A program made the position numbers and the translations under genes. From NCBI GenBank assembly GCA_022984795.1, contig JALIHJ010000057.1:62001-126000 (forward strand): a stretch of DNA of 64,000 bases, written 5' to 3'. Under the pieces are notes generated by a model. The model made no database searches, was not told the DNA's origin, and was given only the letters and a program-made list of their open reading frames with translations. Numbering within the stretch: position 1 is the stretch's first letter; every line of letters begins with the position of its first letter. Positions 1 to 64,000 of the stretch are shown one piece after another. Origin of the DNA: Fabrea salina (Eukaryota > Ciliophora > Heterotrichea > Heterotrichida > Fabreidae).

Positions 1-1588
1 GAAGAGTAACACCTGTGAGTGTAACCAAGGCTACTTTGCCAAATACGGACTCTGTCAAAGACAACTATTCTACGCCAACTTAACTGCAGCAGAAGACAAC
101 ACTCTGACTCTAGCCTTCTCTGAAACTCCTACTTCCCAACTAACACCAACTGACTACAGCATCTACCTGCAAAACAAGTCAATTAAGTTCAGCTACTCAA
201 AGAGGGATGGCTACAAGTTTGAGCTCAGTTTCCAATCTTACGTGTCTGAAGGAGAACTGGCCTACTTAGAGTTTACTAATGCTTCTGGAGTAGTTAGTGA
301 AACCAACTCTATTCTGGAAGACAAAATACTGCAAGTAAAACTCTACGAGTATGATCCTTCAGCCGAAGAAGCCAAACAAGCTGAAAGTCAAGCTAAAACT
401 ACAGCCTCTGCAGCAACAGCAATATCTGGAATTTCAGCTGTGTTCAATCCCAATCCTTCAGGACTGTGGGCTACTATGAACACTATCCAGATACTGACCT
501 ACATTCCTCTCACTACCAACCCACTGACTCCTAAAACCAAGGGATTCTTGAAGGGGCTCAATACAATGAGGAGCATGATTCCCAATGTCTTTGACTTTTT
601 TAACTTCGAAAGCAGACCTAACCCCAACTACTACTCCAAAGACTACGGGTATGAGTCTTATTTGTTTCTGGAGAACTCAGGAAAAGACTTGACTGTACTC
701 ATGTTTCTACTAGCTCTGTGGCCTGTGATCTTGCTACTGTCCAAAATACCCAAGATCAAAAGAGTCTGTGAAAAACTGCTGGCCAAGTACAAGTACGGAG
801 TCCTTATTCGGTTTTGGATTCAAACTTACTTGGACTTGGTTATCTCTTGCTTCATTCAGCTCTACTCTGTAGACTCAATAGCAAGAGAAGTGGTCAGCAA
901 CTTCATTCCAGCAGTTGTAGTGGGGATACTCCTAGTAGTCACTCCAGGTGCAATCGTAGCCTTCTGCAGAAAGAATCAAGCTACAATCAAGGAATCACAA
1001 CAGGAGTCAGAGGAATCAGAGGAACCACAAGAATCAGAGACCTACAAACGCTACAAGTCACTACTTGGTGAATTCGACTGCACAGAGAGATTCGAAACTA
1101 GTTACACCTACGCTTTGTTCACTCTTGTGAGACTGGCGTTATCAGTCAGTCTCATTCTACTGACAAACTTTCCCTACACACAAGCCACCATCAACACTGT
1201 TCTGATGGCTGTGTTTGCTGTGTTTGTGTTAGTAGTGAGGCCCTACAAAGACAAACTCCAGCAACTAGTCTCTGTGATCGTGGAAACAGGAGTGTTTGTG
1301 GTCTACCTAGTTGTGATGTACTTCTTGAGTGACTGGGGAGGCAAGCACAAAGCAGAGGAAGCAGTCATCTACTTAACTTATGGGCTCATTGTACTGCGGA
1401 CTCTCTTTGTTGCCGTGGGTGCACTCCAGGCCATAGCCAAGTTCATCAAGAAGAAGTGCCAGAAGACCCAAGTAGTCCCAGAAATAGTTGAAACCCAGTT
1501 CCAGAACACCTTTGAGAATCAAGCAGACCCTAACCTGTATGAAGATCCTCTTTTTGTCAAGACCCACCAAGTCCAGAGTCCTAATTAA
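1..1588 (+). CDS. C-terminal part of a multi-TM Cys-rich surface protein (partial)
   Basis: The reading frame is open from base 2 and runs off the left edge, so only the C-terminal part (about 528 residues) is seen. It begins in a Cys-rich stretch (TCECNQGYFAKYGLCQR) and continues into an extracellular linker. About seven hydrophobic segments follow from base 690 onward, with the motif VRPYKDK between late segments. The tail is cytoplasmic and charged. It is a clear paralog of the gene at 2383-7447 over its whole visible length, sharing for example the IRFWIQTYLDLVI block and the NTIQILTYIP block. The role is inferred only: a plasma-membrane or ciliary surface protein. No transport function can be read from the sequence. 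It ends in TAA. Confidence 0.75.
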   Translation, partial: KSNTCECNQGYFAKYGLCQRQLFYANLTAAEDNTLTLAFSETPTSQLTPTDYSIYLQNKSIKFSYSKRDGYKFELSFQSYVSEGELAYLEFTNASGVVSETNSILEDKILQVKLYEYDPSAEEAKQAESQAKTTASAATAISGISAVFNPNPSGLWATMNTIQILTYIPLTTNPLTPKTKGFLKGLNTMRSMIPNVFDFFNFESRPNPNYYSKDYGYESYLFLENSGKDLTVLMFLLALWPVILLLSKIPKIKRVCEKLLAKYKYGVLIRFWIQTYLDLVISCFIQLYSVDSIAREVVSNFIPAVVVGILLVVTPGAIVAFCRKNQATIKESQQESEESEEPQESETYKRYKSLLGEFDCTERFETSYTYALFTLVRLALSVSLILLTNFPYTQATINTVLMAVFAVFVLVVRPYKDKLQQLVSVIVETGVFVVYLVVMYFLSDWGGKHKAEEAVIYLTYGLIVLRTLFVAVGALQAIAKFIKKKCQKTQVVPEIVETQFQNTFENQADPNLYEDPLFVKTHQVQSPN

Positions 1589-2382
1589 GATAATAACTTT
1601 TAATTGCGAACTCAAATAGTAGTTGAGATAATAAAAGTCTAGGCTATTACCACGAGTGATTCCCTGGCGGTGCCGCTTAACTTTAGAGTTCAGTGGGATC
1701 TGGCGCATTAAGGATAGTATGGCTGATAGCAATCATATAAGTCTAATCTCTTAAATAGTCACAAAAAGATAAAGTCTAAGATGAACAATTTCCCATAGGT
1801 ATTAAATGGTGGTTCATCTTCTAAAACAACAGAATTTATTGTTTTGACACAGAGACTAAAATTTGGATCAGAGCAGTGTGTAAGCTATGGAGGGTTCTTT
1901 TTATCACCAACCTAGTAATGAGACTGCATAAATATATCTCTCAATAAGTTGAGTTTTTAGCCTAAATATGGGTAAAAGGCTTGTTGAAGAAATTACCAAA
2001 TGGAATTTCTGGAACTTTGATAAGAATAGATTAGCAGTTTAAATCAATTCTTTTGAAATTACTTAATTGCTTGATAGTTTTAGGTCTAGACAGAAACCAC
2101 AGTCAATCCTTAAATTAGCCGAACTAAGAACAACTCGCTTGGAATCGCTCCAGCACTTTCCAAGTCTTCTGCTAAAACTGTAGAGTGATCAAGTAAAAAC
2201 TAACTTGCAGCTTAGAACTTAGGGTTAGGGTTGTTGAAGAAATTCAAAATGTCCGAAACCCTCTTTTTATCTTATTTACAGAAAAGTTTTTTTAGATCTA
2301 AAACCAATTCTGAGTGGTATTTGGCTTCGGTTTAAATAGCTAGAAGTAACTAAGTAAAAGTAAGGTAGAAGTGATAATAAAT
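1589..2382. other. Gene-free stretch between the two paralogs
   Basis: This is the only gap over 300 bases in the window. I find no convincing ORF, tRNA or intron-containing gene in it. It is AT-rich. It has a two-unit TTAGGG run at 2219-2230, and the 14-mer TTGTTGAAGAAATT occurs twice (near 1980 and 2230). The stretch near 1655-1730 is less AT-rich than the rest and could be a structured RNA, but I cannot identify one. Confidence 0.5.
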
Positions 2383-5300
2383 ATGATTGTGTTGATTCTA
2401 GAATTGTGCCAAGCTGTGAGCGTAGATGAAATAGCCACTCCAAATAAGGGAACTACTAATCCTCAATACTTCTGTGGGCTGAGTAGCCTATACTTGTTTG
2501 GGGACTTTCAAGATGACTTAAAACCCAGCAATTACGAAGTAAGGATAGCTGGTAGGCAGTGCCAAATACTTTCTGTTAAGACAGAAGAAATTGAATGCCT
2601 TATTCCTCCCTGGAGTTATGATAGAAATTACCGTGACTTAGAATTACTCCACAACTCTAATAGAGTATATTTAGGGAGTAATCAATTTAATTGGCTTTGG
2701 CCTTTTCCTATAATGAGCTTAATTCCAAGTGAAGGAGCTGCTGGGGATACAATTGGGTTCCATTCTCTTCGTGATGAAAATGCTAGAAATAACATTATCA
2801 ATTACCCTAAGCTTGAAGAAGAAGAAATCTTATTTGAGAATAAATTTGTTGGAAATCTAAGACCTCATATCCTGAACGGTAAGATAGGCGAAAATGTGCA
2901 TGGAGACCAGCATTTAGATTATGGAGTATTTGATAGAAAAAGTGGACTCCACTGGACAGGAGGGTACACACCAGAGAGAGAACAGTACTGGTTTAGAACT
3001 CTGGCTGCTATAGAAACTGTGTCAGCTAACTCAGAAGATCAAATACAAGTTATAGTCACTGGCAAATCTTTCCCCAATGACACTTCTAGAATTCAAGTAG
3101 AAGTGGATGGATCTCAATGCCAAGTCACTGAAGCAAGTTTCAGCACCATTAAGTGCAACAGTGAATCCTACTTCAACTTAGAGAACAGAGACTACTACGA
3201 AGGAAGCGCAGGACTAGTGAAAGAGACCTACACTTCGGGCAATATTGGAGTCGAGAATGAATTGATTGAGAGAACAATCATTCCTTCAGCAACTATTCTG
3301 GCAACTATGGACAACTACGACTCCCTTATCTATGGACTCTTCAAAGCCCCCAAGACTGGAGACTACATATTCTATACTTCTTTCAGAGGAAGTGTTAGAG
3401 TATACCTAAGTACTGACTCTAACCCACTCAACAAGCAAGAAATCATTAACTCAAGCCAGGAGTCAGATGAGCATGTGTACTTTCTAGAAGAGAACCAGTC
3501 TAACTCAATAGCATTGACAGCAGGAGAATCCTACTACTTAGAAGTAGAACATTATAGTTCTGGGACAAGGAACTCCTTTTCTCTGGGAGTAGAGACACCT
3601 GGCAATGGGCAGAGAAATGGATTCCCTCTGATCAAAAGGTTGGATTTAAACTCTAATCCTATTGACGCCAACAACTATCCTTTTATTTACAGAGGAGAAA
3701 ACAAGAAAATAGATTATGAATTCAACCCTGCTAGTTGTGCTTCAAAGAACTACTATAATCAAATTGTAATAAGTGCAACTTACTTCAATCTGTACGTTTA
3801 CTGCCACAGTAACTACCTCTACGCTCTCCTTCCAAGCTACATGAATCCCAAACCCTCTGACTTAAAATTCAAACTCAACAACGGCACTGAAGTAGAGGGA
3901 GAAACTGTAAGGGAAGCTTCTAAAAACTCCCAATTTTGGTTTGTGATCCCTTCTGACTTTTTAAGAACCTATGAAACTAAACCTCAACTCAGGGTCTGGA
4001 TTGATGATAGACTCACCATGTGCAGAGGAAACTGTTCATTCGAGCCAATAGTCACCAGCTTCTCTAAAAACAACAAAGAGTTTACTATTACTGGAGAGAA
4101 CTTTCCAGAGGACAGAACTATACTTAATGTCACTATTGGACCTAATAACTGCGAAGTAACCCAGAATTCAGATACAGCTATAAAGTGTCAACTACCAGAG
4201 ATATACGAAAGAGGAGAGTTTAAGGTAGCAATCCAGGTAAAAGACTATGGTCCAATCAAGTTACAAGAAAATACAACTCTAACTTGTCCTAGCAATTGCA
4301 GACTCTGCACACTGCCTACTAACTGCACTGAGTGTTTTAGTGGTTGGACTGTATCCCAAGGAGACTGCAGTAAGATTCAGAGCTTCTCTAAAGACAAAAA
4401 AGAATTCACTATTACCGGAGTCAACTTTCCAGAGGATGAGTCTACATTCAATGTCAATATCGGGCCTAACAACTGTGCAGTAACTCAGAATTCAGATACA
4501 TCTATAAAGTGTCAACTACCAGAGATATACGAAGAAGGAGAGTTTCAGATAGAAATCCAGGTAAAAGACTATGGTCCAATCAAGTCAGAAGAATACACCA
4601 CTCTGGTATGTCCTAGCAACTGCAGACTCTGCACACTGCCTACTAACTGCACTGAGTGTTTTAGTGGATGGGACCTATACAAAGAGGCTTGTACTGGAGT
4701 TGAGAGTTTCTCCACCACTGAGAATCAGTTTACTTTTAGCGGAAATAACATTCCAGAAAACTCCACTTTACTTAACGTTACTATTGGTCCTTATGACTGC
4801 AAAATACTTACAACCTCAGGAACCTCCATAGTGTGTCAATTACCAAGTGTCTACGAAAGGGGAGAGTACCAGATCAGAATTCAAGTAAAGGACTACGGGC
4901 CACTGAGTTACAATGAGTATGCCACTCTGGTATGTCCTAGCAACTGCAGACTCTGCACACTGCCTACTAACTGTGTGGAATGTATAAGCAACTGGAACTT
5001 ATACAAAGGCAGGTGCAGTAGAGTATGTCCTACTGGGTTCAACTGCTCTGAAACTTCTTCAGAAATCTACGGTCCTGAAGTAGCTTTTGAGTTTAAGCCT
5101 CAAGGAATGCAAAAGATAATAACTGACCCCTACAACTCCATTCCAGTCAAAGCTGGCACTGGCACTCAGTTCTACCCTTTCTTCAGTGATAACGATCCCT
5201 ACCCCACGAAGGAAAGGGGTTACTACTTCAAAGGGTCTTCCTACATGAGACTGCCTCCTCACGAGTCAACTGAGTCCCCAATACTTGTGCTTGCTTGGGA

Positions 5301-7447
5301 GTTCAGTGTGAGTGTGTGGTTCAAGTCAGAAACTCTCCAAGGAACTATTCTGTCAAAAGCTTCCAACCAAACCAAAGTGGAGATTGGCTTGGAAGACTCA
5401 CTTTACTCTACTGTTGAAGGCACTACTTACTACTCAAGCAGCACTCTAGACAACTCCTGGACTCTAGCAATGGTTACAGTAAGCAACAGCCCAAAGACAC
5501 TCCAAGAAAGGGTTCCTAGTGCTTTCTGCCAAACTGAATTTGAAGACACTGACAGAGACTTTAAGTTTGTGATAGGAGCCAATGCAACTCTGCAGAACTT
5601 CTTTCGAGGATTCATTTGGGAAGTAAAAGCCTACAAACTTCCTAAGAACACTCCAGAGTTCAGTCTAAACTGTGGAAACTGCACTATATGTCCAGTTAAA
5701 CTGAATGAATGCTTGCCAGAGTGTGGAATAGAGCAGTTCTGGAACGAAGAGCAGTGTGGAGACTGTTTACCTAACTGCAAGTTTGGGTGTATAAATGACT
5801 ATAGTTGCAGTTTGTGTGGGAATGATTTATGCACTGAGTGCGAGTTTGAAGAATGCAGTAGTTGTGTGGGGAATGCATTCATCAACCCCAATAGCACCTG
5901 TGAGTGCAACCAAGGATACATTGAAGACCAAGGGTTCTGCAACAGAGGAACATTCTCTGCCAACCTCACAAACGAAGACAACACTCTCACACTGGAATTC
6001 TCAGAGAATCTCAACCAAACTCTAAAACTGAATGACTTCGACCTTTACACTCAGAACAAGTCCATTGGGTTTGAGTTCGCCATGAATACTCTAAACACTG
6101 CTAAGTATGAACTCCTACGTGATAGAGGGAGAAATCATACTTCTGGAGTTTAGGTCCCAACTACTGAGTGAGTCTAACTTCCTGCTTGAGTCCCAAACTC
6201 TGCAAACTCAACTCAGTTTCTTCAACCCAGACGACCAAACCACTCAACAAGCTCAGGGCACTGCAAAAACTACAACTTCTATAACTGCAGGAGTATCAGG
6301 AGGAGCTGGACTGTTGAGTTTCAATCCTTCAGGAGTCTGGCAATTCCTCAACACTATTCAAATCCTCACCTACATTCCTATCAGCAGCAACCCACTGACT
6401 CCTACTCTCAGAGGACACTTTAAAGGACTGAGTCTTTCAGAAAGGATTCCTAAGGTCATCAACTACAGTCCAGACAACACCAGCTCAAACACTCACTACT
6501 ACTCAAGAGAATACAGATTTGACTCCAACCTATTTGTGCTGAATGCAGGTGGAAGTATTACTATTCTACTAGGGCTGCTTGGATCATGGGTCTTAGTTAG
6601 GGTTATTTCTAAGGTCGGAGTTAGATGCATTCAAACAGGTTCCAACTTTGTTCTGAGTAAATTCAAATTCAGTATACTTATTAGGTTCTGGATTCAGACC
6701 TACCTTGACTTGGTTATTCCTTGTCTCATCCAATTCACTTCACTACCCCAAGTCAAGATAGAAATAGTTTCGAGCTTCTTAGTTGGGTGTTTGTTCTTGA
6801 TTCTGGTGGTAGTTACTCCACTAACTCTGGTTATCTTCCTCAAGTCCAACAAAGACCAAGTGCAGTCAAACTCAACTGACTCTGAGTTCTACAAAACCTG
6901 GGGAAGCTTATTCTACGAGTTCAAGTGTGATACAACTATGAGGACCCTCACCTACCCAGTCTTCATTCTCAAAAGACTCCTGTTTGCAGCTAGCCTCATA
7001 CTGCTAAGTGAGTTTCCACTAGTTCAGGGAGTAGTTAACTTACTACTGATGCTGGGGTTTCTGGTATTCTTAGTAGTTGTTAGACCCTACAAAGACAAGG
7101 TTACTCAGGCAACATCCTTCATTGTAGAAACTGGAGTAACTCTGATCTTTGGACTAGTACTTTACTACCTACAACAAGACTTAGAGGGTTGGGGAAGCAC
7201 TTTAGAAACAGTCATGCTGTGGATCTCCAACGGACTCATGGTGATTCAGTCCCTAGCAGTTGTAGTAGGACTCATCCTGAAACTCCACTCTTGCTGCAAA
7301 AAGAAAGCAACCCTAGTAGAAGACATAAGCACCCAACAAAACATTACAAGTCCATACGAAGAAAACAAGGAGTCTGTCTCAAGTCCGAATCTTGTTGAAG
7401 ACAACCATCAAGTCCCTGATTTCGGCACAAGTAAGCATAAAGATTGA
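2383..7447 (+). CDS. Giant PA14 / IPT-TIG / Cys-rich / multi-TM surface protein, frameshifted
   Basis: The first ATG in frame (2383) gives a short hydrophobic N-terminus like a signal peptide. In order come an IPT/TIG-like N-terminal region, a PA14-like domain (about residues 300-400), and three IPT/TIG plus Cys-rich repeats (4057-5028). A LamG/concanavalin-like domain (about residues 910-1080), Cys-rich EGF/furin-like repeats and a C-terminal multi-TM module with VRPYKDK follow. PA14 plus IPT resembles fibrocystin-type ectodomains. The frame breaks near 6119: the first frame runs to TAG at 6151-6153, and the C-terminal module continues in the next frame to TGA at 7445-7447. No 15-16 nt intron fits the break. 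Against the paralog at 1-1588, the break region is 11 nt shorter. This could be a real lesion, an allele or an assembly error. Ligand and role are unknown. Confidence 0.7.
4057..5028 (+). repeat. Three tandem 324-bp coding repeats (108 aa each)
   Basis: Units start at 4057, 4381 and 4705. Each encodes an IPT/TIG-like beta fold (SFS...FTITG...NVTIGP) followed by a Cys cluster CPSNCRLCTLPTNC. The cluster falls at 4285, 4609 and 4933, giving an exact 324-nt spacing. DNA identity is highest over the Cys cluster, which suggests recent duplication or homogenisation inside the surface-protein gene. Confidence 0.85.
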
Positions 7448-7478
7448 ATCAACTTAACTAGGTCTGTTACTGCTTAGT

Positions 7479-9395
7479 TTATCTAATTAGTTGGATACTA
7501 GCAACTGAGTAGTTAAAAAAGTGTTTGGGCATTTTGCGTTTGAGTTTCCGGCACCTTCCGTTGAGTTGGGGAAAAGCCTGCACGTACAGGTCAAGTATGT
7601 ACTCAAACTCTTTTTCTTCCACAAAGAAGTTTATGTGGTCTTCAATGTACTGTATGCAACTGCGGAGTATGTCAAGCATCTTTTGTGTGGGGTACTTAAT
7701 AGAAAGGTGCCCAGCCAGAGTCAAAGCAAACTTTTTCTGGGAAGAAGACCCTTGCTGGACTAAGTCCATAATGAAGTCCCAGGTGCAAATCAAACTGCCT
7801 ATTTTGTCGACTGCAACTGGCAAAAGGTCCAGTGGGTAGCCTTGGTAGTGCACTAGTTTTATCAAAATAGGGTTTTCAATCCAGTAACCGTGCAGGAAGT
7901 CACAAATAGCTCTGTCTACCTGAGAGTCAGTTCCTAAGTTGTCAAAGAGTTGCTGCACACAAGCTGACTGCTGAGTGTAAGTTACCATAGTAAGAATAAA
8001 GGAGTGTCTGGACTCTTGAGAAACTTGGTTTTTGTAAGTCAGTACGTAGTGTTCCCAAGCTGCCAAAAGCACTTCTAGTATTGAAACTGCAATGCTAAGT
8101 AGTAGTTACTCTACTGTAGAAGGAGAGTCCAGTTTAAGGACTTGGAACACTCTGAGTGGGTTAAGAGTTTCGTGAGGACTAGAAGCAACAGGACGCAGTG
8201 CGTTCAAAAACTCCAAAGAAACCTTTAAAGGGTGCCAGGCCAGCAAACACACAAAGTCCTGCACCTCACTTTCAGAAACACTTGGAAAGCAGTGCGAAAA
8301 CTTAAGTAGGAAAGACTCAGGCAAGTTAGGGCAACTTGAAGACTCCACTAAAGAACTAATGAAGAACCAAGGCATGTGTTGGGAAACCAACTGCACAAGC
8401 CACTCAAGCAGTTTGTCTTTGGCCTTCTTAAGGGCTGCTCTTACGTCTACTTCAAAGAAAAAACTGAACTCGTAAGGAGAACTAAGCACTCTCGAGTTGT
8501 AAAGCAAACTGTAAAAAAGCACACGGTACTGGAGAGCAGGGTGGTCTTTGGCTACTTTGAGCAAAGCAGGTTCAGGAATTTTGATCTGGAGTCTTTCTAT
8601 AGCTTGCTCAGCCAGTATTTGGAAGTGGAGGTCTTCTGAGTTAACAACTGAGTCAAGGATCATGCTGTAGTCACTAACGCACCCTCCTAAGTAGATATAA
8701 GAAGCCAAGCACTTGTCGTCCATCTCTTCCACAGAAAGGTCTTCATCTAGTATGCAGCCCAGCACCACACTGCAGCTTTTTTCTAAGTAGTCTTCCCTCA
8801 TTCTAACGTCGAATCCAAAACACAGATTGATTTCTTGAACAATATCACTCCAAAACCCTTGTCTGGCCCTCAGCACGTAAACCACTCGTTTGCCTTCTTT
8901 GTTAGCTGTTAGCTTAGACAGGATGGTTTGGGTGGACAGCATAGAAGAGTAGTCTTCGAAGAGCCCTATGAGTATTAGTAAGCTGTAAAATATCATCTGT
9001 GTGAGCTTTTCGTTTGCGTTTTGAGACAAAGTTTCTAAAGTTGAGTAGAGCTCTAAAAACTCCTCTGAAGTGAACCTAATGCAGTTCCTAGTGATCAAAG
9101 CTACTAACACTTTTAGGTGCAGAATGGCTTCACACTGGTGAGGGAAGTCTTTGAGTTCCTTTAAAACTTGACTGCGGACTATTTCGAGCACCTGGAACTC
9201 ACTAGGAATGCTTCCGTGCATCAGAATTGAAGAACTGATTTGGGCAGCTTGTTGTCTGAGGTAAGTCCAAATCCACTTAGAGTGGAGCTGGGAGTAAAGG
9301 AGTCTAGAAACATCCTGGGAGTTCAGCAACACATTTTGTGGGTCTGACTTTTTAGCTACTTGTTCTTGGTACTTAAGTCTTTGTTTAAAATCCAT
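7479..9395 (-). CDS. Uncharacterised alpha-helical protein, two exons
   Basis: Two open frames join through a 15-nt intron at 8095-8109 (exon 1 8110-9395, exon 2 7479-8094), giving about 633 residues. The joint is convincing because the frame is restored (...STVDIAVSILE...) and the donor supplies the stop that otherwise truncates the upstream frame. The protein is predicted to be almost all helix, with no TM segment and no catalytic motif I recognise. HEAT-like helical pairs are possible. Its ATG touches the stop codon of the upstream UROD gene (TAA then ATG with no base between), so it may share a transcript or have almost no leader. Function unknown. Confidence 0.7.
8095..8109 (-). other. 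15-nt intron
   Basis: The sequence on the minus strand is GTAACTACTACTTAG, phase 2. If retained, G plus the donor TAA gives an in-frame stop. A at position 10 is the presumed branch point. Confidence 0.9.
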
Positions 9396-10532
9396 TTAAC
9401 TACTTACTTGGTGAATAGTCTCAATAAAGACCCCTAAGTGACTAGGGTCCACGTCTGGGTAAATGCCGTGGCCTAGGTTGCAGATGTACCTTTTCTTGCC
9501 CAACTTAGAGTACATTTCTCGAGTGCGCTCAGAAATAGTTTCTGGAGAAGCATACAACAAAGCAGGGTCTAAGTTACCTTGTAGGGTTTTTTCATAAGTG
9601 TCTGCTAGTGCTCTGGCTTCTTCTAAGTTAACAGTCCAGTCAATCCCAACTACGTCGAATTCAGTTTTGCAAAGTTGTTCTAAAGCATAGCCAGCGCCCT
9701 TAGCAAATATAGTTAAAGGCACCTCAAAGTCAGGGAACTGCTTCATCCTTGACTTAAGTGTAGAAGCTATCTGTGTAACGTACTTAAGCAAGTAATCTTC
9801 AAAGTCTTTGCCTCCCAAGTAGCCTGCGTGGGACTCAAATATCTGGATGTACTGGGCTCCTGAACAGATCTGTCCCCAGACAAAGTCAGTAATTACCTCA
9901 GAAAGCATAGAAAGTAAACTATGCGAAGTCTCAGGGTTTTCGAAAAGCCACCTTCTAGCTTTGGTAAAAGTAGAGGAACCGCTTCCTTCGACCATGTAAG
10001 TGAACAAAGTAAAAGGTCCCCCTGCAAAACCTATAAGCGGCACCTTGCCTTTTAAGGAGTGTCTTGTTAAGTAAATAGAGTCGAAGTAGGGTTCGTAGTC
10101 ACTGGACAAGTCAGGCCTCTTCAAAGCAGCAAAGTCTTCAAGCTGACTAAGTGGACTAGGAAACACAGGGCCTTTTCCAGGAACCATTTCTACCTTCATG
10201 CCCATAGCTTGCGGCACCACCAGTATATCTGAGAAAATAATAGCTGCGTCAAGTGGAAACCTTCTAACAGGCTGGAGTGTGATTTCGCAGGCCAAACTAG
10301 GAGTAGTGCACATTTCAAAGAAGTCGTGGTTTTGACGGAGTTCTCTGAACTCAGGAAGGTAGCGGCCAGCTTGACGCATGACCCAGACTGGAACAGAGTC
10401 AACTTCATTGCCCTTTGCAGCGTCAACAAGTCGTTTATTGAGCAGTTCTGGAAAAGAGGTGTTGCCTGCTCCAGCTAAGTACCCTGAAGAAGGGGCTCTT
10501 TCTGGAACTTGAGAAAGCACTTGCAATTCCAT
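9396..10532 (-). CDS. UROD: Uroporphyrinogen decarboxylase
   Basis: This enzyme converts uroporphyrinogen III to coproporphyrinogen III by removing four acetate carboxyls, in heme synthesis. The 378 residues match the family's usual length of 350-370. Family signatures are present: the N-terminal substrate-site motif VWVMRQAGRYLPE near residue 49, FSDILVVPQAMG, GFAGGPFTLFTYMVEG and the C-terminal NLGHGIYPDVDP. The Arg of RQAGR and the Asp of FSDIL are the expected active-site residues. There is no obvious transit peptide, so a cytosolic enzyme is likely. It is divergent from the SCP-type phosphatase with 26 bp between the ATGs. Its stop abuts the next gene. Confidence 0.95.
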   Translation of the reverse strand: MELQVLSQVPERAPSSGYLAGAGNTSFPELLNKRLVDAAKGNEVDSVPVWVMRQAGRYLPEFRELRQNHDFFEMCTTPSLACEITLQPVRRFPLDAAIIFSDILVVPQAMGMKVEMVPGKGPVFPSPLSQLEDFAALKRPDLSSDYEPYFDSIYLTRHSLKGKVPLIGFAGGPFTLFTYMVEGSGSSTFTKARRWLFENPETSHSLLSMLSEVITDFVWGQICSGAQYIQIFESHAGYLGGKDFEDYLLKYVTQIASTLKSRMKQFPDFEVPLTIFAKGAGYALEQLCKTEFDVVGIDWTVNLEEARALADTYEKTLQGNLDPALLYASPETISERTREMYSKLGKKRYICNLGHGIYPDVDPSHLGVFIETIHQVSS

Positions 10533-10558
10533 TTATAATACTTACACAAGATATTCAA

Positions 10559-11797
10559 ATGAAAACAAACAAGATGCCTAAGTATTTTTCATCTACCGAA
10601 AAAGGAGGCAACGTGGTAGCTAAAGCTTCTAAACTCATCATAGATGTGCCACAGTTCGAAGACGATGAACCAACTGTAAACCTAAACAAAAACTCCCCAT
10701 CTCACTCCAGAGGCACTTTAAAGCACTCCAAAAATCTACTTGACTCCCGACCTTCACGCACTCCAAAATCACCTAAACTCCAAAACTATTCCCGATCTGA
10801 AGAAAACACTCCTAAATCTAAAGCTAACCTGCCCAAACCCCAAGAACCCTTAGTTTCAAAAACTGTTTCGCGTTCTCCATACATATTTAAGGCAAAGGCA
10901 AACATACTCAGTAACAAGTCAACTCCTAAGCTCAAAAAGTCCAGGAACTTAACCTCATCCCCAAACAGGAAGTCCCAAAAAGATGACAAAAAAACCAAAA
11001 GCAAACCCCCCACACCCAAAAACCCCAGAACTCCACTTACCTCAGTAGTCACAAAAGTAGCTTACAGAGAGCACCCCACTGAAGACAAAAGCGAAGCTAT
11101 ATACAGAGAGCACCTTTTCTCTACCTTCCAAGCAATGAAGATTGTAAAGGACTTGCCAGAAGTAGACCGAATTCAACTAAGGGAAAAAAGACTCAACGTG
11201 CCCAGGAGAAAAGGCTACGAAACCAAAAAAACACTAGTATTTGACCTAGACGAAACCCTGGTGCACTGTTGTGACGACATAGAAACTGAAAACCCTGACG
11301 TTATTTTGCCAATAACTTTTCCCACAGGAGAAGTAGTTGAAGCTGGAATTAACATCAGACCCAACGTTTACCAGTGCTTGAGGGAAGCGAGTAAGGACTT
11401 TGAAGTCTTTGTGTTCACAGCTTCCCACCAGTGCTACGCTGATGTAGTTCTAGACTACTTAGACCCACAACAAAAGTACATACATCAGCGCTTCTACAGA
11501 GAAAATTGCGTTTACGTAGATGGAGTGTACATAAAAGACCTGAGGATCTTTGGGAACCGCAAACTCTCAGAAATAGTTATAGTAGACAACGCAGCTTACT
11601 CGTTTGCTTACCAACTGGACAACGGAATCCCTATAATATCCTGGCATAACGACTACTTCGACAAGGAGTTACTCAACCTGCTTGACTACTTAAAAGCCAT
11701 CGAAGTAGCTGAGGACGTAAGAGACGTTAACCGGGACACATTCCACTTGCGGACTTTTTACGAAGACTACATCCAAGAGTTCCTGGCAGTTGGTTAA
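10559..11797 (+). CDS. SCP/CTDSPL2-like protein phosphatase (FCP1-homology domain)
   Basis: The N-terminal 200 residues are basic and low in complexity (Lys/Pro/Ser-rich), probably disordered. The FCP1-homology (NIF) catalytic domain follows, about residues 220-400. The nucleophile motif is DLDETLVH, the DXDXT signature of the HAD superfamily. VFTASHQCYADVVLD and VDNAAYSFAYQLDNGIPI are typical of the CTD small phosphatase and Dullard group. Members dephosphorylate Ser/Thr on RNA polymerase II CTD, SMADs or other targets. The substrate here is unknown. The order of a long basic tail before the domain best matches CTDSPL2. All catalytic residues look intact. Confidence 0.9.
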   Translation: MKTNKMPKYFSSTEKGGNVVAKASKLIIDVPQFEDDEPTVNLNKNSPSHSRGTLKHSKNLLDSRPSRTPKSPKLQNYSRSEENTPKSKANLPKPQEPLVSKTVSRSPYIFKAKANILSNKSTPKLKKSRNLTSSPNRKSQKDDKKTKSKPPTPKNPRTPLTSVVTKVAYREHPTEDKSEAIYREHLFSTFQAMKIVKDLPEVDRIQLREKRLNVPRRKGYETKKTLVFDLDETLVHCCDDIETENPDVILPITFPTGEVVEAGINIRPNVYQCLREASKDFEVFVFTASHQCYADVVLDYLDPQQKYIHQRFYRENCVYVDGVYIKDLRIFGNRKLSEIVIVDNAAYSFAYQLDNGIPIISWHNDYFDKELLNLLDYLKAIEVAEDVRDVNRDTFHLRTFYEDYIQEFLAVG

Positions 11798-11826
11798 TTA
11801 GTGTAACTTAGGTAAAGAAGACTTAC

Positions 11827-12654
11827 TTAAGAAATAGGAATGTTGAGTAGGTTATTTTGGCCGCCTGGCAGGTAAGTAACATTTGGAGTCTTGGCAAGTG
11901 TAGCTGCGATGTTCTTGGCTGCTTCGATTCTTCTGATCTCGAGTAAACCTGTTCCGTGAGTTTTGATGGCTTCTGAAATCATTTTGGCAGCTTCGGCTTC
12001 TCCTTCAGCTCTGATGATAGCAGCCTTTCTTTCTTGTTCTCTTTGCATGACTAAGAACTTAGCTCTTTCAGCGTCTTGCTGGGCCACTTGTTTCTGTTCA
12101 CAAGCTGCTGTGAATTCAGGGCCGAAGTTCAAGTGGGTGATGGCTACGTCTTCCAGGATGATGTGGAACTCGTTTGCTCTTTGAGTCAAACGTTCACGGA
12201 TTTCCCTGGAGACCTGTTCTCTCTGAGTTAGTAACTGCTCTGCGTTGTACTGGGCCACTATGGACTTTAAAACCTCGTTTCCAATACTTGGCAGCACACG
12301 CTCGTCGTAGTCACTTCCGAGATTCAAGTAAATAGAAGGCAAAAACTCTGTGTCAGGGCGGTAAAGGAACCTAAGGTCGATGTTGACCATCTGGAGGTCT
12401 TTGGTTCCAGTTTTGGAGTTGATAGTTTTAGGCGTGGTTCTGATGTCGAAGTACACAGGCCACTGGATAAGAGGAAGCACTCCATGGATTCCTTCTCCGT
12501 AGACGTCAGGCTTGATACCTTTGAACCTGTCGAAAACCAGTGCTCGTTCGCCTCCGTCTACGAAATACAGTGCTTTGTTGATTATGATGCCTCCTAGAGT
12601 GACACCTGCGCCTGCAAGACCTACAGTGTTAATCAATTTCTCTGCCCAAGACAT
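11827..12654 (-). CDS. PHB1: Prohibitin (PHB1-type)
   Basis: This is a mitochondrial inner-membrane scaffold that forms rings with PHB2 and controls m-AAA protease and cristae. I chose the start at MSWAEKLINT (12654), because an upstream in-frame ATG would overlap the V-ATPase D gene and adds a non-family tail. Visible features are an N-terminal hydrophobic anchor, the SPFH domain (ERALVFDRFKGIKPDVYGEG) and a coiled coil rich in Glu/Ala (AERAKFLVMQREQERKAAI). The end has TYLPGGQNN, very like PHB1. The 275 residues are the usual length. It is last in a minus-strand head-to-tail run, 16 nt after V-ATPase D. Confidence 0.95.
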   Translation of the reverse strand: MSWAEKLINTVGLAGAGVTLGGIIINKALYFVDGGERALVFDRFKGIKPDVYGEGIHGVLPLIQWPVYFDIRTTPKTINSKTGTKDLQMVNIDLRFLYRPDTEFLPSIYLNLGSDYDERVLPSIGNEVLKSIVAQYNAEQLLTQREQVSREIRERLTQRANEFHIILEDVAITHLNFGPEFTAACEQKQVAQQDAERAKFLVMQREQERKAAIIRAEGEAEAAKMISEAIKTHGTGLLEIRRIEAAKNIAATLAKTPNVTYLPGGQNNLLNIPIS

Positions 12655-12670
12655 ATTTATTACCACTGTC

Positions 12671-13405
12671 TTAAAATATAATGTCTTCGTCTCTTTGTTC
12701 TTCTCCAAAAGCTAACTCCGAGGGGACTTCTTCAGCTCCTTCTTTTTCTCTCTGAACTCTTTCTTTTTCGAGGTGCTTTTGTTTGGTTTCCCTTACTTTT
12801 TTGAGTCTGAAGTAGTTTTCTCGGTCTTGTTCGTCAAGTTCTCGTTTGATGTACTCAATAAACCCTTCGATTCTAGGAATCACTACGTTTTCTAAGGCGT
12901 TGACTCTTCGGCTGGTTACTTTGATTACTTCGTCTAGAGTCACGAAGGAAGTCTGCAGACCAGCTATTTTTATAAGCAGTCTCAGTAGGTTCAGGAACTT
13001 CTCTCTGCACTTCTGGATTGATGCTCCTCCGCCTGAGATCCCTAGTTGCTTAGTAGCGTCGTCGCCTTGTTCTTGCTTCGAGTGGAACACTGGCAAGTAC
13101 ACTCCAGCCACGTTGGTCTGTCCCATGCCTACTTTGAGTCCTGCGCGCTTCACAGTTTCTCCTAGGACGCGTCCGAAGTCGCCTGCTCCCCACTGTGCTT
13201 CGGCTAGGGCGAACAAGGCTTCGTTCATGTCTTCTCCCATAGACTTTTTGGTGTTTAGGAGTTCATGCAAAATCTCTCTGAACCTTTTTTTGAGTCCGTC
13301 TAGTTTTTTCTTGAGGAGGTCGTATCCTTTCTTGGCTCCTACTAGTTTGCCTTTCCACATGTGCAGTTGGGCCCTGCTTGGTAGTACTCTTTGAGAAGTA
13401 GCCAT
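12671..13405 (-). CDS. ATP6V1D: V-type ATPase subunit D
   Basis: This is the central-stalk rotor subunit of the V1 sector, coupling ATP hydrolysis to proton pumping in acidic compartments. The 244 residues match the family length. The start MATSQRVLPSRAQL and the following helix LKKKLDGLKKRFREI are diagnostic. So is the C-terminal block RRVNALENVVIPRIEGFIEYI. The two long antiparallel helices are evident from heptad patterns at both ends. The tail is charged. Its ATG lies 4 nt after the stop of the upstream ankyrin gene. Confidence 0.95.
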   Translation of the reverse strand: MATSQRVLPSRAQLHMWKGKLVGAKKGYDLLKKKLDGLKKRFREILHELLNTKKSMGEDMNEALFALAEAQWGAGDFGRVLGETVKRAGLKVGMGQTNVAGVYLPVFHSKQEQGDDATKQLGISGGGASIQKCREKFLNLLRLLIKIAGLQTSFVTLDEVIKVTSRRVNALENVVIPRIEGFIEYIKRELDEQDRENYFRLKKVRETKQKHLEKERVQREKEGAEEVPSELAFGEEQRDEDIIF

Positions 13406-13409
13406 TTAC

Positions 13410-13979
13410 TTACAAGAATTCTACTGTCAGTCTGAAAATACTTTCTGGCAGTTGCTTTAAGAGTTTGCCTTTGGCTCTGCCCCAGACAAGGGCTTTGCGT
13501 TCTTGCCAGTTGACTGCTTTGGAAATAACTTCTTTGGTGAGTGGGTCTTTGGAGTACTCCCAGGCTTGTTTTCCGTTTAAGTCTTTTAGCCAAAGGGCTT
13601 CGAAGTCTTCTTTTAAGAAGAGTTTTAGAGTTTGGGTTTGGTTTCCTTTTACTGAAAGGTGCATTGGGTACTGTCTTCTTTCGTTGCGCATTCTAAGGGA
13701 AGCCCCTGCTTCCATGAGTAACTTTGCTATGAACAGATTGCCTAGAATTGCAGCTTGGTGTAAAGCTGTGTTTCCGCCTGAGTTGGTAGTGTTGGGGTTT
13801 GCTTGGTAACTTAAGAGTACTTTAACTACTTCTGAGTGATTATGCTGTGTAGCTTGGTATAAGGCACAGTCCCATTTCTTGCCTTTAAAATTAGGGTCTG
13901 TTCCAGCTTTTAAAAAGCACTCTACTACACTTGCTTGGCCTTTTTGTGCTGCTTTCAGTATTGGAGGCATTTCTTCCAT
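13410..13979 (-). CDS. Small ankyrin-repeat protein
   Basis: The 189 residues carry about four ankyrin repeats in the first 130 residues (PPILKAAQKGQASVVECFL; GGNTALHQAAILGNLFIAKLL). A short charged C-terminus ends in hydrophobic residues. There is no catalytic domain or membrane segment, so it is probably a soluble adaptor. The partner is unknown. It sits between fumarase (14 nt upstream) and V-ATPase D (4 nt downstream) on the same strand. Confidence 0.85.
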   Translation of the reverse strand: MEEMPPILKAAQKGQASVVECFLKAGTDPNFKGKKWDCALYQATQHNHSEVVKVLLSYQANPNTTNSGGNTALHQAAILGNLFIAKLLMEAGASLRMRNERRQYPMHLSVKGNQTQTLKLFLKEDFEALWLKDLNGKQAWEYSKDPLTKEVISKAVNWQERKALVWGRAKGKLLKQLPESIFRLTVEFL

Positions 13980-13993
13980 AGTTTATAGCTTAG

Positions 13994-15376
13994 TTAATTG
14001 GGTCCTAGCATGCTTTCAGGTTTCACAATAGAGTCGAACTGGTCTTCTGAAAGTAACTCTAGGCTCACTGCTGCTTGTTTGAGCGTAAGACCTTCTTTGT
14101 GGGCTTTTTTAGCTATAGCTGCTGAGTTGTCGTACCCAATGTGTGGGTTCAAGCAAGTCACCAGCATAAGACTCTCGTTTAAGTGACTTTGGATTCTGGA
14201 GTAGTTGGGCTGAATCCCTTGCAAGCAGTTGTCAGCAAAGCTTTTTACTGAGTCTCCTAAAAGCCTTGCTGAGTGCAGTACGTTCCTGATAACCAGGGGC
14301 TTAAACACATTTAGTTGTAGGTGCCCATTCATCCCTCCTAGTGTTACTGCTAAGTGGTTCCCCATAACTTGGGCACACACCATAGTAAGTGCTTCGCACT
14401 GGGTAGGATTGACTTTTCCAGGCATGATTGAAGACCCTGGCTCGTTTTCAGGCAGAAGTAACTCACCCAGTCCGCACCTAGGTCCTGAGCCCAGTAACCT
14501 TAAGTCATTTCCTAACTTAAACAAAGCACTTGCCAGAGTATTGAAACTCCCACTTAGCTCAACAAGACTGTCATGGCACGAAAGAGCTTCGAACTTGTTG
14601 TCTGCTGAAACAAAAGGGTACCCAGTTTCTTCACTAACAGCTGCTGCAAACTTCCCAGCAAAGCCTTCAAAAGAATTAAGCCCTGTGCCCACTGCTGTGC
14701 CTCCCTGGGCTAAGGAGTAAATGTCCTTCATGTTGTTTTCAATTCTAGAAATGCAGTTTTTAACCTGAGCTGAATAGGCACTTAACTCGTTGCCTAGTGT
14801 TAAAGGAGTGGCGTCTTGCATGTGAGTGCGTCCTATTTTAATAACGTCTTTGAACAACTGAACTTTAGTTTCGATCACTTGGAGTAAGTGTTTTAAGCTA
14901 GGCATTAATACCTGGTTCACTTCTAAGCTAGTAGCAATGTGCATAGCAGTGGGGAAGCTGTCGTTTGAACTCTGGCCCATGTTAACGTGGTCGTTGGGGT
15001 GGACGCTTTTGTCCCCAACAGAGCCTCCTAATAGAGTAATCGCTTTGTTTGCAATGACTTCGTTTACGTTCATGTTAGTTTGAGTGCCAGAGCCAGTTTG
15101 CCAGACCACCAAAGGGAAGTGCTCAGTAAGTTCATCTGCCAAGATTGAGTCACAGGACTGCATTATAGCTCTAGTTATTGAATCAGGCAGTCCGTAGTCT
15201 TTGTTGACTTTAGCAGCGCATTTCTTAAGTATAGCAAAAGCTTTTATAAGAGTTGTGGGCATAGTTTCTTCGCCTATTTTGAAGTTTTGCAGTGAGCGTT
15301 GTGTCTGTGCACCCCAGAGTTTATTGCTAGGCACTTGGATTTCGCCAAAAGTGTCTTTTTCAACTCTGAACTCCAT
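13994..15376 (-). CDS. FH: Fumarate hydratase, class II
   Basis: This enzyme catalyses reversible hydration of fumarate to malate in the TCA cycle. The 460 residues match the class II (FumC) length. The superfamily signature [15 protein letters not shown] is present and includes the catalytic Ser on the mobile loop. [19 protein letters not shown] and [10 protein letters not shown]-like ([13 protein letters not shown]) blocks form the active site. It starts [13 protein letters not shown], so no mitochondrial presequence is visible. The protein may be cytosolic or use an internal signal. It is fully open without an intron. Confidence 0.97.
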
Positions 15377-15380
15377 TATT

Positions 15381-16478
15381 TTAACAATTAAGTTGAAAAA
15401 CTAAGATTCTGGACTCTAGTGGTTCCCAAGGCCTGGGCAAAGCAGGTTCTTCTCGAACTCTGCGGGTTTTAGGGTCTACGTGGAGGGGGAGTCTTATACT
15501 AGTAGGTTCCCGTTTGCACCTTATGTCGTAGTAAACAAGTACTTCTACAGTGTACATAACTTTTATAAGGGGTGAGTGGTTGCTGGAAGGATTCATTTCT
15601 TCAGAGCCAAACTTAAGTTCAGTGGAGTACTCAAAGTCCTTTTCAAAAACAAGACTGGTGCTAGCACTGATCCAAGTAGGCCTGGATATCCTTGACAGAG
15701 TTTTAGTGAGGTTGATGGCTCCGGAGTTAAGGGTAAACTGGACTTGCATCTGGACTTGACCTGTTACGTGGTTAATAGGTGCAGAGCACTGGCTGTTGTC
15801 AGGCTCTAGTTTGTACTTGAGTTCTTGGTCAACTTGACTGTGGGCATCTCCTGCAACTGATAACTTAAAACGCGTTCCTCCTAAGTTGCGCCAGCAACAC
15901 CCTGAAATATGCTCAGTGAGTTCAATGCTTGGAGAAGGCTTGCCTCTGGTGTATTTGTTCCTAACTCCAAATTCCCTAGAGTGAGACAAGTTCAGCTCAG
16001 GTTTACTAGGAACTTCGAGCTTAAGTCCCATTTCGTAACAGATTTGAGCTTTAACTAAGTTACCTTTGGAGTCGTCCCCAGAGTAAAAAAAAGTAGCTGG
16101 AGCAAAGTGAGGCAGCTTAAAAGTAAACGGGTACACGTACTGTCCAGCCTCTAGTCCCTGGGTCCATTCCCCTACGGTGTTATTTAATGCATAAATTTCA
16201 GATGAAGCTTGTTGTTGAGAGGTGTTGCGGGAACCAGGGTCAATAACTATGACTTGCTCATAACCTTTAGAAGTAAAAACTAGTTTAGCAGGAGGTATGT
16301 TGCGAGGCAGGTTCAGTAAAAGTTCTCCCGTGACCTTTTCGCCTGCCACATAGTAGTAACAGTCTAAAGCAATGAACGCCAAAGGCTCAGACTCACCAAG
16401 GGGCCTGGGCGGAGGTTGGGGTTCTTTTTGGGAGTCTAAAGTTTGGCTAGAAACCTTAAGGTCTTTGGTGTTATTCAT
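15381..16478 (-). CDS. Arrestin-fold protein
   Basis: The 365 residues begin with a Pro-rich, disordered stretch and then an arrestin N-domain-like beta sandwich. Its strand pattern [18 protein letters not shown] is typical of alpha-arrestins and Vps26-like proteins. The C-terminal half also looks all-beta. The protein ends in a basic, Pro-containing stretch ([16 protein letters not shown]). Alpha-arrestins act as cargo and ubiquitin-ligase adaptors in endocytosis. That role is inferred from the fold alone. There is no PPxY motif, the usual Nedd4 ligase hook. Its stop is 4 nt before the fumarase start. Confidence 0.7.
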
Positions 16479-16491
16479 TTATTATTCAAGG

Positions 16492-16758
16492 CTAGTTACT
16501 TGTTTTATTATAAGAAGCTTGGACGTACTTAAGTAACTCCGAGCAGTTTTTGTATTGGGTTTCAAGCTTAATGCAGTTGACTTTTGTGCCTTCTTGAATA
16601 GCTTCTTGCTTGCACCTCATGAGTTTGCGCTTAAGAGGACGACAACCTACTCTTAGCAGTTTTTGGTTGATGTTGTAGTTGTCCACTTCTGAAGCTTTCC
16701 ACCATTGGAGTTCTTCGTCTTCTAGCAACCTAAGTGGTACTTACTGAGTTTTGTCCAT
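16492..16758 (-). CDS. Small twin-CX9C protein, two exons
   Basis: The real start is MDKTQ in a 14-nt first exon (16745-16758). A 15-nt intron (16730-16744) joins it to exon 2 (16492-16729), for 83 residues in all. Two helices carry the pairs C-RPLKRKLMR-C and C-IKLETQYKN-C, a perfect twin CX9C (CHCH) pattern. Such proteins are normally oxidised by Mia40 in the mitochondrial intermembrane space. They act in respiratory-chain assembly or as complex I or IV subunits. Which family member this is cannot be told. The start codon faces that of the next gene across a 6-nt palindromic spacer. Confidence 0.75.
16730..16744 (-). other. 15-nt intron
   Basis: The sequence is GTAAGTACCACTTAG on the minus strand, phase 2, after only 14 coding bases. 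Retention gives an immediate in-frame TAA. Confidence 0.88.
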
Positions 16759-16764
16759 TTTAAA
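16759..16764. promoter_or_regulatory. Palindromic 6-nt divergent intergenic spacer
   Basis: The 12-mer CATTTTAAAATG (16756-16767) is a perfect palindrome whose two ends are the start codons of the divergent neighbours. Any core promoter must sit in these bases or inside the two coding regions. Confidence 0.4.
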
Positions 16765-17010
16765 ATGATTTTGACAGTGTTCAGCTCTTTGGCAGGAATA
16801 GGCATGGGCTACTGGTTTGTTAGAAACTACAACTTAGAACAAAGAGAGTACAGCAACGCTGAACTCAAAGCTATGTCTGACAAGTTCACTCAAGAACAAA
16901 AGGGCTCAGCACGACACAGGAAACTTATTTTAACTCAAGAAGAAATCCAAGAGTACGACCCCACTTTCAAGCCTCCAGTGATTCCTAGGTTCGGAGAACC
17001 CGACATCTAA
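16765..17010 (+). CDS. Small single-TM protein of unknown function
   Basis: The 81 residues have one hydrophobic segment at residues 2-19 (ILTVFSSLAGIGMGYWFV), followed by a charged soluble tail. The tail ends in PPVIPRFGEPDI. The layout is typical of small mitochondrial inner-membrane subunits, and its divergent partner is a twin-CX9C protein. Mitochondrial location is inference. No family is recognised. GPN1 begins 7 nt downstream on the same strand. Confidence 0.65.
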   Translation: MILTVFSSLAGIGMGYWFVRNYNLEQREYSNAELKAMSDKFTQEQKGSARHRKLILTQEEIQEYDPTFKPPVIPRFGEPDI

Positions 17011-17017
17011 TAATTAA

Positions 17018-17911
17018 ATGGAATCCAAACCCCACTGTCTGTTGGTACTAGGTATGGCAGGATCGGGCAAAACTACCTTTGTGAGGAAGCTGTACTCTAT
17101 GCTCAAACTGAAAGACGAAAACTTGTTTGCAATCAACTTAGACCCTGCTATCAACAAACTTTCTTTCCCTGCCAACTTAGACATCTGCGACTCCATCAAC
17201 CTCAAAAAACTCATGAAAGACTACTCTTTAGGGCCAAACGGAGCTATAGTTACAGCTTTGAACTTATACTCCACTCAGTTCCACTCTGCAGTTGAAATAG
17301 TATCTCAGAAAGAAGCCCAGTACGTACTCATCGACACTCCTGGCCAAATAGAAACTTTTACTTGGTCAGCTTCTGGAACTATAATCACAGACGCCCTTGC
17401 TTCGGAGTTCCCCACTTCTATAATATACGTAGTTGACACCACTCGGTGCCAGCACCCCAGTGCTTTTATGTCCAACATGCTTTACGCTACTTCTATTTAT
17501 TACAAAACTCGGCTTCCTATTCTGTTGGTTTTCAACAAAACAGACGTGACTTGTGCTGACTTTGCTTTTGACTGGATGAGTGACTTCGAAACCTTTATGG
17601 AAGCTTTGGACTCTGTAAGTGACGAAAGCTACTATGTTAGTTTAAACAGGTCTTTGGCCTTGGTGCTGGACGAGTTTTACTCACAACTGAACAGAGTAGA
17701 TGTGAGTTCGTACACAGGGTTCGGATTTGACCAGTTACTGCCTATGCTGTCTGACTTGAAAAGTGAGTACTTAGAAACTTACTTGCCTGAACTCGAAGCT
17801 AAAAGAAAACACTTACAAAACCAAACACACAACTTGCCACAAACTCCCCAAGAAGACTTAACTCCTATAAAGCAACTCATGGAACAACTGAACTTAAACA
17901 AAAATAACTAA
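17018..17911 (+). CDS. GPN1: GPN-loop GTPase 1
   Basis: GPN1/Npa3 is needed for assembly and nuclear import of RNA polymerase II. The P-loop is GMAGSGKTT at residues 12-20. The GPN insertion LGPNGAI follows near residue 70. G3 is IDTPGQIE. FTWSASGTIITDALASEFPT is the stretch that separates GPN1 from GPN2 and GPN3. G4 is FNKTD. The C-terminus is short and polar. It converges with the TIP41 gene: the stops overlap by 4 nt (17908-17911). Confidence 0.93.
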   Translation: MESKPHCLLVLGMAGSGKTTFVRKLYSMLKLKDENLFAINLDPAINKLSFPANLDICDSINLKKLMKDYSLGPNGAIVTALNLYSTQFHSAVEIVSQKEAQYVLIDTPGQIETFTWSASGTIITDALASEFPTSIIYVVDTTRCQHPSAFMSNMLYATSIYYKTRLPILLVFNKTDVTCADFAFDWMSDFETFMEALDSVSDESYYVSLNRSLALVLDEFYSQLNRVDVSSYTGFGFDQLLPMLSDLKSEYLETYLPELEAKRKHLQNQTHNLPQTPQEDLTPIKQLMEQLNLNKNN

Positions 17912-18738
17912 AAGCTTATTACGTCTTTGAAGCTTGCTTGCAGGTTAAGGTACTCAAACACCATGTCACTTTGTCGGGGGTCTATAGCCCACTGAGGCGA
18001 AAACACAAACCCAGCTTTAGTGAGTTCTTCGTAAGTAGCCTCTCTGTGCTGGAACTCCCTCAGGACTTCTCTTTCGCCGTAAGAGTGGAATATCCTGGTG
18101 TCAAGCACCCTGACCATCACATGGTCCACCCTTACGTAAGAACGCAGCAAAGCGTACCAGCAGTCCTCCATAGCTCTCACTCGCAAGTGGCACTTGGACT
18201 GCCCGTTGTCGTCTAATTCGTCTTCGTAAAATATAACTTCAGAAGCCCACAGAATAGGGTTGTCTTGGCCTAGTCTGTGCACTGGAATGCTTTGGTGACT
18301 AGGTAGTAGAGTTGCTCCTTGGACCGAGCCTTTGTAAGGAGTGCAGTAAGTCCAGTCACTCTTGGTGTTAACTACTTCAGGAACAACATGTTCAGTGCCA
18401 GGTTCATGGAATGCTCCATGCTTAGGCACAGTTTTGTTTTCCCAGTGCTGGTGGTGAGCTACTTTCACAGACACAGGGAGCACGTTAATGTGGTCTCCTT
18501 TGAGTTCGCCTTGAGTGTAGATTCTTCTTCTCTGTTCTTCAAAGTTGCACAGCCGTAGGGCGTCCGCAGCATTGAAGCTGTAGACAAACTCGTCTGAACT
18601 AAAAGAAGCGTAACTGTCTCCAAAGACCAAGTCTGGAACCTTAGAGTTAACTTCTTTTTCCAAGGCTTCAAGTCGGTCACTAGGCAGCATTGGGGACTGG
18701 TAAGTCTTGAGTTTAAAGGAACCTGCAGTGAATTCCAT
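17908..18738 (-). CDS. TIPRL: TIP41-like PP2A regulator
   Basis: TIP41/TIPRL binds type 2A phosphatase catalytic subunits and works with Tap42/alpha4 in TOR signalling. I placed the start at MEFTAGSFKL (18738), because a longer frame would run through the COQ9 start. Family blocks are LVFGDSYASF, FNAADALRL, SDWTYCTPYKGSVQG, PILWASEVIFYEDELDDNG, LRVRAMEDCWYALLRSYVRVD and the late REVLREFQHREATYEEL. The 276 residues are the usual length. Its ATG is 5 nt from the divergent COQ9 ATG. Confidence 0.92.
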   Translation of the reverse strand: MEFTAGSFKLKTYQSPMLPSDRLEALEKEVNSKVPDLVFGDSYASFSSDEFVYSFNAADALRLCNFEEQRRRIYTQGELKGDHINVLPVSVKVAHHQHWENKTVPKHGAFHEPGTEHVVPEVVNTKSDWTYCTPYKGSVQGATLLPSHQSIPVHRLGQDNPILWASEVIFYEDELDDNGQSKCHLRVRAMEDCWYALLRSYVRVDHVMVRVLDTRIFHSYGEREVLREFQHREATYEELTKAGFVFSPQWAIDPRQSDMVFEYLNLQASFKDVISF

Positions 18739-18743
18739 AATAA

Positions 18744-19397
18744 ATGGCAGCACGTGACAAAGTAATCCAAACCGCAAAAGAACTAGTCAAAAAAGTAGGC
18801 TGGAGCGACCAAATGCTTGTGAGTGCAGCAACTCAAAATGGCTACTCACCAGTAAAGTTTACTTAGGCAATGGGAAGAGCTTTGTTTCCAAACGGGCCTA
18901 TTGAAATAGCTGAGTTACTGATGAAGGAGTGGGAAGACCAGCTCTCAGTGGACGTGAAGCTAGAAGAACTCGAAAACAAACAACTGGACGAGCAAGTTTT
19001 TTACGTGCTTCAAAAAAGACTTTCTTACGAAATTCCTTACTTGCCTAACTGGGAACAAGCTATGAAGTTGGGTTTGTTGCCTCCTAACGTTTCGACAGTA
19101 TACAACCGTTTGTTTTCGACCATGAACACAGTGTGGGACATGGTGGGTGACAAGTCAGAAGGAGTAATGGCTACTTAGAACATTTGGTATTACAAGCGAT
19201 TTATTGTGGGGCAAATCTTTGTAGCTACTGAAACCTTTATGGTGAGGGATGCCTCTAGCAACTTTGAAGGCACTTGGGACTTCCTTCACCAACAAATTGA
19301 AAACAAAACCTTTGAAGATGCTACAGAAACTCTTAGTTTGTACTCAACTTACGGCAACTTGGGTTATAAGTTCCTTGCAAACTACTTTAAAAGTTAA
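18744..19397 (+). CDS. COQ9: Ubiquinone biosynthesis protein COQ9, three exons
   Basis: COQ9 is a lipid-binding, TetR-fold helper that presents the ubiquinone precursor to COQ7 in the mitochondrial CoQ synthome. The exons are 18744-18851, 18867-19163 and 19179-19397, joined by two 15-nt introns and giving 207 residues. Family blocks are the N-terminal VGWSDQMLVSAATQNGYSPA, the ALFPNGPIEIAEL strip, and NIWYYKRFIVGQIFVATETF with DFLHQQIEN near the C-terminus. The hydrophobic C-terminal helix is membrane-active in human COQ9. There is no clear presequence: the first residues (MAARDKVIQTAKELVKK) already belong to the domain. Confidence 0.9.
18852..18866 (+). other. 15-nt intron
   Basis: GTAAAGTTTACTTAG, phase 0. 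The terminal TAG is the in-frame stop on retention. Confidence 0.92.
19164..19178 (+). other. 15-nt intron
   Basis: GTAATGGCTACTTAG, phase 0, ending in an in-frame TAG. Removing it joins the two halves of the COQ9 domain. Confidence 0.92.
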
Positions 19398-19414
19398 GAT
19401 AATAGGGGGTCATA

Positions 19415-20452
19415 ATGCTAAACTACGACTTAGTCGGTTCCTGCAGAGTGTTCCGAGCTAACTCTACTTACTTCGAACCTGAGTACTCCCAAGTCACTCA
19501 CAAGTTCCCTTTTAAAGACTTTGAAGGTTACTTCAGGTGGTGCGAGTCCCCTGATTTCTGTGAGATTTGTTACGCAGAAGACGAGTGCTTGATGCTTAGG
19601 TGTGAAAGGTGTGGTTTGAGTGTGCATACTTACTGTTGTGAGTACGAAGAGTACTGCTATCCCTGGATGTGTTCTGCTTGCGTTAAGTATGCAGTTACTC
19701 ACTGCCAGCCCAGTTGTTTCTTATGTGGTAAGTCCGCTGGAGCTTTGGTTAAGTTCCAAGAAGTCTGGGGGCACTCAGTGTGTTCTGTTTGGCTCCGAAA
19801 CGTTAGGTTTTTAGGAAGCAAACTTAAAGTTGACTGTTTACTTCCAGAAAAAAAGTGTTGTTACTGCAAAGAGCTAACTCAGCACTACTTAGAATGCTTT
19901 GAGTGCAAAGACTCTTTCCACGCTTACTGTGGACAAAAGCACGGAGTGGTGTTTTTTGAGTCTAAGTTTGTGTGCTTTAAACACAAACTTTCGAACCCAA
20001 CTATGAGTGCTTTGAGAAACAAGTTAAGAAAATTCTACCTGAAAGAAAAAACTCCACCAGTGACTCCAACTAAAACTCCTAAGAAACGGAAAAGTTTAAT
20101 TTCTGAAGAAGGAGACTGCTTAGTTGTTCAAAGACCTCAAAAAAAAAGAAAACTCGAAAAAACTAAAGAAACCAAACTCATACAAACCAAACTAACTTTC
20201 AGTAACTCGTTTGTGTTTGACTGGGCACTTCAGAACCTCACTAACTTTTCAAAAGCTGCTTCTGAACAAGACTTAGAAACTACTTTAGTGTCTTATTTAG
20301 AAAACTTCTGCGTTAAAACTCCAACCCACTACGACTTTTCCTGCGACTTAAGGTTTTCCAAAGCCTTCAAAAGACAGTCACTTCCTTTCGAAGAACTCCG
20401 ACAAGAACTTAAAAACCATATAAAGCCAGCTAACTTTAAATACATTAGTTAA
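19415..20452 (+). CDS. PHD / extended-PHD zinc-finger chromatin protein
   Basis: The 345 residues start with a short beta-rich lead. A PHD finger follows (CEICYAEDECLMLRCERC...HTYCC...WMCSAC, about residues 50-90). Then come a zinc knuckle (CFLCGKSAGALVKF) and a second PHD (CCYCKELTQHYLECFECKDSFHAYC). This PHD-knuckle-ePHD order is that of the JADE, BRPF and AF10 families, which read histone H3. Basic runs PKKRKS and PQKKRKLEK look like nuclear signals. The C-terminal 100 residues are unassigned. No catalytic domain is present. The JADE/BRPF-like subtype is inference. Confidence 0.82.
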   Translation: MLNYDLVGSCRVFRANSTYFEPEYSQVTHKFPFKDFEGYFRWCESPDFCEICYAEDECLMLRCERCGLSVHTYCCEYEEYCYPWMCSACVKYAVTHCQPSCFLCGKSAGALVKFQEVWGHSVCSVWLRNVRFLGSKLKVDCLLPEKKCCYCKELTQHYLECFECKDSFHAYCGQKHGVVFFESKFVCFKHKLSNPTMSALRNKLRKFYLKEKTPPVTPTKTPKKRKSLISEEGDCLVVQRPQKKRKLEKTKETKLIQTKLTFSNSFVFDWALQNLTNFSKAASEQDLETTLVSYLENFCVKTPTHYDFSCDLRFSKAFKRQSLPFEELRQELKNHIKPANFKYIS

Positions 20453-20479
20453 TTCTTAGAATTAGCGGTAATTCTTTAA

Positions 20480-21463
20480 ATGGAAAATTATGAAATAATA
20501 GCCAATCTAGGAAAAGGGTGCTTTGGAAGCGTAACTAAAGTAAGGAGGAAGTCTGATGGAAAAGTACTTGTCTGGAAAGAAATCAACTACGGCCAAATGT
20601 CCCAAAAAGAAAAACAACAACTAGTAGCTGAAGTAAACATCCTCAGGGAACTCAGACACCCCCATATAGTGCGTTACTACGACAGAGTTATTGACAAGGC
20701 CAACACAAAGATATTCATAGTGATGGAGTTCTGCGAAGGAGGAGACATGGGCCACGTCATCAAAAGGTGCAAGCGAGAAAAAGACTACATTCCTGAAGAC
20801 TTAGTGTGGAAGATCTTCATGCAGGTAGTCCTTGCTCTCCACGAGTGCCACAAACGCAAAGAAGGCAAGATCCTCCACAGAGACCTTAAACCTGCCAACA
20901 TCTTTTTGGACGCCAACATGAACGTTAAGTTAGGTGACTTTGGGCTCTCACGCATCATGGGCATGGAGTCTGTGTACGCGTACTCCCACGTAGGGACACC
21001 TTACTACATGTCGCCTGAACAGTTCAACGAAGCTAGGTACAACGAAAAAAGCGACATTTGGAGTTTAGGCTGTTTGTTGTACGAGATTGCTAGTTTGAAC
21101 CCGCCTTTCGAAGCAACGACCCGAGCTAACTTAGGCAAGAAAATCAGGGCTGGCAAGGTAGAAAGACTTCCGCCTAACTACTCTGAAGAGCTCCAAAGAG
21201 TGATATGCTGGATGCTTTCAGTAGACACTGAGGTGCGTCCCTCAGTAGAAGACTTACTGAACCTTCCGCAGGTTTCACTGAGACTGAGAGAAAAAAGACT
21301 CAGGGACAACCAAAGTGCCGTTAAGAAAAAGGAAGAAGAACTAAATAAGTTAGAACAAGAAGTGTCTTTACTAGAACAACAAAACAAACAAAAAGAGGAA
21401 GAACTCAACCGCAGGGAACAACGAATCAGCGAAATGGAGGCAACTGTCAAAGCTAACGAGTAA
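20480..21463 (+). CDS. NEK-family protein kinase
   Basis: This is a Ser/Thr kinase of the NIMA/NEK2-like type. The N-terminal kinase domain (residues 4-265) has the glycine loop GKGCFGSV, catalytic Lys33 (VWKEI), HRDLKPANIF, DFGLSRI and SPEQ in the activation segment. EFCEGGDMGHVI is typical of NEK hinges. A C-terminal coiled coil (about 60 residues of Glu/Lys/Gln) probably dimerises it. NEKs in ciliates act at basal bodies and in cilium-length control. The specific paralog cannot be named. It converges with the next gene with no base between the two stops. Confidence 0.92.
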   Translation: MENYEIIANLGKGCFGSVTKVRRKSDGKVLVWKEINYGQMSQKEKQQLVAEVNILRELRHPHIVRYYDRVIDKANTKIFIVMEFCEGGDMGHVIKRCKREKDYIPEDLVWKIFMQVVLALHECHKRKEGKILHRDLKPANIFLDANMNVKLGDFGLSRIMGMESVYAYSHVGTPYYMSPEQFNEARYNEKSDIWSLGCLLYEIASLNPPFEATTRANLGKKIRAGKVERLPPNYSEELQRVICWMLSVDTEVRPSVEDLLNLPQVSLRLREKRLRDNQSAVKKKEEELNKLEQEVSLLEQQNKQKEEELNRREQRISEMEATVKANE

Positions 21464-21661
21464 TTAAGGTTTGTTTTTGATCTCTTCGATAGTTTGTAAG
21501 ATCTGGTTGAGTTTGCAAATTAACAAGTCGCAGGAACTCTCTACTTCCATCTTAGCTACAGAGAACTCTTTTATGTCCACTTCGTCGGAGGTTTGAAGGC
21601 CTCTGTTGAGTGCAGAAGACCATTTTTCTAAGGCGGTTCTGATTGCTTGGCACTCTTGCAT
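21464..21661 (-). CDS. Small helical protein (65 aa), unknown
   Basis: This short ORF sits neatly between the NEK kinase (0 nt away) and the CIA2 gene (9 nt away), which supports it as a gene. The protein is helical, with heptad-like leucines (CDLLICKLNQILQTIEEI). The size and helix pattern would suit a small complex subunit, for example of Mediator or a BLOC-like complex. I see no diagnostic motif. Function unknown. Confidence 0.55.
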   Translation of the reverse strand: MQECQAIRTALEKWSSALNRGLQTSDEVDIKEFSVAKMEVESSCDLLICKLNQILQTIEEIKNKP

Positions 21662-21670
21662 ATTTAGTTA

Positions 21671-22114
21671 TTACTCCCAATCTGAAATGTTGGACTGAAC
21701 CACTTCCATCAAGTTGGGGTTCTCCAAAGCAGCAGCCACTCTTTCTTTGTCGTTGAGTTGTTTGTTGATTTCGGCTTCTTGGTCATGGGACCCTGGAGTG
21801 ACTCTTATAGAGACTTTTAAGGACTTAGGAATGTAAGTCATCAACTTCACACGCATCATCAGTCCTATGAGTGTGGAGAGTGAACAGTGCGGAACTGTAG
21901 GAGTGAAGCAGATGTCTAGGGTTTTATTTGTCTGGTCTAGCTTTATAAGGTCTTCGGAAACCACACTGAGTTCTTCTAGTGTGTAGGGGTGTTCTGGGTC
22001 CCTGATAGTGGATATGAGGTCGTAGATGTCTTCAGCCTCTAGGTTTCCTGCGGGTCTTCTGAACTTTTTCTTCTGTACTGACGAGTTTACTACTGGGTTG
22101 GGGTTATCTAGCAT
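21671..22114 (-). CDS. CIAO2B: Cytosolic Fe-S assembly factor CIA2 (MIP18 family)
   Basis: CIA2/MIP18 is part of the targeting complex (with CIA1 and MMS19) that hands [4Fe-4S] clusters to nuclear and cytosolic proteins. The start is the ATG at 22114 (MLDNPNP). The four codons before it open with TTG. Family motifs are IYDLISTIRDPEHPYTLEEL and CFTPTVPHCSLSTLIGL, which includes the reactive Cys. PGSHDQEAEINKQLNDKERVAAA follows at the end. The 147 residues are normal for CIAO2B/FAM96B. Confidence 0.92.
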   Translation of the reverse strand: MLDNPNPVVNSSVQKKKFRRPAGNLEAEDIYDLISTIRDPEHPYTLEELSVVSEDLIKLDQTNKTLDICFTPTVPHCSLSTLIGLMMRVKLMTYIPKSLKVSIRVTPGSHDQEAEINKQLNDKERVAAALENPNLMEVVQSNISDWE

Positions 22115-22144
22115 CTTTTTTTGCAATATTTAGAAATTAGTTAC

Positions 22145-22780
22145 TTAAGCCTGGGGCCTTTTAGGGGACTGCATGTAGTCAGTGACTTTGGGATTCACCT
22201 TTTGGAAGCGTTTGAGTTTGAATTCAGGCTTTTTTTCTTGGCTGGGTGGCGAAGCACTTCTGCGGAGGTTGTAGTCCCTTTTAGGCAGAGACTTTTTCCT
22301 AGGCACACTTTCGATAGAGTACTGTATGGCTTTTTCTTGTTCAGCGTGGTTGGCATAGTCGTTGCTCACTACACTGGTGATAGGAGTTCCTGGCTTGTTA
22401 GGGATTCCGTAAATAAAGTTGTAGTCAGGCAGTTTAACTGAGGCATCTACTTTTCCACGGGCTTCTTTCATCCTTACGTCTGCAGTAGCTCGGAACTCTG
22501 ACACTTGCTTAGGTTTGGTGCACTTCTTTTGGAGGCTAAGTTTGTTTAGCTTTCTGTAGTCTTTGTCAGGTTGGGCGTCTTGGGTCCTTACGTGTTCTTG
22601 CCAACTGCTCATGAGACATCCTGCGTTTTCAGGGTCCTTCCTTTGGTAGAGTCCGTAAGAGTGCGCAGGGCCTGGCAAATCCCTTACACACTTCTTAGGT
22701 TTGCCTACGTCATCTTTGACGAGAAGGACGTTGTTGGTGTTTTGGATCTTTTGGTAGTAAGGATGAGAAGGGTCGAACAT
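22145..22780 (-). CDS. CFAP77: CFAP77-like axonemal protein
   Basis: The start is MFDPSHPYYQ (22780). Upstream in-frame codons would enter the divergent DCN1-like gene. The layout matches the CFAP77 family. LLVKDDVGKPKKCVRDLPG is followed by YGLYQRKDPENAGCLMSSW, then DYRKLNKLSL and SEFRATADVRMKE. LPDYNFIYGIPNKPGTPI and a basic tail complete it. CFAP77 is a microtubule inner protein in the B-tubule of axonemal doublets. The assignment is from memory of the family pattern rather than an alignment. Another ciliary protein of the same style is possible. Confidence 0.65.
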   Translation of the reverse strand: MFDPSHPYYQKIQNTNNVLLVKDDVGKPKKCVRDLPGPAHSYGLYQRKDPENAGCLMSSWQEHVRTQDAQPDKDYRKLNKLSLQKKCTKPKQVSEFRATADVRMKEARGKVDASVKLPDYNFIYGIPNKPGTPITSVVSNDYANHAEQEKAIQYSIESVPRKKSLPKRDYNLRRSASPPSQEKKPEFKLKRFQKVNPKVTDYMQSPKRPQA

Positions 22781-22813
22781 ATTAACGTTACTTTTTATTG
22801 CTTGCCTTATAAA

Positions 22814-23521
22814 ATGGGGAATTCTTGCTTTAAATCTAAAAAACAAAGAGGAGTCTCTGTGGATGACACTGGAAGAGATGATGCCATACCACAGGGCATC
22901 AGTGAGATCTGGAAAGACTTGTCTAACAGAACCGAAGAGGAGCTAAGAGGCCTGGAACTCCAGAAAAGCTTTGAAATACTAGGAATTGAACTAGAAACTG
23001 CTGACGAGTTTATGGCAGCTTTTGTGTTGGAAATGAACGAGTTAGCTGTGCTTAAAAAAGAAGAACTCCAAGCTTATATGCACAAGTAAGCAGTATTCAG
23101 AAAACACATTTCAGGCCTTCAAGAGTTAAGGAACCAACTGCAGTTAGAATTCAGAAGCATCCGGAACGAGTAACTTTTAATCAGTGCTGTTAAACTGAGA
23201 GCTTTGTTCAAGTACGTTTTCACCAAGAGCCAGGAGAACACCAAGTTCATAAGTATGGATTTAGCTTCCCAAATCTACCAAGTGCTAGTTCTAGAAAACC
23301 CGGCTTTTAAAAACTCTTTGTTAGCAAAGAAACTTCTGCACTTCTTAGAAACCAACAAAAAACACTCAGGACTTAACTTTGACGAATGGGAGAACTTGCC
23401 CTTGTTTTTGAAGGAGTTCTCAGAAGGCCTCCAGAACTACAACCAAACAGACAGCTGCTACCCTTCTGTGTTTGATAACTTTGTAAAAATTGTGAACTCA
23501 AACATTAATTATAATAATTAG
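22814..23521 (+). CDS. DCUN1D: DCN1-like cullin-neddylation factor with myristoylation signal, three exons
   Basis: DCN1-like proteins stimulate NEDD8 transfer from UBE2M to cullins. The exons are 22814-23085, 23101-23169 and 23185-23521, with two 15-nt introns, giving 225 residues. The N-terminus MGNSCFKSKKQR is a strong N-myristoylation plus palmitoylation plus basic signal, as in human DCUN1D3. The potentiating-neddylation (PONY) domain follows: KSFEILGIELETADEFM, LRALFKYVFTKSQ, LDFDEW-like NFDEWENLPLFLKEF and the closing YPSVFDNFVKIV with the family's Asp and Phe. The cullin gene begins 1 nt after its TAG. Confidence 0.88.
23086..23100 (+). other. 15-nt intron
   Basis: GTAAGCAGTATTCAG, phase 2. 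Retention gives an in-frame TAA at the donor. Confidence 0.9.
23170..23184 (+). other. 15-nt intron
   Basis: GTAACTTTTAATCAG, phase 2. Retention gives an in-frame TAA at the donor. The middle exon is only 69 nt. Confidence 0.9.
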
Positions 23522-23522
23522 T

Positions 23523-25733
23523 ATGGACTCGAACCTGCTTGACACAACAAACTGGCTATCTTATAACATAGTTTCGCCTATAGTAGAAGGAATCAACTCA
23601 AGCAAGTACGAACAAATTCCTATGGAAACCCTTATTGAAGGCATAAAGCAAGTAAGAGATACCTGTCAAAGCACTGCAGCTAGTGAAGTACTATACAACT
23701 ACTACTGTTATGTTTTAAGAACTTACGCTAGAAAAGCAGTGCTACCAGAACTCCTGCAGTGCAACTTAGAAAACATTACTGAGATGTTTTATGCTAGGTG
23801 GGAAACCAACAAGCTCTTAGTTTACTGGCTCAAAAAAGTCTTCAGTTACCTAGAGATTCATTACATACCTGAGTCAGGAAAGGACTCCTTGGAAAAGGTA
23901 GGACTTGAAATATTTAGGTCACAAGTGTTCCACCAGGTCAGTCAGATGCTTGCTGAAGGCATAGTGACTTGGCTGCAAACTATCAGGAACGGGTTTCGTT
24001 TGGACTCTTATTGCATTAAGAGAACAATCATGTCTTTTATCGAAATCGAGTACATCAACCCTACTCTTAAGAAAACCCAAACTCAAGGCCAAACCTTGCT
24101 AGAGTGGCAGGGGTCAATTGACTTTCCTCACTACTACAAAGAGCACTTTGAAACTTTGTTTTTCCAGTTCAGTCAAGCTTTTTACTCCCAGTTTTCCCAG
24201 TCAATTTCCCGAATCACTGACTTAACTCAGTACTTAACTGAAGCTAAGAACTTTATGGACTCTGAAACAGCTTTGATTACTGAGTACTTGCATGAAAGTT
24301 CCATTGAACCCTTTAAACAAATAATCACTACTGAACTTCTGGAGTCCTTTAAAACTTACTCCGAAAACTCAGCTGAGTTGTTTTTGAAGCTTTTCAACAA
24401 CGAAAACTGGCAACAACTCAACAACGTTTACAGAATTTTCGAAAACGAAAGTGCCATTAAGTTACTGCTTCAAAACCAACTGGGGACTTACTTAGATTTA
24501 AAACTGAACAACTTAATCCATGAGTCCCTTAAGTCAGTAGTGAGTGAATTGGTTCTTTTGAAAGAAGAAACCGAGTTGCTTGTAGAGTACTGCTTCCTGA
24601 ACTCTAGGGACTTCAAAGCCTGTATCAGTCACAAACTAAACCAATTCATTAACACCCAAGAAGGCATAATTCCTAGTATAGTGGAGTACTGTGACTTCTA
24701 TCTTAAAGAAGGCATCCATACGACCTCTGAAGAAAAAGTTTCCAAACACATGGACCAAATAAACGACTTAGTAGCTTTTATCAGAGAAAAAGACATTTTC
24801 TTAACTCAATACTCAAAACTCCTTTCAAAAAGACTGCTGGAGAACACTAACGTTCCTGAGTACTTTGAACTTCAAATGATCAACAAGTTCAAAATACACT
24901 GTGCAGGCCCTATACTAAACAAGCTGTTAAGCATGCTTAAAGACATCAACGTTTCTGAACAAGTAGTAAAGGAGTACTGTGACAAGTATTCCCACCATGG
25001 GTCTCCACTAGGCGTAGAGTTCAACGTAAAGCTCATCACTTCTAATGCCTGGCCTAAACAAGAACCCGAACCTTGCAAGTTAACTGGAACACTCACAGTG
25101 ATTATGAACGACTTTGAAATGTTTTATCAAACAACTTACGAAAAACGCAAACTCACCTGGATCAACCAAGCAGGTAGTCTTGAGTTACTTGGTTACTTCA
25201 AGGAAACTTACACCTTAGTTTTAAACCCTATCCAAACTACCCTTTTGCTACACCTAGAACACCAAAAGTCTATATCTTTACTGGAACTCAAGAAGCTGAC
25301 TGGACTCAACGAAAAAGCACTTAAAGCCAACATAATAATGCTTTTCAACCCTAAGTACCCTTTGCTACTTAAACAAAGCAAAGGCAAAAAAATCCAAGAA
25401 CCCGAAACCATCACACTCAATGAAAACTTCTCCAGCAAGACCCGAAAAATCAACTACTTGCCTAAACCTCTCAAAAAAAGACTTAAAATAGACAAAGAAG
25501 AACAGTCCGTAGTCAAAGGACGCACTTATATACTAGAATCTGTAATTATAAAGGTCTGCAAAACTCACAAAACCATCTACCACAGAGAACTACTCAAAGA
25601 AACAATCAGCAACGTTACAAGCTTCTCAGCACAACCCCAACAAATCAAGGAAAGGATAGACTCACTTATTCTCAGAGGACTTTTGACAAGAGATGACAAA
25701 GAAAGCAACCTATATTACTACATAGATGAGTAA
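23523..25733 (+). CDS. Cullin
   Basis: This is the scaffold of a cullin-RING ubiquitin ligase. At 736 residues it has the usual N-terminal helical cullin repeats. The cullin homology domain follows (KDIFLTQYSKLLSKRLL and a winged-helix stretch LEHQKSISLLELKKLTGL). The C-terminal neddylation domain reads RTYILESVIIKVCKTHKTIYHREL. The Lys of IKVCK aligns with the NEDD8 acceptor of other cullins. It ends YYYIDE rather than the common YxYLA. I cannot assign it to CUL1, CUL3 or CUL4 by eye. It lies 1 nt downstream of a DCN1-like gene on the same strand. Confidence 0.92.
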   Translation: MDSNLLDTTNWLSYNIVSPIVEGINSSKYEQIPMETLIEGIKQVRDTCQSTAASEVLYNYYCYVLRTYARKAVLPELLQCNLENITEMFYARWETNKLLVYWLKKVFSYLEIHYIPESGKDSLEKVGLEIFRSQVFHQVSQMLAEGIVTWLQTIRNGFRLDSYCIKRTIMSFIEIEYINPTLKKTQTQGQTLLEWQGSIDFPHYYKEHFETLFFQFSQAFYSQFSQSISRITDLTQYLTEAKNFMDSETALITEYLHESSIEPFKQIITTELLESFKTYSENSAELFLKLFNNENWQQLNNVYRIFENESAIKLLLQNQLGTYLDLKLNNLIHESLKSVVSELVLLKEETELLVEYCFLNSRDFKACISHKLNQFINTQEGIIPSIVEYCDFYLKEGIHTTSEEKVSKHMDQINDLVAFIREKDIFLTQYSKLLSKRLLENTNVPEYFELQMINKFKIHCAGPILNKLLSMLKDINVSEQVVKEYCDKYSHHGSPLGVEFNVKLITSNAWPKQEPEPCKLTGTLTVIMNDFEMFYQTTYEKRKLTWINQAGSLELLGYFKETYTLVLNPIQTTLLLHLEHQKSISLLELKKLTGLNEKALKANIIMLFNPKYPLLLKQSKGKKIQEPETITLNENFSSKTRKINYLPKPLKKRLKIDKEEQSVVKGRTYILESVIIKVCKTHKTIYHRELLKETISNVTSFSAQPQQIKERIDSLILRGLLTRDDKESNLYYYIDE

Positions 25734-27068
25734 CTAGTCTTCTTCAAGGAACTCTTTCCGGTCTCTGTCTTCTTGCGGAGTCTGGACTCTTACTTGCTTT
25801 TTGGGCTTCTCAATAATGCGACTCTTGGCCATACTAGGTCTGCCTACTTTCTGGGCTTTGGGGTTGGCAGAGCGTTCCATGTACTTTTGAAGGCGTTTTT
25901 GGTTTTCTTCCTTTTCTTTAGCAATAGTTTCGTTGCGGGCTTGTTCTCTTCGGTACTTTTCGAGTTCAGTAGCTTTTTCGCGCACGTAGTCTTGGTTGAG
26001 TTCTTCGAAGACCCTTAAGTAGTTGTTTAGGCGGTACTCAATGTCGCCAAGCATTTCAAGGGAGGTTTGTTGGGTGTTTTCGTTTTCGGCGCCAAGGGCA
26101 TCTTTGATGGTTTCGTCAAGTGTAGCTAAAATAGGGTTGCCGACTTTTTCTTGTTCTTGAGTTTTGGCCAGTCTGACTTCAAGTATAGAGCACCTTTTGT
26201 TTTTCTCTTCAATGAAGTGTTGGAGTTCGTCTCGGCTGTCTTTGAGTTCTTTAAGTTTGTTTTCAGAGGAGTTTTGCAGGTTGTTTAGTTCGTGTTTGCC
26301 TTGTTCAAGGCTTTGTTCTAGTTCTTGTATGTTTTGGATGAGGAACAGGTTCTCTTCAACGAACCCGTGGAAGATTTCCATGAGTTGTTCTGAGTCTTGG
26401 AAGTACATGGTGCCTTGGCTTTCTTGAGGAGCTACTTTTGAAAGGAACTCTTTGTAGTTGTTGTACTCTTCCAAGCTTTCTTCGTGTTTCTGGATTTGTG
26501 CTTGTAAGTGCTGGATTTCTTCGTTGAGGCTGTTGGTTTCGTGAGTGATGTCTATTTTAGCTTTGTTGAGTTTTTTGGCTTCTTTGATGGCGTCGTGGCT
26601 TTCGCGCTTGCACTCGTCCCAGTACTCGTTGAAGCGGTTCATGTCTTCTATAAGCATGTCTTCGGAGTTTTTGAGTCCGTATTCGCGGAGTAAGGCGAAC
26701 TTTTCGAGTTTTTTGATTTCTTCCTTTTTGTTGTCGATGGCCATCTGCAGTAAGAACATTTCGCGTTTCTTTTCTATCATTTTCTGCATGTTGTCTTTGG
26801 AACGCATTCGGTCAGTTATTGCTGCCATTTGTGCGGCTTCTGCCACTGTGACTTTTTCTTCAGTTCTGGGTTGGATTTCTTCGATCTCGCGAAGGGCTCC
26901 TTTGCGGTTGAACTTAACTCCTTTTTCCCAGATTTTTTGTTTGCGTTTGCGGTCTCTTTCTTGTTTTTCGCGAGCTTTGATTTCTTTGATGTTGAGGATT
27001 TCTTCGTCGGGGGGGACTTTAAAAGGGTTTTCGTAGTCAGACTTGATGGGAGGCAAGTAGGAACTCAT
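25734..27068 (-). CDS. CFAP100: CFAP100/MIA1-like axonemal coiled-coil protein
   Basis: The 444 residues are mostly coiled coil. The block KKREMFLLQMAIDNKKEEI followed by KLEKFALLREYGLKNSEDML and FNEYWDECKRESHDAIKEA is the DUF4200 pattern of CFAP100, CCDC38 and CFAP73. CFAP100 with CFAP73 forms the MIA complex that tethers inner dynein arm f/I1 and tunes beat. The lead EEILNIKEIKAREKQERDRKRK matches the start of CFAP100-type proteins. CCDC38 is the alternative. It converges with the cullin with zero spacing. Confidence 0.75.
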   Translation of the reverse strand: MSSYLPPIKSDYENPFKVPPDEEILNIKEIKAREKQERDRKRKQKIWEKGVKFNRKGALREIEEIQPRTEEKVTVAEAAQMAAITDRMRSKDNMQKMIEKKREMFLLQMAIDNKKEEIKKLEKFALLREYGLKNSEDMLIEDMNRFNEYWDECKRESHDAIKEAKKLNKAKIDITHETNSLNEEIQHLQAQIQKHEESLEEYNNYKEFLSKVAPQESQGTMYFQDSEQLMEIFHGFVEENLFLIQNIQELEQSLEQGKHELNNLQNSSENKLKELKDSRDELQHFIEEKNKRCSILEVRLAKTQEQEKVGNPILATLDETIKDALGAENENTQQTSLEMLGDIEYRLNNYLRVFEELNQDYVREKATELEKYRREQARNETIAKEKEENQKRLQKYMERSANPKAQKVGRPSMAKSRIIEKPKKQVRVQTPQEDRDRKEFLEED

Positions 27069-27075
27069 TTTGAAA

Positions 27076-29028
27076 TTAGGTGTTTATTAGTTTAATGAAT
27101 CTATTTTTCAGGTCTTGGAGTTCTTTTAGGGTTTGTTCTTTTTCTTGGGTTTCTTGAGACAGCTTAGTTTGCAGTTGAGTGACTAACTCACTGTAAGAGT
27201 TGGCGTCTGAAGCAGCTTTGTCGGCGTGGAGTTTGGCTGACCGAGCTATAGCTTTGTAGTTCTCTATTTCTGAGGTGAGTTGGAAGTTTTCTTGTTTTAG
27301 GTTCTCAATAGCTGTTATTTGTTTTTCGGAGTACTCTTTGAGGCGGTTGAACTGGGACTGGAGAGAGCTGAGGTTTTCCAGTATCTTGGCGTTTTCTTGG
27401 ACGGTTTGGGACTCTTCGTATTCTTTTTTGGCGGACTCTTCGTACTGTTGGGAGAGTTTTTGGAGTTCTTGTTTGTACAAGTTGAGTTTGGACGAGAGTT
27501 CTTTGTTTTCTTGTTGCAGAGTGCTGGTTTGTTCTTTGGTTTCTTGGTACTTTTCAGTGAGTTTCTGGAGTTGGTTTTCTAGGTTGCGCACTGACTTGTG
27601 ATGGTCAGTGCTGAGACTTATGGACAACTGGTCGTTTTCTTTACGCAGTCTTTCTAGAGTTTCGTTTTTTGCCTGCATTGACTTTTTGAGTTCGTCTCTT
27701 TCGGCTTGGCACTTTCTGAAGTTGTCCGAAAGGTTTCTGTGGTCGTGTTTGAGTTGGTTTAGTTGTCTGTTTAGGTTTATAACGTCTGCAGCGTAGTCGT
27801 TGTCGGTTGGTGGTTTTTCGAGGGACAAGTTTTTTTTAGGGACTCTTTGGGGGAGTTTAGGTTTGGGTTTGAGAGTTTTGGCTTTGTTTTGGAGTTTGCT
27901 GAGTTGTTCTTGCAAGTTGTTGATTTGTTCGGCGTACTGGCTTTTGGTGTCTTTGAGTTGTTTGACTTTCTTTCTGGCTTCAGTTAGGTCTTCTTTGAGT
28001 TTAGGGAGTTCTTGGCACTTGTCACAAGGAGCTTTTTTTTGGAGTTCAAGGTATTCTTTTTGAACTACTTCTATAGCTCTGTAAGCTTTGAGGGACTCTT
28101 CTTCAGCCTTCTTTTTGTCGCCTAAAGACTTGAAGAGTTCTTGGGTTTTTTCTTGAAGTTCTTGTTGGGCTTGGAGTGCTTGGTGTTTCCAGTTTTGGAG
28201 TTCTTGGTTTGAGGGGCCTTGGTGTTTGATGTTTTTGTAGTCTTCAAGCATGTCGAGGACTTTAGTGAGTTCTTCAGTTTTGGACTCCAAGAGGGCTGAG
28301 AGTTCTTCTTTTTCGAACTCAGCTTTTTCTTTGGCTTCTTTTGCCAAGAAGAGTTGTTCTTGGGTGCTTGAGTCTTTCTGAGCAAACTGGTTGAAAAAGC
28401 TTTTTTTAAGTTTGAGTTGTTTTTTGATGCAGGTTGTTTGGAGCTGGAGTAGTCCTCTTAAGCACCACTGTAGTTGTTTGTCTTTAGGTATTAAAGAGTC
28501 GTCAGTGGTTATGATGTTTGGTTTGGACTCGCAAAAGAACTTCTGAGCAAACATCATGTACTTTTTTTGGAAAATTGAAGTGATTATTGAACAAGAAATG
28601 TAGTGTCTAGAAAAAGAGTTCATTTTGTCCACCATAGTTAAAGCTGAAGACACTTGTTCTTGGCTGTGCACTTGGATGCTTTTAACGTGCCACCTGCGGA
28701 AGTTGTTTTTGAGTTTCTTTAAGTAAATTAAGTTCACTAGTTTCTTTAAACAAGGAGCGCCTTTTTCAAATGACCCGATTGCACTGAAAGCTTTTGCTAA
28801 GTACCTAGTGTAAAAAGACTTAAGCAAGTTAAGTCCGAAGTTGTACTTCCGAGTGTTGTTAGAAAACTCAGGCGAAAGTTGCTTGGCCCCATTAAACGAA
28901 AAAGCAAAAGGGTTAGGTTCCGGAGAAGACTCACTTGAGTAGGCGTTTTTGGAAGCTGGACTGGTACTCAGTAAACTTTCAAAGTGCTTGTCGAAGAGTT
29001 TCCCCGCCGAGTAGTTTTCTTCTTCCAT
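27076..29028 (-). CDS. Long coiled-coil protein, unknown
   Basis: The 650 residues have a Ser-rich start. A basic helical region with Trp/Leu follows (KNNFRRWHVKSIQV), resembling an IQ- or Sfi1-like helix. From residue about 215 to the end it is one long coiled coil rich in Glu, Lys, Gln and Leu. CDKCQELPKLKEDL contains a lone Cys pair. A centrosomal, basal-body or cortical role is plausible given the neighbours but is inference. No family is recognised. Confidence 0.8.
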   Translation of the reverse strand: MEEENYSAGKLFDKHFESLLSTSPASKNAYSSESSPEPNPFAFSFNGAKQLSPEFSNNTRKYNFGLNLLKSFYTRYLAKAFSAIGSFEKGAPCLKKLVNLIYLKKLKNNFRRWHVKSIQVHSQEQVSSALTMVDKMNSFSRHYISCSIITSIFQKKYMMFAQKFFCESKPNIITTDDSLIPKDKQLQWCLRGLLQLQTTCIKKQLKLKKSFFNQFAQKDSSTQEQLFLAKEAKEKAEFEKEELSALLESKTEELTKVLDMLEDYKNIKHQGPSNQELQNWKHQALQAQQELQEKTQELFKSLGDKKKAEEESLKAYRAIEVVQKEYLELQKKAPCDKCQELPKLKEDLTEARKKVKQLKDTKSQYAEQINNLQEQLSKLQNKAKTLKPKPKLPQRVPKKNLSLEKPPTDNDYAADVINLNRQLNQLKHDHRNLSDNFRKCQAERDELKKSMQAKNETLERLRKENDQLSISLSTDHHKSVRNLENQLQKLTEKYQETKEQTSTLQQENKELSSKLNLYKQELQKLSQQYEESAKKEYEESQTVQENAKILENLSSLQSQFNRLKEYSEKQITAIENLKQENFQLTSEIENYKAIARSAKLHADKAASDANSYSELVTQLQTKLSQETQEKEQTLKELQDLKNRFIKLINT

Positions 29029-29056
29029 TTAATTACACATTTGAGCGTTATAATAA

Positions 29057-29500
29057 ATGTCCTCCCCCGAAAAAAGAAGAATGAACCCTGTGGAAGAACT
29101 GTCTTTTCTAGACGAAGCTATTAAAAAAGAAAGATTACACTCTAAAATCCATGAACACTTCACTCTAAATCCCCGGTCTTGTAACTCCTAAACAGTAATG
29201 CTACTTTCGGACAAGCCTAACAGAACTGGACTACTCAATGTCGACGCTGAACACGAAGCCACTCTAGGCAATGAACTCAAGGACAAACTCATGCGACTCT
29301 CTGCTGTGCCCAAAACCAAAACTTCTTTCCCAGTTACTTCAAATCAAGAGTTTGGTTGGGACTCAGACTTGGTAAGCTTTACTTAGCCCAAACCCAAACC
29401 TACTTGGAACTTTTCCAAGCCTTCTTGTGAAGAAACTAAGTACGCTTCAAGTTACTACACTATGACTGGAAAAAGTCCCTTTTCTAGTGGCCGCTCTTAA
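29057..29500 (+). CDS. CFAP144: CFAP144 (FAM183)-like axonemal protein, three exons
   Basis: This gene is only visible after splicing. The exons are 29057-29180, 29196-29371 and 29387-29500, with two 15-nt introns, giving 137 residues. The start carries LHSKIHEHFTLNPRS. The middle has FPVTSNQEFGWDSDL, and the end has WNFSKPSCEETKYAS. These correspond to the family blocks LNP, (F)PxTxxQExGW and ExTKY. FAP144 is a microtubule inner protein of doublets. The gene is divergent from the coiled-coil gene (28 bp), and two other CFAP genes lie within 7 kb. Confidence 0.75.
29181..29195 (+). other. 15-nt intron
   Basis: GTAACTCCTAAACAG, phase 1. The in-frame stop on retention is the TAA that contains the branch A. 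Confidence 0.88.
29372..29386 (+). other. 15-nt intron
   Basis: GTAAGCTTTACTTAG, phase 0, ending in an in-frame TAG. Confidence 0.88.
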
Positions 29501-29527
29501 TTAAGTATGAAAAACGTTAGTTAGTCA

Positions 29528-32500
29528 TTAGAAGTTCCTAGAAGGGAAACCTGTCATGAACTGGGGGAATCCTGTTTGTTGGTTTGGTTGCTGGAACCCT
29601 GTTTGCATAGCCTGCTGAGGGAACCCTGTTTGCATAGCCTGTTGGGGGAACCCTGTTTGCATGCCTAAGCCTGGCTGCATTCCAGTCATAGGAACACTGG
29701 GCATCAAAGCAGGGGTGTTTCCTAGTCCTGGCATTCCCATGGACATAGCGTCAACAGCTTCAAGGGGTGCGTGGACTTGGGCTTCGGCTTTTTCTTCTTC
29801 TTTCTTTTCTTTTTGAGTTATTTTCTTTTCAAGTTGCGAAATTCTGAAGTTGGAGTCCCTCATAACCTGAATGAAGTAAGGCATAGCAAAGTCAAAGTAA
29901 CCTGCTCCCCAAGCCAGTTCCATCACAACGTCTGAGTGCAAGTAAGGGAAACAAATGTAAGTGCAGGCGCAAAAAGCTTCTTTGTCTTGGATTTCTATGA
30001 AGTAAGTCAGTAGCTCTTCAGCAATTTCGGAGTTTTTGCTTTGTTGGGCAGTTTCCATAGCGTCTTCGTATATTTGGTCTTTTTTGCTGATGCTAAGTGA
30101 CTGCGAGTACCTTTGGTTGACTCTGTAGAGGTAAGCAGCTATCCTTCGCATTTCTAGTAGTTCGTGTCTTTCTAGTTCTTTTGCTAGAGAAAGTTGGTCA
30201 AAGCTGTCGTAACTAGTTACGCTGTTTTTGAGTGCTTCGTAGTCTTCCATTTCAATCAGCAACTCGTTCACTGCTTCGTTGACTTGGGAAACGTTGTACA
30301 TCTGCACAGACTGCAGCCAAGGCAGACACAATACCAAGTGCCCTGCTCTTCTAAGCACCTGGACTGCTTTAGCATGGTCAATCTTAGCTGAAACACTTTT
30401 AAGCAAGTCGTTGATAAGCATTGGTTGCTCTTCAATGTAGAAAATGATGGCTCTGAAGAACAAGTCTTGGTTGGTGGCTTTTTGTATAACCTCAGCAAAA
30501 GTTTCGTGGTTCCAAGCGGTGGGCGAATGCTCCATCATGATCACCAAAGCGTTGTCGAACTCGTCGTACTTGATGTACAGAAACACTGCTTCGCTCCATC
30601 TTTTGAAGCGTTCACAAGCTCTTAAAAGCTTAGGAATGTTGAACCGTTGGTAGTAGTTTTTGCAGTGCTCCATGAGTTTGTTAGGTCTGTACTTAGCGTA
30701 CAACACTCCCAACTCAGTGAAGATCCCAGTGTGGGCTCTTTCACTGGGCATGCCGTTTTCTAGCAAAGCTATTAGTTCGTCAGGGTGTCCGTAGTGTTCG
30801 TAGTGCCTGATAAGGTCTTCTAAGTGGTCAGGGTGAGTAATTATGTTTAAGCCTGCCATAGCAGCTAACTTAAACTCTCCGTGGGCCACACAGGCAAAGT
30901 TAACTTCTTTCCAGACTCTGGGGTTGTTGGCTTTCTTAGCAGCTTCCATTGCGTCCATGAACCTTTCAAGCTTCACCAAACAGCTTGCAAGTCTTGCCCA
31001 GTTGTTAACGCTTGCAAAAAGAATCCTTCCAGCTTCGTAGAGTTTTTCGTTAAAGCACCTTTCTCCTACTTTGCCAATGTCAGCTTGGTTGCTTCCAGAT
31101 ATGAAGTCTTCTAAGTCACTAAGCATGTCACACTTAGCATAGGCAAACACCAACTCTGAATCCACTAAAGAGTCTTTTTGGTGGAGTTGTTGACTTCTAG
31201 CTAGGTGCAAGTAAGCTATTAGCTTTGAGTAACAGTCTGCTTTTTCGCAAGCTGCAACTACTTCTCTGTAGTTCTCAGGGTCGCCTGCTTTGATGTATGA
31301 GTCAATTGAAGCTTCTACAAACCCGTTGTCTAGTTGGGCTTTTCCTAACATACTCCAGACTTCAGGGCTGCCTACACGCTCTGCAAACTCGCTTGCTCTG
31401 TCAATTTGGCCAATGTTTTCAATTAGAACCTGCACAGCTTCTTTGTTAAGTCCAGCTTTTTTGTAAATCAAAAAGGCTTCTTCGGCAAGGCCTTGTTGAG
31501 TTAAGGCGTACTCAGCTATTTCAGGTGCGTCGTAGTTGTCCAAGCGGTTGATGTAGTCCTTCACTCTGCCAGGGTCGGATTTCATTGCTGTAACTATCAA
31601 CATGTTTTGAAGGGTTTTGTTCTTTGAGAACTCAGACTTGTGCAGTACAATCTTTTCCAATAGTTCAATAAGCTCTTTTTGGAGGTCTGCTTTCAGAAAA
31701 GCTTTCACAGCAATAGAGACTTCTTCAGAGTCTCTGCTGTCAGGAAGAGCAGAGGCCACTACTTGATCAATCACGTGTCTTCTGTGGGGGTTCTCGTTAG
31801 TAAGCACTTTAGACCATAGTTCAAGGTCCTTTCTTTCAACTAAGTACCGAGCTTGCACTCTGTACATAGCGTTCCTGTTAGTGAGTTCTACAAGGTCGTC
31901 ATCACACTCTCCCCAAGCCTTCATGTAGGCTTTCACAGCTAAGTCGGGGTTTCTTTCTTCACAGTACTTTCCAACTATTCTGGCATCGTAGAACTCGTTC
32001 CTGATTAAGAAGTCTTCAGGGTCCCTGTTGGTGTCGATGTAAATCTTAGCAAGGGCAGTGTGCACTGCAGTGTCTTGGATGCCTTCCCTTTCTCTGTCTT
32101 CTAGCCAACTCTGCACAACTCTGAGTTTGTTGCGCTTCTCCATCTCCTCAACTAGGGGCTCCACCGGAACTGCAGACCTCAGAGTGTTCAGAATCTGTTT
32201 AATGTAGGTTTCGTCACAGTCTAAGTCCAGCAGGGTTCCTAACACCAAAGGCGTAGCTGAGTTGTTGTACTTCACAAGGTAAGCTTCAATGTACCTGTTA
32301 AGTCCTGCTTTGTAAAGGTACCTTGTAAGGTCTTCAGCGTACCCGTGGATGTCACACAAGTAAATAAGAGGCACAGGCGAAGGCAGCTTAATGTCTTTCA
32401 AAAACTCTTTAACGCGTGCAGGGTCGTATGTGTTGGTTTCTCTAATGACCCTTTCAACTTCTTTGACTTGGTTGCATTTGGCAGCAGCTTCAATGTACTT

Positions 32501-34717
32501 GAAGTGCACGTCTGGGTCTTCAGTGTTCCCCAGCACAGACCCCAAGAAAAAGAACAGCCCTTCAAAGCTTCCGAAACTTTCAAACATCTTAATCAAGGCA
32601 GGAATGGTGATTTCGGAGTAGTACTTAATAGCTACTTGGACTACTAGTTGCAGGTTAGCTTGTCTGTTTTGCTTCATCATGTCGTACAGGCACTGAAGAG
32701 CGTTGTTGGGAGTCATGTGTCCGAAGAAAGCTACTAAGAACTCTTGGTTGATTTGGGGAGCGTGGACTAGCACTCTTCTGATGTCGTTGATGTCTCTGTA
32801 GTTTTCAAGAGCTCTTTGGTAAAGTCCTCCTTGTTCACATAGTCCTGCTATTCTTACTTTGTCGTAGTGACTGAACATGTCTGTTTGGAAAATAGTTTCG
32901 GCCACTTGTGGAGCGTGTGTGATTGTTTTTTCAAGAAGTTTAGTTTGAAGGTGGCCTTGGTCTGGGGAGTCGTCTGAAAGCACGTCTAGTAAGTACGATG
33001 TTGCTGCTTGTAAGTTGTTTTGGTTGAAGAAAATGTCTGCCACTGCGTTGATGTCTGCATTTTTGCCTGCTCTTTTGGCTAAGTCAACTGCTGAGTCTGG
33101 GCTAGTTGCTGCAAGTTGGCGAATCATAGACATGTAGTCAGGGGTGATTCCGTGTTGTTGGGCATACTGCTTAGCTTTGTCGTGCTGGCCTGTTTCCATA
33201 AGTCCCATAAGCACTCTTTGGGGGTTGTTGGTTTTCATGTTGATTTGGAGTGACAGTTGGGGGTCGAACTCTCTGACCAGGTCTGCTAGTTCTTCACTGG
33301 ACTCAATTTTGTCTTCGCGTATCCAGTTTTCGAGGAACTGTTTGCGGCCTTGTTGGAGAAGGGGCCTTGCAATCTCAAGAGACTCCCACTTGTTGAGTTT
33401 ACCCACTTCTAACAGAGTGCTGAAGTAAGCAAGCATAGGGTGGGGCTGGCCTGGTTGTTGCGGCAGCGACTTAAGTCTGTTGATAGTTTCTTGGTTCCTA
33501 AGTAAGGTTCCGGGAGCACCTGAAGCAATTCTAGCAGCTCCTTTGACGTCACCTGAACCCAAAAGTCTGTTGAATTGCTGCAAAAACAGTTCGTCAGCAC
33601 CATGGAGCTGGAACCTCTGTGCAAGCCGGAAGGATACTTGGTTGGCGTCTGAAATGTGCCTGCACACGGAGTTGATGTAGCTTACTAGGTTGTTTTCGTC
33701 AACAGTGATTCCCATAACGTGTCCGCGTCTGTTGACAGCAAGCATTCCGTCGAACCTGGATGTTCTGCAGGTCACAAAAATAGTGTCTTCGCATAGACGG
33801 CTTCTGTAAATGAGGTTTGCAGCAGTGGTTTCAAATAGATACAAGTAACCGAACTTAGTCACCATAGCTACTACTCCATACTTAGTAAGTAAGTGCATAG
33901 CTACAGGGAAGTCGTTTTGGGCCTCTGGAGCATACTGGATTTCACTAGTAGCTTTGAACTTTTGGCCTGAAGCTGGTTTGTTGATTTCCATAACGTGGAT
34001 TCTACTAGAAGTTTCGCCTTGTTTTTTCTCAACAAAAGAAAAACACGTTACAGGAGGTTGTCCGTCGTGCAAAGGGATTTCGCCAAAACACCCTGCGTAA
34101 CCCTCTAAAATCTGCTGTTGGCCTGTGGTCGAAAAGTACAGTTGTATATGGCCCAGAATAGTCTTTCCCCTGTCTGGAGTGGAAATAGCAGTTAACAGAA
34201 GCCAAGCCTCTGAGGCGTCAGTAGCGTACCCGATGATTTGGGCGTTGGCGCCTTCGAGGGGACCTGACCGGTCGAACATTTTTTTAGGAACGTCAGAGCC
34301 TTCCATAGACCAGTGGTACACACTCCTAACAGTGACCAAAGCAAGTTTAGAGTGGGAAAGCCACCTCCAGTAAACAATGGGCTCAGGGAAGTCGTGGACT
34401 TTGATCTTCTGCTTGGCATCTAAATTGTACACCTGCACAAAGTGCCCGCCTGAACTCTCGTTTTTGGCTTTGAGGGCAATTATGTTCTGAGTGGGGTTCA
34501 TGATAGCGGCTTCAGCTTTCATAGGGCGCCTGATGACATTGTTGTTATTCTGAAGCTCAACCACAACCACTTGTGCAGAACCGTCTTGGGCTTCGTCACG
34601 GATGCAGATGTACTTCTCTGACTCGAGAGTGAGGAATCCGAATCTAAACGAGTTTTGGTTCAAACCTAGACTTTGCAGGTCTACTATTGGTTGAACTTTT
34701 ACCGGAGCCTGTGCCAT
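29528..34717 (-). CDS. CLTC: Clathrin heavy chain
   Basis: The 1729 residues are slightly longer than animal clathrin (about 1675). The N-terminal seven-blade propeller is seen from VDLQSLGLNQNSFRFGFLTLES onward (about residues 1-330), with the linker that follows. Seven clathrin heavy-chain repeats of paired helices make the leg (for example VIDQVVASALPDSRDSEEVS). The trimerisation domain is near residue 1600 (FDFAMPYFIQVMRDSN). The tail beyond about residue 1655 is odd: Met/Gly/Pro-rich with four or five MQTGFPQ-like repeats in place of the usual short QLMLT tail. The gene is intron-free over 5.2 kb. Confidence 0.97.
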   Translation of the reverse strand: MAQAPVKVQPIVDLQSLGLNQNSFRFGFLTLESEKYICIRDEAQDGSAQVVVVELQNNNNVIRRPMKAEAAIMNPTQNIIALKAKNESSGGHFVQVYNLDAKQKIKVHDFPEPIVYWRWLSHSKLALVTVRSVYHWSMEGSDVPKKMFDRSGPLEGANAQIIGYATDASEAWLLLTAISTPDRGKTILGHIQLYFSTTGQQQILEGYAGCFGEIPLHDGQPPVTCFSFVEKKQGETSSRIHVMEINKPASGQKFKATSEIQYAPEAQNDFPVAMHLLTKYGVVAMVTKFGYLYLFETTAANLIYRSRLCEDTIFVTCRTSRFDGMLAVNRRGHVMGITVDENNLVSYINSVCRHISDANQVSFRLAQRFQLHGADELFLQQFNRLLGSGDVKGAARIASGAPGTLLRNQETINRLKSLPQQPGQPHPMLAYFSTLLEVGKLNKWESLEIARPLLQQGRKQFLENWIREDKIESSEELADLVREFDPQLSLQINMKTNNPQRVLMGLMETGQHDKAKQYAQQHGITPDYMSMIRQLAATSPDSAVDLAKRAGKNADINAVADIFFNQNNLQAATSYLLDVLSDDSPDQGHLQTKLLEKTITHAPQVAETIFQTDMFSHYDKVRIAGLCEQGGLYQRALENYRDINDIRRVLVHAPQINQEFLVAFFGHMTPNNALQCLYDMMKQNRQANLQLVVQVAIKYYSEITIPALIKMFESFGSFEGLFFFLGSVLGNTEDPDVHFKYIEAAAKCNQVKEVERVIRETNTYDPARVKEFLKDIKLPSPVPLIYLCDIHGYAEDLTRYLYKAGLNRYIEAYLVKYNNSATPLVLGTLLDLDCDETYIKQILNTLRSAVPVEPLVEEMEKRNKLRVVQSWLEDREREGIQDTAVHTALAKIYIDTNRDPEDFLIRNEFYDARIVGKYCEERNPDLAVKAYMKAWGECDDDLVELTNRNAMYRVQARYLVERKDLELWSKVLTNENPHRRHVIDQVVASALPDSRDSEEVSIAVKAFLKADLQKELIELLEKIVLHKSEFSKNKTLQNMLIVTAMKSDPGRVKDYINRLDNYDAPEIAEYALTQQGLAEEAFLIYKKAGLNKEAVQVLIENIGQIDRASEFAERVGSPEVWSMLGKAQLDNGFVEASIDSYIKAGDPENYREVVAACEKADCYSKLIAYLHLARSQQLHQKDSLVDSELVFAYAKCDMLSDLEDFISGSNQADIGKVGERCFNEKLYEAGRILFASVNNWARLASCLVKLERFMDAMEAAKKANNPRVWKEVNFACVAHGEFKLAAMAGLNIITHPDHLEDLIRHYEHYGHPDELIALLENGMPSERAHTGIFTELGVLYAKYRPNKLMEHCKNYYQRFNIPKLLRACERFKRWSEAVFLYIKYDEFDNALVIMMEHSPTAWNHETFAEVIQKATNQDLFFRAIIFYIEEQPMLINDLLKSVSAKIDHAKAVQVLRRAGHLVLCLPWLQSVQMYNVSQVNEAVNELLIEMEDYEALKNSVTSYDSFDQLSLAKELERHELLEMRRIAAYLYRVNQRYSQSLSISKKDQIYEDAMETAQQSKNSEIAEELLTYFIEIQDKEAFCACTYICFPYLHSDVVMELAWGAGYFDFAMPYFIQVMRDSNFRISQLEKKITQKEKKEEEKAEAQVHAPLEAVDAMSMGMPGLGNTPALMPSVPMTGMQPGLGMQTGFPQQAMQTGFPQQAMQTGFQQPNQQTGFPQFMTGFPSRNF

Positions 34718-34744
34718 TTTATTATGAGGTTTTAAATATTTGAA

Positions 34745-36079
34745 CTACTTTTGCTCTAAGGCTGAGTACTCTTGCTTGATGGAGTTGATTTCTTCAGTGG
34801 TTTTGGAAATCATTTCTTTGTAGTGACTTAAAGCGTCCTTTGCAAGGTTGAGTTTAAAGGTTTCCACTAAGTAGTTGTCGCAGACTTCTGACAAGGTTTC
34901 AGCTAAGTCGTTCACTTCAGTTACTAAAGCAGGAGGGTTGCCTATTTGAGGTTCAATTCTGTCGCTTAGGTTGAGGTTTACTTTTTCTAAAGTGTGTTTT
35001 TCTTCAGCTAAGTTTTTGATGAGTTCGTTTTGTTTGGATATCTCGTTGGAGGTGTAGTTGATTTCTTGGATGAGTTCTTCAATGGCTGCTTTGATTTGGT
35101 GGTCGTTTTCTAACAGCACTTGCTTTCGGTTTTGGTACTGGTTAAGGGCTGTGTTAAGTAGCTCGTTTAAGTTCTGGTTTTGAGAGTTATAGAACTCAGC
35201 CACTTGGGAGTTCTTGGTTAGGTAGTTGTACTCGTCTTCTTCAAGGACTAGTTGGGCTTTTAGGGACTCCAACTCGCCTTTAAGGTTTAATTGTTCAGAA
35301 ACCAAACTGTACTCCTCTGCTTTTTCTTTATTTAGTTGTTTTTGGAGTTCTTCAAGTTGTTTTCGGAGTTTTGAGTTGTCTTCGTTTAGTTTTTCAGTTT
35401 GGCGTTGTGAATCAGAACACCGAGTAGAGAACTCTTGGCAACTCTTCAGAATGTAAGTGAAGTTTTCTAGCAAGTCTCTGTCTAGTTGCTTCATTTCAAG
35501 TCTCATTTGGTTGGCTTTTTCAAACATTTCTTCAAAAACTCCAGAAGAGAGTTCTTGAGGAGCACTGGAGTGGATTTTCTCTTCTAAAGACTTGCTTTGA
35601 GAGTCCAGTTGGGAGTCAAATTCAGTTAGTTGTTTAAGTTCTGAGTCTAGTTTCTGGAGTTCTTCTTCGATTTCTTTGATGCTTCTGGTGTGGTCTTCGC
35701 AGTTCTGTCTGAGTTGGGTGTAGGTTTCTTCTCCTGTCCTCAGCACGTCTTTGAACTGTTGCTCTGACTTAGAAATCAAGTTCTTCAGTTCGTGTGTTTC
35801 TTGTCCTGACAAGTAAACTAGTTTGAGTTTTTGGTTAAGTCCTAGTATCAGAGTGCGTAGGTACTCAGCTTCATGCGAAGAAACTATTTCTTTAGGCACT
35901 GAAATGCTAACGCTTCCGTAAAGGTTTGGAATTTCTAAGGGGTCTTCTGAGTTACTGAACAAGTCCAGAGGCTCAACTTGGGCTAGAAGGTCAGTGATTC
36001 TTTTGTTGAGTCCGTCAAACTTTTCTTTCAAGTTGATGCAGGACTGGCAGTCTGCTTCTGGTTCCATAACTGCTTCCAT
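34745..36079 (-). CDS. Coiled-coil protein, unknown
   Basis: The start is MEAVMEPEADCQSC (36079). The codons further upstream begin with TTG and overlap the neighbouring kinase gene. The protein has 444 residues with an N-terminal Cys pair (CQSC) and then nearly continuous coiled coil from about residue 75 (LRTLILGLNQKLKLV). The Asn and Gln content is high. No domain is recognised. A cytoskeletal role is a guess. Confidence 0.78.
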   Translation of the reverse strand: MEAVMEPEADCQSCINLKEKFDGLNKRITDLLAQVEPLDLFSNSEDPLEIPNLYGSVSISVPKEIVSSHEAEYLRTLILGLNQKLKLVYLSGQETHELKNLISKSEQQFKDVLRTGEETYTQLRQNCEDHTRSIKEIEEELQKLDSELKQLTEFDSQLDSQSKSLEEKIHSSAPQELSSGVFEEMFEKANQMRLEMKQLDRDLLENFTYILKSCQEFSTRCSDSQRQTEKLNEDNSKLRKQLEELQKQLNKEKAEEYSLVSEQLNLKGELESLKAQLVLEEDEYNYLTKNSQVAEFYNSQNQNLNELLNTALNQYQNRKQVLLENDHQIKAAIEELIQEINYTSNEISKQNELIKNLAEEKHTLEKVNLNLSDRIEPQIGNPPALVTEVNDLAETLSEVCDNYLVETFKLNLAKDALSHYKEMISKTTEEINSIKQEYSALEQK

Positions 36080-36099
36080 GTTTAGCTTAACTAAATTAT

Positions 36100-37530
36100 T
36101 TAACAATTACTAACTTCTAGCAACTGGTAAGTAGCTGAAGCGTGGTTTAAGTCTCCGTATTTAATACATTCCAAAACGTAATCTTCAGGAAAACCTAGCT
36201 CCAGCATTTTGACCATAATGGTCCTAGTGGAGTTCTTGTGTTCAGTAAAGGACTCAGAACTTATTTTGGGATATACAGAGTCGCCAAGTTCATCTGGCAT
36301 CAGCTTTCTAAGCCAAGGGTGGTTATAAATATCGTTTAGTTGAATTCTAAAGTGAGGAATCGGGTTCAGCATTAGCCTTACTAAGTCTGCAAGTTCACTA
36401 GAAAGTTCTTCTGGAAACTCGTAGTTACCCTTTAGAATCAGTTTGTGTAGCTCTGAAAGAGTCTTGGCCTTAAAAGGCACAGTTCCTGAAACCATAGCGT
36501 ACAAAAGCACACCTAAGCTCCAAATGTCCACATAAAAAGGTTCGTAGCCCCTGCCAGCTATGATTTCAGGTGCCAAGTAAGCAGGAGTTCCGCACTGCTC
36601 ATGAACTTTTTCGCCGAACTTAGCTATTCTGCTTACTCCGAAGTCGCAGATTTTAGCACAAGAAAGGTCAGAGTTAAGCAGTATGTTGTCTAGTTTGATG
36701 TCTCGGTGGATCACGTTCTTCCTGTGACAGGCCCTTATTCCGTCAACAACTTGTCCAAATACCACTCGAGCTTCGCTTTCAGTAATCTTTTTCCTAGACT
36801 TAATCAGTTGTAACAAGTCCCCGCCTCCAGCATACTCCATAACCATCAACAAGTGCCTTGAACTCTCGAAAACTTCAAACAGTCTTACTACATTTCTGTG
36901 TTTGATTCTTTTCATCACACAAACTTCCTGCAGCACTTTGCGTCTTTTCCTTTCGTCCCTTATGTTGGCTTTCTCAATGGCTTTTATAGCTACTTTGAGT
37001 CCAGTGAGTTTGTGGATGCCAAGATATACTTTTCCAAAGGCGCCTCTTCCTATTAGTTTTCCGTACTTGTAAAAGTTAACAGTGGTTGGGGGAGGCACTC
37101 TTTTGGTTCGGAAATTAAGGACGATTTTTTGGATGAGGCGTTCCCTGTCATCTTCTCTTTGGGATTGGGATCCGTCTTCTATCATGAACTTGTCCAACTT
37201 CGAAGTAGAGTTGTTTCTGTGGTGGGCTTTTTTCATTGTGGGTTGCTGGATCCCGTTTTCGAGGCTCCCTTTGGCATTGGACTGGCCTGAAACGTTTGGG
37301 CTTGCGTTTTCTGAAAAAGCACGTCGGGAATCTGGAGAAGACTTTGGAGAACGCAGTCTGATATTGAAGTGTATAGGCGACCTTGAATTCGAGGGGTTTT
37401 TGTCGGCGGCAGGACTTGCTAGTCTTGAACGGACTTTTCTGACAGGCATCCAGTCTCCTTTAGGTTTCAGAAACTTTAGTTTCTTTTGCGACCTTAACTT
37501 AGCTGATGTTGGTCTAGAGTTATCTGCCAT
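36100..37530 (-). CDS. CAMK-like (AMPK/MARK-type) protein kinase
   Basis: The N-terminal 145 residues are basic and Ser/Pro-rich. The kinase domain follows (about residues 150-405): GRGAFGKVY, VAIKAIEK, the catalytic loop HRDIKLDNIL, DFGVSRIAK and GTPAYLAPE. HPWL at the end of the domain is the CAMK signature. A short C-terminal helical stretch (MVKMLELGFPEDYVLECIKYGDLNHASATYQLL) has the look of the UBA domain found in MARK and SIK kinases. The activation-loop Thr (QCGT) is present, so an upstream LKB1- or CaMKK-type kinase may act on it. Confidence 0.88.
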   Translation of the reverse strand: MADNSRPTSAKLRSQKKLKFLKPKGDWMPVRKVRSRLASPAADKNPSNSRSPIHFNIRLRSPKSSPDSRRAFSENASPNVSGQSNAKGSLENGIQQPTMKKAHHRNNSTSKLDKFMIEDGSQSQREDDRERLIQKIVLNFRTKRVPPPTTVNFYKYGKLIGRGAFGKVYLGIHKLTGLKVAIKAIEKANIRDERKRRKVLQEVCVMKRIKHRNVVRLFEVFESSRHLLMVMEYAGGGDLLQLIKSRKKITESEARVVFGQVVDGIRACHRKNVIHRDIKLDNILLNSDLSCAKICDFGVSRIAKFGEKVHEQCGTPAYLAPEIIAGRGYEPFYVDIWSLGVLLYAMVSGTVPFKAKTLSELHKLILKGNYEFPEELSSELADLVRLMLNPIPHFRIQLNDIYNHPWLRKLMPDELGDSVYPKISSESFTEHKNSTRTIMVKMLELGFPEDYVLECIKYGDLNHASATYQLLEVSNC

Positions 37531-37592
37531 TTCGCTAGATTACTTAAATGTTTACTAAGCGATAAAATCTAAACTAGGAATTTTTTTAATAC

Positions 37593-37604
37593 ATGGTGAA
37601 ATAA
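37593..37604 (+). promoter_or_regulatory. Conserved mini-uORF motif before BPI-like gene 1
   Basis: The 17-mer ATGGTGAAATAATTATG (37593-37609) has a three-codon ORF (Met-Val-Lys-stop) ending 2 nt before the main ATG. The same 17-mer precedes the second copy at 39047. Whether it is transcribed is unknown. Confidence 0.45.
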
Positions 37605-37606
37605 TT

Positions 37607-39034
37607 ATGAGGTTGGCATTTATTGTAGCAAACCTAGTTGTGCTTGGTTTGAGCTCAAAGGCAGGAGTTGAAGTGGGTTTTACGAGTGATGCCTTAGAGT
37701 CACTTAAAAAAGACGCTCTGCCCAGTGTACTTCATAAAATCGGAAACATCCAAATTCCAGAACAAGAGGGCACAATAGGCAAGGACTGGTACGAAATCAA
37801 AGTAAAGGCCTATGGAATAGTGGTTTCAGGCATTGATGCTAACGTTGATGCTTCTGAGATCCAGTTCAAGCCTGACCACGAGTTTGCAGTTAAAATCAAC
37901 GGCATCACTGCTAAAGCTAATTTCCAGTACCATTATGATTTACCTGTGGGAAGCGGAGGAGGCTCAGGAGATATTGATATCTCTGACACTAACGCTGACG
38001 CTGTTGTGGAAGTCACTGAAAGCAAAGGCAAACCTGTTGTGGGCATTGAAAGCTCTAATGTTCACTTAGGTCATCTTGATATCCACTTTCATGGGGATAT
38101 TCTTGGTGATATTGCTAACTGGATTATTGATTTATTTAAGAATAAACTCACAGGAACTATTGAAGATGAGATGAACAAGGCTATAAAGAACTCGGGACAG
38201 CAAGCCATAGACAAGGCCTTAAGTACCTTGCCTATTTACATAAGTTTCAGTGGCTATCCACTTGCCGTTGACTACTCCCTTCCTTCAGACCCTTTAGTTA
38301 GGTCAGACTACGTCCAAGCATCTGCAGCAGGCATCTTCCTAGACACTGACCAACCCAACTACAGTCCTCCTGTGAGTCCTCCTGTAGACCTGCCTGGGTT
38401 CGATGCAAACGGAAAGCAGATTCAGGTGATGCTTACAGACTACACTCTTAACACTGGACTTTACGCCTGCTACAAGGTAGGAATCATTAACTACAACGTC
38501 ACCAGCAGTGTGATTCCTTCAAGCTCTCCTATCAAACTTGACACTACTTCTCTAAATGACATAATTCCTGGTATGATAAGCAAGTATGGCTCTAGCAAGC
38601 CCTGCAATCTGCTATGTTATGCTTCAGGACAACCAAGCATCAAATCTACTTCAGGAGAGATCCAAGGAGACGTTGAAATGGCTTGTGAAGTGCAAGTTGA
38701 AGGAGTCTACAAAGTAGCTACTTTTGGCAACTCAATTGACTTCAGTGCTTCTGCTGTTTTAAGCAAGTGGGTAGTCAACGCTAAACTCAACAAGGTAGAA
38801 GTGAATGCCATTAAAATTACTGAGAATAACATTGGGAGCAACATTGACGTTGACTCTCTAAAGACTTCTTTGAACTTTATTCTTAAGATAGCTGTGCCTA
38901 CTATTGACCAAAAGGTGTTTAGCAAAGGAATTCCACTTCCCAAGATCGATCAAGTTAACCTTGACAACGGAGAAGTCACCATTCAAGATGGTTACTTATT
39001 CATTGAAGCCACTCCTATTTGGAATTTCAATTAA
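37607..39034 (+). CDS. Secreted BPI/LBP-family lipid-binding protein, copy 1
   Basis: The 475 residues start with a signal peptide (RLAFIVANLVVLGLSS). The two-barrel BPI/LBP/PLUNC fold follows. The first barrel has KAGVEVGFTSDALESLKKDA and the IQIPEQ strand. The Pro-rich hinge is SPPVSPPVDLPGFD. The second barrel contains GLYACYKVGIINYNV. The family binds phospholipid or LPS. In animals BPI permeabilises Gram-negative bacteria, while others only carry lipid. In a filter-feeding ciliate, defence or digestion of bacteria is plausible inference. It is a tandem paralog of the next gene, sharing most of the coding sequence. Confidence 0.85.
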   Translation: MRLAFIVANLVVLGLSSKAGVEVGFTSDALESLKKDALPSVLHKIGNIQIPEQEGTIGKDWYEIKVKAYGIVVSGIDANVDASEIQFKPDHEFAVKINGITAKANFQYHYDLPVGSGGGSGDIDISDTNADAVVEVTESKGKPVVGIESSNVHLGHLDIHFHGDILGDIANWIIDLFKNKLTGTIEDEMNKAIKNSGQQAIDKALSTLPIYISFSGYPLAVDYSLPSDPLVRSDYVQASAAGIFLDTDQPNYSPPVSPPVDLPGFDANGKQIQVMLTDYTLNTGLYACYKVGIINYNVTSSVIPSSSPIKLDTTSLNDIIPGMISKYGSSKPCNLLCYASGQPSIKSTSGEIQGDVEMACEVQVEGVYKVATFGNSIDFSASAVLSKWVVNAKLNKVEVNAIKITENNIGSNIDVDSLKTSLNFILKIAVPTIDQKVFSKGIPLPKIDQVNLDNGEVTIQDGYLFIEATPIWNFN

Positions 39035-39046
39035 CTTAATTCACAT

Positions 39047-39058
39047 ATGGTGAAATAA
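39047..39058 (+). promoter_or_regulatory. Conserved mini-uORF motif before BPI-like gene 2
   Basis: This is the second copy of ATGGTGAAATAATTATG (39047-39063), with the same Met-Val-Lys-stop and the same 2-nt distance to the main ATG. The whole space between the two genes is 26 bp. Confidence 0.45.
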
Positions 39059-39060
39059 TT

Positions 39061-40491
39061 ATGAAGGCATTGCTCGTTGTAGCAGGCTTGATTGTAGTAG
39101 CTTGGGGCTCAAAGGCAGGAGTTGAAGTGGGTTTTACAAGTGATGCCTTAGAGTCACTTAAAAAAGACGCTTTGCCCACTGTACTTCATAAAATCGGAAA
39201 CATCCAAATTCCAGAACAACAAGCTACTGTAGGAAAGGACTATTATAAAACCAAGATAAATGTTTACGACATAGTAGTTTCAGGCATTGATGCTGACATT
39301 GAGTCCTCTGATATTCAGTTCAAGCCTGACCACGAGTTTGCAGTTAAAATCAACGGCATCACTGCTAAAGCTAATTTCCAGTACCACTACGACGTGGATT
39401 CTATAGAAAGCGGAGGAGGCTCAGGAGATATTGATATCTCTGACACTAACGCTGACGCTGTTGTGGAAGTCACTGAAAGCAAAGGAAAACCTGTTGTGGG
39501 CATTGAAAGCTCTAATGTGACTTTGGGGAAACTCAACATTAAATTTGGCAATGACCCTTTGGGTTACATTGCTAACTTCCTTATAAGTTTATTTAAGAAT
39601 AAACTCACAGGAACTCTTGAGCAGGAAATAAACAAGGCTATAAAGAACTCGGGACAGCAAGCTATAGACAAAGCCTTAAGTACCCTGCCTATTTACATCA
39701 GGTTTGGTCAGATCCCACTTGCCGTTGACTACTCCCTTCCTTCAGACCCTCTAGTTAGGTCAGACTACGTCCAAGCATCTGCAGCAGGCATCTTCCTAGA
39801 CACTGACCACCCCAACTACAGTCCTCCTGTGAGTCCTCCTGTAGACCTGCCTGGGTTCGATGCGAACGGAAAGCAGATTCAGGTGATGCTTACAGACTAC
39901 ACCCTTAACACTGGACTTTACGCCTGCTACAAGGTAGGAATCATTAACTACAACGTCACCAGCAGTGTGATTCCTTCTAAATACCCCGTTCACTTAGACA
40001 CAACTTCGCTTAGTATACCTATTCCTGGCTTGGAAAAGAAATACGGAGCTGGAAAACCCTGCAACCTCTGGTGCTACGCTTCAGAGCAACCAAGCATCAA
40101 ATCTACTTCAGGAGAGATCCAAGGAAACATAGAAGTAAACTGTGAAGTGCAAGTTGAAGGAGTCTACAAAGTAGCTACTTTTGGCAACTCAATTGACTTC
40201 AGTGCTTCTGCTGTTTTGAAAGACTGGGTTGTGAGTGCTAGCTTGAAAGAAGCAGAAATACAATCTATAAAGGTAGTTGACAACCCGATTGAAAGTAACA
40301 TAGATGCAAAGGCCCTCAAGAACTTTTTTGACTTGATCCTTAAAGTAGTAGTTCCTATTCTTGACGTCATCGTGCTTGACCAAGGCATTCCACTGCCTAA
40401 AATTAAGCAAGTCGACCTCAGCAATTCAGAAGTTACCATTCAAAAAGGCTACTTGTTCATAGGAGCCACTCCTGTTTGGCACTTCGATTAA
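39061..40491 (+). CDS. Secreted BPI/LBP-family lipid-binding protein, copy 2
   Basis: The 476 residues have a signal peptide (KALLVVAGLIVVAWGS) and the same two-barrel layout as copy 1. Long stretches are nearly identical in DNA, such as the VDYSLPSDPLVRSDYVQASA region. Patches differ strongly, such as LGKLNIKFGNDPLGYIANF against LGHLDIHFHGDILGDIANW, and so do the last 90 residues. The mosaic pattern suggests gene conversion over a background of divergence, or selection on lipid-contact surfaces. It may have a different ligand from copy 1. It starts 26 bp after copy 1. Confidence 0.85.
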   Translation: MKALLVVAGLIVVAWGSKAGVEVGFTSDALESLKKDALPTVLHKIGNIQIPEQQATVGKDYYKTKINVYDIVVSGIDADIESSDIQFKPDHEFAVKINGITAKANFQYHYDVDSIESGGGSGDIDISDTNADAVVEVTESKGKPVVGIESSNVTLGKLNIKFGNDPLGYIANFLISLFKNKLTGTLEQEINKAIKNSGQQAIDKALSTLPIYIRFGQIPLAVDYSLPSDPLVRSDYVQASAAGIFLDTDHPNYSPPVSPPVDLPGFDANGKQIQVMLTDYTLNTGLYACYKVGIINYNVTSSVIPSKYPVHLDTTSLSIPIPGLEKKYGAGKPCNLWCYASEQPSIKSTSGEIQGNIEVNCEVQVEGVYKVATFGNSIDFSASAVLKDWVVSASLKEAEIQSIKVVDNPIESNIDAKALKNFFDLILKVVVPILDVIVLDQGIPLPKIKQVDLSNSEVTIQKGYLFIGATPVWHFD

Positions 40492-40513
40492 AACTAACTA
40501 ATGAAACTGATAA

Positions 40514-41749
40514 ATGGGGTCGATCATAAGCAGTAACTCCGAAGAGTCTTACAGCACCTTAAAAAACAAAGAAGACTTCAAAGAAATAGAAGACATTGCT
40601 TTGTCTTACAGCTGCATGGCTTCTAGTTACTACAAACAAGGAAAGTTCAAAGAAGCCGAGTCCTTGTTTTTGATGTGCAAGCAGTTTCGTGAAAAAATAT
40701 ACCCACCGAAACACCCTGGCTTTGCAAAGCTTTATGCTAACTTAGGAAGTCTTTACACCTACACCAGCCAAACTGACAAAGCAATGCACTACTTAAATCT
40801 CTGCAAAGAAATCAGAAAAGACACTTTGTGTGCGGACCACCCAGACTTAGCAGGAGTTTACAGTTTACTGGGGTCTCTGCAGTCTAAGTTAGAGAACTAC
40901 CAAGCAGCCCAAGATTACTTTTTTAAGAGTCTTAAAATCTACGAAAAGTCTTTGCCCTACAACGACCCTAAGGTTGCATCTGTGCTGAACAACTTAGGTT
41001 TAAACTTTTTTAACCAGGACTTGTGGGAGCAGGCTGAGGAGTACTACTGCAAAGCTGTGGAAATACTGCAGGACCAAAAAACTCCTTTGCAAGCAACCAC
41101 TTACAGCAACTTAGGAACTTTGTACAGGACTTCAGGAGACCACTCCAGTGCTAAGAAGTACCTTAAAGAAGCTTTAGCTATTAGAAAACAACTCTACCCA
41201 GCTAACCACCCAGAAATAGGCTTTTCTGAGAACAACATTGGGTCTTTATACTACAGCTTGGGAAAGTACTCTAAGTCAATTGGGCACTTTGAAGCAGCTG
41301 CTCAAATTCTAAAAAGCAGCCTTCCACCAACCCACCCCACTCTAATTCAGGTGTTTAAAAACCTAGCGTCTCTGTACTACACCTTAGGAAACTTCAGCCA
41401 GGCTGAATCACTTTACATAGACTGTGCAGGAATCTACAGTGAAGTTGGGGAGCAAAAACAAGAAGCTAGTATTTTAAACTTGCTAGGACTGCTTTACCAC
41501 ACTCAAGGAGACTACGAAAGGGCAAGGGACACCTACTCCAGAGCACTTTCACTGCAAGTTCCGGATTCACTTGCTTTAGAAGTGCTATCTAACTTAGCAG
41601 AGTTGTACTACAACAACAGTGAGAACCTCAGAGCTCTAGAAACCTTTTACAGAATAATTGACTTGCAAAAAAAGACCTTAAACTCTGATTCACCCACTCT
41701 AAAAAATGCAATGCTTAGAGTCCAAGAGTTGCAGGGTTTTGCTAATTAA
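40514..41749 (+). CDS. TPR protein (kinesin-light-chain-like repeats), possible myristoylation
   Basis: The 411 residues have about eight to nine tetratricopeptide repeats of the TPR_12/kinesin light chain type. Each is about 42 residues with an alternating SYSCMASSYYKQGKFKEAE and HPGFAKLYANLGSLYTY pattern. The N-terminus MGSIISS fits the N-myristoylation consensus (Gly2, Ser6), so membrane attachment is possible. It is probably a scaffold; no partner is visible. An upstream out-of-frame ATG at 40501 overlaps the start. Confidence 0.85.
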   Translation: MGSIISSNSEESYSTLKNKEDFKEIEDIALSYSCMASSYYKQGKFKEAESLFLMCKQFREKIYPPKHPGFAKLYANLGSLYTYTSQTDKAMHYLNLCKEIRKDTLCADHPDLAGVYSLLGSLQSKLENYQAAQDYFFKSLKIYEKSLPYNDPKVASVLNNLGLNFFNQDLWEQAEEYYCKAVEILQDQKTPLQATTYSNLGTLYRTSGDHSSAKKYLKEALAIRKQLYPANHPEIGFSENNIGSLYYSLGKYSKSIGHFEAAAQILKSSLPPTHPTLIQVFKNLASLYYTLGNFSQAESLYIDCAGIYSEVGEQKQEASILNLLGLLYHTQGDYERARDTYSRALSLQVPDSLALEVLSNLAELYYNNSENLRALETFYRIIDLQKKTLNSDSPTLKNAMLRVQELQGFAN

Positions 41750-41756
41750 TATAAAA

Positions 41757-42413
41757 ATGAACTTTGAAGATCCAGGACAAGACGCTAAGTTGCCGACTTA
41801 CTCTTTTAAAGGCATTCAGAGTTTCCAAGGAGACTTAGCAGTGTTTGCATCGACTCCTATGGCTGCAGCCTTTTGTTTGAGCCTTGTTGACGACTCCAAC
41901 AAGGTAAGTGAAATCTCTTGTAAAAGCGACTGGGGAAGTTTTAGCTCCAGCAAAACAGTGATCCACGTGTACTGTGTTTCAAACACTGTGTTTTTTATTG
42001 CTAACGAGTTCCTTAGAGACGAAATGGTTAAGTGGTGCTTGGAAGAGATCATGTCAGGCATGAACAGACCCCAAATGATGGTTGCACTTACTCACTTGAG
42101 GAAATTTGACTACTTGGGACAGGGCAAAGTCAAGTATGTAGCTACTAGCAAAGACCTTGTAGAAGGAGAGTTCTTAGAAAGAGGCAACGCAGTTACTGGA
42201 CTGGCAGCTGCAGTTCTAGAGTGGTCAAGAGCCAACCAGGTTCCTGGAGTTTCGTGTGTAGTTATTCCTGAGTGCAACGAGCTTTCTTTCGAAAACTTAG
42301 AGCTCTTCGAAGACGTTTTCAGAGTCCTAAAAAAAGACTTTGGAGAGAAAAAGTACTCAAGGGGCATTAGAATTGTGGAGTCCCAACTCTATAGCCACAA
42401 CGTTTATTTTTAA
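41757..42413 (+). CDS. Uncharacterised alpha/beta protein
   Basis: The start is at 41757 (MNFEDPGQDAK), 7 nt after the TPR gene's stop. A longer frame upstream overlaps the TPR gene and is a shadow. The protein is 218 residues of mixed helix and strand without TM, signal peptide or clear catalytic motif. The pattern of VIHVYCVSNTVFFIANEFL and VSCVVIPECNELS resembles small chaperone-like folds such as proteasome assembly chaperones. I cannot confirm this. Confidence 0.7.
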   Translation: MNFEDPGQDAKLPTYSFKGIQSFQGDLAVFASTPMAAAFCLSLVDDSNKVSEISCKSDWGSFSSSKTVIHVYCVSNTVFFIANEFLRDEMVKWCLEEIMSGMNRPQMMVALTHLRKFDYLGQGKVKYVATSKDLVEGEFLERGNAVTGLAAAVLEWSRANQVPGVSCVVIPECNELSFENLELFEDVFRVLKKDFGEKKYSRGIRIVESQLYSHNVYF

Positions 42414-42425
42414 TATCATTCTAAT

Positions 42426-43379
42426 ATGGAATTGGTTCTGTGGAAGTGTATAGCTTTGGTAGCCTTGATAGTAATATCCAGTCTGGGGTTTATAGTTCCT
42501 TTACAGCTAAAATTCTGCACAAGGAAGTATGCAAGCATTGGAAATGCTTACTCAGGAGGAATTTTTTTGTCAATAGCCCTGATGCACTTATTGCCAGAAG
42601 CAACAGAAAGGATCCAAGACAGTGTTGGCGGTCACATACCTCTTTCGCAGCTTTTAACTATTTGTGGGTACCTTGTTGTTTTGATAGTTGACAAAGTTTT
42701 AGTTGACTCGCATCAACTTCTTTCGCACGGGAAAAAGCATGTTGACTTAGGAGCACATGATCCCGACCACCACAACGGAGACGAGGAGGAAACTAGGTTC
42801 AAGCATGTGATTTCTACTCTGAGTCGTATGGTGTGCCATAGTTATGCTGGTTCGGGCGAGATGTGTGAGAACGTCTGCCAAAAAGAGAATCCGAGTCAAA
42901 GAATGAAAGAACCCTTGTTAAGAGAACCGCACAAAAAAGACGACTTTAAGCTGAAACTCAATTCTATTATCTTAGCTGTGGCTTTAAGCATTCATTCAGT
43001 GTTTGAAGGAATTGCAATAGGGCTCCAGGATGAATTCCCCCACTTAGTGAAACTTGCAGTTGCAGTTTGCATCCACAAGTTCCCAGCAGCACTGGCACTT
43101 GCTTTTAACTTCATCAAGCACAAAAGCTTCAGTTGGGGAATCATGGGTATTTTCATAATGTCAAGTCCAGTAGGAATTCTAGTAGGAACTCTTCTAACTA
43201 TTTACGTGAACCAAATAGTCGAAGGAGTGTTTCTTGCACTAAGTACAGGGACCTTTTTTTACATTGCAGCTTCTGAAATCGTTGTAGAAGAATTCTCAGT
43301 TTCAAGAAACAAGCTAGCCAAGTGCTTAGCCCTTATGTTAGGCGTAGCTACTACAACAGCTCTTTGTTTTTACCACTAG
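42426..43379 (+). CDS. ZIP-family metal transporter (SLC39)
   Basis: This is a zinc or iron importer into the cytosol. The 317 residues have eight hydrophobic segments. The first block (MELVLWKCIALVALIVISSLGF) holds TM1. The His-rich loop between TM3 and TM4 has HDPDHHNGDEEE. TM4 has the metal-site motif HSVFEGIAIG, and TM5 has CIHKFPAALALAFN with the conserved His. These are as in ZIP1-3. It is 12 nt after the preceding gene. Metal preference cannot be set from the sequence. Confidence 0.92.
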   Translation: MELVLWKCIALVALIVISSLGFIVPLQLKFCTRKYASIGNAYSGGIFLSIALMHLLPEATERIQDSVGGHIPLSQLLTICGYLVVLIVDKVLVDSHQLLSHGKKHVDLGAHDPDHHNGDEEETRFKHVISTLSRMVCHSYAGSGEMCENVCQKENPSQRMKEPLLREPHKKDDFKLKLNSIILAVALSIHSVFEGIAIGLQDEFPHLVKLAVAVCIHKFPAALALAFNFIKHKSFSWGIMGIFIMSSPVGILVGTLLTIYVNQIVEGVFLALSTGTFFYIAASEIVVEEFSVSRNKLAKCLALMLGVATTTALCFYH

Positions 43380-43407
43380 TAAACACATCGACTTAATAAT
43401 TTACATA

Positions 43408-44238
43408 ATGAAAATGCCAAACAATATCAAAACTTTGGTTGACTGCAATTCGCATGACCAATCAAAGCCTTACAAAAAGCCTAAGCTGGAGGCAGACTTG
43501 GGCAAGCAAGCCAGTCTTTCAGACCAAAGTCGAGAGTTCCTTACTTGTATAGCAACTTCTCAGGAGACTCCTCTGGAACTTAAGCGGTTGCCTTTACTGA
43601 GGATACTTACCCAAACGGCCCAAGTCCTAGAGATGAACGAGCTCGAAATTGCTTACTGGTCTATTGTACTGAATAAATGGGTATGGAATGTATCCAACTA
43701 CTTAAAGGAAATCATAATTTTCAGCGGCTTAGCTGTCAAAAAAATACTCAACCAAAATGTGGAATTGCTTGAAAAAAAGCTAGAGTTCAAGTACTACAAG
43801 TTCAGAGAAAAGTTCCAGTCTTGGAGTCAAAGGCACTTTAAGAACCTTTCGGTGAGCCCCATAAAACTTAACTCTGAGTACCTAAAACTAAGTGCAAAGT
43901 CCAACTTAATCAACAGAGAACTGCTTAACTACAACTTTTACGTAGACGAAATTCTGCAGATTGCCCCTTCGAACTACGAAGAAAGTGAGGACCTAGAATG
44001 CGATTATGAAGAAGACGAAGAAGACGAAGAATTCAAACTGCCCCAACTCATGTCCCTCAATTCAGTTTTGAGGGAAGCCACCTCTGACATTCCTGAAATC
44101 TACACCAGAGAAATTCTTTTTGAAAGCGAGTTTTGTGAAGACGAAAACTTTTTTAAGTTCAGAAAGTCAGATGAAGAAATCAACTCTCCTGCTAAACTGC
44201 ACCCAGTTGTTTCAGACGATAAACTCTTTAGGTGCTAA
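43408..44238 (+). CDS. Uncharacterised protein with acidic tail
   Basis: The 276 residues begin with a basic region KPYKKPKLE (possible nuclear signal). A helical middle follows (LEIAYWSIVLNKWVWNVSNYL), then an acidic run EEDEEDEEF near residue 210. There is no membrane segment. It could be a ciliate-specific nuclear or cytoskeletal protein. No family is recognised. Confidence 0.7.
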   Translation: MKMPNNIKTLVDCNSHDQSKPYKKPKLEADLGKQASLSDQSREFLTCIATSQETPLELKRLPLLRILTQTAQVLEMNELEIAYWSIVLNKWVWNVSNYLKEIIIFSGLAVKKILNQNVELLEKKLEFKYYKFREKFQSWSQRHFKNLSVSPIKLNSEYLKLSAKSNLINRELLNYNFYVDEILQIAPSNYEESEDLECDYEEDEEDEEFKLPQLMSLNSVLREATSDIPEIYTREILFESEFCEDENFFKFRKSDEEINSPAKLHPVVSDDKLFRC

Positions 44239-44285
44239 TGTCCTATATTAACTTGTCAATATAAACTTATAAATACACGTGTGCA

Positions 44286-44912
44286 ATGGATGAACTCTTT
44301 GGGTACGTACCTCCGGTAACAAAGTACATTTGTTTGTCAGCCTTGGCAACATCAACTCTGTGTTCGCTGCACTTCATCGGCATGCAAGACTTGTTTTTTG
44401 ATACAAATCTTGTGCTGGAAAAACTTGAAATTTGGAGAGTCTTTACAACTTTCACTTACTTCGGGGACTTCAACATATTTACCTTTTTGAACTTGTTCAT
44501 GCTGTTTCAGAACTGCAAGATGCTAGAGGTTATGATCTTCCAGGGAGCAAAGGCTGAGTTCCTGAACTTCATTCTTTTTAGCTCCTCAATGTTGTTACTT
44601 TTAGCTCCTTTTTTGAACTTGTTGTTTCTGTCTGAGTCTTTGCTGATGTGCATCCTTTATTTGCTCAGCAAAAAGAACAGAGAAGGCCAGTTTGGGTTTT
44701 TGTTTATGCCAATGCTTAGAATTCCTTCTACTTTCTTGCCTTATGTGTACCTTATGTTGGGCATGTTCAGCAGGTCACTTGTCGTAGGCATGTCAATAGG
44801 CCACTTGTATTACTACTTCGAAGAAGTCCTACCCAAACTCCCTAACTTTGAAGGTTTCAGGCCTCTCAAACCCCTTAGCCCTGTGTGCTGGCTTGCAGCA
44901 AGAATAGCTTAA
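44286..44912 (+). CDS. DERL: Derlin (Der1-like rhomboid pseudoprotease)
   Basis: Derlins form part of the ER retrotranslocation channel and recruit p97/VCP for ERAD. The 208 residues have about six hydrophobic segments. The WR motif lies in LEKLEIWRVFTTFTYFG, and the GxxxG-like TM block is SLVVGMSIGHLYYYFEEVLP. Both are diagnostic. The catalytic Ser-His pair of rhomboids is not seen, as expected for derlins. The C-terminal SHP box of human Derlin-1 and -2 is not evident in the short tail (CWLAARIA). Two other p97-linked genes lie downstream in this window. Confidence 0.92.
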   Translation: MDELFGYVPPVTKYICLSALATSTLCSLHFIGMQDLFFDTNLVLEKLEIWRVFTTFTYFGDFNIFTFLNLFMLFQNCKMLEVMIFQGAKAEFLNFILFSSSMLLLLAPFLNLLFLSESLLMCILYLLSKKNREGQFGFLFMPMLRIPSTFLPYVYLMLGMFSRSLVVGMSIGHLYYYFEEVLPKLPNFEGFRPLKPLSPVCWLAARIA

Positions 44913-44914
44913 TG

Positions 44915-45772
44915 TTAATTATGTTCTAGTCTGAAGTGCTTTAGTTGTCTTTCGTAGTAGCTTGCTAGCTTGCAGCACGTTCTGGAGTTCTTTACTATTT
45001 CATAGGCTTCTTCGTAAGGGATTTTGTAGTACTGCATCAAAAACCCTACCACGAGAGCACAAGACCTGTTGCGGCCTCTGTAGCAGTGCACAAGCACATT
45101 CCCTTCTGCCAAGCTAGACTCTATGAACTTGTAGGAGTGCTCAATTGCTCCTATCAAGTCGGAGTGTTCGTTGTCTTCAAAGTCAAGCACCATGTAGCCC
45201 TGCTTGATGGTTGTGAAGCTAGAAGGTTTGTTGCGCAGTCCTAATGACAGTATGGCTTTTATGTTGTTTTGGCGCAAAGTGCACAAATCGTTGGCAACTG
45301 AAAGGTCAGATATAAAAATACTAAAGTAAGTAGCTTCAGGCATGCTTGGGTCTACTTGGACTTTGCTGATAACTCCGAATTCCGAAGTATGGTACGGAGA
45401 AGGCGGTTCGTCACACAAGTAGTTCCACTGGAGTTCGTTAAGTCCTATGGTTTTGTTTCTGTACATTTCTCTTTGAGTTACAAAATCTTCGCTTGGCTTT
45501 CTAGGCAGTTTGCTTTTAACCTTAGTTGGGTTTTTGGTAGGACTTTTGGGTGACTCAGAGCCCAGTCTGCGGAAGGAAGAATCTATGATGTGGTAATTTT
45601 TTTTTTCGTTTTCAGGCAACTTCTTCCAAGCTTCTTGAAGTAGGGTCATATTACGTCTCTGTCTTGGACTTAGTGTCTTTCTTTTTGGGTGACTTTCAGT
45701 TGCCCTCGGGAATTTATGTCCTGAGTTCCTCAAGTGCAGGTTTGATATCACATCTTCTTCGTAAGGATCCAT
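44915..45772 (-). CDS. Dual-specificity phosphatase
   Basis: The N-terminal 140 residues are basic and disordered, with SPxK-type sites (GSESPKSPTKNP). A DSP domain follows (about residues 145-285). The P-loop is HCYRGRNRS, which fits HCX5R with Cys as nucleophile. The general-acid loop is LDFEDNEHSDL. The first helix has DLSVANDLCTLRQNNIKAILSL. Closest in style are plant and protist DSP/MKP-like enzymes. The substrate is unknown. It is convergent with derlin with 2 nt between stops. Confidence 0.9.
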   Translation of the reverse strand: MDPYEEDVISNLHLRNSGHKFPRATESHPKRKTLSPRQRRNMTLLQEAWKKLPENEKKNYHIIDSSFRRLGSESPKSPTKNPTKVKSKLPRKPSEDFVTQREMYRNKTIGLNELQWNYLCDEPPSPYHTSEFGVISKVQVDPSMPEATYFSIFISDLSVANDLCTLRQNNIKAILSLGLRNKPSSFTTIKQGYMVLDFEDNEHSDLIGAIEHSYKFIESSLAEGNVLVHCYRGRNRSCALVVGFLMQYYKIPYEEAYEIVKNSRTCCKLASYYERQLKHFRLEHN

Positions 45773-45794
45773 TTTAGTAATATTGCAAGATTAA

Positions 45795-47099
45795 TTATCT
45801 TAATTCAGCGAAGGACGGAAACAGTGAGTTTCCGGATTCAAAACTGCATTTACTGCTTGGAAAGGCCTTCCAAAATCTTAGGGTTTCGTCACCTGCTCCA
45901 GTAACGATTGTTTCGCCATCTGGACTCATGGCTAAGTAAAGCACCCTATAGGTGTGTCCAGTAAGTGTGGCAACCTTAGACATTCCTGGATACTTCCAAA
46001 GGACTACCTGGTTCATGGAGTACCCGTGAGTAGAAACTAACTCGTTAGTTGTTTTGGAAAACATCACGTTGCACACTTGAGACCCTGTATCCACACTGTT
46101 GATTTGCTCGTTAGTAAGTGTGTTCCAAAACTTAATAGTTCGGTCAGCAGTGCCTCCTCCAGACACTAAAAGCCCGTTTTGGTGAGGAGACCAAGCCAAA
46201 GCTTTCACAGCAGCTTTGTGGTCAGAAAGTTTGGCAGTGGGCGAAGTAGAGTGAGGTGTCCAAAGCATTATTTTGTTGTCGTTGCCGCCTGAGCACAACT
46301 GGGTTTCGTCAAAAGACCACTTGAGTCCACAAACTTCCTGTTTGTGTCCTGTGAGTCTAGAAATGTACTCGCTGGGAGACCTTATGTCTCTGTTGAGGAT
46401 GGACCTGTCGCGAGAAGCTGTTGAAAATATTCTTGAGTTCCAAGCTGCAGTTCCCACTCTGCCTGTGTGGCCAGCAAACGACCTAATTAACTTGTTGCAA
46501 GAAATATCCCATAAGAAAACTGTTCCTTGGTGAGTACCTACAGTCAAGTGAGGTCCTTCTTGGGACCAAGCAACAGTTGTGATGGAGTCGTTGTAACCTA
46601 AGTCACAGAGTTTGTGTACCTTTGCATTGGAAGCGTTCCAAATGTATACGCAGGAGCCCAGGCCTACACTGAGTAAGTTGTCTGGTGACCAGTCCAGCAG
46701 GTTCAGGTAAAAGTCGTCCTGGAGTGCAGGGGCGTCTAGGACCTTGTAGGGGGACTTGGGGATTTTCCTGTGTGACTTAAGTGGTGAATAGAATTCCTGA
46801 CAGGAAAAGTTAGATTGGGATTTGTTTTCTTTCTCGTAAGGGACTTGTGAGTACTTAAGTATGTTTTCAGTAGGCTGGGATTTGGTGTTGAATAGCTGTG
46901 TCTGCAGGAGCGACGTGAAAAGTTGCGAATTATTTTCGTGGTCTCCTGCGTAATTTAGCAATTGCTTGTCTTCCTCGAGCTTTTCAAAGCCTGTGCTCAG
47001 GTTGGAAGAAGCTCGGTTGGGTATGTACCTTTCAGCAAATTTGTTGCTTTGGGTTTTTGTGTGGGTACAAGAAGGCTTCGTTGTAACAGATAAATTCAT
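45795..47099 (-). CDS. FZR1: APC/C activator of the CDH1/FZR type
   Basis: This protein recruits substrates to the anaphase-promoting complex in late mitosis and G1. The C-box ERYIPNR is near residue 25 (consensus DRYIPxR). The linker KVLDAPALQDDFYLNLLDWS is typical of CDC20/CDH1. Seven WD repeats follow (GHTGRVGTAAW, GHKQEVCGLKW, SDHKAAVKALAW, GHTYRVLYLAM). The tail ends ELR rather than the classical Ile-Arg tail that docks to APC3. CDH1 type is preferred because the C-box sits near the N-terminus and DAPALQDDFY matches. The ORF is continuous. Confidence 0.9.
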   Translation of the reverse strand: MNLSVTTKPSCTHTKTQSNKFAERYIPNRASSNLSTGFEKLEEDKQLLNYAGDHENNSQLFTSLLQTQLFNTKSQPTENILKYSQVPYEKENKSQSNFSCQEFYSPLKSHRKIPKSPYKVLDAPALQDDFYLNLLDWSPDNLLSVGLGSCVYIWNASNAKVHKLCDLGYNDSITTVAWSQEGPHLTVGTHQGTVFLWDISCNKLIRSFAGHTGRVGTAAWNSRIFSTASRDRSILNRDIRSPSEYISRLTGHKQEVCGLKWSFDETQLCSGGNDNKIMLWTPHSTSPTAKLSDHKAAVKALAWSPHQNGLLVSGGGTADRTIKFWNTLTNEQINSVDTGSQVCNVMFSKTTNELVSTHGYSMNQVVLWKYPGMSKVATLTGHTYRVLYLAMSPDGETIVTGAGDETLRFWKAFPSSKCSFESGNSLFPSFAELR

Positions 47100-47256
47100 T
47101 TAATTATCTAACGAAAAAATGGGAAATCGTTAGAGTTCACTTAAGATTTTCGAAGTCATTTTAGTGCTTCTAGAAGTGGTTGATTAAGTAGTACTTTAGT
47201 ATAGTTATTAGGTAAATTAGTTTACTTTAAATGGTGTGGGTTAAATCAGTAAAAAT

Positions 47257-48450
47257 ATGTTAAGAAAAGCAATAAGAAGATTTTCAAGTTTTAACTGGGA
47301 AGATCCCCTTAACATGACTAGTCTTTTAACTGAAGAAGAAGTTATGATAGCCAACTCTGCAAGGGACTTCGCCCAAGAAGTCCTCCAGCCCAGAGTCAGA
47401 GAAGCCTACAACGAAGAAAGGGTTGATACCCAAATCATGAAGGAACTAGGCGAAAGGGGCTTTTTGGGCTGCACCTACACTGAGTTTGGTCTTCCAGGGA
47501 TTTCCACTACAGCTTACGGTCTCGTAAATAGGGAAATCGAAGGAGTTGACAGTGGGTACCGCTCTGCTATGAGTGTACAAAATGGCCTAGTAATATACCC
47601 CATCATAACTTACGGGCCAGAAAAACTTAAGGAACGACTTATTCCGAAGCTTGCCAGTGGTGAACTTATTGGGTGTTTCGGACTGACTGAGCCCAACCAT
47701 GGCTCAAACCCAAGTGGCATGGAAACCAAAGCTGTGAAGCAAGGAAGCAAGTACATCGTTTCTGGTTCTAAAACTTGGATAACTCACTCGCCCATAGCTG
47801 ACGTGTTTGTGATCTGGGCGCGCTCTAGCGAAGACGACGACATTCACGGGTTCGTGCTAGAAAAAGGGATGCCTGGACTAACTGCTCCTAAGATTGAAGG
47901 AAAGCTTTCTTTAAGAGCCAGTGTGACAGGCATGATTATGATGGACCAAGTAGAAGTGCCTGAAGAAAACATGCTGAACGTCAAAGGTCTGAAAGCGCCT
48001 ATGTCCTGTTTGAACAACGCTAGGTTAGGAATAGCTTGGGGTACTTTAGGGGCAGCTCAGACGTGCTTCAAAATTGCCAGAGACTACACGCTGGAGCGCA
48101 AGCAGTTTGGAAAGCCCTTAGCTCAGTTCCAGTTGATCCAAAAGAAGTTTGCAGACATGGCTACGGACATTTCTTTAGGCCTTCAAGGAGTACTTCAAGT
48201 CTCCAGACTTAAAGAACAAGGAAAAATAGTGCCTGAACAGATTTCGCTTATAAAAAGGAACAACTGCCAAAAAGCTTTGCAGATCGCAAGGGAGTGCAGA
48301 GACATACTTGGAGGAAACGGAATAGTTGACGAGTATCACGTGATGAGGCACAGCACCAACCTTGAAACTGTGAACACTTACGAAGGCACCTCTGATATCC
48401 ACGCTTTGATTCTAGGGAAAGCTATTACAGGCTTGCAAGGTTTTAAGTAA
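47257..48450 (+). CDS. GCDH: Glutaryl-CoA dehydrogenase
   Basis: This is a mitochondrial FAD enzyme that oxidatively decarboxylates glutaryl-CoA to crotonyl-CoA in lysine and tryptophan breakdown. The 397 residues start with a basic presequence ([18 protein letters not shown]). FWDPL-like NWEDPL and [16 protein letters not shown] are typical of GCDH among acyl-CoA dehydrogenases. [16 protein letters not shown] is the FAD-binding signature. The catalytic Glu is in [18 protein letters not shown]. The 157-bp upstream gap to FZR is the widest divergent spacer in the window. Confidence 0.96.
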
Positions 48451-48458
48451 AGTGTTAG

Positions 48459-48743
48459 TTAGTGGAAACTCTTGTAAGCTTTAGAAGGCATAGCTCCGTA
48501 CATGTCATTGGGTTGCCAGTCTAAAATAGGTCTGATAACTTCCCTCTGCCTTTCGTCCCTGACTTGCAGCATTGAGTCAAACCTACCAGCCTTGTGGAAT
48601 CTCCTCCTAGGTCTGGAGTTCTTTAAGGTTTCGCGTTGTCTAACCCAAGCCATCGTCATGCAAGCTGACAAAAACAACAAGTGAGTAATTGCACCAGCCT
48701 TCAGCACAGTCTTTAGATAAGGAGGGTAGTGGGTCCTCACCAT
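48459..48743 (-). CDS. Small possible membrane protein (94 aa), unknown
   Basis: One hydrophobic stretch (GAITHLLFLSACMTMAWV, residues 17-34) is followed by a basic region (NSRPRRRFHK) and a conserved-looking end with DWQPNDMYGAMPSKAYKSF. Size and layout fit a small mitochondrial membrane subunit, but no family is recognised. It is tightly packed: 8 nt from the GCDH stop, and its ATG is 9 nt from the divergent SVIP-like ATG. That placement supports it as a real gene. Confidence 0.6.
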   Translation of the reverse strand: MVRTHYPPYLKTVLKAGAITHLLFLSACMTMAWVRQRETLKNSRPRRRFHKAGRFDSMLQVRDERQREVIRPILDWQPNDMYGAMPSKAYKSFH

Positions 48744-48752
48744 TTTATAAGA

Positions 48753-48992
48753 ATGGGGAGTTGCTGCATGAAAAGCAAGAAAAAACCTATGAACAAACCC
48801 TACGGAGGACTAATGGGGCAGTCAAATGCTTCTGCTGACGAGAACTACAAGCACCTTGCTCCAGCTTACACGAACGAAGACCGAAGGAAACTTATGTTGG
48901 AAGCCGCAGAAAAAAGAGAAACGCAAAACCAAATGAAAGGACTTTCTAAGCAGAGCTACCAAGAGTACCAGTACAAGAAGAACAGAACTTAG
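48753..48992 (+). CDS. SVIP: SVIP-like small p97/VCP-interacting protein
   Basis: The 79 residues begin MGSCCMKSKKK, a myristoylation site followed by palmitoylatable cysteines and a basic patch. The VCP-interacting motif R-X5-AA-X2-R is exact at residues 45-55 (RKLMLEAAEKR). A charged helical tail follows. Human SVIP has this same plan: an acylated N-terminus, then a VIM, and 77 residues. SVIP binds p97 and inhibits ERAD or drives lysosomal p97 functions. The start at 48753 is the Met that creates the acylation site. A longer in-frame start would add eight residues and destroy it. Confidence 0.75.
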   Translation: MGSCCMKSKKKPMNKPYGGLMGQSNASADENYKHLAPAYTNEDRRKLMLEAAEKRETQNQMKGLSKQSYQEYQYKKNRT

Positions 48993-49040
48993 TATTTAAT
49001 TGACTTTAATCGTTGTTTTTATTTTATGGTCATATAAAAA

Positions 49041-50384
49041 ATGCTGGTGTTGTTTGAGACAGCTGCGGGTTTTGGGTTGTTCAAAGTTTTGAAGGAAAAA
49101 AAGATCAAGAAAGTTGAGAACTTAGCCGATGAGTTCGAAACTCTCGACAAAGCTAACAAAATAGTTAAGCTCAAAGCCTTTGAAAAATTCACAGACGCCC
49201 AAGAAGCCCTTAAGTCCACTGCTTCGGTGGCAGAAGGCAAAATGAGCAAGTCGCTCCGGAGGTTCCTCCGCAAAAACATAGTCAAAAAAGGCATAGAAGA
49301 CAGTCTTTTAGTACTGGACAAAAAACTGCGAACTGCTATTGAAGAGAAACTAGGAATTAAGTGCCTTTACTCTTCCAAGTACATGGGACTCATCCGAGGA
49401 ATCCGTTCACAAATAGAAGGACTTGTCGCAGGACTCACTGAACAAGAACAGAAAGCCATGCAGATTGGTCTTGCGCACTCTATCTGCAGGCACACTCTTA
49501 AGTTTAGCGTAGACAAGTTAGACACAATGGTGGTGCAGGCTGTGAACTTGCTGGACGACATCGACAAAGAGCTCAACAACTACGCCATGAGGTTGAGAGA
49601 GTGGTACTCCTGGCACTTCCCAGAACTCGCCAAAATCATCACTGACAACGTTGTTTACGCCAAGTGCGTGCTCAAAATGGGAGGCCGCAAAGAAGCTGAG
49701 AAGGCAGAACTCTCAGAAATCATTCCTGAAGACATGGAAGCTGAAGTCAGAGAAGCTGCACAGCTTTCAATGGGCACAGAAATTACTTCTCAGGACTTAG
49801 ACCACATCAAGAACCTGTGTGGCCAGGTGATTACCCTATCAGAGTACAGAGTCTCCCTTGCAGAGTACCTCAAAAGCAGAATGCAAGCTATCGCTCCCAA
49901 CTTGACTGTGCTAGTGGGGGAACTGGTGGGGGCTCGTCTGATTGCCCACGCAGGGAGCTTAGTGAACCTTGCCAAACACCCAGCTTCAACTATCCAGATC
50001 TTAGGTGCAGAAAAAGCATTGTTCAGGGCCATCAAAACCAAGCATGACACTCCTAAGTACGGGTTGTTGTACCACGCTTCTTTAGTTGGCCAAGCAGCCC
50101 CCAAAGTAAAAGGAAAGATATCTAGGACACTAGCAGCAAAGTGTGCTTTATGCATACGTGTGGACGCTTTAGGAGAACAAGAAGAGGCTACAGTGGGCCT
50201 TTCACACTTGCAAGCAGTTGAGTCCAGAATTCGCTACTTAGAAGGACACATCACTCCGAACGTTCTTTCAGGCTCTAAACATCCTAAGTACGTGAAAAGT
50301 ACTAACCCTGTTTATAACACAGCTGGAGATGCTACTTCAAACATCGAAGAGGAGTCCAAGCCCACTAAGAAGCCTAAGCACTAA
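49041..50384 (+). CDS. NOP58: NOP58, box C/D snoRNP core protein
   Basis: This protein is a scaffold of box C/D snoRNPs that guide 2'-O-methylation and pre-rRNA processing. The 447 residues start with the NOP5 N-terminal domain (MLVLFETAAGFGLFKVL). The NOSIC coiled coil follows. The Nop domain is GARLIAHAGSLVNLAKHPASTIQILGAEKALFRA, which is close to invariant across the family. The final Lys-rich tail is short (KPTKKPKH) compared with animal NOP58. The start ML(V)LFET distinguishes it from NOP56. Confidence 0.96.
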   Translation: MLVLFETAAGFGLFKVLKEKKIKKVENLADEFETLDKANKIVKLKAFEKFTDAQEALKSTASVAEGKMSKSLRRFLRKNIVKKGIEDSLLVLDKKLRTAIEEKLGIKCLYSSKYMGLIRGIRSQIEGLVAGLTEQEQKAMQIGLAHSICRHTLKFSVDKLDTMVVQAVNLLDDIDKELNNYAMRLREWYSWHFPELAKIITDNVVYAKCVLKMGGRKEAEKAELSEIIPEDMEAEVREAAQLSMGTEITSQDLDHIKNLCGQVITLSEYRVSLAEYLKSRMQAIAPNLTVLVGELVGARLIAHAGSLVNLAKHPASTIQILGAEKALFRAIKTKHDTPKYGLLYHASLVGQAAPKVKGKISRTLAAKCALCIRVDALGEQEEATVGLSHLQAVESRIRYLEGHITPNVLSGSKHPKYVKSTNPVYNTAGDATSNIEEESKPTKKPKH

Positions 50385-50430
50385 TATTTTCTAATAACGC
50401 TTTGAACTGTTTCAGAGTCCAACTAATAAA

Positions 50431-51849
50431 ATGATGGGATCTTCCAAAGTACCAGAGTTTATCCCTAGGTTCAGTTCTGCTCCTCCTGACGAAGGCCAGC
50501 CTCAGTTCCGCGATCCTGGCAAGCTAAATGTGGATGCAATTGACTTCATTCCTGTTTCTTTGCCAACTCTCAACCCTAATGTCAGTGAATTTGAGCCGGG
50601 AAAATTAAGTGCCACTGCTAAAGAGTTCACCGCAAACCCACCCGAACAAATTCCTGAAGAGAGTGACGACGAAGGAAGGGTTTACATTAAAGACCAAGAA
50701 TTATCCAACCAAAGCACTTTCGACGTAAGTGACTTTGACATAGAGCCAGAGTACATTTACTCAGCTGAAAGTATTTTAAAAGCTTTCAAAAAGTTCCAAT
50801 CCGACTCGGAGTTCTCAAAGATCTCTCCAGACTTAGAGGCTTACCAAACCCGACAAATAACTCCAGTCCCTTTTAGAGGCAACAAAGGAAAGAACTACAA
50901 AAGGAAAAACACTTACCAACATAAAAAAGAAGAAGTCAAAGAAACTCCAGAGTGGCGACTTCAAAAAGAAAACGAAGAAAAAAAGATCATTGACAAAGCC
51001 AAAAGGTACGTCGAAAAACTCAAACTCACTCCACAAGAACACGAAAAAATCAAAAGGAAGGTTAAAATCACCCTTAACAAACTCTCTCCAAGTAACGTTG
51101 AAAGGCTCCAAGAACAACTCTGCAACTTAGGCAAAGAAAGTTACGACAACTTGCACTGCTTAGTTTCAGGCATCTTTGAAAAAGCTTGGGCCGAGCCCAA
51201 GTACACCAAAATGTACGCACAGATTTGCAAGTACCTTAAGTCAGAGTTCACAGACTTCCAGTTCCCCCAAGAAGAACACACTGCCAAGCGCACTAACCAC
51301 TTTAGGTTTGAACTACTTTGCATGTGCGAAGAAGCCTTTTCAAAGAACCCCAACGATGAAAACTTCGAAGGACTCAATGAAGAAGAAATTGAGTACAAAC
51401 TTATGATGCAGCGCAAAAAAACTAACGGGAACGTTCAGTTCATAGGGGAGCTCTTTAACGTCCGGTTGATCGGTCCTAAAATAGTGCTGAAGTGCGTGTA
51501 CGAACTGCTTAACTTGCCTGAAGACAATGAAGAGTTCGACATCGAAACAATTCCAATTGACGAAAACAAACTAGAGGGTGCTTGTATTCTTCTGTCAACA
51601 GGGGCAAGTTCTTTTGACCACATAAAACTCAAAAAAAACACTGACAAGATCTTTGAGTTGCTAGAAGGTATAATTAAGCACCGCACTTTGCAAAACAAGT
51701 ACAGGTTCAAAGTTATGAACCTTATAGACGAGCGTAGAGAAGGCTGGCCTAAGTCGAAAAAAGAGGAACCTAAAAAGATCGAAGAAGTCAGGGAAGAGTT
51801 CCATAAGGAAAAAGACGAAGTGCTCAAAAGACATGAGTATAAAAAGTAA
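50431..51849 (+). CDS. EIF4G: eIF4G-like translation initiation factor with PAM2-like motifs
   Basis: The 472 residues carry one MIF4G domain (about 205-440), starting KITLNKLSPSNVERLQEQL and followed by VSGIFEKAWAEPKYTKMYAQI. This is the eIF4A-binding HEAT domain of eIF4G. N-terminal to it lie three PAM2-like PABP-binding motifs (LNVDAIDFIP at 32-41, LNPNVSEFEP at 47-56, LSATAKEF at 59-66). A candidate eIF4E site follows (YSAESIL at 110-116, near YX4L-phi). The gene is short compared with animal eIF4G and lacks MA3 and W2 domains. Scaffold assignment is firm. The motif roles are inference. Confidence 0.88.
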   Translation: MMGSSKVPEFIPRFSSAPPDEGQPQFRDPGKLNVDAIDFIPVSLPTLNPNVSEFEPGKLSATAKEFTANPPEQIPEESDDEGRVYIKDQELSNQSTFDVSDFDIEPEYIYSAESILKAFKKFQSDSEFSKISPDLEAYQTRQITPVPFRGNKGKNYKRKNTYQHKKEEVKETPEWRLQKENEEKKIIDKAKRYVEKLKLTPQEHEKIKRKVKITLNKLSPSNVERLQEQLCNLGKESYDNLHCLVSGIFEKAWAEPKYTKMYAQICKYLKSEFTDFQFPQEEHTAKRTNHFRFELLCMCEEAFSKNPNDENFEGLNEEEIEYKLMMQRKKTNGNVQFIGELFNVRLIGPKIVLKCVYELLNLPEDNEEFDIETIPIDENKLEGACILLSTGASSFDHIKLKKNTDKIFELLEGIIKHRTLQNKYRFKVMNLIDERREGWPKSKKEEPKKIEEVREEFHKEKDEVLKRHEYKK

Positions 51850-51933
51850 TTATTGTATATACTCCTCAGCCAGGGGCAGTGACTTTAGCCCTAAGCGTCA
51901 CTTGGAGTAATTACACTTTAAATTCACTTATCG

Positions 51934-52494
51934 TCATCCTTTTTTCTGAGAGTTCAAGTCAACTCCTATGTCTTTATAGGTTACTTGTTTGGATGAGCCA
52001 AGGTCTCTGGCGTGCGAAGCTTGGACAGTTCTGTTTGAGTTTTCTTTTCGGTCCAAAGCAGCTTGTTCAAGTAGCTTCTTGCGTTCTAGTTCCCTTGCTC
52101 GGGCTTTTTCACGCATTTCTTTTTGCTTCTTTTCGTGGAGTTTTTCTTCTTCGGTTTTAAGTTCGTCTTTAAGTTCTGACAAAAAGGCTTCTGTAATGGC
52201 AAAAGCCGTTTCTAAGTTGTCTTGAGACACTTCAGCCATGACAAGGTTGTCCGAGTCCTGCTCAGAATAACCTATTCTGTGTAGAATAGGAACTATTCCG
52301 TTAACTCCGAGGAGTTTAGCAGCAATTACTTTATTGGACTTTTTGATGCCTTTGTACTTGGGCTCTTGAGGGTGGTCTATTATGTTGCGGAGGAGTTTAG
52401 TAAGGATTCCTAAGGCTTCGTTGGTTTTTTGGGGTCCGTTTTGTTCTTTAAGGTTTTGGAAACTATTGTAGAGAGCAGTGTCTAGTTCTTCCAT
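51934..52494 (-). CDS. PUB-domain protein (p97-binding adaptor)
   Basis: The start is MEELDTALYNSF (52494). An earlier frame overlaps the kinase gene. The 186 residues carry an N-terminal PUB/PUG domain (about residues 3-100) with NEALGILTKLLRNIIDHPQEPKYKGIKKSNK and LLGVNGIVPILHRIGY. These features are seen in PNGase, UBXD1 and HOIP, which use the domain to hold the C-terminal tail of p97. A charged helix (EEEKLHEKKQKEMREKAR) and a short tail follow. There is no transglutaminase or UBX domain, so it is not PNGase. Confidence 0.8.
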   Translation of the reverse strand: MEELDTALYNSFQNLKEQNGPQKTNEALGILTKLLRNIIDHPQEPKYKGIKKSNKVIAAKLLGVNGIVPILHRIGYSEQDSDNLVMAEVSQDNLETAFAITEAFLSELKDELKTEEEKLHEKKQKEMREKARARELERKKLLEQAALDRKENSNRTVQASHARDLGSSKQVTYKDIGVDLNSQKKG

Positions 52495-52506
52495 TATTAT
52501 TATAAT

Positions 52507-53469
52507 ATGAAAAGAGCGATTATAGAAACAAGCCAAGTCACTGACTACAAAGACAAAAAAGGACAGAAGCACATTAACGAGTTTACAGTGCTGCAGAAAC
52601 TAGGCGAAGGCTCTTTTGGAACAGTTAAGTTATGCAGGAGTCCAGAAGGGCTCTTTGCAATGAAAGTGTTTAAAGTTGACTTGTTGAGACGCAGAAGGGA
52701 ATTTCATAACTCCCCAGAAGTAACCCTTAGTTAGGGCAAAATGGTTGTGACCTCTGCTTTGGATGATGTGTTCACTGAAATTGAAATACTGAAAGAACTC
52801 CAACACCCTAATGTTTTAGGACTTTATCAGATCATTAACCATGAAGATTCTGGCAAAATTTACTTGAGTGAGTTATAAGTAGTTCAGGATTACTGCCAAA
52901 AAGGCAGTTTTATGGAGTGGAACGTAGCCGAAAAAAGGTTTTACTCTGAGTGGCATACAGAGGAGTTTTCTGAAAGCCTTTTAAAGAACTGCTTCAAGCA
53001 AATGGCTCTGGGACTAAAGTACTTGCACGAAAAAAAGGTTATCCATAGAGACCTTAAACCTCAGAACATACTGGTTAGTTCTGACGGGACTATCAAGATA
53101 GCAGACTTCGGACAGGCTTTCAAGTTTGAAGAGACTGACCAAGTTGCTAAGACCAAAGGTACTTACCACTTTCTAGCTCCAGAGTGCCTCAGCAACGAAG
53201 GCTCTTACTCAGGAAGGGGGGCTGACGTGTGGGCTTTAGGAGTGGTTTTGTACTCTGCACTATACACCTTTTTGCCTTTCTCGGGGGAAAACATTACAGA
53301 CTTAATGGACGCAATAGAACATTCTATGTAAAGGTTATTTAGGTTAGTGATTCCGAACATAAGACCCGTTTCTAGTGAACTTAGGAATTTGCTTTTGAGG
53401 ATCCTAGACAAAAACCCTTCAACAAGAATTACACTTGAAGAAATCCTTGTACATCCCTGGCTTAAGTAA
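52507..53469 (+). CDS. CaMKK/SAK1-like protein kinase, four exons
   Basis: The exons are 52507-52719, 52735-52867, 52883-53327 and 53343-53469, joined by three 15-nt introns into 305 residues. The kinase domain fills the protein: [15 protein letters not shown], the catalytic loop [16 protein letters not shown] and GTYHFLAPE, ending [26 protein letters not shown] after a basic loop ([14 protein letters not shown]) is typical of CaMKK and yeast SAK1 kinases, which phosphorylate AMPK/SNF1. There is no obvious C-terminal calmodulin-binding helix. An AMPK/MARK-like kinase lies 15 kb upstream. Direct pairing is a guess. Confidence 0.85.
52720..52734 (+). other. 15-nt intron
   Basis: GTAACCCTTAGTTAG, phase 0, ending in an in-frame TAG. 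Confidence 0.88.
52868..52882 (+). other. 15-nt intron with GTGAG donor
   Basis: GTGAGTTATAAGTAG, phase 1. It is the only one of eleven without GTAA. The in-frame stop is the TAA around the branch A. Removing it restores KIYLIQDYC in kinase subdomain V. Confidence 0.85.
53328..53342 (+). other. 15-nt intron
   Basis: GTAAAGGTTATTTAG, phase 2. Retention gives an in-frame TAA at the donor. Confidence 0.88.
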
Positions 53470-53596
53470 TTCTTTAATGCTAAATTACTCTGTTCGACAG
53501 ACACTTTCTGTTCAATCTCCATCGGGAAACCCATTAAGATGGGGTACTTCAACCTAGAAACTTAAAAAGGGTTAAAGTTTATTTATAAGAGTTAAT

Positions 53597-54490
53597 ATGG
53601 TACTAGTTATAAATATGGCTAAGCTTGGCTACCAAATAAATCGTAATACAAGGATTCCCCCTGCCCAACCTAGAAATGCTCAGTTCACCCAAAGAAAAAA
53701 ACCCGACCAAATACAAATTCCTAAAGAAACAACAGAACTCCGTCAGATCAGACACAAAGCCCTTAAACGACTTTACCAAAAAAAGCCTGAGGAAGAACAG
53801 AACCTTCCTCTTCCCAGAGGAGACTCTTCTTACGCACAAGCCAAACGAGCAGAGTATGTCACACGTGACTTAAAACTAGCCAAAAAGCTTTACTTACGCT
53901 GTATTACTGAAGGAGAGCGAACAGAGTCTGCAGTGAAAGACCTGGCAAGCATATATCACCAAGAAGGAAAAACAGACAAAGCACTCAACCTCCTTCTTCA
54001 GAACCGACAAGTCTTTTTAGACCAGCACAAGTTCAAAAACTTAGTTTACAACCTTAAAAAGCAAAAACAACCCACTGGAAACGCACTTAATAAGGTTGTG
54101 AAACTCAGTCCTTTATCTGCCAAGGACACTGAGTTCTCAGTTATGAACTTCTTTGGAAACACTTCGCGGATACTTGATATCCAGGTGAAACACTGCGGTA
54201 GTAGTCACTTTGCACTAGTATTTTTTCCTTCTCACTCGGCGGCAAGAAAGACCCTTGAGTCTTTTGTAAGATGGAACAAGTACAAAATAGAGTGGGCGTC
54301 CGGAGAAACCCGGGAGAACCAAATGGAAAGCATGTGGAGTATGCCTTTGGACGAAGCATACTCTCCTGTACAGGAATCTCCAGCTTCTGAAATTGAAGCT
54401 GAACAACTCTTGGGCAAAGACTTGGTTATTGCTCTTTCTACAGCTTTGGATTCGATCCACTCTTCCTACTTGTCCCAACTTATATACTAG
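53597..54490 (+). CDS. Uncharacterised TPR/RRM-like protein
   Basis: The 297 residues start with a basic, disordered stretch. Two TPR-like helical pairs follow (AKKLYLRCITEGERTESAVKDLASIYHQ...KTDKALNLL), then a segment with RRM-like strands (SVMNFFGNTSRILDIQV; HFALVFFPSHSAARKTLE). The TPR-then-RRM reading is by eye and uncertain. A second in-frame ATG lies at 53615. A link to RNA is only inference. Confidence 0.65.
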   Translation: MVLVINMAKLGYQINRNTRIPPAQPRNAQFTQRKKPDQIQIPKETTELRQIRHKALKRLYQKKPEEEQNLPLPRGDSSYAQAKRAEYVTRDLKLAKKLYLRCITEGERTESAVKDLASIYHQEGKTDKALNLLLQNRQVFLDQHKFKNLVYNLKKQKQPTGNALNKVVKLSPLSAKDTEFSVMNFFGNTSRILDIQVKHCGSSHFALVFFPSHSAARKTLESFVRWNKYKIEWASGETRENQMESMWSMPLDEAYSPVQESPASEIEAEQLLGKDLVIALSTALDSIHSSYLSQLIY

Positions 54491-54521
54491 AGTTAATAAT
54501 GTAAATAGTTGAATATAATTA

Positions 54522-55562
54522 ATGTCGAGTAAGCGGAAAAAACCTAAAGCAAAACCTAGCTTCCAAAACAACGAACCACCTGAGTGTCTATTGGAGTACA
54601 GTTCAGTTTCCAAACAAGTGATAGTGCCTAGCATGATCAGACACTTTCCGTGCACTTTCCATAGACTCGATGAAGATTGCTGCATTAGTTTAAGGAAAGA
54701 ATCGTCTGAAGAAAACAAGAAAAAGATAAAGTCGCCCAGAAACGAAAGAGAAAAAGTCTACTTAGACAAAGCAATGCAGTTCCTAGCTAACATAGATACC
54801 GAAAACGACCTGCATGAAAAAGACCAACACTCAGAAAACTTAAAACTAGTCCAAAACAAAGGCAGCAACCTTCACGTTCAAAAGAACCAAGCTGAGGTAA
54901 ATGCTGAGTCGTTGGTCCAAACGTGGATCACTAGTTCAGGTGCCATCAAAAAATCTTACAAGCACTGTCTTCTGTGCAAAGGCAAAATAATTCCTTCCTC
55001 TGTGAACCTGGCAGACTCGCCTAACTATATCCAGCCTTCTCCTTTAAAAAGTCAACTTAACTCTGAATTCTCTAAAGAACACCCTCAGTTCGACTCTAAA
55101 TTAACTCTGAGTAAAATAGTCAACTTAAGAGAAGACCTTATAGTCAAGATGTGCAAAGAACTCAACTTAGAAGCCTTTACTGTAGCGCTGGCATGGTCTT
55201 GCTTCCACAAGTTGCTCCACTTAAATTTAGTCAACAAAAGTAACCGCAAACTCTTTGCTTCGGCATGCGTGATGTTAGCTTACAAGTTCAACGAAGAAAC
55301 CCACTTAAGCCACTCCAAAAAACAACTCCAGAACTTAGTGAGGGGAATCCACAGACTGGACACTGACGACGTGCTGCAGGCCAAAGAAGTGTGCAAGGCT
55401 GAGTTCTTGGTGTATACCTACCTGAACTTTAGACTGCTCTTAGACAGAGAGGAGTACGAACTTAACTTCAAGCATACTCTCGATAGGTTGGGATACGCCC
55501 CAAGTGACTATTTGGGAAAAAACTACGAAGTAGCCTTTAAGTTTTCTGAAAATGCCAATTAA
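54522..55562 (+). CDS. Cyclin-fold protein, CABLES-like
   Basis: The 346 residues have a long basic, disordered N-terminus (SKRKKPKAKP) and a C-terminal cyclin box (about residues 190-320). LREDLIVKMCKELNLEAFTVALAWSCFHKLLHLNLVNK is followed by SNRKLFASACVMLAYKFNEE. The latter is closest to the cyclin-like domain of CABLES1/2, which link CDKs to Abl kinases and protect CDK inhibitors. The Lys and Glu that contact the CDK PSTAIRE helix cannot be checked here. A C-type cyclin is an alternative. Confidence 0.75.
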   Translation: MSSKRKKPKAKPSFQNNEPPECLLEYSSVSKQVIVPSMIRHFPCTFHRLDEDCCISLRKESSEENKKKIKSPRNEREKVYLDKAMQFLANIDTENDLHEKDQHSENLKLVQNKGSNLHVQKNQAEVNAESLVQTWITSSGAIKKSYKHCLLCKGKIIPSSVNLADSPNYIQPSPLKSQLNSEFSKEHPQFDSKLTLSKIVNLREDLIVKMCKELNLEAFTVALAWSCFHKLLHLNLVNKSNRKLFASACVMLAYKFNEETHLSHSKKQLQNLVRGIHRLDTDDVLQAKEVCKAEFLVYTYLNFRLLLDREEYELNFKHTLDRLGYAPSDYLGKNYEVAFKFSENAN

Positions 55563-55582
55563 TTCAAATAATCAAGTTTAAA

Positions 55583-58255
55583 ATGGGAGAATACCGCAGG
55601 TCAGACGTAAGCGCTGATTACCCAGACGAAGCAGTGGAGTACGCTCCTAGTACATACTCCGAAGACCAAGACTTAGTTTCTCAACTACGCGATAAAATAA
55701 GGAACCAAGCCCAAAGACTAAGGCTTTTAGAACAATACCGCGTGCTCTGCGAACAACGTATTTCAGAACTAAACCCCGGACACCCATTCCCAGTAACTCC
55801 AGAACACTTAGGTCAAACTCCCCATAATGAACTTTACTTTGCTAAGCAGAAAATAGCAAAGCTCGAACAACACTTAACTCATCAAAACGTGCCTTTAGGA
55901 GACAACTACACTTTGCCCCACCCTTCTTCTAAGCTTTCTTATGAACAACTCAGAGAAATATACGCCCAAATCTACTCGCAAGTGCAAAAAATCCACAAAG
56001 AAAAAGAAGACTTAGAACAAAGCTTAAGGGCTGAAGTGCTTTCCTCAGAAGAAATGCGAAGTTACATTGAAGTGCTCAAACAAAACCTAGAAGAAAAAAT
56101 CAAAGAACTAGGTTACGAAGGTGCAAGTGCTGAGCAGTTCCTAGAGTTCACTAACTGCAAAAGCATTGCCCAAGAGTCCAGAAGGGAGTCCAACAAACTC
56201 CAAGAAAACCTTAACGAACTCCAGTCCCAACTAGAAGAAACCAAACTTGAACTTGAAAAAACTCAAGAAGAAGTCCAAGACTTACTCAAAGAACGCGAGT
56301 TAAGTAACACTCAACTACAAGAAGCAGCTGACGCTCTGCAGTACGCCGAAGAAGAAGTTCAAAAACTCGAAGAAGAAAAAGACTCCCTTTTAGACCACAT
56401 AGAAAAACAAAATGCCCAAGTAGATGAACTCAGAGAAAGTTCCCTTAAAGCCAACAAGCAAAAAGAACAACTTCAGGACAACTACGACTACATTCTGCAA
56501 ACTTTAACTGAAGAACAAGAAAAGTCCCAAAAACTCCAAAAAGAATCTGAAAGACTCAAAGAAGAAGTTTCTAAACTCAAACAGTCTACTTATGAAAACG
56601 AAACTCAACTTCAAAAACTATCTGAAGAACTAAGCGACACAACCCGCCTTTTAGAAAACACCAACAAAGAAAACGAAAAACTCAAAAACAAAGTAACTAA
56701 AGAACAAGAAAAAAACTACGAAGCTTTTAACTCACTAAATGAAAGTCAAGAAGAAAACAACCAGCTCAAAAGACAACTTGAAAAACTCAAACATAAACTA
56801 AGCCAAGAAGAAGCTAACTACATTGACTCTTTCCAGTCACTAAAAGACAAAGAAAACGAACTCCAAGCTGCAGTAACTAAAACAAACTACTACAAAGAAA
56901 ACATCAAACTTTACGAATCTAAGTACTCAGAAATAGAATCCACACTTTTTGAAAGGAACAGAGACCTAGAAAACTCCCAAGAACAAATAAAAAAACTCAA
57001 AACCAAAAACGAGTCGTTACAAGCTAACAACACAACCCTTTCAAACACACTCCAAGAAACACAAGCTGAACTCGAGTCACTTCAAAGCACTCACTACAAC
57101 TGCCAACAAATAATATCTCAGTTAGAAGCTTCTCTGAACAAAGCCAAACAAAAACTCAACCAAGCTTCCCACTCACAACAAGAACTTTCAAAACTAAGAC
57201 ACGACTTAGACCGATCCTCACAAAAAATAAACCAAATAACCTATAAAAAACAAGTTTTAAACGAAAGAATAAAAGAACTTGAAAACGAAGTCCTTGCTAA
57301 AGAAAGAGACCTTGAAGAACTCCGTGAAGAGTACTTCCAAAAAGAAGACCAACTAAGCAACACTTTACAACACCAAAACGAATCCTTAAAACAAGAATGC
57401 CAGGAACTCAGAAACAAGTTAACCGAAGCTGATAATCATAAAAAAAAACTAACTCAACAACTAAACTGGACCAATAACGAACTTGAGTCTGCCAAAGACA
57501 AACTAACCCAAGCAGAAGGAATGCTTTTTACTTTCGGAAACGAAAAAAACTACCAAGAAAAAAACCAAAACTTAATAGCTCAGATCCAAGAACTAAACCA
57601 AGACTACTCAAACCTCAAAAAAGACAGAGAAAACTACATTTTCAGACTCCAAAACTTACAACACGAAAACTACAAACTAGCAAGGGACCTGCAACTCTAC
57701 TTAGAAGAAAACAACTCACTAAAAGAACAACTCCAACACAACGCTAGCGAAAGTTACAAGTGGCAAAGCGCAGCTGAGTATGACAGCTTAACTAAAAGAG
57801 CAAATGACGAAAAACTAAACTTACTGTTTAGGGAGAAAAAAGAACTCGAGAGTTTAATAGCCCGACTCCTTAGTTGTGTGCCTTCTGACCACTTGCAAAG
57901 GGTGTTTTCTGACTTTATGAAAGCCCGCAACGAATTAGAAACTGTTTGCAGAGAAAGAATTCGAGTAGAAAACGAAATGCTTCGACAAGAAAGAGAGATC
58001 AGAGACAGGCAGTACTTCAACCAAGCAGAAGAACCCCTTTATGCTCGGAACGACCTGGAGTCCCTTAAAGCCCACCTTAGTTCTATTGACTCTAAGATAA
58101 ACGAAACTACTACTAGAGTAAGATCTTTGGAAAACCAAATATACGAAATAGAATCACATGAACTCCCAGAAACAACTAACGAAGATAGACTAAAACAAGC
58201 TTACTATGACAAACTACAAACCACTAAAACACTTTTAAGTAAAAGAAATATTTAA
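55583..58255 (+). CDS. Long coiled-coil protein (890 aa), unknown
   Basis: It begins with a Tyr/Asp-rich, disordered 40 residues and then a helix with a striking conserved-looking block LCEQRISELNPGHPFPVTPEHLG (about residues 60-80). Nearly continuous coiled coil follows to residue about 860, rich in Gln, Glu, Lys, Asn and Leu. This head block followed by a rod suggests a centriole, basal-body or cortical fibre protein. That is inference. Its stop overlaps the stop of the convergent gene by 3 nt. Confidence 0.8.
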   Translation: MGEYRRSDVSADYPDEAVEYAPSTYSEDQDLVSQLRDKIRNQAQRLRLLEQYRVLCEQRISELNPGHPFPVTPEHLGQTPHNELYFAKQKIAKLEQHLTHQNVPLGDNYTLPHPSSKLSYEQLREIYAQIYSQVQKIHKEKEDLEQSLRAEVLSSEEMRSYIEVLKQNLEEKIKELGYEGASAEQFLEFTNCKSIAQESRRESNKLQENLNELQSQLEETKLELEKTQEEVQDLLKERELSNTQLQEAADALQYAEEEVQKLEEEKDSLLDHIEKQNAQVDELRESSLKANKQKEQLQDNYDYILQTLTEEQEKSQKLQKESERLKEEVSKLKQSTYENETQLQKLSEELSDTTRLLENTNKENEKLKNKVTKEQEKNYEAFNSLNESQEENNQLKRQLEKLKHKLSQEEANYIDSFQSLKDKENELQAAVTKTNYYKENIKLYESKYSEIESTLFERNRDLENSQEQIKKLKTKNESLQANNTTLSNTLQETQAELESLQSTHYNCQQIISQLEASLNKAKQKLNQASHSQQELSKLRHDLDRSSQKINQITYKKQVLNERIKELENEVLAKERDLEELREEYFQKEDQLSNTLQHQNESLKQECQELRNKLTEADNHKKKLTQQLNWTNNELESAKDKLTQAEGMLFTFGNEKNYQEKNQNLIAQIQELNQDYSNLKKDRENYIFRLQNLQHENYKLARDLQLYLEENNSLKEQLQHNASESYKWQSAAEYDSLTKRANDEKLNLLFREKKELESLIARLLSCVPSDHLQRVFSDFMKARNELETVCRERIRVENEMLRQEREIRDRQYFNQAEEPLYARNDLESLKAHLSSIDSKINETTTRVRSLENQIYEIESHELPETTNEDRLKQAYYDKLQTTKTLLSKRNI

Positions 58256-59247
58256 TAAGAGTCAAGTGCTTTCTGTAGAGAAGTCTGGAGCTCTTGGATC
58301 TCCAAGTCTAAATTAGCTATTTCTAGCTGTAGTTGTTTTTCGTCAGACTGGTTCTGAGGGGACTTAGCCGGTGAGTTGTAGTATTCAGTTTTGGGTTTGA
58401 GCGAAGATATAACGTCTTTTAAGTGTTCTATAATATTCCTTTGTTCTCTGATCGTTTCTTCTAAAGCCTGGGTCTGACTCCAAGCTAGTTCTTTTTCGTT
58501 CATTAAACTTTGGATTCTAGCTTCTTGGTCACTTACTATTTTTTTAAGGTTATCTCCAGACTTAAGTTGAGTGAGGCGTTCCCTTAAAACCTTCATGTCT
58601 TCTTTCATTCTGTCTAAAGCTGCTCTGTACTCTGAAGTTTTGTTTTCTTTTTCCCTGAGTTTTTTGAGTTCCGAAATGAGTCTTTCGTTTTCTCGTTCAG
58701 TTTCTGCTTCAGTGGGCAAGTAGTCCTCTGTAGTGAAGAGTCTGTTCATAATGTTGATTTCAGACTGGATTAGTTCGAAGTTCTTGTTTACTTCTTTAAA
58801 GTACTCAAGTGGAATGCCTTCTATCAAAGAAGAGATACTTGACAAGTACTGAGTTATCTTTTTAAGGTGTCTTTTGCCAGCAGCTGACTTGTAGTTAATT
58901 ACACTTTCCATATCAGAGAGGGAATTTTTCAAGTAGTAGTCATTACTTTCGGTTTCCCGCTCTGCTAGTTCTTTTTGTAGGCAAGAGTTGGTTTCTACTA
59001 ACTTAGAGTTTTCTCTGCGTAGTCTTTGGATTTCTTGTTCGTTGTAGTGATTGCGCGATTTGAGTTCTTGCAGTAGTTCTTCTTCGTACCTTGTGTCTTC
59101 GCACTTAGGAATGGTGATTTCTCTTTCCGTAGCTGCTTTTTCGTTAAGTGCTTTAACTAAAAAGTCGTCGTCTCTTAAATTCTTTGAGTTGCTGCGTCTT
59201 TTCTTGCGGCTTGTAGACCGGTTTTTAGTGCGGGTAGTTCTCTTCAT
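58252..59247 (-). CDS. Coiled-coil protein (331 aa), unknown
   Basis: A strongly basic N-terminus (KRTTRTKNRSTSRKKRRSN) is followed by two coiled-coil stretches split by a non-coil helical patch (KKITQYLSSISSLIEGIPLEYF, about residues 130-150). The pattern suits a cytoskeletal or nuclear structural protein. No family is recognised. Its stop overlaps the neighbouring coiled-coil gene's stop. Confidence 0.75.
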   Translation of the reverse strand: MKRTTRTKNRSTSRKKRRSNSKNLRDDDFLVKALNEKAATEREITIPKCEDTRYEEELLQELKSRNHYNEQEIQRLRRENSKLVETNSCLQKELAERETESNDYYLKNSLSDMESVINYKSAAGKRHLKKITQYLSSISSLIEGIPLEYFKEVNKNFELIQSEINIMNRLFTTEDYLPTEAETERENERLISELKKLREKENKTSEYRAALDRMKEDMKVLRERLTQLKSGDNLKKIVSDQEARIQSLMNEKELAWSQTQALEETIREQRNIIEHLKDVISSLKPKTEYYNSPAKSPQNQSDEKQLQLEIANLDLEIQELQTSLQKALDSY

Positions 59248-59258
59248 TTTAATTAAAC

Positions 59259-60540
<1,282 letters not shown>

Positions 60541-63024
60541 TTAATTACTGTTAGTTTCTTCTTCGAAACTCGTTACTTCTTTGGGCTTTTTGCTGTTTCT
60601 GAACTTTTTCTTGAACCCTTCGCCTTCGTTTACTTTGTCGTACAGAATCATTTTGACTACTGAAAAGGGACCAGGAATTCTAGTTACTGCTTTTTTGGCT
60701 TCTTCGCACTTGTGGATGCTGTTGAAGTGGGCGTAGGCAGAGTGGTCATTGTTCCACTTGATTTGGTACTCCCCTTGGAACTTCTGCAGAGCAGCTGCCA
60801 TGTCTTGGGTAGTGATGCTAAGAGTCAACTGGTAGAAAAACAAAGAAGCTGCAGGTTCTTTTTTGGTAGCTTCTCCTACACAGCCCCTTTTCACATACTC
60901 CGAAAGTAAAGGACTAGGAGTTTTGGCGTTCTCTGTCATGTAAACCACTATGGACCTTACTGGTTCTTGGTCCACTGACTCGCAGTCTAGACCGTAGTGG
61001 TATGGAATGACTTCGTGACAAAACCACCTTTGTTCAGGTTTCATGCTGGGTAAGAAGTTCAGGTTCTTTCCTTCTTGTATGATGCTTTGTAGTTTGCTTT
61101 CTACCTTTTTGACGAACTGAAGGTTGTTTTGGGCGTACTCAACTAACTCTTCAGAGTACACTTCTTCTTCTTTGCTTCCAAAGGCTTCTTCGAGCTTTTT
61201 GTTCCTTTCGAGACGTTCGCATTCTTCGTTGCAGGGTTTTTCTTTTTTCTCAAAGCAGTTCATAAACTCGTACTGCATTCCACAGTTACACCACACCTTC
61301 ATTTCTACTTTGCAAGGAGTGTCTGGACAGGCTTCTGGATAATGGCATCCTAACACGCAAGTATGTCCGCAGGGTTTTTGTTTTCCACAGGGTAACTTGC
61401 ACGGCTCTGAGTTGCAAGGTTCAGAGTGGCACTGTTTGTTGCACTTGTGCCCGCAGAACTTAATAGTAGTGCACCCTCTTCCACAAGAAACTTTAGAAGT
61501 GTTGCAGGGAACAGGGCGGTACATACCTCCGCAGAAGCAAGGCTTGTCTACTAGCTTTACACAGGGCGGGCACTCTCCTGAGTGGCAGCTGCTTTGGCAC
61601 TTGTGTCCACAAGGTAGTTCTTTTCTGCACTTTTGGTTGCAGTTAACTTCCATGTCTGGAGTTCCACATCTTATAGGAGGCTCTTTATAGGTATGCCCGC
61701 AAGAGCAGTAAATTCTGTGTCTGTATACTACTTTGCAGGGCTCACAATTACCTATGTGGCAGTACTGAAGGCAGTTGTGGAGTCCGCAATTCAGAATTTT
61801 TCCGCAAGACTCTGTGCACAAGTGCTTTGGAAGGTTCCTTTTGCCTTTAGCCACACAACAGACTTCTTCGCACTTATGCTTGTTGCAGGACTTTTTGGTT
61901 TTGCAGGGTTTGTTGCAAAGGATTTGGGAGCCTAGTTGGGAACATTGGATATCGAAAGTAGAGGAAGTGCACCTACAGTCGACTGTAATTGAACTAGGAC
62001 AAGGAGGACAAGCTCCGTGGTGGCATGAAGACTTACATCTGTGCCCGCATCTTAGTATCTTATCGCAGGGCATGTGGCACAAAGGAATGGGGTCAGTGCA
62101 CTTTTCTCTAGGGTAGATGAGCAGTAAGTTTAAGTCCATCTTTCCACAAGGGCAAGTGTCTACTTTCTCAGGTAAGTACTCGCATTCTTTGCAGTCTCCA
62201 GGATGGCAAAGGTCTTCGCAAACGTGCTCTCCGCACTTCAGAGTTTTGTTGCATTCATTGCCACACGAAAAAATCTCTTCACTACACTTTCTGGATTGTT
62301 GGATTCTTCCACAGTGGCAAACAGACAAGTTTTCAACAAGGCAACTGCTGCATTCTCCAGAGTGGCACTGTTTCTCACATCTGTGCTTTCCGCAGTTTTT
62401 GAGTTTTCCACAAATCAAGTTGCAAGTAATAGGGTTTACAGAGTCCCTGCAAAGCACTTGGATGCTTTTTTTGCCACAACAGCACGACTTCTGAACTGTA
62501 GAAGTACAAGGAGGACAAGCTCCAGGGTGGCAAAGTTGTGGGCAAAGGTGCTCGCAGTGTTCTGCCCTTTTTCGACTGCAAACTTCTCCGCAAGAGTGAG
62601 GCGGCAGCATAGGTTGTTGCTGGGGTTCTTCGACTTTCCCGCAAAAACAAGTGTACTTAGGAGTGTTGTTGTAGGGCGAGTTGCAGGCTGGACAGAACCA
62701 ACTCAAGCCACAAGTGTCCTTCCATTTGTTCACACAGGAAAGGTGCTGGGGAACCCGGCACTGCTCACAGCACCAGATTCTGCCTCTCCATCCTATTTTG
62801 TTTAGGCAAATAGTACACTCGAGTTCTCTTTTTTCTAGTTGGTTTTTAATAGAGTTGTATTGTTGGGAACCTGTTTCATTCCAAGATTTTTGGAATTCTT
62901 TAGCGTTGGGGTTCAAACGCCCCTCTGGTTTCTTAGCGCGGTATTGCTTGTTTTGGGGCTTTTTCTTAGGAACATACTTCCTTTTTTGGGTTGGTTTGTT
63001 GTTGGTGTTCTGTGTGCTTTCCAT
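60541..63024 (-). CDS. NFX1: NFX1-type zinc-finger protein
   Basis: The start at 63024 (MESTQNT) is preferred. An in-frame ATG five codons earlier (63039) is possible. The 827 residues begin with a basic lead. A RING-CH-like finger follows (CTICLNKIGWRG...CCEQC...WFCPAC, about residues 70-115). Many NFX1-type zinc fingers follow (C-X-H-X-C with CHxGxCPPC, about residues 150-600). An R3H-like segment is near residue 660 (NLNFLPSMKPEQRWFCHEVIPYHYGLDCES). NFX1/NFXL1 proteins act as RNA/DNA-binding E3 ligases or repressors. An RRM-like end segment may follow (YQIKWNNDHSAYAHFNSIHKCEEAKKAV). Confidence 0.9.
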   Translation of the reverse strand: MESTQNTNNKPTQKRKYVPKKKPQNKQYRAKKPEGRLNPNAKEFQKSWNETGSQQYNSIKNQLEKRELECTICLNKIGWRGRIWCCEQCRVPQHLSCVNKWKDTCGLSWFCPACNSPYNNTPKYTCFCGKVEEPQQQPMLPPHSCGEVCSRKRAEHCEHLCPQLCHPGACPPCTSTVQKSCCCGKKSIQVLCRDSVNPITCNLICGKLKNCGKHRCEKQCHSGECSSCLVENLSVCHCGRIQQSRKCSEEIFSCGNECNKTLKCGEHVCEDLCHPGDCKECEYLPEKVDTCPCGKMDLNLLLIYPREKCTDPIPLCHMPCDKILRCGHRCKSSCHHGACPPCPSSITVDCRCTSSTFDIQCSQLGSQILCNKPCKTKKSCNKHKCEEVCCVAKGKRNLPKHLCTESCGKILNCGLHNCLQYCHIGNCEPCKVVYRHRIYCSCGHTYKEPPIRCGTPDMEVNCNQKCRKELPCGHKCQSSCHSGECPPCVKLVDKPCFCGGMYRPVPCNTSKVSCGRGCTTIKFCGHKCNKQCHSEPCNSEPCKLPCGKQKPCGHTCVLGCHYPEACPDTPCKVEMKVWCNCGMQYEFMNCFEKKEKPCNEECERLERNKKLEEAFGSKEEEVYSEELVEYAQNNLQFVKKVESKLQSIIQEGKNLNFLPSMKPEQRWFCHEVIPYHYGLDCESVDQEPVRSIVVYMTENAKTPSPLLSEYVKRGCVGEATKKEPAASLFFYQLTLSITTQDMAAALQKFQGEYQIKWNNDHSAYAHFNSIHKCEEAKKAVTRIPGPFSVVKMILYDKVNEGEGFKKKFRNSKKPKEVTSFEEETNSN

Positions 63025-63082
63025 TATTATTATTACCATAACTCATCAGAACTCATATTTAGAACTGCATTTTTAAACTGCT

Positions 63083-64000
63083 ATGAAAAAGAAAACTCGG
63101 GTTCCTCATAAGAAACCTAAAAACTCATCAAAGCACCTGGAGAACCAAAACTTGTCCTTATTTTGCGAAAACATCACCCAAGTAAAGTCCATTCACCTGA
63201 TTGGTGACTGCATTGGACTTTTGGGTGAGGACAACAGTGTGGTTATTTACGGCTTGAACGCCAAGATAAAGTGCATTATATACCCTCCTCCAACTGCAGC
63301 AGACGTCAAGCAACTAGTGTACTCAAAAGACCTCCACAGAGTAATACTGCTGCTTTTTTCTGGAACTATCTGTGTTTACAAAATAGACGGAGACACAGGA
63401 CTACTGGAAAAGATCATATACGTAGGGGACGTTAAAGATGCACTGGGTCGGAGTGTAATGACTTCCCCCAATACTATGCAGCTTACTTTTTCTCCCCTTC
63501 CTTTTTTTGACTCAGAAGTCACTCACAAAAAGAAGCTTGGCAAACAACAGAAAACCCTAGGAACATACTCTTGGACTATAGAAGATAGTTACTTAGCTCT
63601 AGCAGTGGGCAAAGGCAGCGTTATGTTTATACATTTAGAACATCTCACTAGAGTCCACGCTAGGTTTTACTTTAACAGAGAAAAGATCACTGAGATCAAA
63701 GAGGTTTCTAACTACTTAGTTACTTTGTGCGTCAACAACACAATAGTTATTTCGAAGATGTCCAAGCAAGAAGTGTCTCTTTTAAGAGAATTTGACTTTA
63801 GGAAAAGCATAGACTTTGTAGTGCCTTTAATGAGTTCTAAGTTCTTTTTAGGGTTTGAGTCTGGTGAAACAGAACTCATTAGAATTCAAGACCAAAAACT
63901 GTTTAGAATTGACGATTTATACTCTGAATCTGAAGTCAAAATACTAAGTGCTGACACTTACACAGACAAACTTGCAGTTTCTACAAACGACTCAAGAATC
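63083..64000 (+). CDS. Beta-propeller-like protein, 5' part (runs off window)
   Basis: An open frame from the ATG at 63083 continues without stop to the right edge (306 residues seen). It starts with a basic stretch KKKTRVPHKKPKN and then shows repeated strand patterns of WD-like blades: IHLIGDCIGLLGEDNSVVIY, VILLLFSGTICVYKI, DSYLALAVGKGSVMFIHL. Large proteins of this kind are common in ciliates and are often ciliary. That is inference. No family is assigned. Confidence 0.7.
   Translation, partial: MKKKTRVPHKKPKNSSKHLENQNLSLFCENITQVKSIHLIGDCIGLLGEDNSVVIYGLNAKIKCIIYPPPTAADVKQLVYSKDLHRVILLLFSGTICVYKIDGDTGLLEKIIYVGDVKDALGRSVMTSPNTMQLTFSPLPFFDSEVTHKKKLGKQQKTLGTYSWTIEDSYLALAVGKGSVMFIHLEHLTRVHARFYFNREKITEIKEVSNYLVTLCVNNTIVISKMSKQEVSLLREFDFRKSIDFVVPLMSSKFFLGFESGETELIRIQDQKLFRIDDLYSESEVKILSADTYTDKLAVSTNDSRI

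Follow-up and report, generated by a model that had tools for sequence, protein, structure and literature searches.

Gene content of the region

The window, that is, the whole stretch of 64,000 nt analysed here, is very gene-dense, with a median gap of 20 nt between neighbouring ORFs and a GC3 of 46.1%. Its gene content is eukaryotic and includes the ciliary families CFAP77, FAM183 and DUF4200, the last of which we take to have a ciliary role; a giant-virus origin was dropped on this gene content. Genes end in TAA in 37 cases, in TAG in 8 and in TGA in 2 (47 genes, the CFAP144-like gene being left out of 48). Relatives of the clathrin, Nop-domain and CDC20-like proteins were not found in viral contigs, nor were those of clathrin in genome contigs, in collections that are not eukaryotic and with single-protein queries that find close relatives only. 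Regarding RNA genes, there was no snRNA gene at threshold in the window (Rfam at the gathering threshold gave 0 matches), and a tRNA search of the window with bacterial settings gave 0.

Putative introns and their host genes

Predicted introns interrupt 6 of the 52 ORFs, two of the 52 being possibly one gene. On the minus strand, which the initial annotation left unmentioned, an INTS2-like gene (Integrator subunit 2; 7479-9395; PF14750, 89.8 bits) carries GTAACTACTACTTAG at 8095-8109, a phase 2 intron whose donor gives the stop TAA; the INTS2 Pfam score is 89.8 both with and without it. The other minus-strand gene (16492-16758), whose spliced frame was read directly, encodes 83 aa with twin CX9C cysteine spacing and carries GTAAGTACCACTTAG at 16730-16744, also in phase 2 with TAA from the donor. 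Excision of this intron connects an upstream ATG, and no significant family or solved relative was found for the gene.

The remaining nine introns are on the plus strand. The COQ9-like gene (18744-19397; PF08511; solved COQ9) holds GTAAAGTTTACTTAG at 18852-18866 and GTAATGGCTACTTAG at 19164-19178, both in phase 0, where the acceptor gives the stop TAG. In the DCN1-like gene (cullin binding; 22814-23521; PF03556; 5v89), GTAAGCAGTATTCAG at 23086-23100 and GTAACTTTTAATCAG at 23170-23184 are both phase 2 introns with TAA from the donor. The CFAP144/FAM183-like gene (29057-29500, ending at 29500 with TAA; PF14886; 8sf7 OJ3 and 8snb CFAP144) is interrupted by GTAACTCCTAAACAG at 29181-29195, in phase 1 with TAA from the branch region, and by GTAAGCTTTACTTAG at 29372-29386, in phase 0 with TAG from the acceptor. 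Finally, a protein kinase gene (52507-53469; PF00069, 211.5 bits; nearest in the PDB to CAMKK1/2; 6ccf) contains three introns: GTAACCCTTAGTTAG at 52720-52734 (phase 0, acceptor TAG), GTGAGTTATAAGTAG at 52868-52882 (phase 1, TAA from the branch region) and GTAAAGGTTATTTAG at 53328-53342 (phase 2, donor TAA).

A shared 15-nt pattern

The initial annotation had listed these eleven interruptions as 15 nt long, GT...AG, with an invariant A at position 10, and a direct reading of the 64,000-nt window found all 11 15-mers at their starts and bore out each of these properties, although with n=11 introns the words 'invariant' and 'all exactly 15' have a narrow base. Their length thus falls within the 15 (or 16) nt of heterotrich-type introns in 11/11 as read. 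An A at position 4 is likewise present in all of them, and T9 in 10/11, the exception being the C of 16730. It was also correct that ten of the eleven begin with GTAA; the sole other donor is the GTGA of 52868. The AU content of the 11 introns is 65.5%. In every case the excision takes out one in-frame stop and leaves both flanks open in the same frame. The further claim that each excision restores a protein recognisable by family or by frame can be made more precise: nine of the 11 sites are anchored by homology, and those at 8095 and 16730 are supported by frame alone.

In order to judge this pattern, the chance background is useful. Counting both strands and including the 11, 198 of 6742 stops (2.9%) lie inside any GT-N7-A-N3-AG 15-mer. 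Because the sites were chosen by the initial annotation, this figure serves as a yardstick only and does not amount to a sampling test. A motif-blind scan for stops with 20 open codons on each side placed 7 of the 11 introns in the top 20 of its 524 rows, several of the other 13 lying on the antisense strand of a gene or where a gene ends, and the remaining 4 introns were absent from the best 45 of the 524.

Gene prediction from codon statistics, in which introns could have any length, merged neighbouring genes over the gaps between them and proposed doubtful introns of many lengths (10-60 nt in the first run), and was set aside as unreliable given the weak codon signal and the tiny gaps. Its first run recovered 5/11 of the 15-nt introns, a second series 4/11 at an intron cost of 10 and 1/11 at costs of 12 and 14, and three runs without the GT-AG rule 0/11 exactly. 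No coding intron of other length was established in the window, this prediction being too weak to exclude one. Two further candidates were not counted: GTAAAAGTAAGGTAG at 2354, which precedes an ORF and lies where each of the three plus-strand frames is interrupted by stops, and one of 16 nt at 48447, which spans a gene end.

The same 15-mers might not be RNA introns but IES-like germline segments that were left in place, or errors of the assembly, since the gene content suggests a ciliate and ciliates are described as excising short DNA segments (PMC9942806). Nevertheless, TA is found at both borders in 0/11, there are no TA-containing direct repeats, any boundary repeat is of at most 2 nt, and GT...AG is present in all at a constant length of 15 nt. 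We consider this explanation extremely improbable.

Boundaries compared with homologues

At the nine sites (of 11) where a solved homologue could be aligned, one per gene, we removed 3-60 nt starting anywhere from -45 to +15 nt of the called start. Among GT-AG excisions, the called 15-mer ranked first at all nine sites: out of 4 at 18852, 5 at 19164, 3 at 23086, 6 at 23170 (both DCN1 sites against DCN1-like protein 4), 2 at 29181, 3 at 29372, 2 at 52720, and 5 at both 52868 and 53328. Furthermore, there was no alignment gap within 5 residues of the junction at 7/9 sites, among them 18852 and 19164 against solved COQ9, 29181, and 52868 and 53328 against CAMKK1.

When the GT-AG rule was dropped, some 15-nt excision reached the top score at 6/9 sites. 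The called boundaries were themselves at the top in three of these, namely 23170 (of 614 unconstrained excisions), 29181 (of 624) and 53328 (0 of 617 better). A shifted 15-nt excision was better by 3 at 19164 and by 1 at 52868. The site at 29372 falls within a variable stretch; there the called excision was outscored by 108 of the 626 unconstrained ones, and a shifted 15-mer was level with 9 and 6 nt at the top. Other lengths were best at the three remaining sites: 18 nt at 18852, 30 nt at 23086, and 9 nt at 52720, in a variable insert. As far as the alignments of the predicted proteins go, excision of 15 nt fits the homologues in four genes. The Pfam scores, too, are better for the spliced forms: 66.0 versus 58.0 for COQ9 and 74.5 versus 65.7 for FAM183 with both introns kept, and 211.5 versus 205.4 for the kinase.

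These comparisons also bear on a different explanation, namely read-through of the stops, or ambiguous sense/stop codons of the Condylostoma type, with five extra residues being made. In its favour, all 11 interruptions are in frame with a single stop each, and context-dependent stops are known from a ciliate. However, when the intron was kept with X at the stop, the score was lower at 7/9 sites and higher at only two, 29372 (by 7) and 52720 (by 2). Moreover, every such stop lies within a GT-N7-A-N3-AG 15-mer, against the background of 2.9% per stop, and in-frame stops are absent from the 46 intron-free ORFs, though ORFs are stop-free by definition; as they lie so close together, there is little room for hidden extensions. 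Read-through is therefore very unlikely.

Probable nature of the introns

The 15-mers are very probably U2-type spliceosomal introns like those of heterotrichs, with A10 as the probable branch point. Positions 1-4 would be the donor GUAA, position 10 the branch adenosine following U9, and positions 13-15 the acceptor (U/C)AG; a bond formed between A10 and G1 by the spliceosome would give a lariat with a 10-nt loop and a 5-nt tail. From the sequence we infer that the 15-mers are spliced out, that A10 is the putative branch nucleotide and that the organism is a heterotrich. The latter fits the intron length, the ciliary genes and the standard stops.

CFAP77, CFAP144-like and DUF4200 proteins are all part of this gene set and are unexpected in a nucleomorph or in a non-ciliated parasite. 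This argues against another lineage with ultra-short introns, a mikrocytid or a chlorarachniophyte nucleomorph, as does the length of 15 nt in all 11 introns, and we regard such an origin as highly improbable. The reported lengths are 16-17 nt in mikrocytids and 18-21 nt in chlorarachniophyte nucleomorphs (PMC10245619). Mikrocytos mackini does resemble the window in having ultra-short introns of near-constant length, but it is a parasite of an unrelated lineage (PMC10245619).

Comparison with other ciliates

That tiny introns are known in Stentor, as the initial annotation stated, agrees with the literature, which gives the same length and the same A10 (PMC9505925). In Stentor coeruleus 8173 of 8806 introns (92.81%) are 15 nt long, 8005 of all introns (90.90%) have the branch A at position 10, and 18.14% of the genes bear introns (PMC9505925). 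This species is like the window in its 15-nt, mostly GT-AG introns with A10 and a conserved GUA start, in its few intron-bearing genes and in its standard code. It differs in base composition, its intron AU being 75.63% (PMC9505925) versus 65.5% here. Likewise, GC3 is 22.66% in S. coeruleus and 34.22% in S. roeselii, versus 46.1% here, so that the organism is not necessarily a Stentor. The genome paper of Fabrea salina is said to describe tiny introns and shrunken intergenic regions, and a compact Fabrea genome would agree with the median gap of 20 nt found here. Stentor and Fabrea both use the standard genetic code (PMC10553269), as does the window. Blepharisma stoltei shares introns predominantly of 15 and 16 bp and a compact macronuclear genome, whereas its UGA encodes tryptophan (PMC9942806) and here TGA ends 2 of 47 genes. 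Paramecium and other ciliates have 3n introns that often contain in-frame stops, as here, but the introns of Paramecium are of about 25 bp and those of the others longer, with a deficit of 3n lengths in most ranges (PMC5014332), whereas 11/11 are 3n in the window.

Introns of 15 nt with A10 had already been described in Stentor and relatives, and here they occur in a more GC-rich, gene-dense genome. The few genomes whose introns are the shortest known are thereby joined by a heterotrich-like one of higher GC. Since the 15-nt length, A4, U9 and A10 are kept in a less AT-rich genome, we suggest that the length is determined by the spliceosome, not by the base composition. Exceptions are to be expected elsewhere in the present genome, because in S. 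coeruleus 7.19% of the introns measure 16 nt, and 442 of these 633 have the A at 11 (PMC9505925).

In-frame stops and intron phase

As 15 is a multiple of three, the reading frame continues past the intron, and a kept intron causes no frameshift; its stop would end translation instead. Each of the 11 introns contains a stop that is in frame for its phase (permutation P 0.032), and this stop comes from the donor in phase 2, from the branch region in phase 1 and from the acceptor in phase 0. A purine is present at position 11 in 2/2 phase 1 introns versus 2/9 in the other phases, and U at position 13 in 4/4 phase 0 introns versus 4/7 in the others.

A10 might be kept for another reason, as part of an in-frame UAA/UAG or of the acceptor, with the branch elsewhere (A4) or unused. 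Indeed, U9-A10-R11 forms the in-frame stop in both phase 1 introns, and A4 is as constant as A10. However, A10 is found in 9/9 and T9 in 8/9 of the phase 0 and phase 2 introns, where they make no in-frame stop, and the shift of the A to position 11 in the 16-nt introns of S. coeruleus keeps its distance to the acceptor (PMC9505925). We find this explanation unlikely and retain A10 as the probable branch point.

If introns are fixed at 15 nt and hence always 3n in this genome, it is possible, if somewhat doubtful, that the splice signals also act as a translational fail-safe, with selection purging stop-less introns and intron-like coding motifs. GUAA would then provide the phase 2 stop, U9-A10-purine the phase 1 stop and U13-AG the phase 0 stop, an assignment that these 11 introns weakly support. 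The letters that such a role predicts are the purine at position 11 in phase 1 and the U at position 13 in phase 0 counted above. The idea of a stop in every phase is directly checkable on the published Stentor introns.

Regarding intron-like motifs in coding DNA, GTAA-N5-A-N3-AG occurs once in the 56,778 nt of intron-free ORFs versus an expectation of 3.46 (P 0.113 for a count this low), and this scarcity gives no sign of hidden stop-free introns. GTAA-N9-AG was found 7 times in sense versus 12.23 expected (P 0.070) and 26 times in antisense versus 22.27. In an earlier gene set, without the two genes at 16765-17010 and 59929-60540 that were added later, the sense figures were 7 versus 12.51 (P 0.043), and the remaining patterns in that set showed no significant sense depletion. 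The later set puts the start of the minus-strand Ras gene at 59900, the nearest ATG being at 59891. As several patterns were tried, avoidance of cryptic introns in coding DNA is only hinted at. The broader GT-N7-A-N3-AG was not depleted in sense (56 versus 51.23 expected) and was in slight excess in antisense (84 versus 71.93, P 0.047).

Eleven probable 15-nt introns of a published kind

All the eleven 15-mers that the initial annotation had read as introns, starting at 8095, 16730, 18852, 19164, 23086, 23170, 29181, 29372, 52720, 52868 and 53328, are present as described (those at 8095 and 16730 on the minus strand), and the A at position 10, claimed to be invariant, was found in 11/11. G1, T2, A4, A14 and G15 are also shared by 11/11, A3 and T9 appear in 10/11, T12 in 9/11, and position 13 is T in 8/11 and C in 3/11, with an AT content of 65.5%. 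Five introns are in phase 2, four in phase 0 and two in phase 1. In its own phase, each of the eleven contains a single in-frame stop, and the unspliced frame stays open beyond each of these stops.

Five Pfam-matched genes (INTS2, COQ9, DCN1/Cullin_binding, FAM183 and kinase) hold 10 of the 11 interrupting stops, all 10 within GT-N7-A-N3-AG 15-mers. Stops falling within any such 15-mer were 198/6742 (2.9%; both strands, the 11 included), which is only a yardstick because the sites were chosen by the model that first read the sequence and the breaks did not come from a systematic homology survey.

Regarding the published introns, the passages cited here give, for S. coeruleus, a length of 15 nt in 8173 of 8806 introns and 16 nt in 633, with the branch A at position 10 in 8005 and at position 11 in 442 (PMC9505925), predominantly 15 and 16 bp for B. 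stoltei (PMC9942806), and 15 bp for about 95% of heterotrich introns, according to a Loxodes paper (PMC11441545). Among the ciliates compared in PMC10946202, S. coeruleus, Oxytricha and two Euplotes species are reported to have a conserved A close to the intron 3' end, which the others examined lack. That tiny introns are known from Stentor and other heterotrichs, as had been stated, is thus borne out in print (PMC9505925, PMC9942806, PMC11441545). Among the published kinds, our introns agree with those of heterotrichs and therefore they are a new instance of an already published feature; the eleven-intron observation is confirmed, well explained and of a known kind. By analogy with the Stentor model, as outlined in PMC9505925, and with spliceosomes in general, the GUAA donor would be bound by U1 and then by U6, A10 would be presented by U2, and the lariat would have a 10-nt loop and a 5-nt tail.

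Intron boundaries

In the COQ9, DCN1, CFAP144 and kinase genes, all excisions of 3-60 nt that began between 45 nt upstream and 15 nt downstream of the annotated start, and that left one open frame, were scored against a single solved homologue per gene. Among GT-AG excisions (2 to 6 candidates per site), the annotated 15-mer was the top one at 9/9 sites. Without the GT-AG rule, 15 nt reached the best score at 6/9 sites: with the annotated boundaries at 23170, 29181 and 53328, with a shifted excision that outscored the annotated one by 3 points at 19164 and by 1 point at 52868, and with a shifted excision tied with 9 and 6 nt at 29372, where 108 of 626 unconstrained excisions outscored the annotated one. 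The best lengths at 18852, 23086 and 52720 were 18, 30 and 9 nt respectively. With the intron kept, the score fell at 7/9 sites and rose at the other two, 29372 and 52720.

The Pfam scores of the spliced proteins, compared with those keeping all introns, were 66.0 vs 58.0 for COQ9, 74.5 vs 65.7 for FAM183, 211.5 vs 205.4 for the kinase and 89.8 in both cases for INTS2. No significant family or solved relative was found for the gene at 16.5 kb (intron 16730), whose spliced frame has two CX9C pairs, read by eye.

In-frame stops from the splice signals

All eleven lengths are multiples of three, a class described in PMC5014332, in the part cited, as under-represented and stop-rich in other ciliates studied. 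The stop lies in the donor in phase 2, in the branch region in phase 1 and in the acceptor in phase 0. A stop in 11/11 has a probability of 0.032 when the observed phases are permuted among the introns and 0.013 with random phases. Since these introns were detected through frame-breaking stops, stop-free ones were sought within ORFs: in 46 intron-free ORFs (56,778 nt), GTAA-N5-A-N3-AG was seen once vs 3.46 expected by synonymous shuffling, so there is no surplus in which they could hide. A supply of each phase's stop by donor, branch region or acceptor is suggestive only; the matches listed, as titles and abstract openings with the key genome papers outside coverage, contained no statement of it for heterotrichs. 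In the same ORFs, GTAA-N9-AG showed a weak shortage on the sense strand (7 seen vs 12.23 expected, P 0.070) and 26 vs 22.27 on the antisense.

Host organism

The host is likely a heterotrich. The window holds the Pfam families CFAP77, FAM183, DUF4200, clathrin, cullin, CDC20-like, Nop-domain and INTS2, and correctly ended genes stop at TAA (37/47), TAG (8/47) or TGA (2/47); Fabrea salina and S. coeruleus are listed with the standard code in the portion cited of PMC10553269. GC by codon position is 48.8, 33.9 and 46.1%, the last differing from the 22.66% of S. coeruleus and 34.22% of S. roeselii quoted from PMC10384029. No related contigs were found in non-eukaryotic collections, either viral (clathrin, Nop-domain and CDC20-like proteins) or genomic (clathrin).

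Gene arrangement

Gene density is very high, ORFs and introns making up 96% of window 1-64000, with a median gap of 20 nt between adjoining ORFs, and 6/10 convergent pairs overlap or have ends at most 2 nt apart. Start codons are 5 nt apart (18739-18743) in the divergent TIP41-like/COQ9-like pair and 6 nt apart (16759-16764) between the twin-CX9C gene and a small ORF, so in both pairs promoters would need to sit inside coding sequence. The largest gap, 1589-2370 (782 nt), is interrupted by stops in every plus-strand frame and contains a short TTAGGGTTAGGG stretch. There are also a tandem pair of LBP/BPI/CETP-family genes (37607-40491, 26 nt between) and a divergent pair of Ras-family GTPase genes (59259-60540; the closest start codons are at 59891 on the minus strand and at 59929 on the plus strand).

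At 2371-7447, two ORFs, one TIG/PA14 and one TRP-like, lie in different frames with a 47-nt overlap. A paralogue at 2-1588 aligns with the end of the former and most of the latter, therefore both seem to be one gene, frame-shifted near 6107-6153, a further break for which a 15-nt intron does not account. The shift may be a sequence error, decay or a programmed shift. A 324-nt unit is tandemly repeated about 2.8 times at 4057-4973, within the TIG-domain coding stretch.
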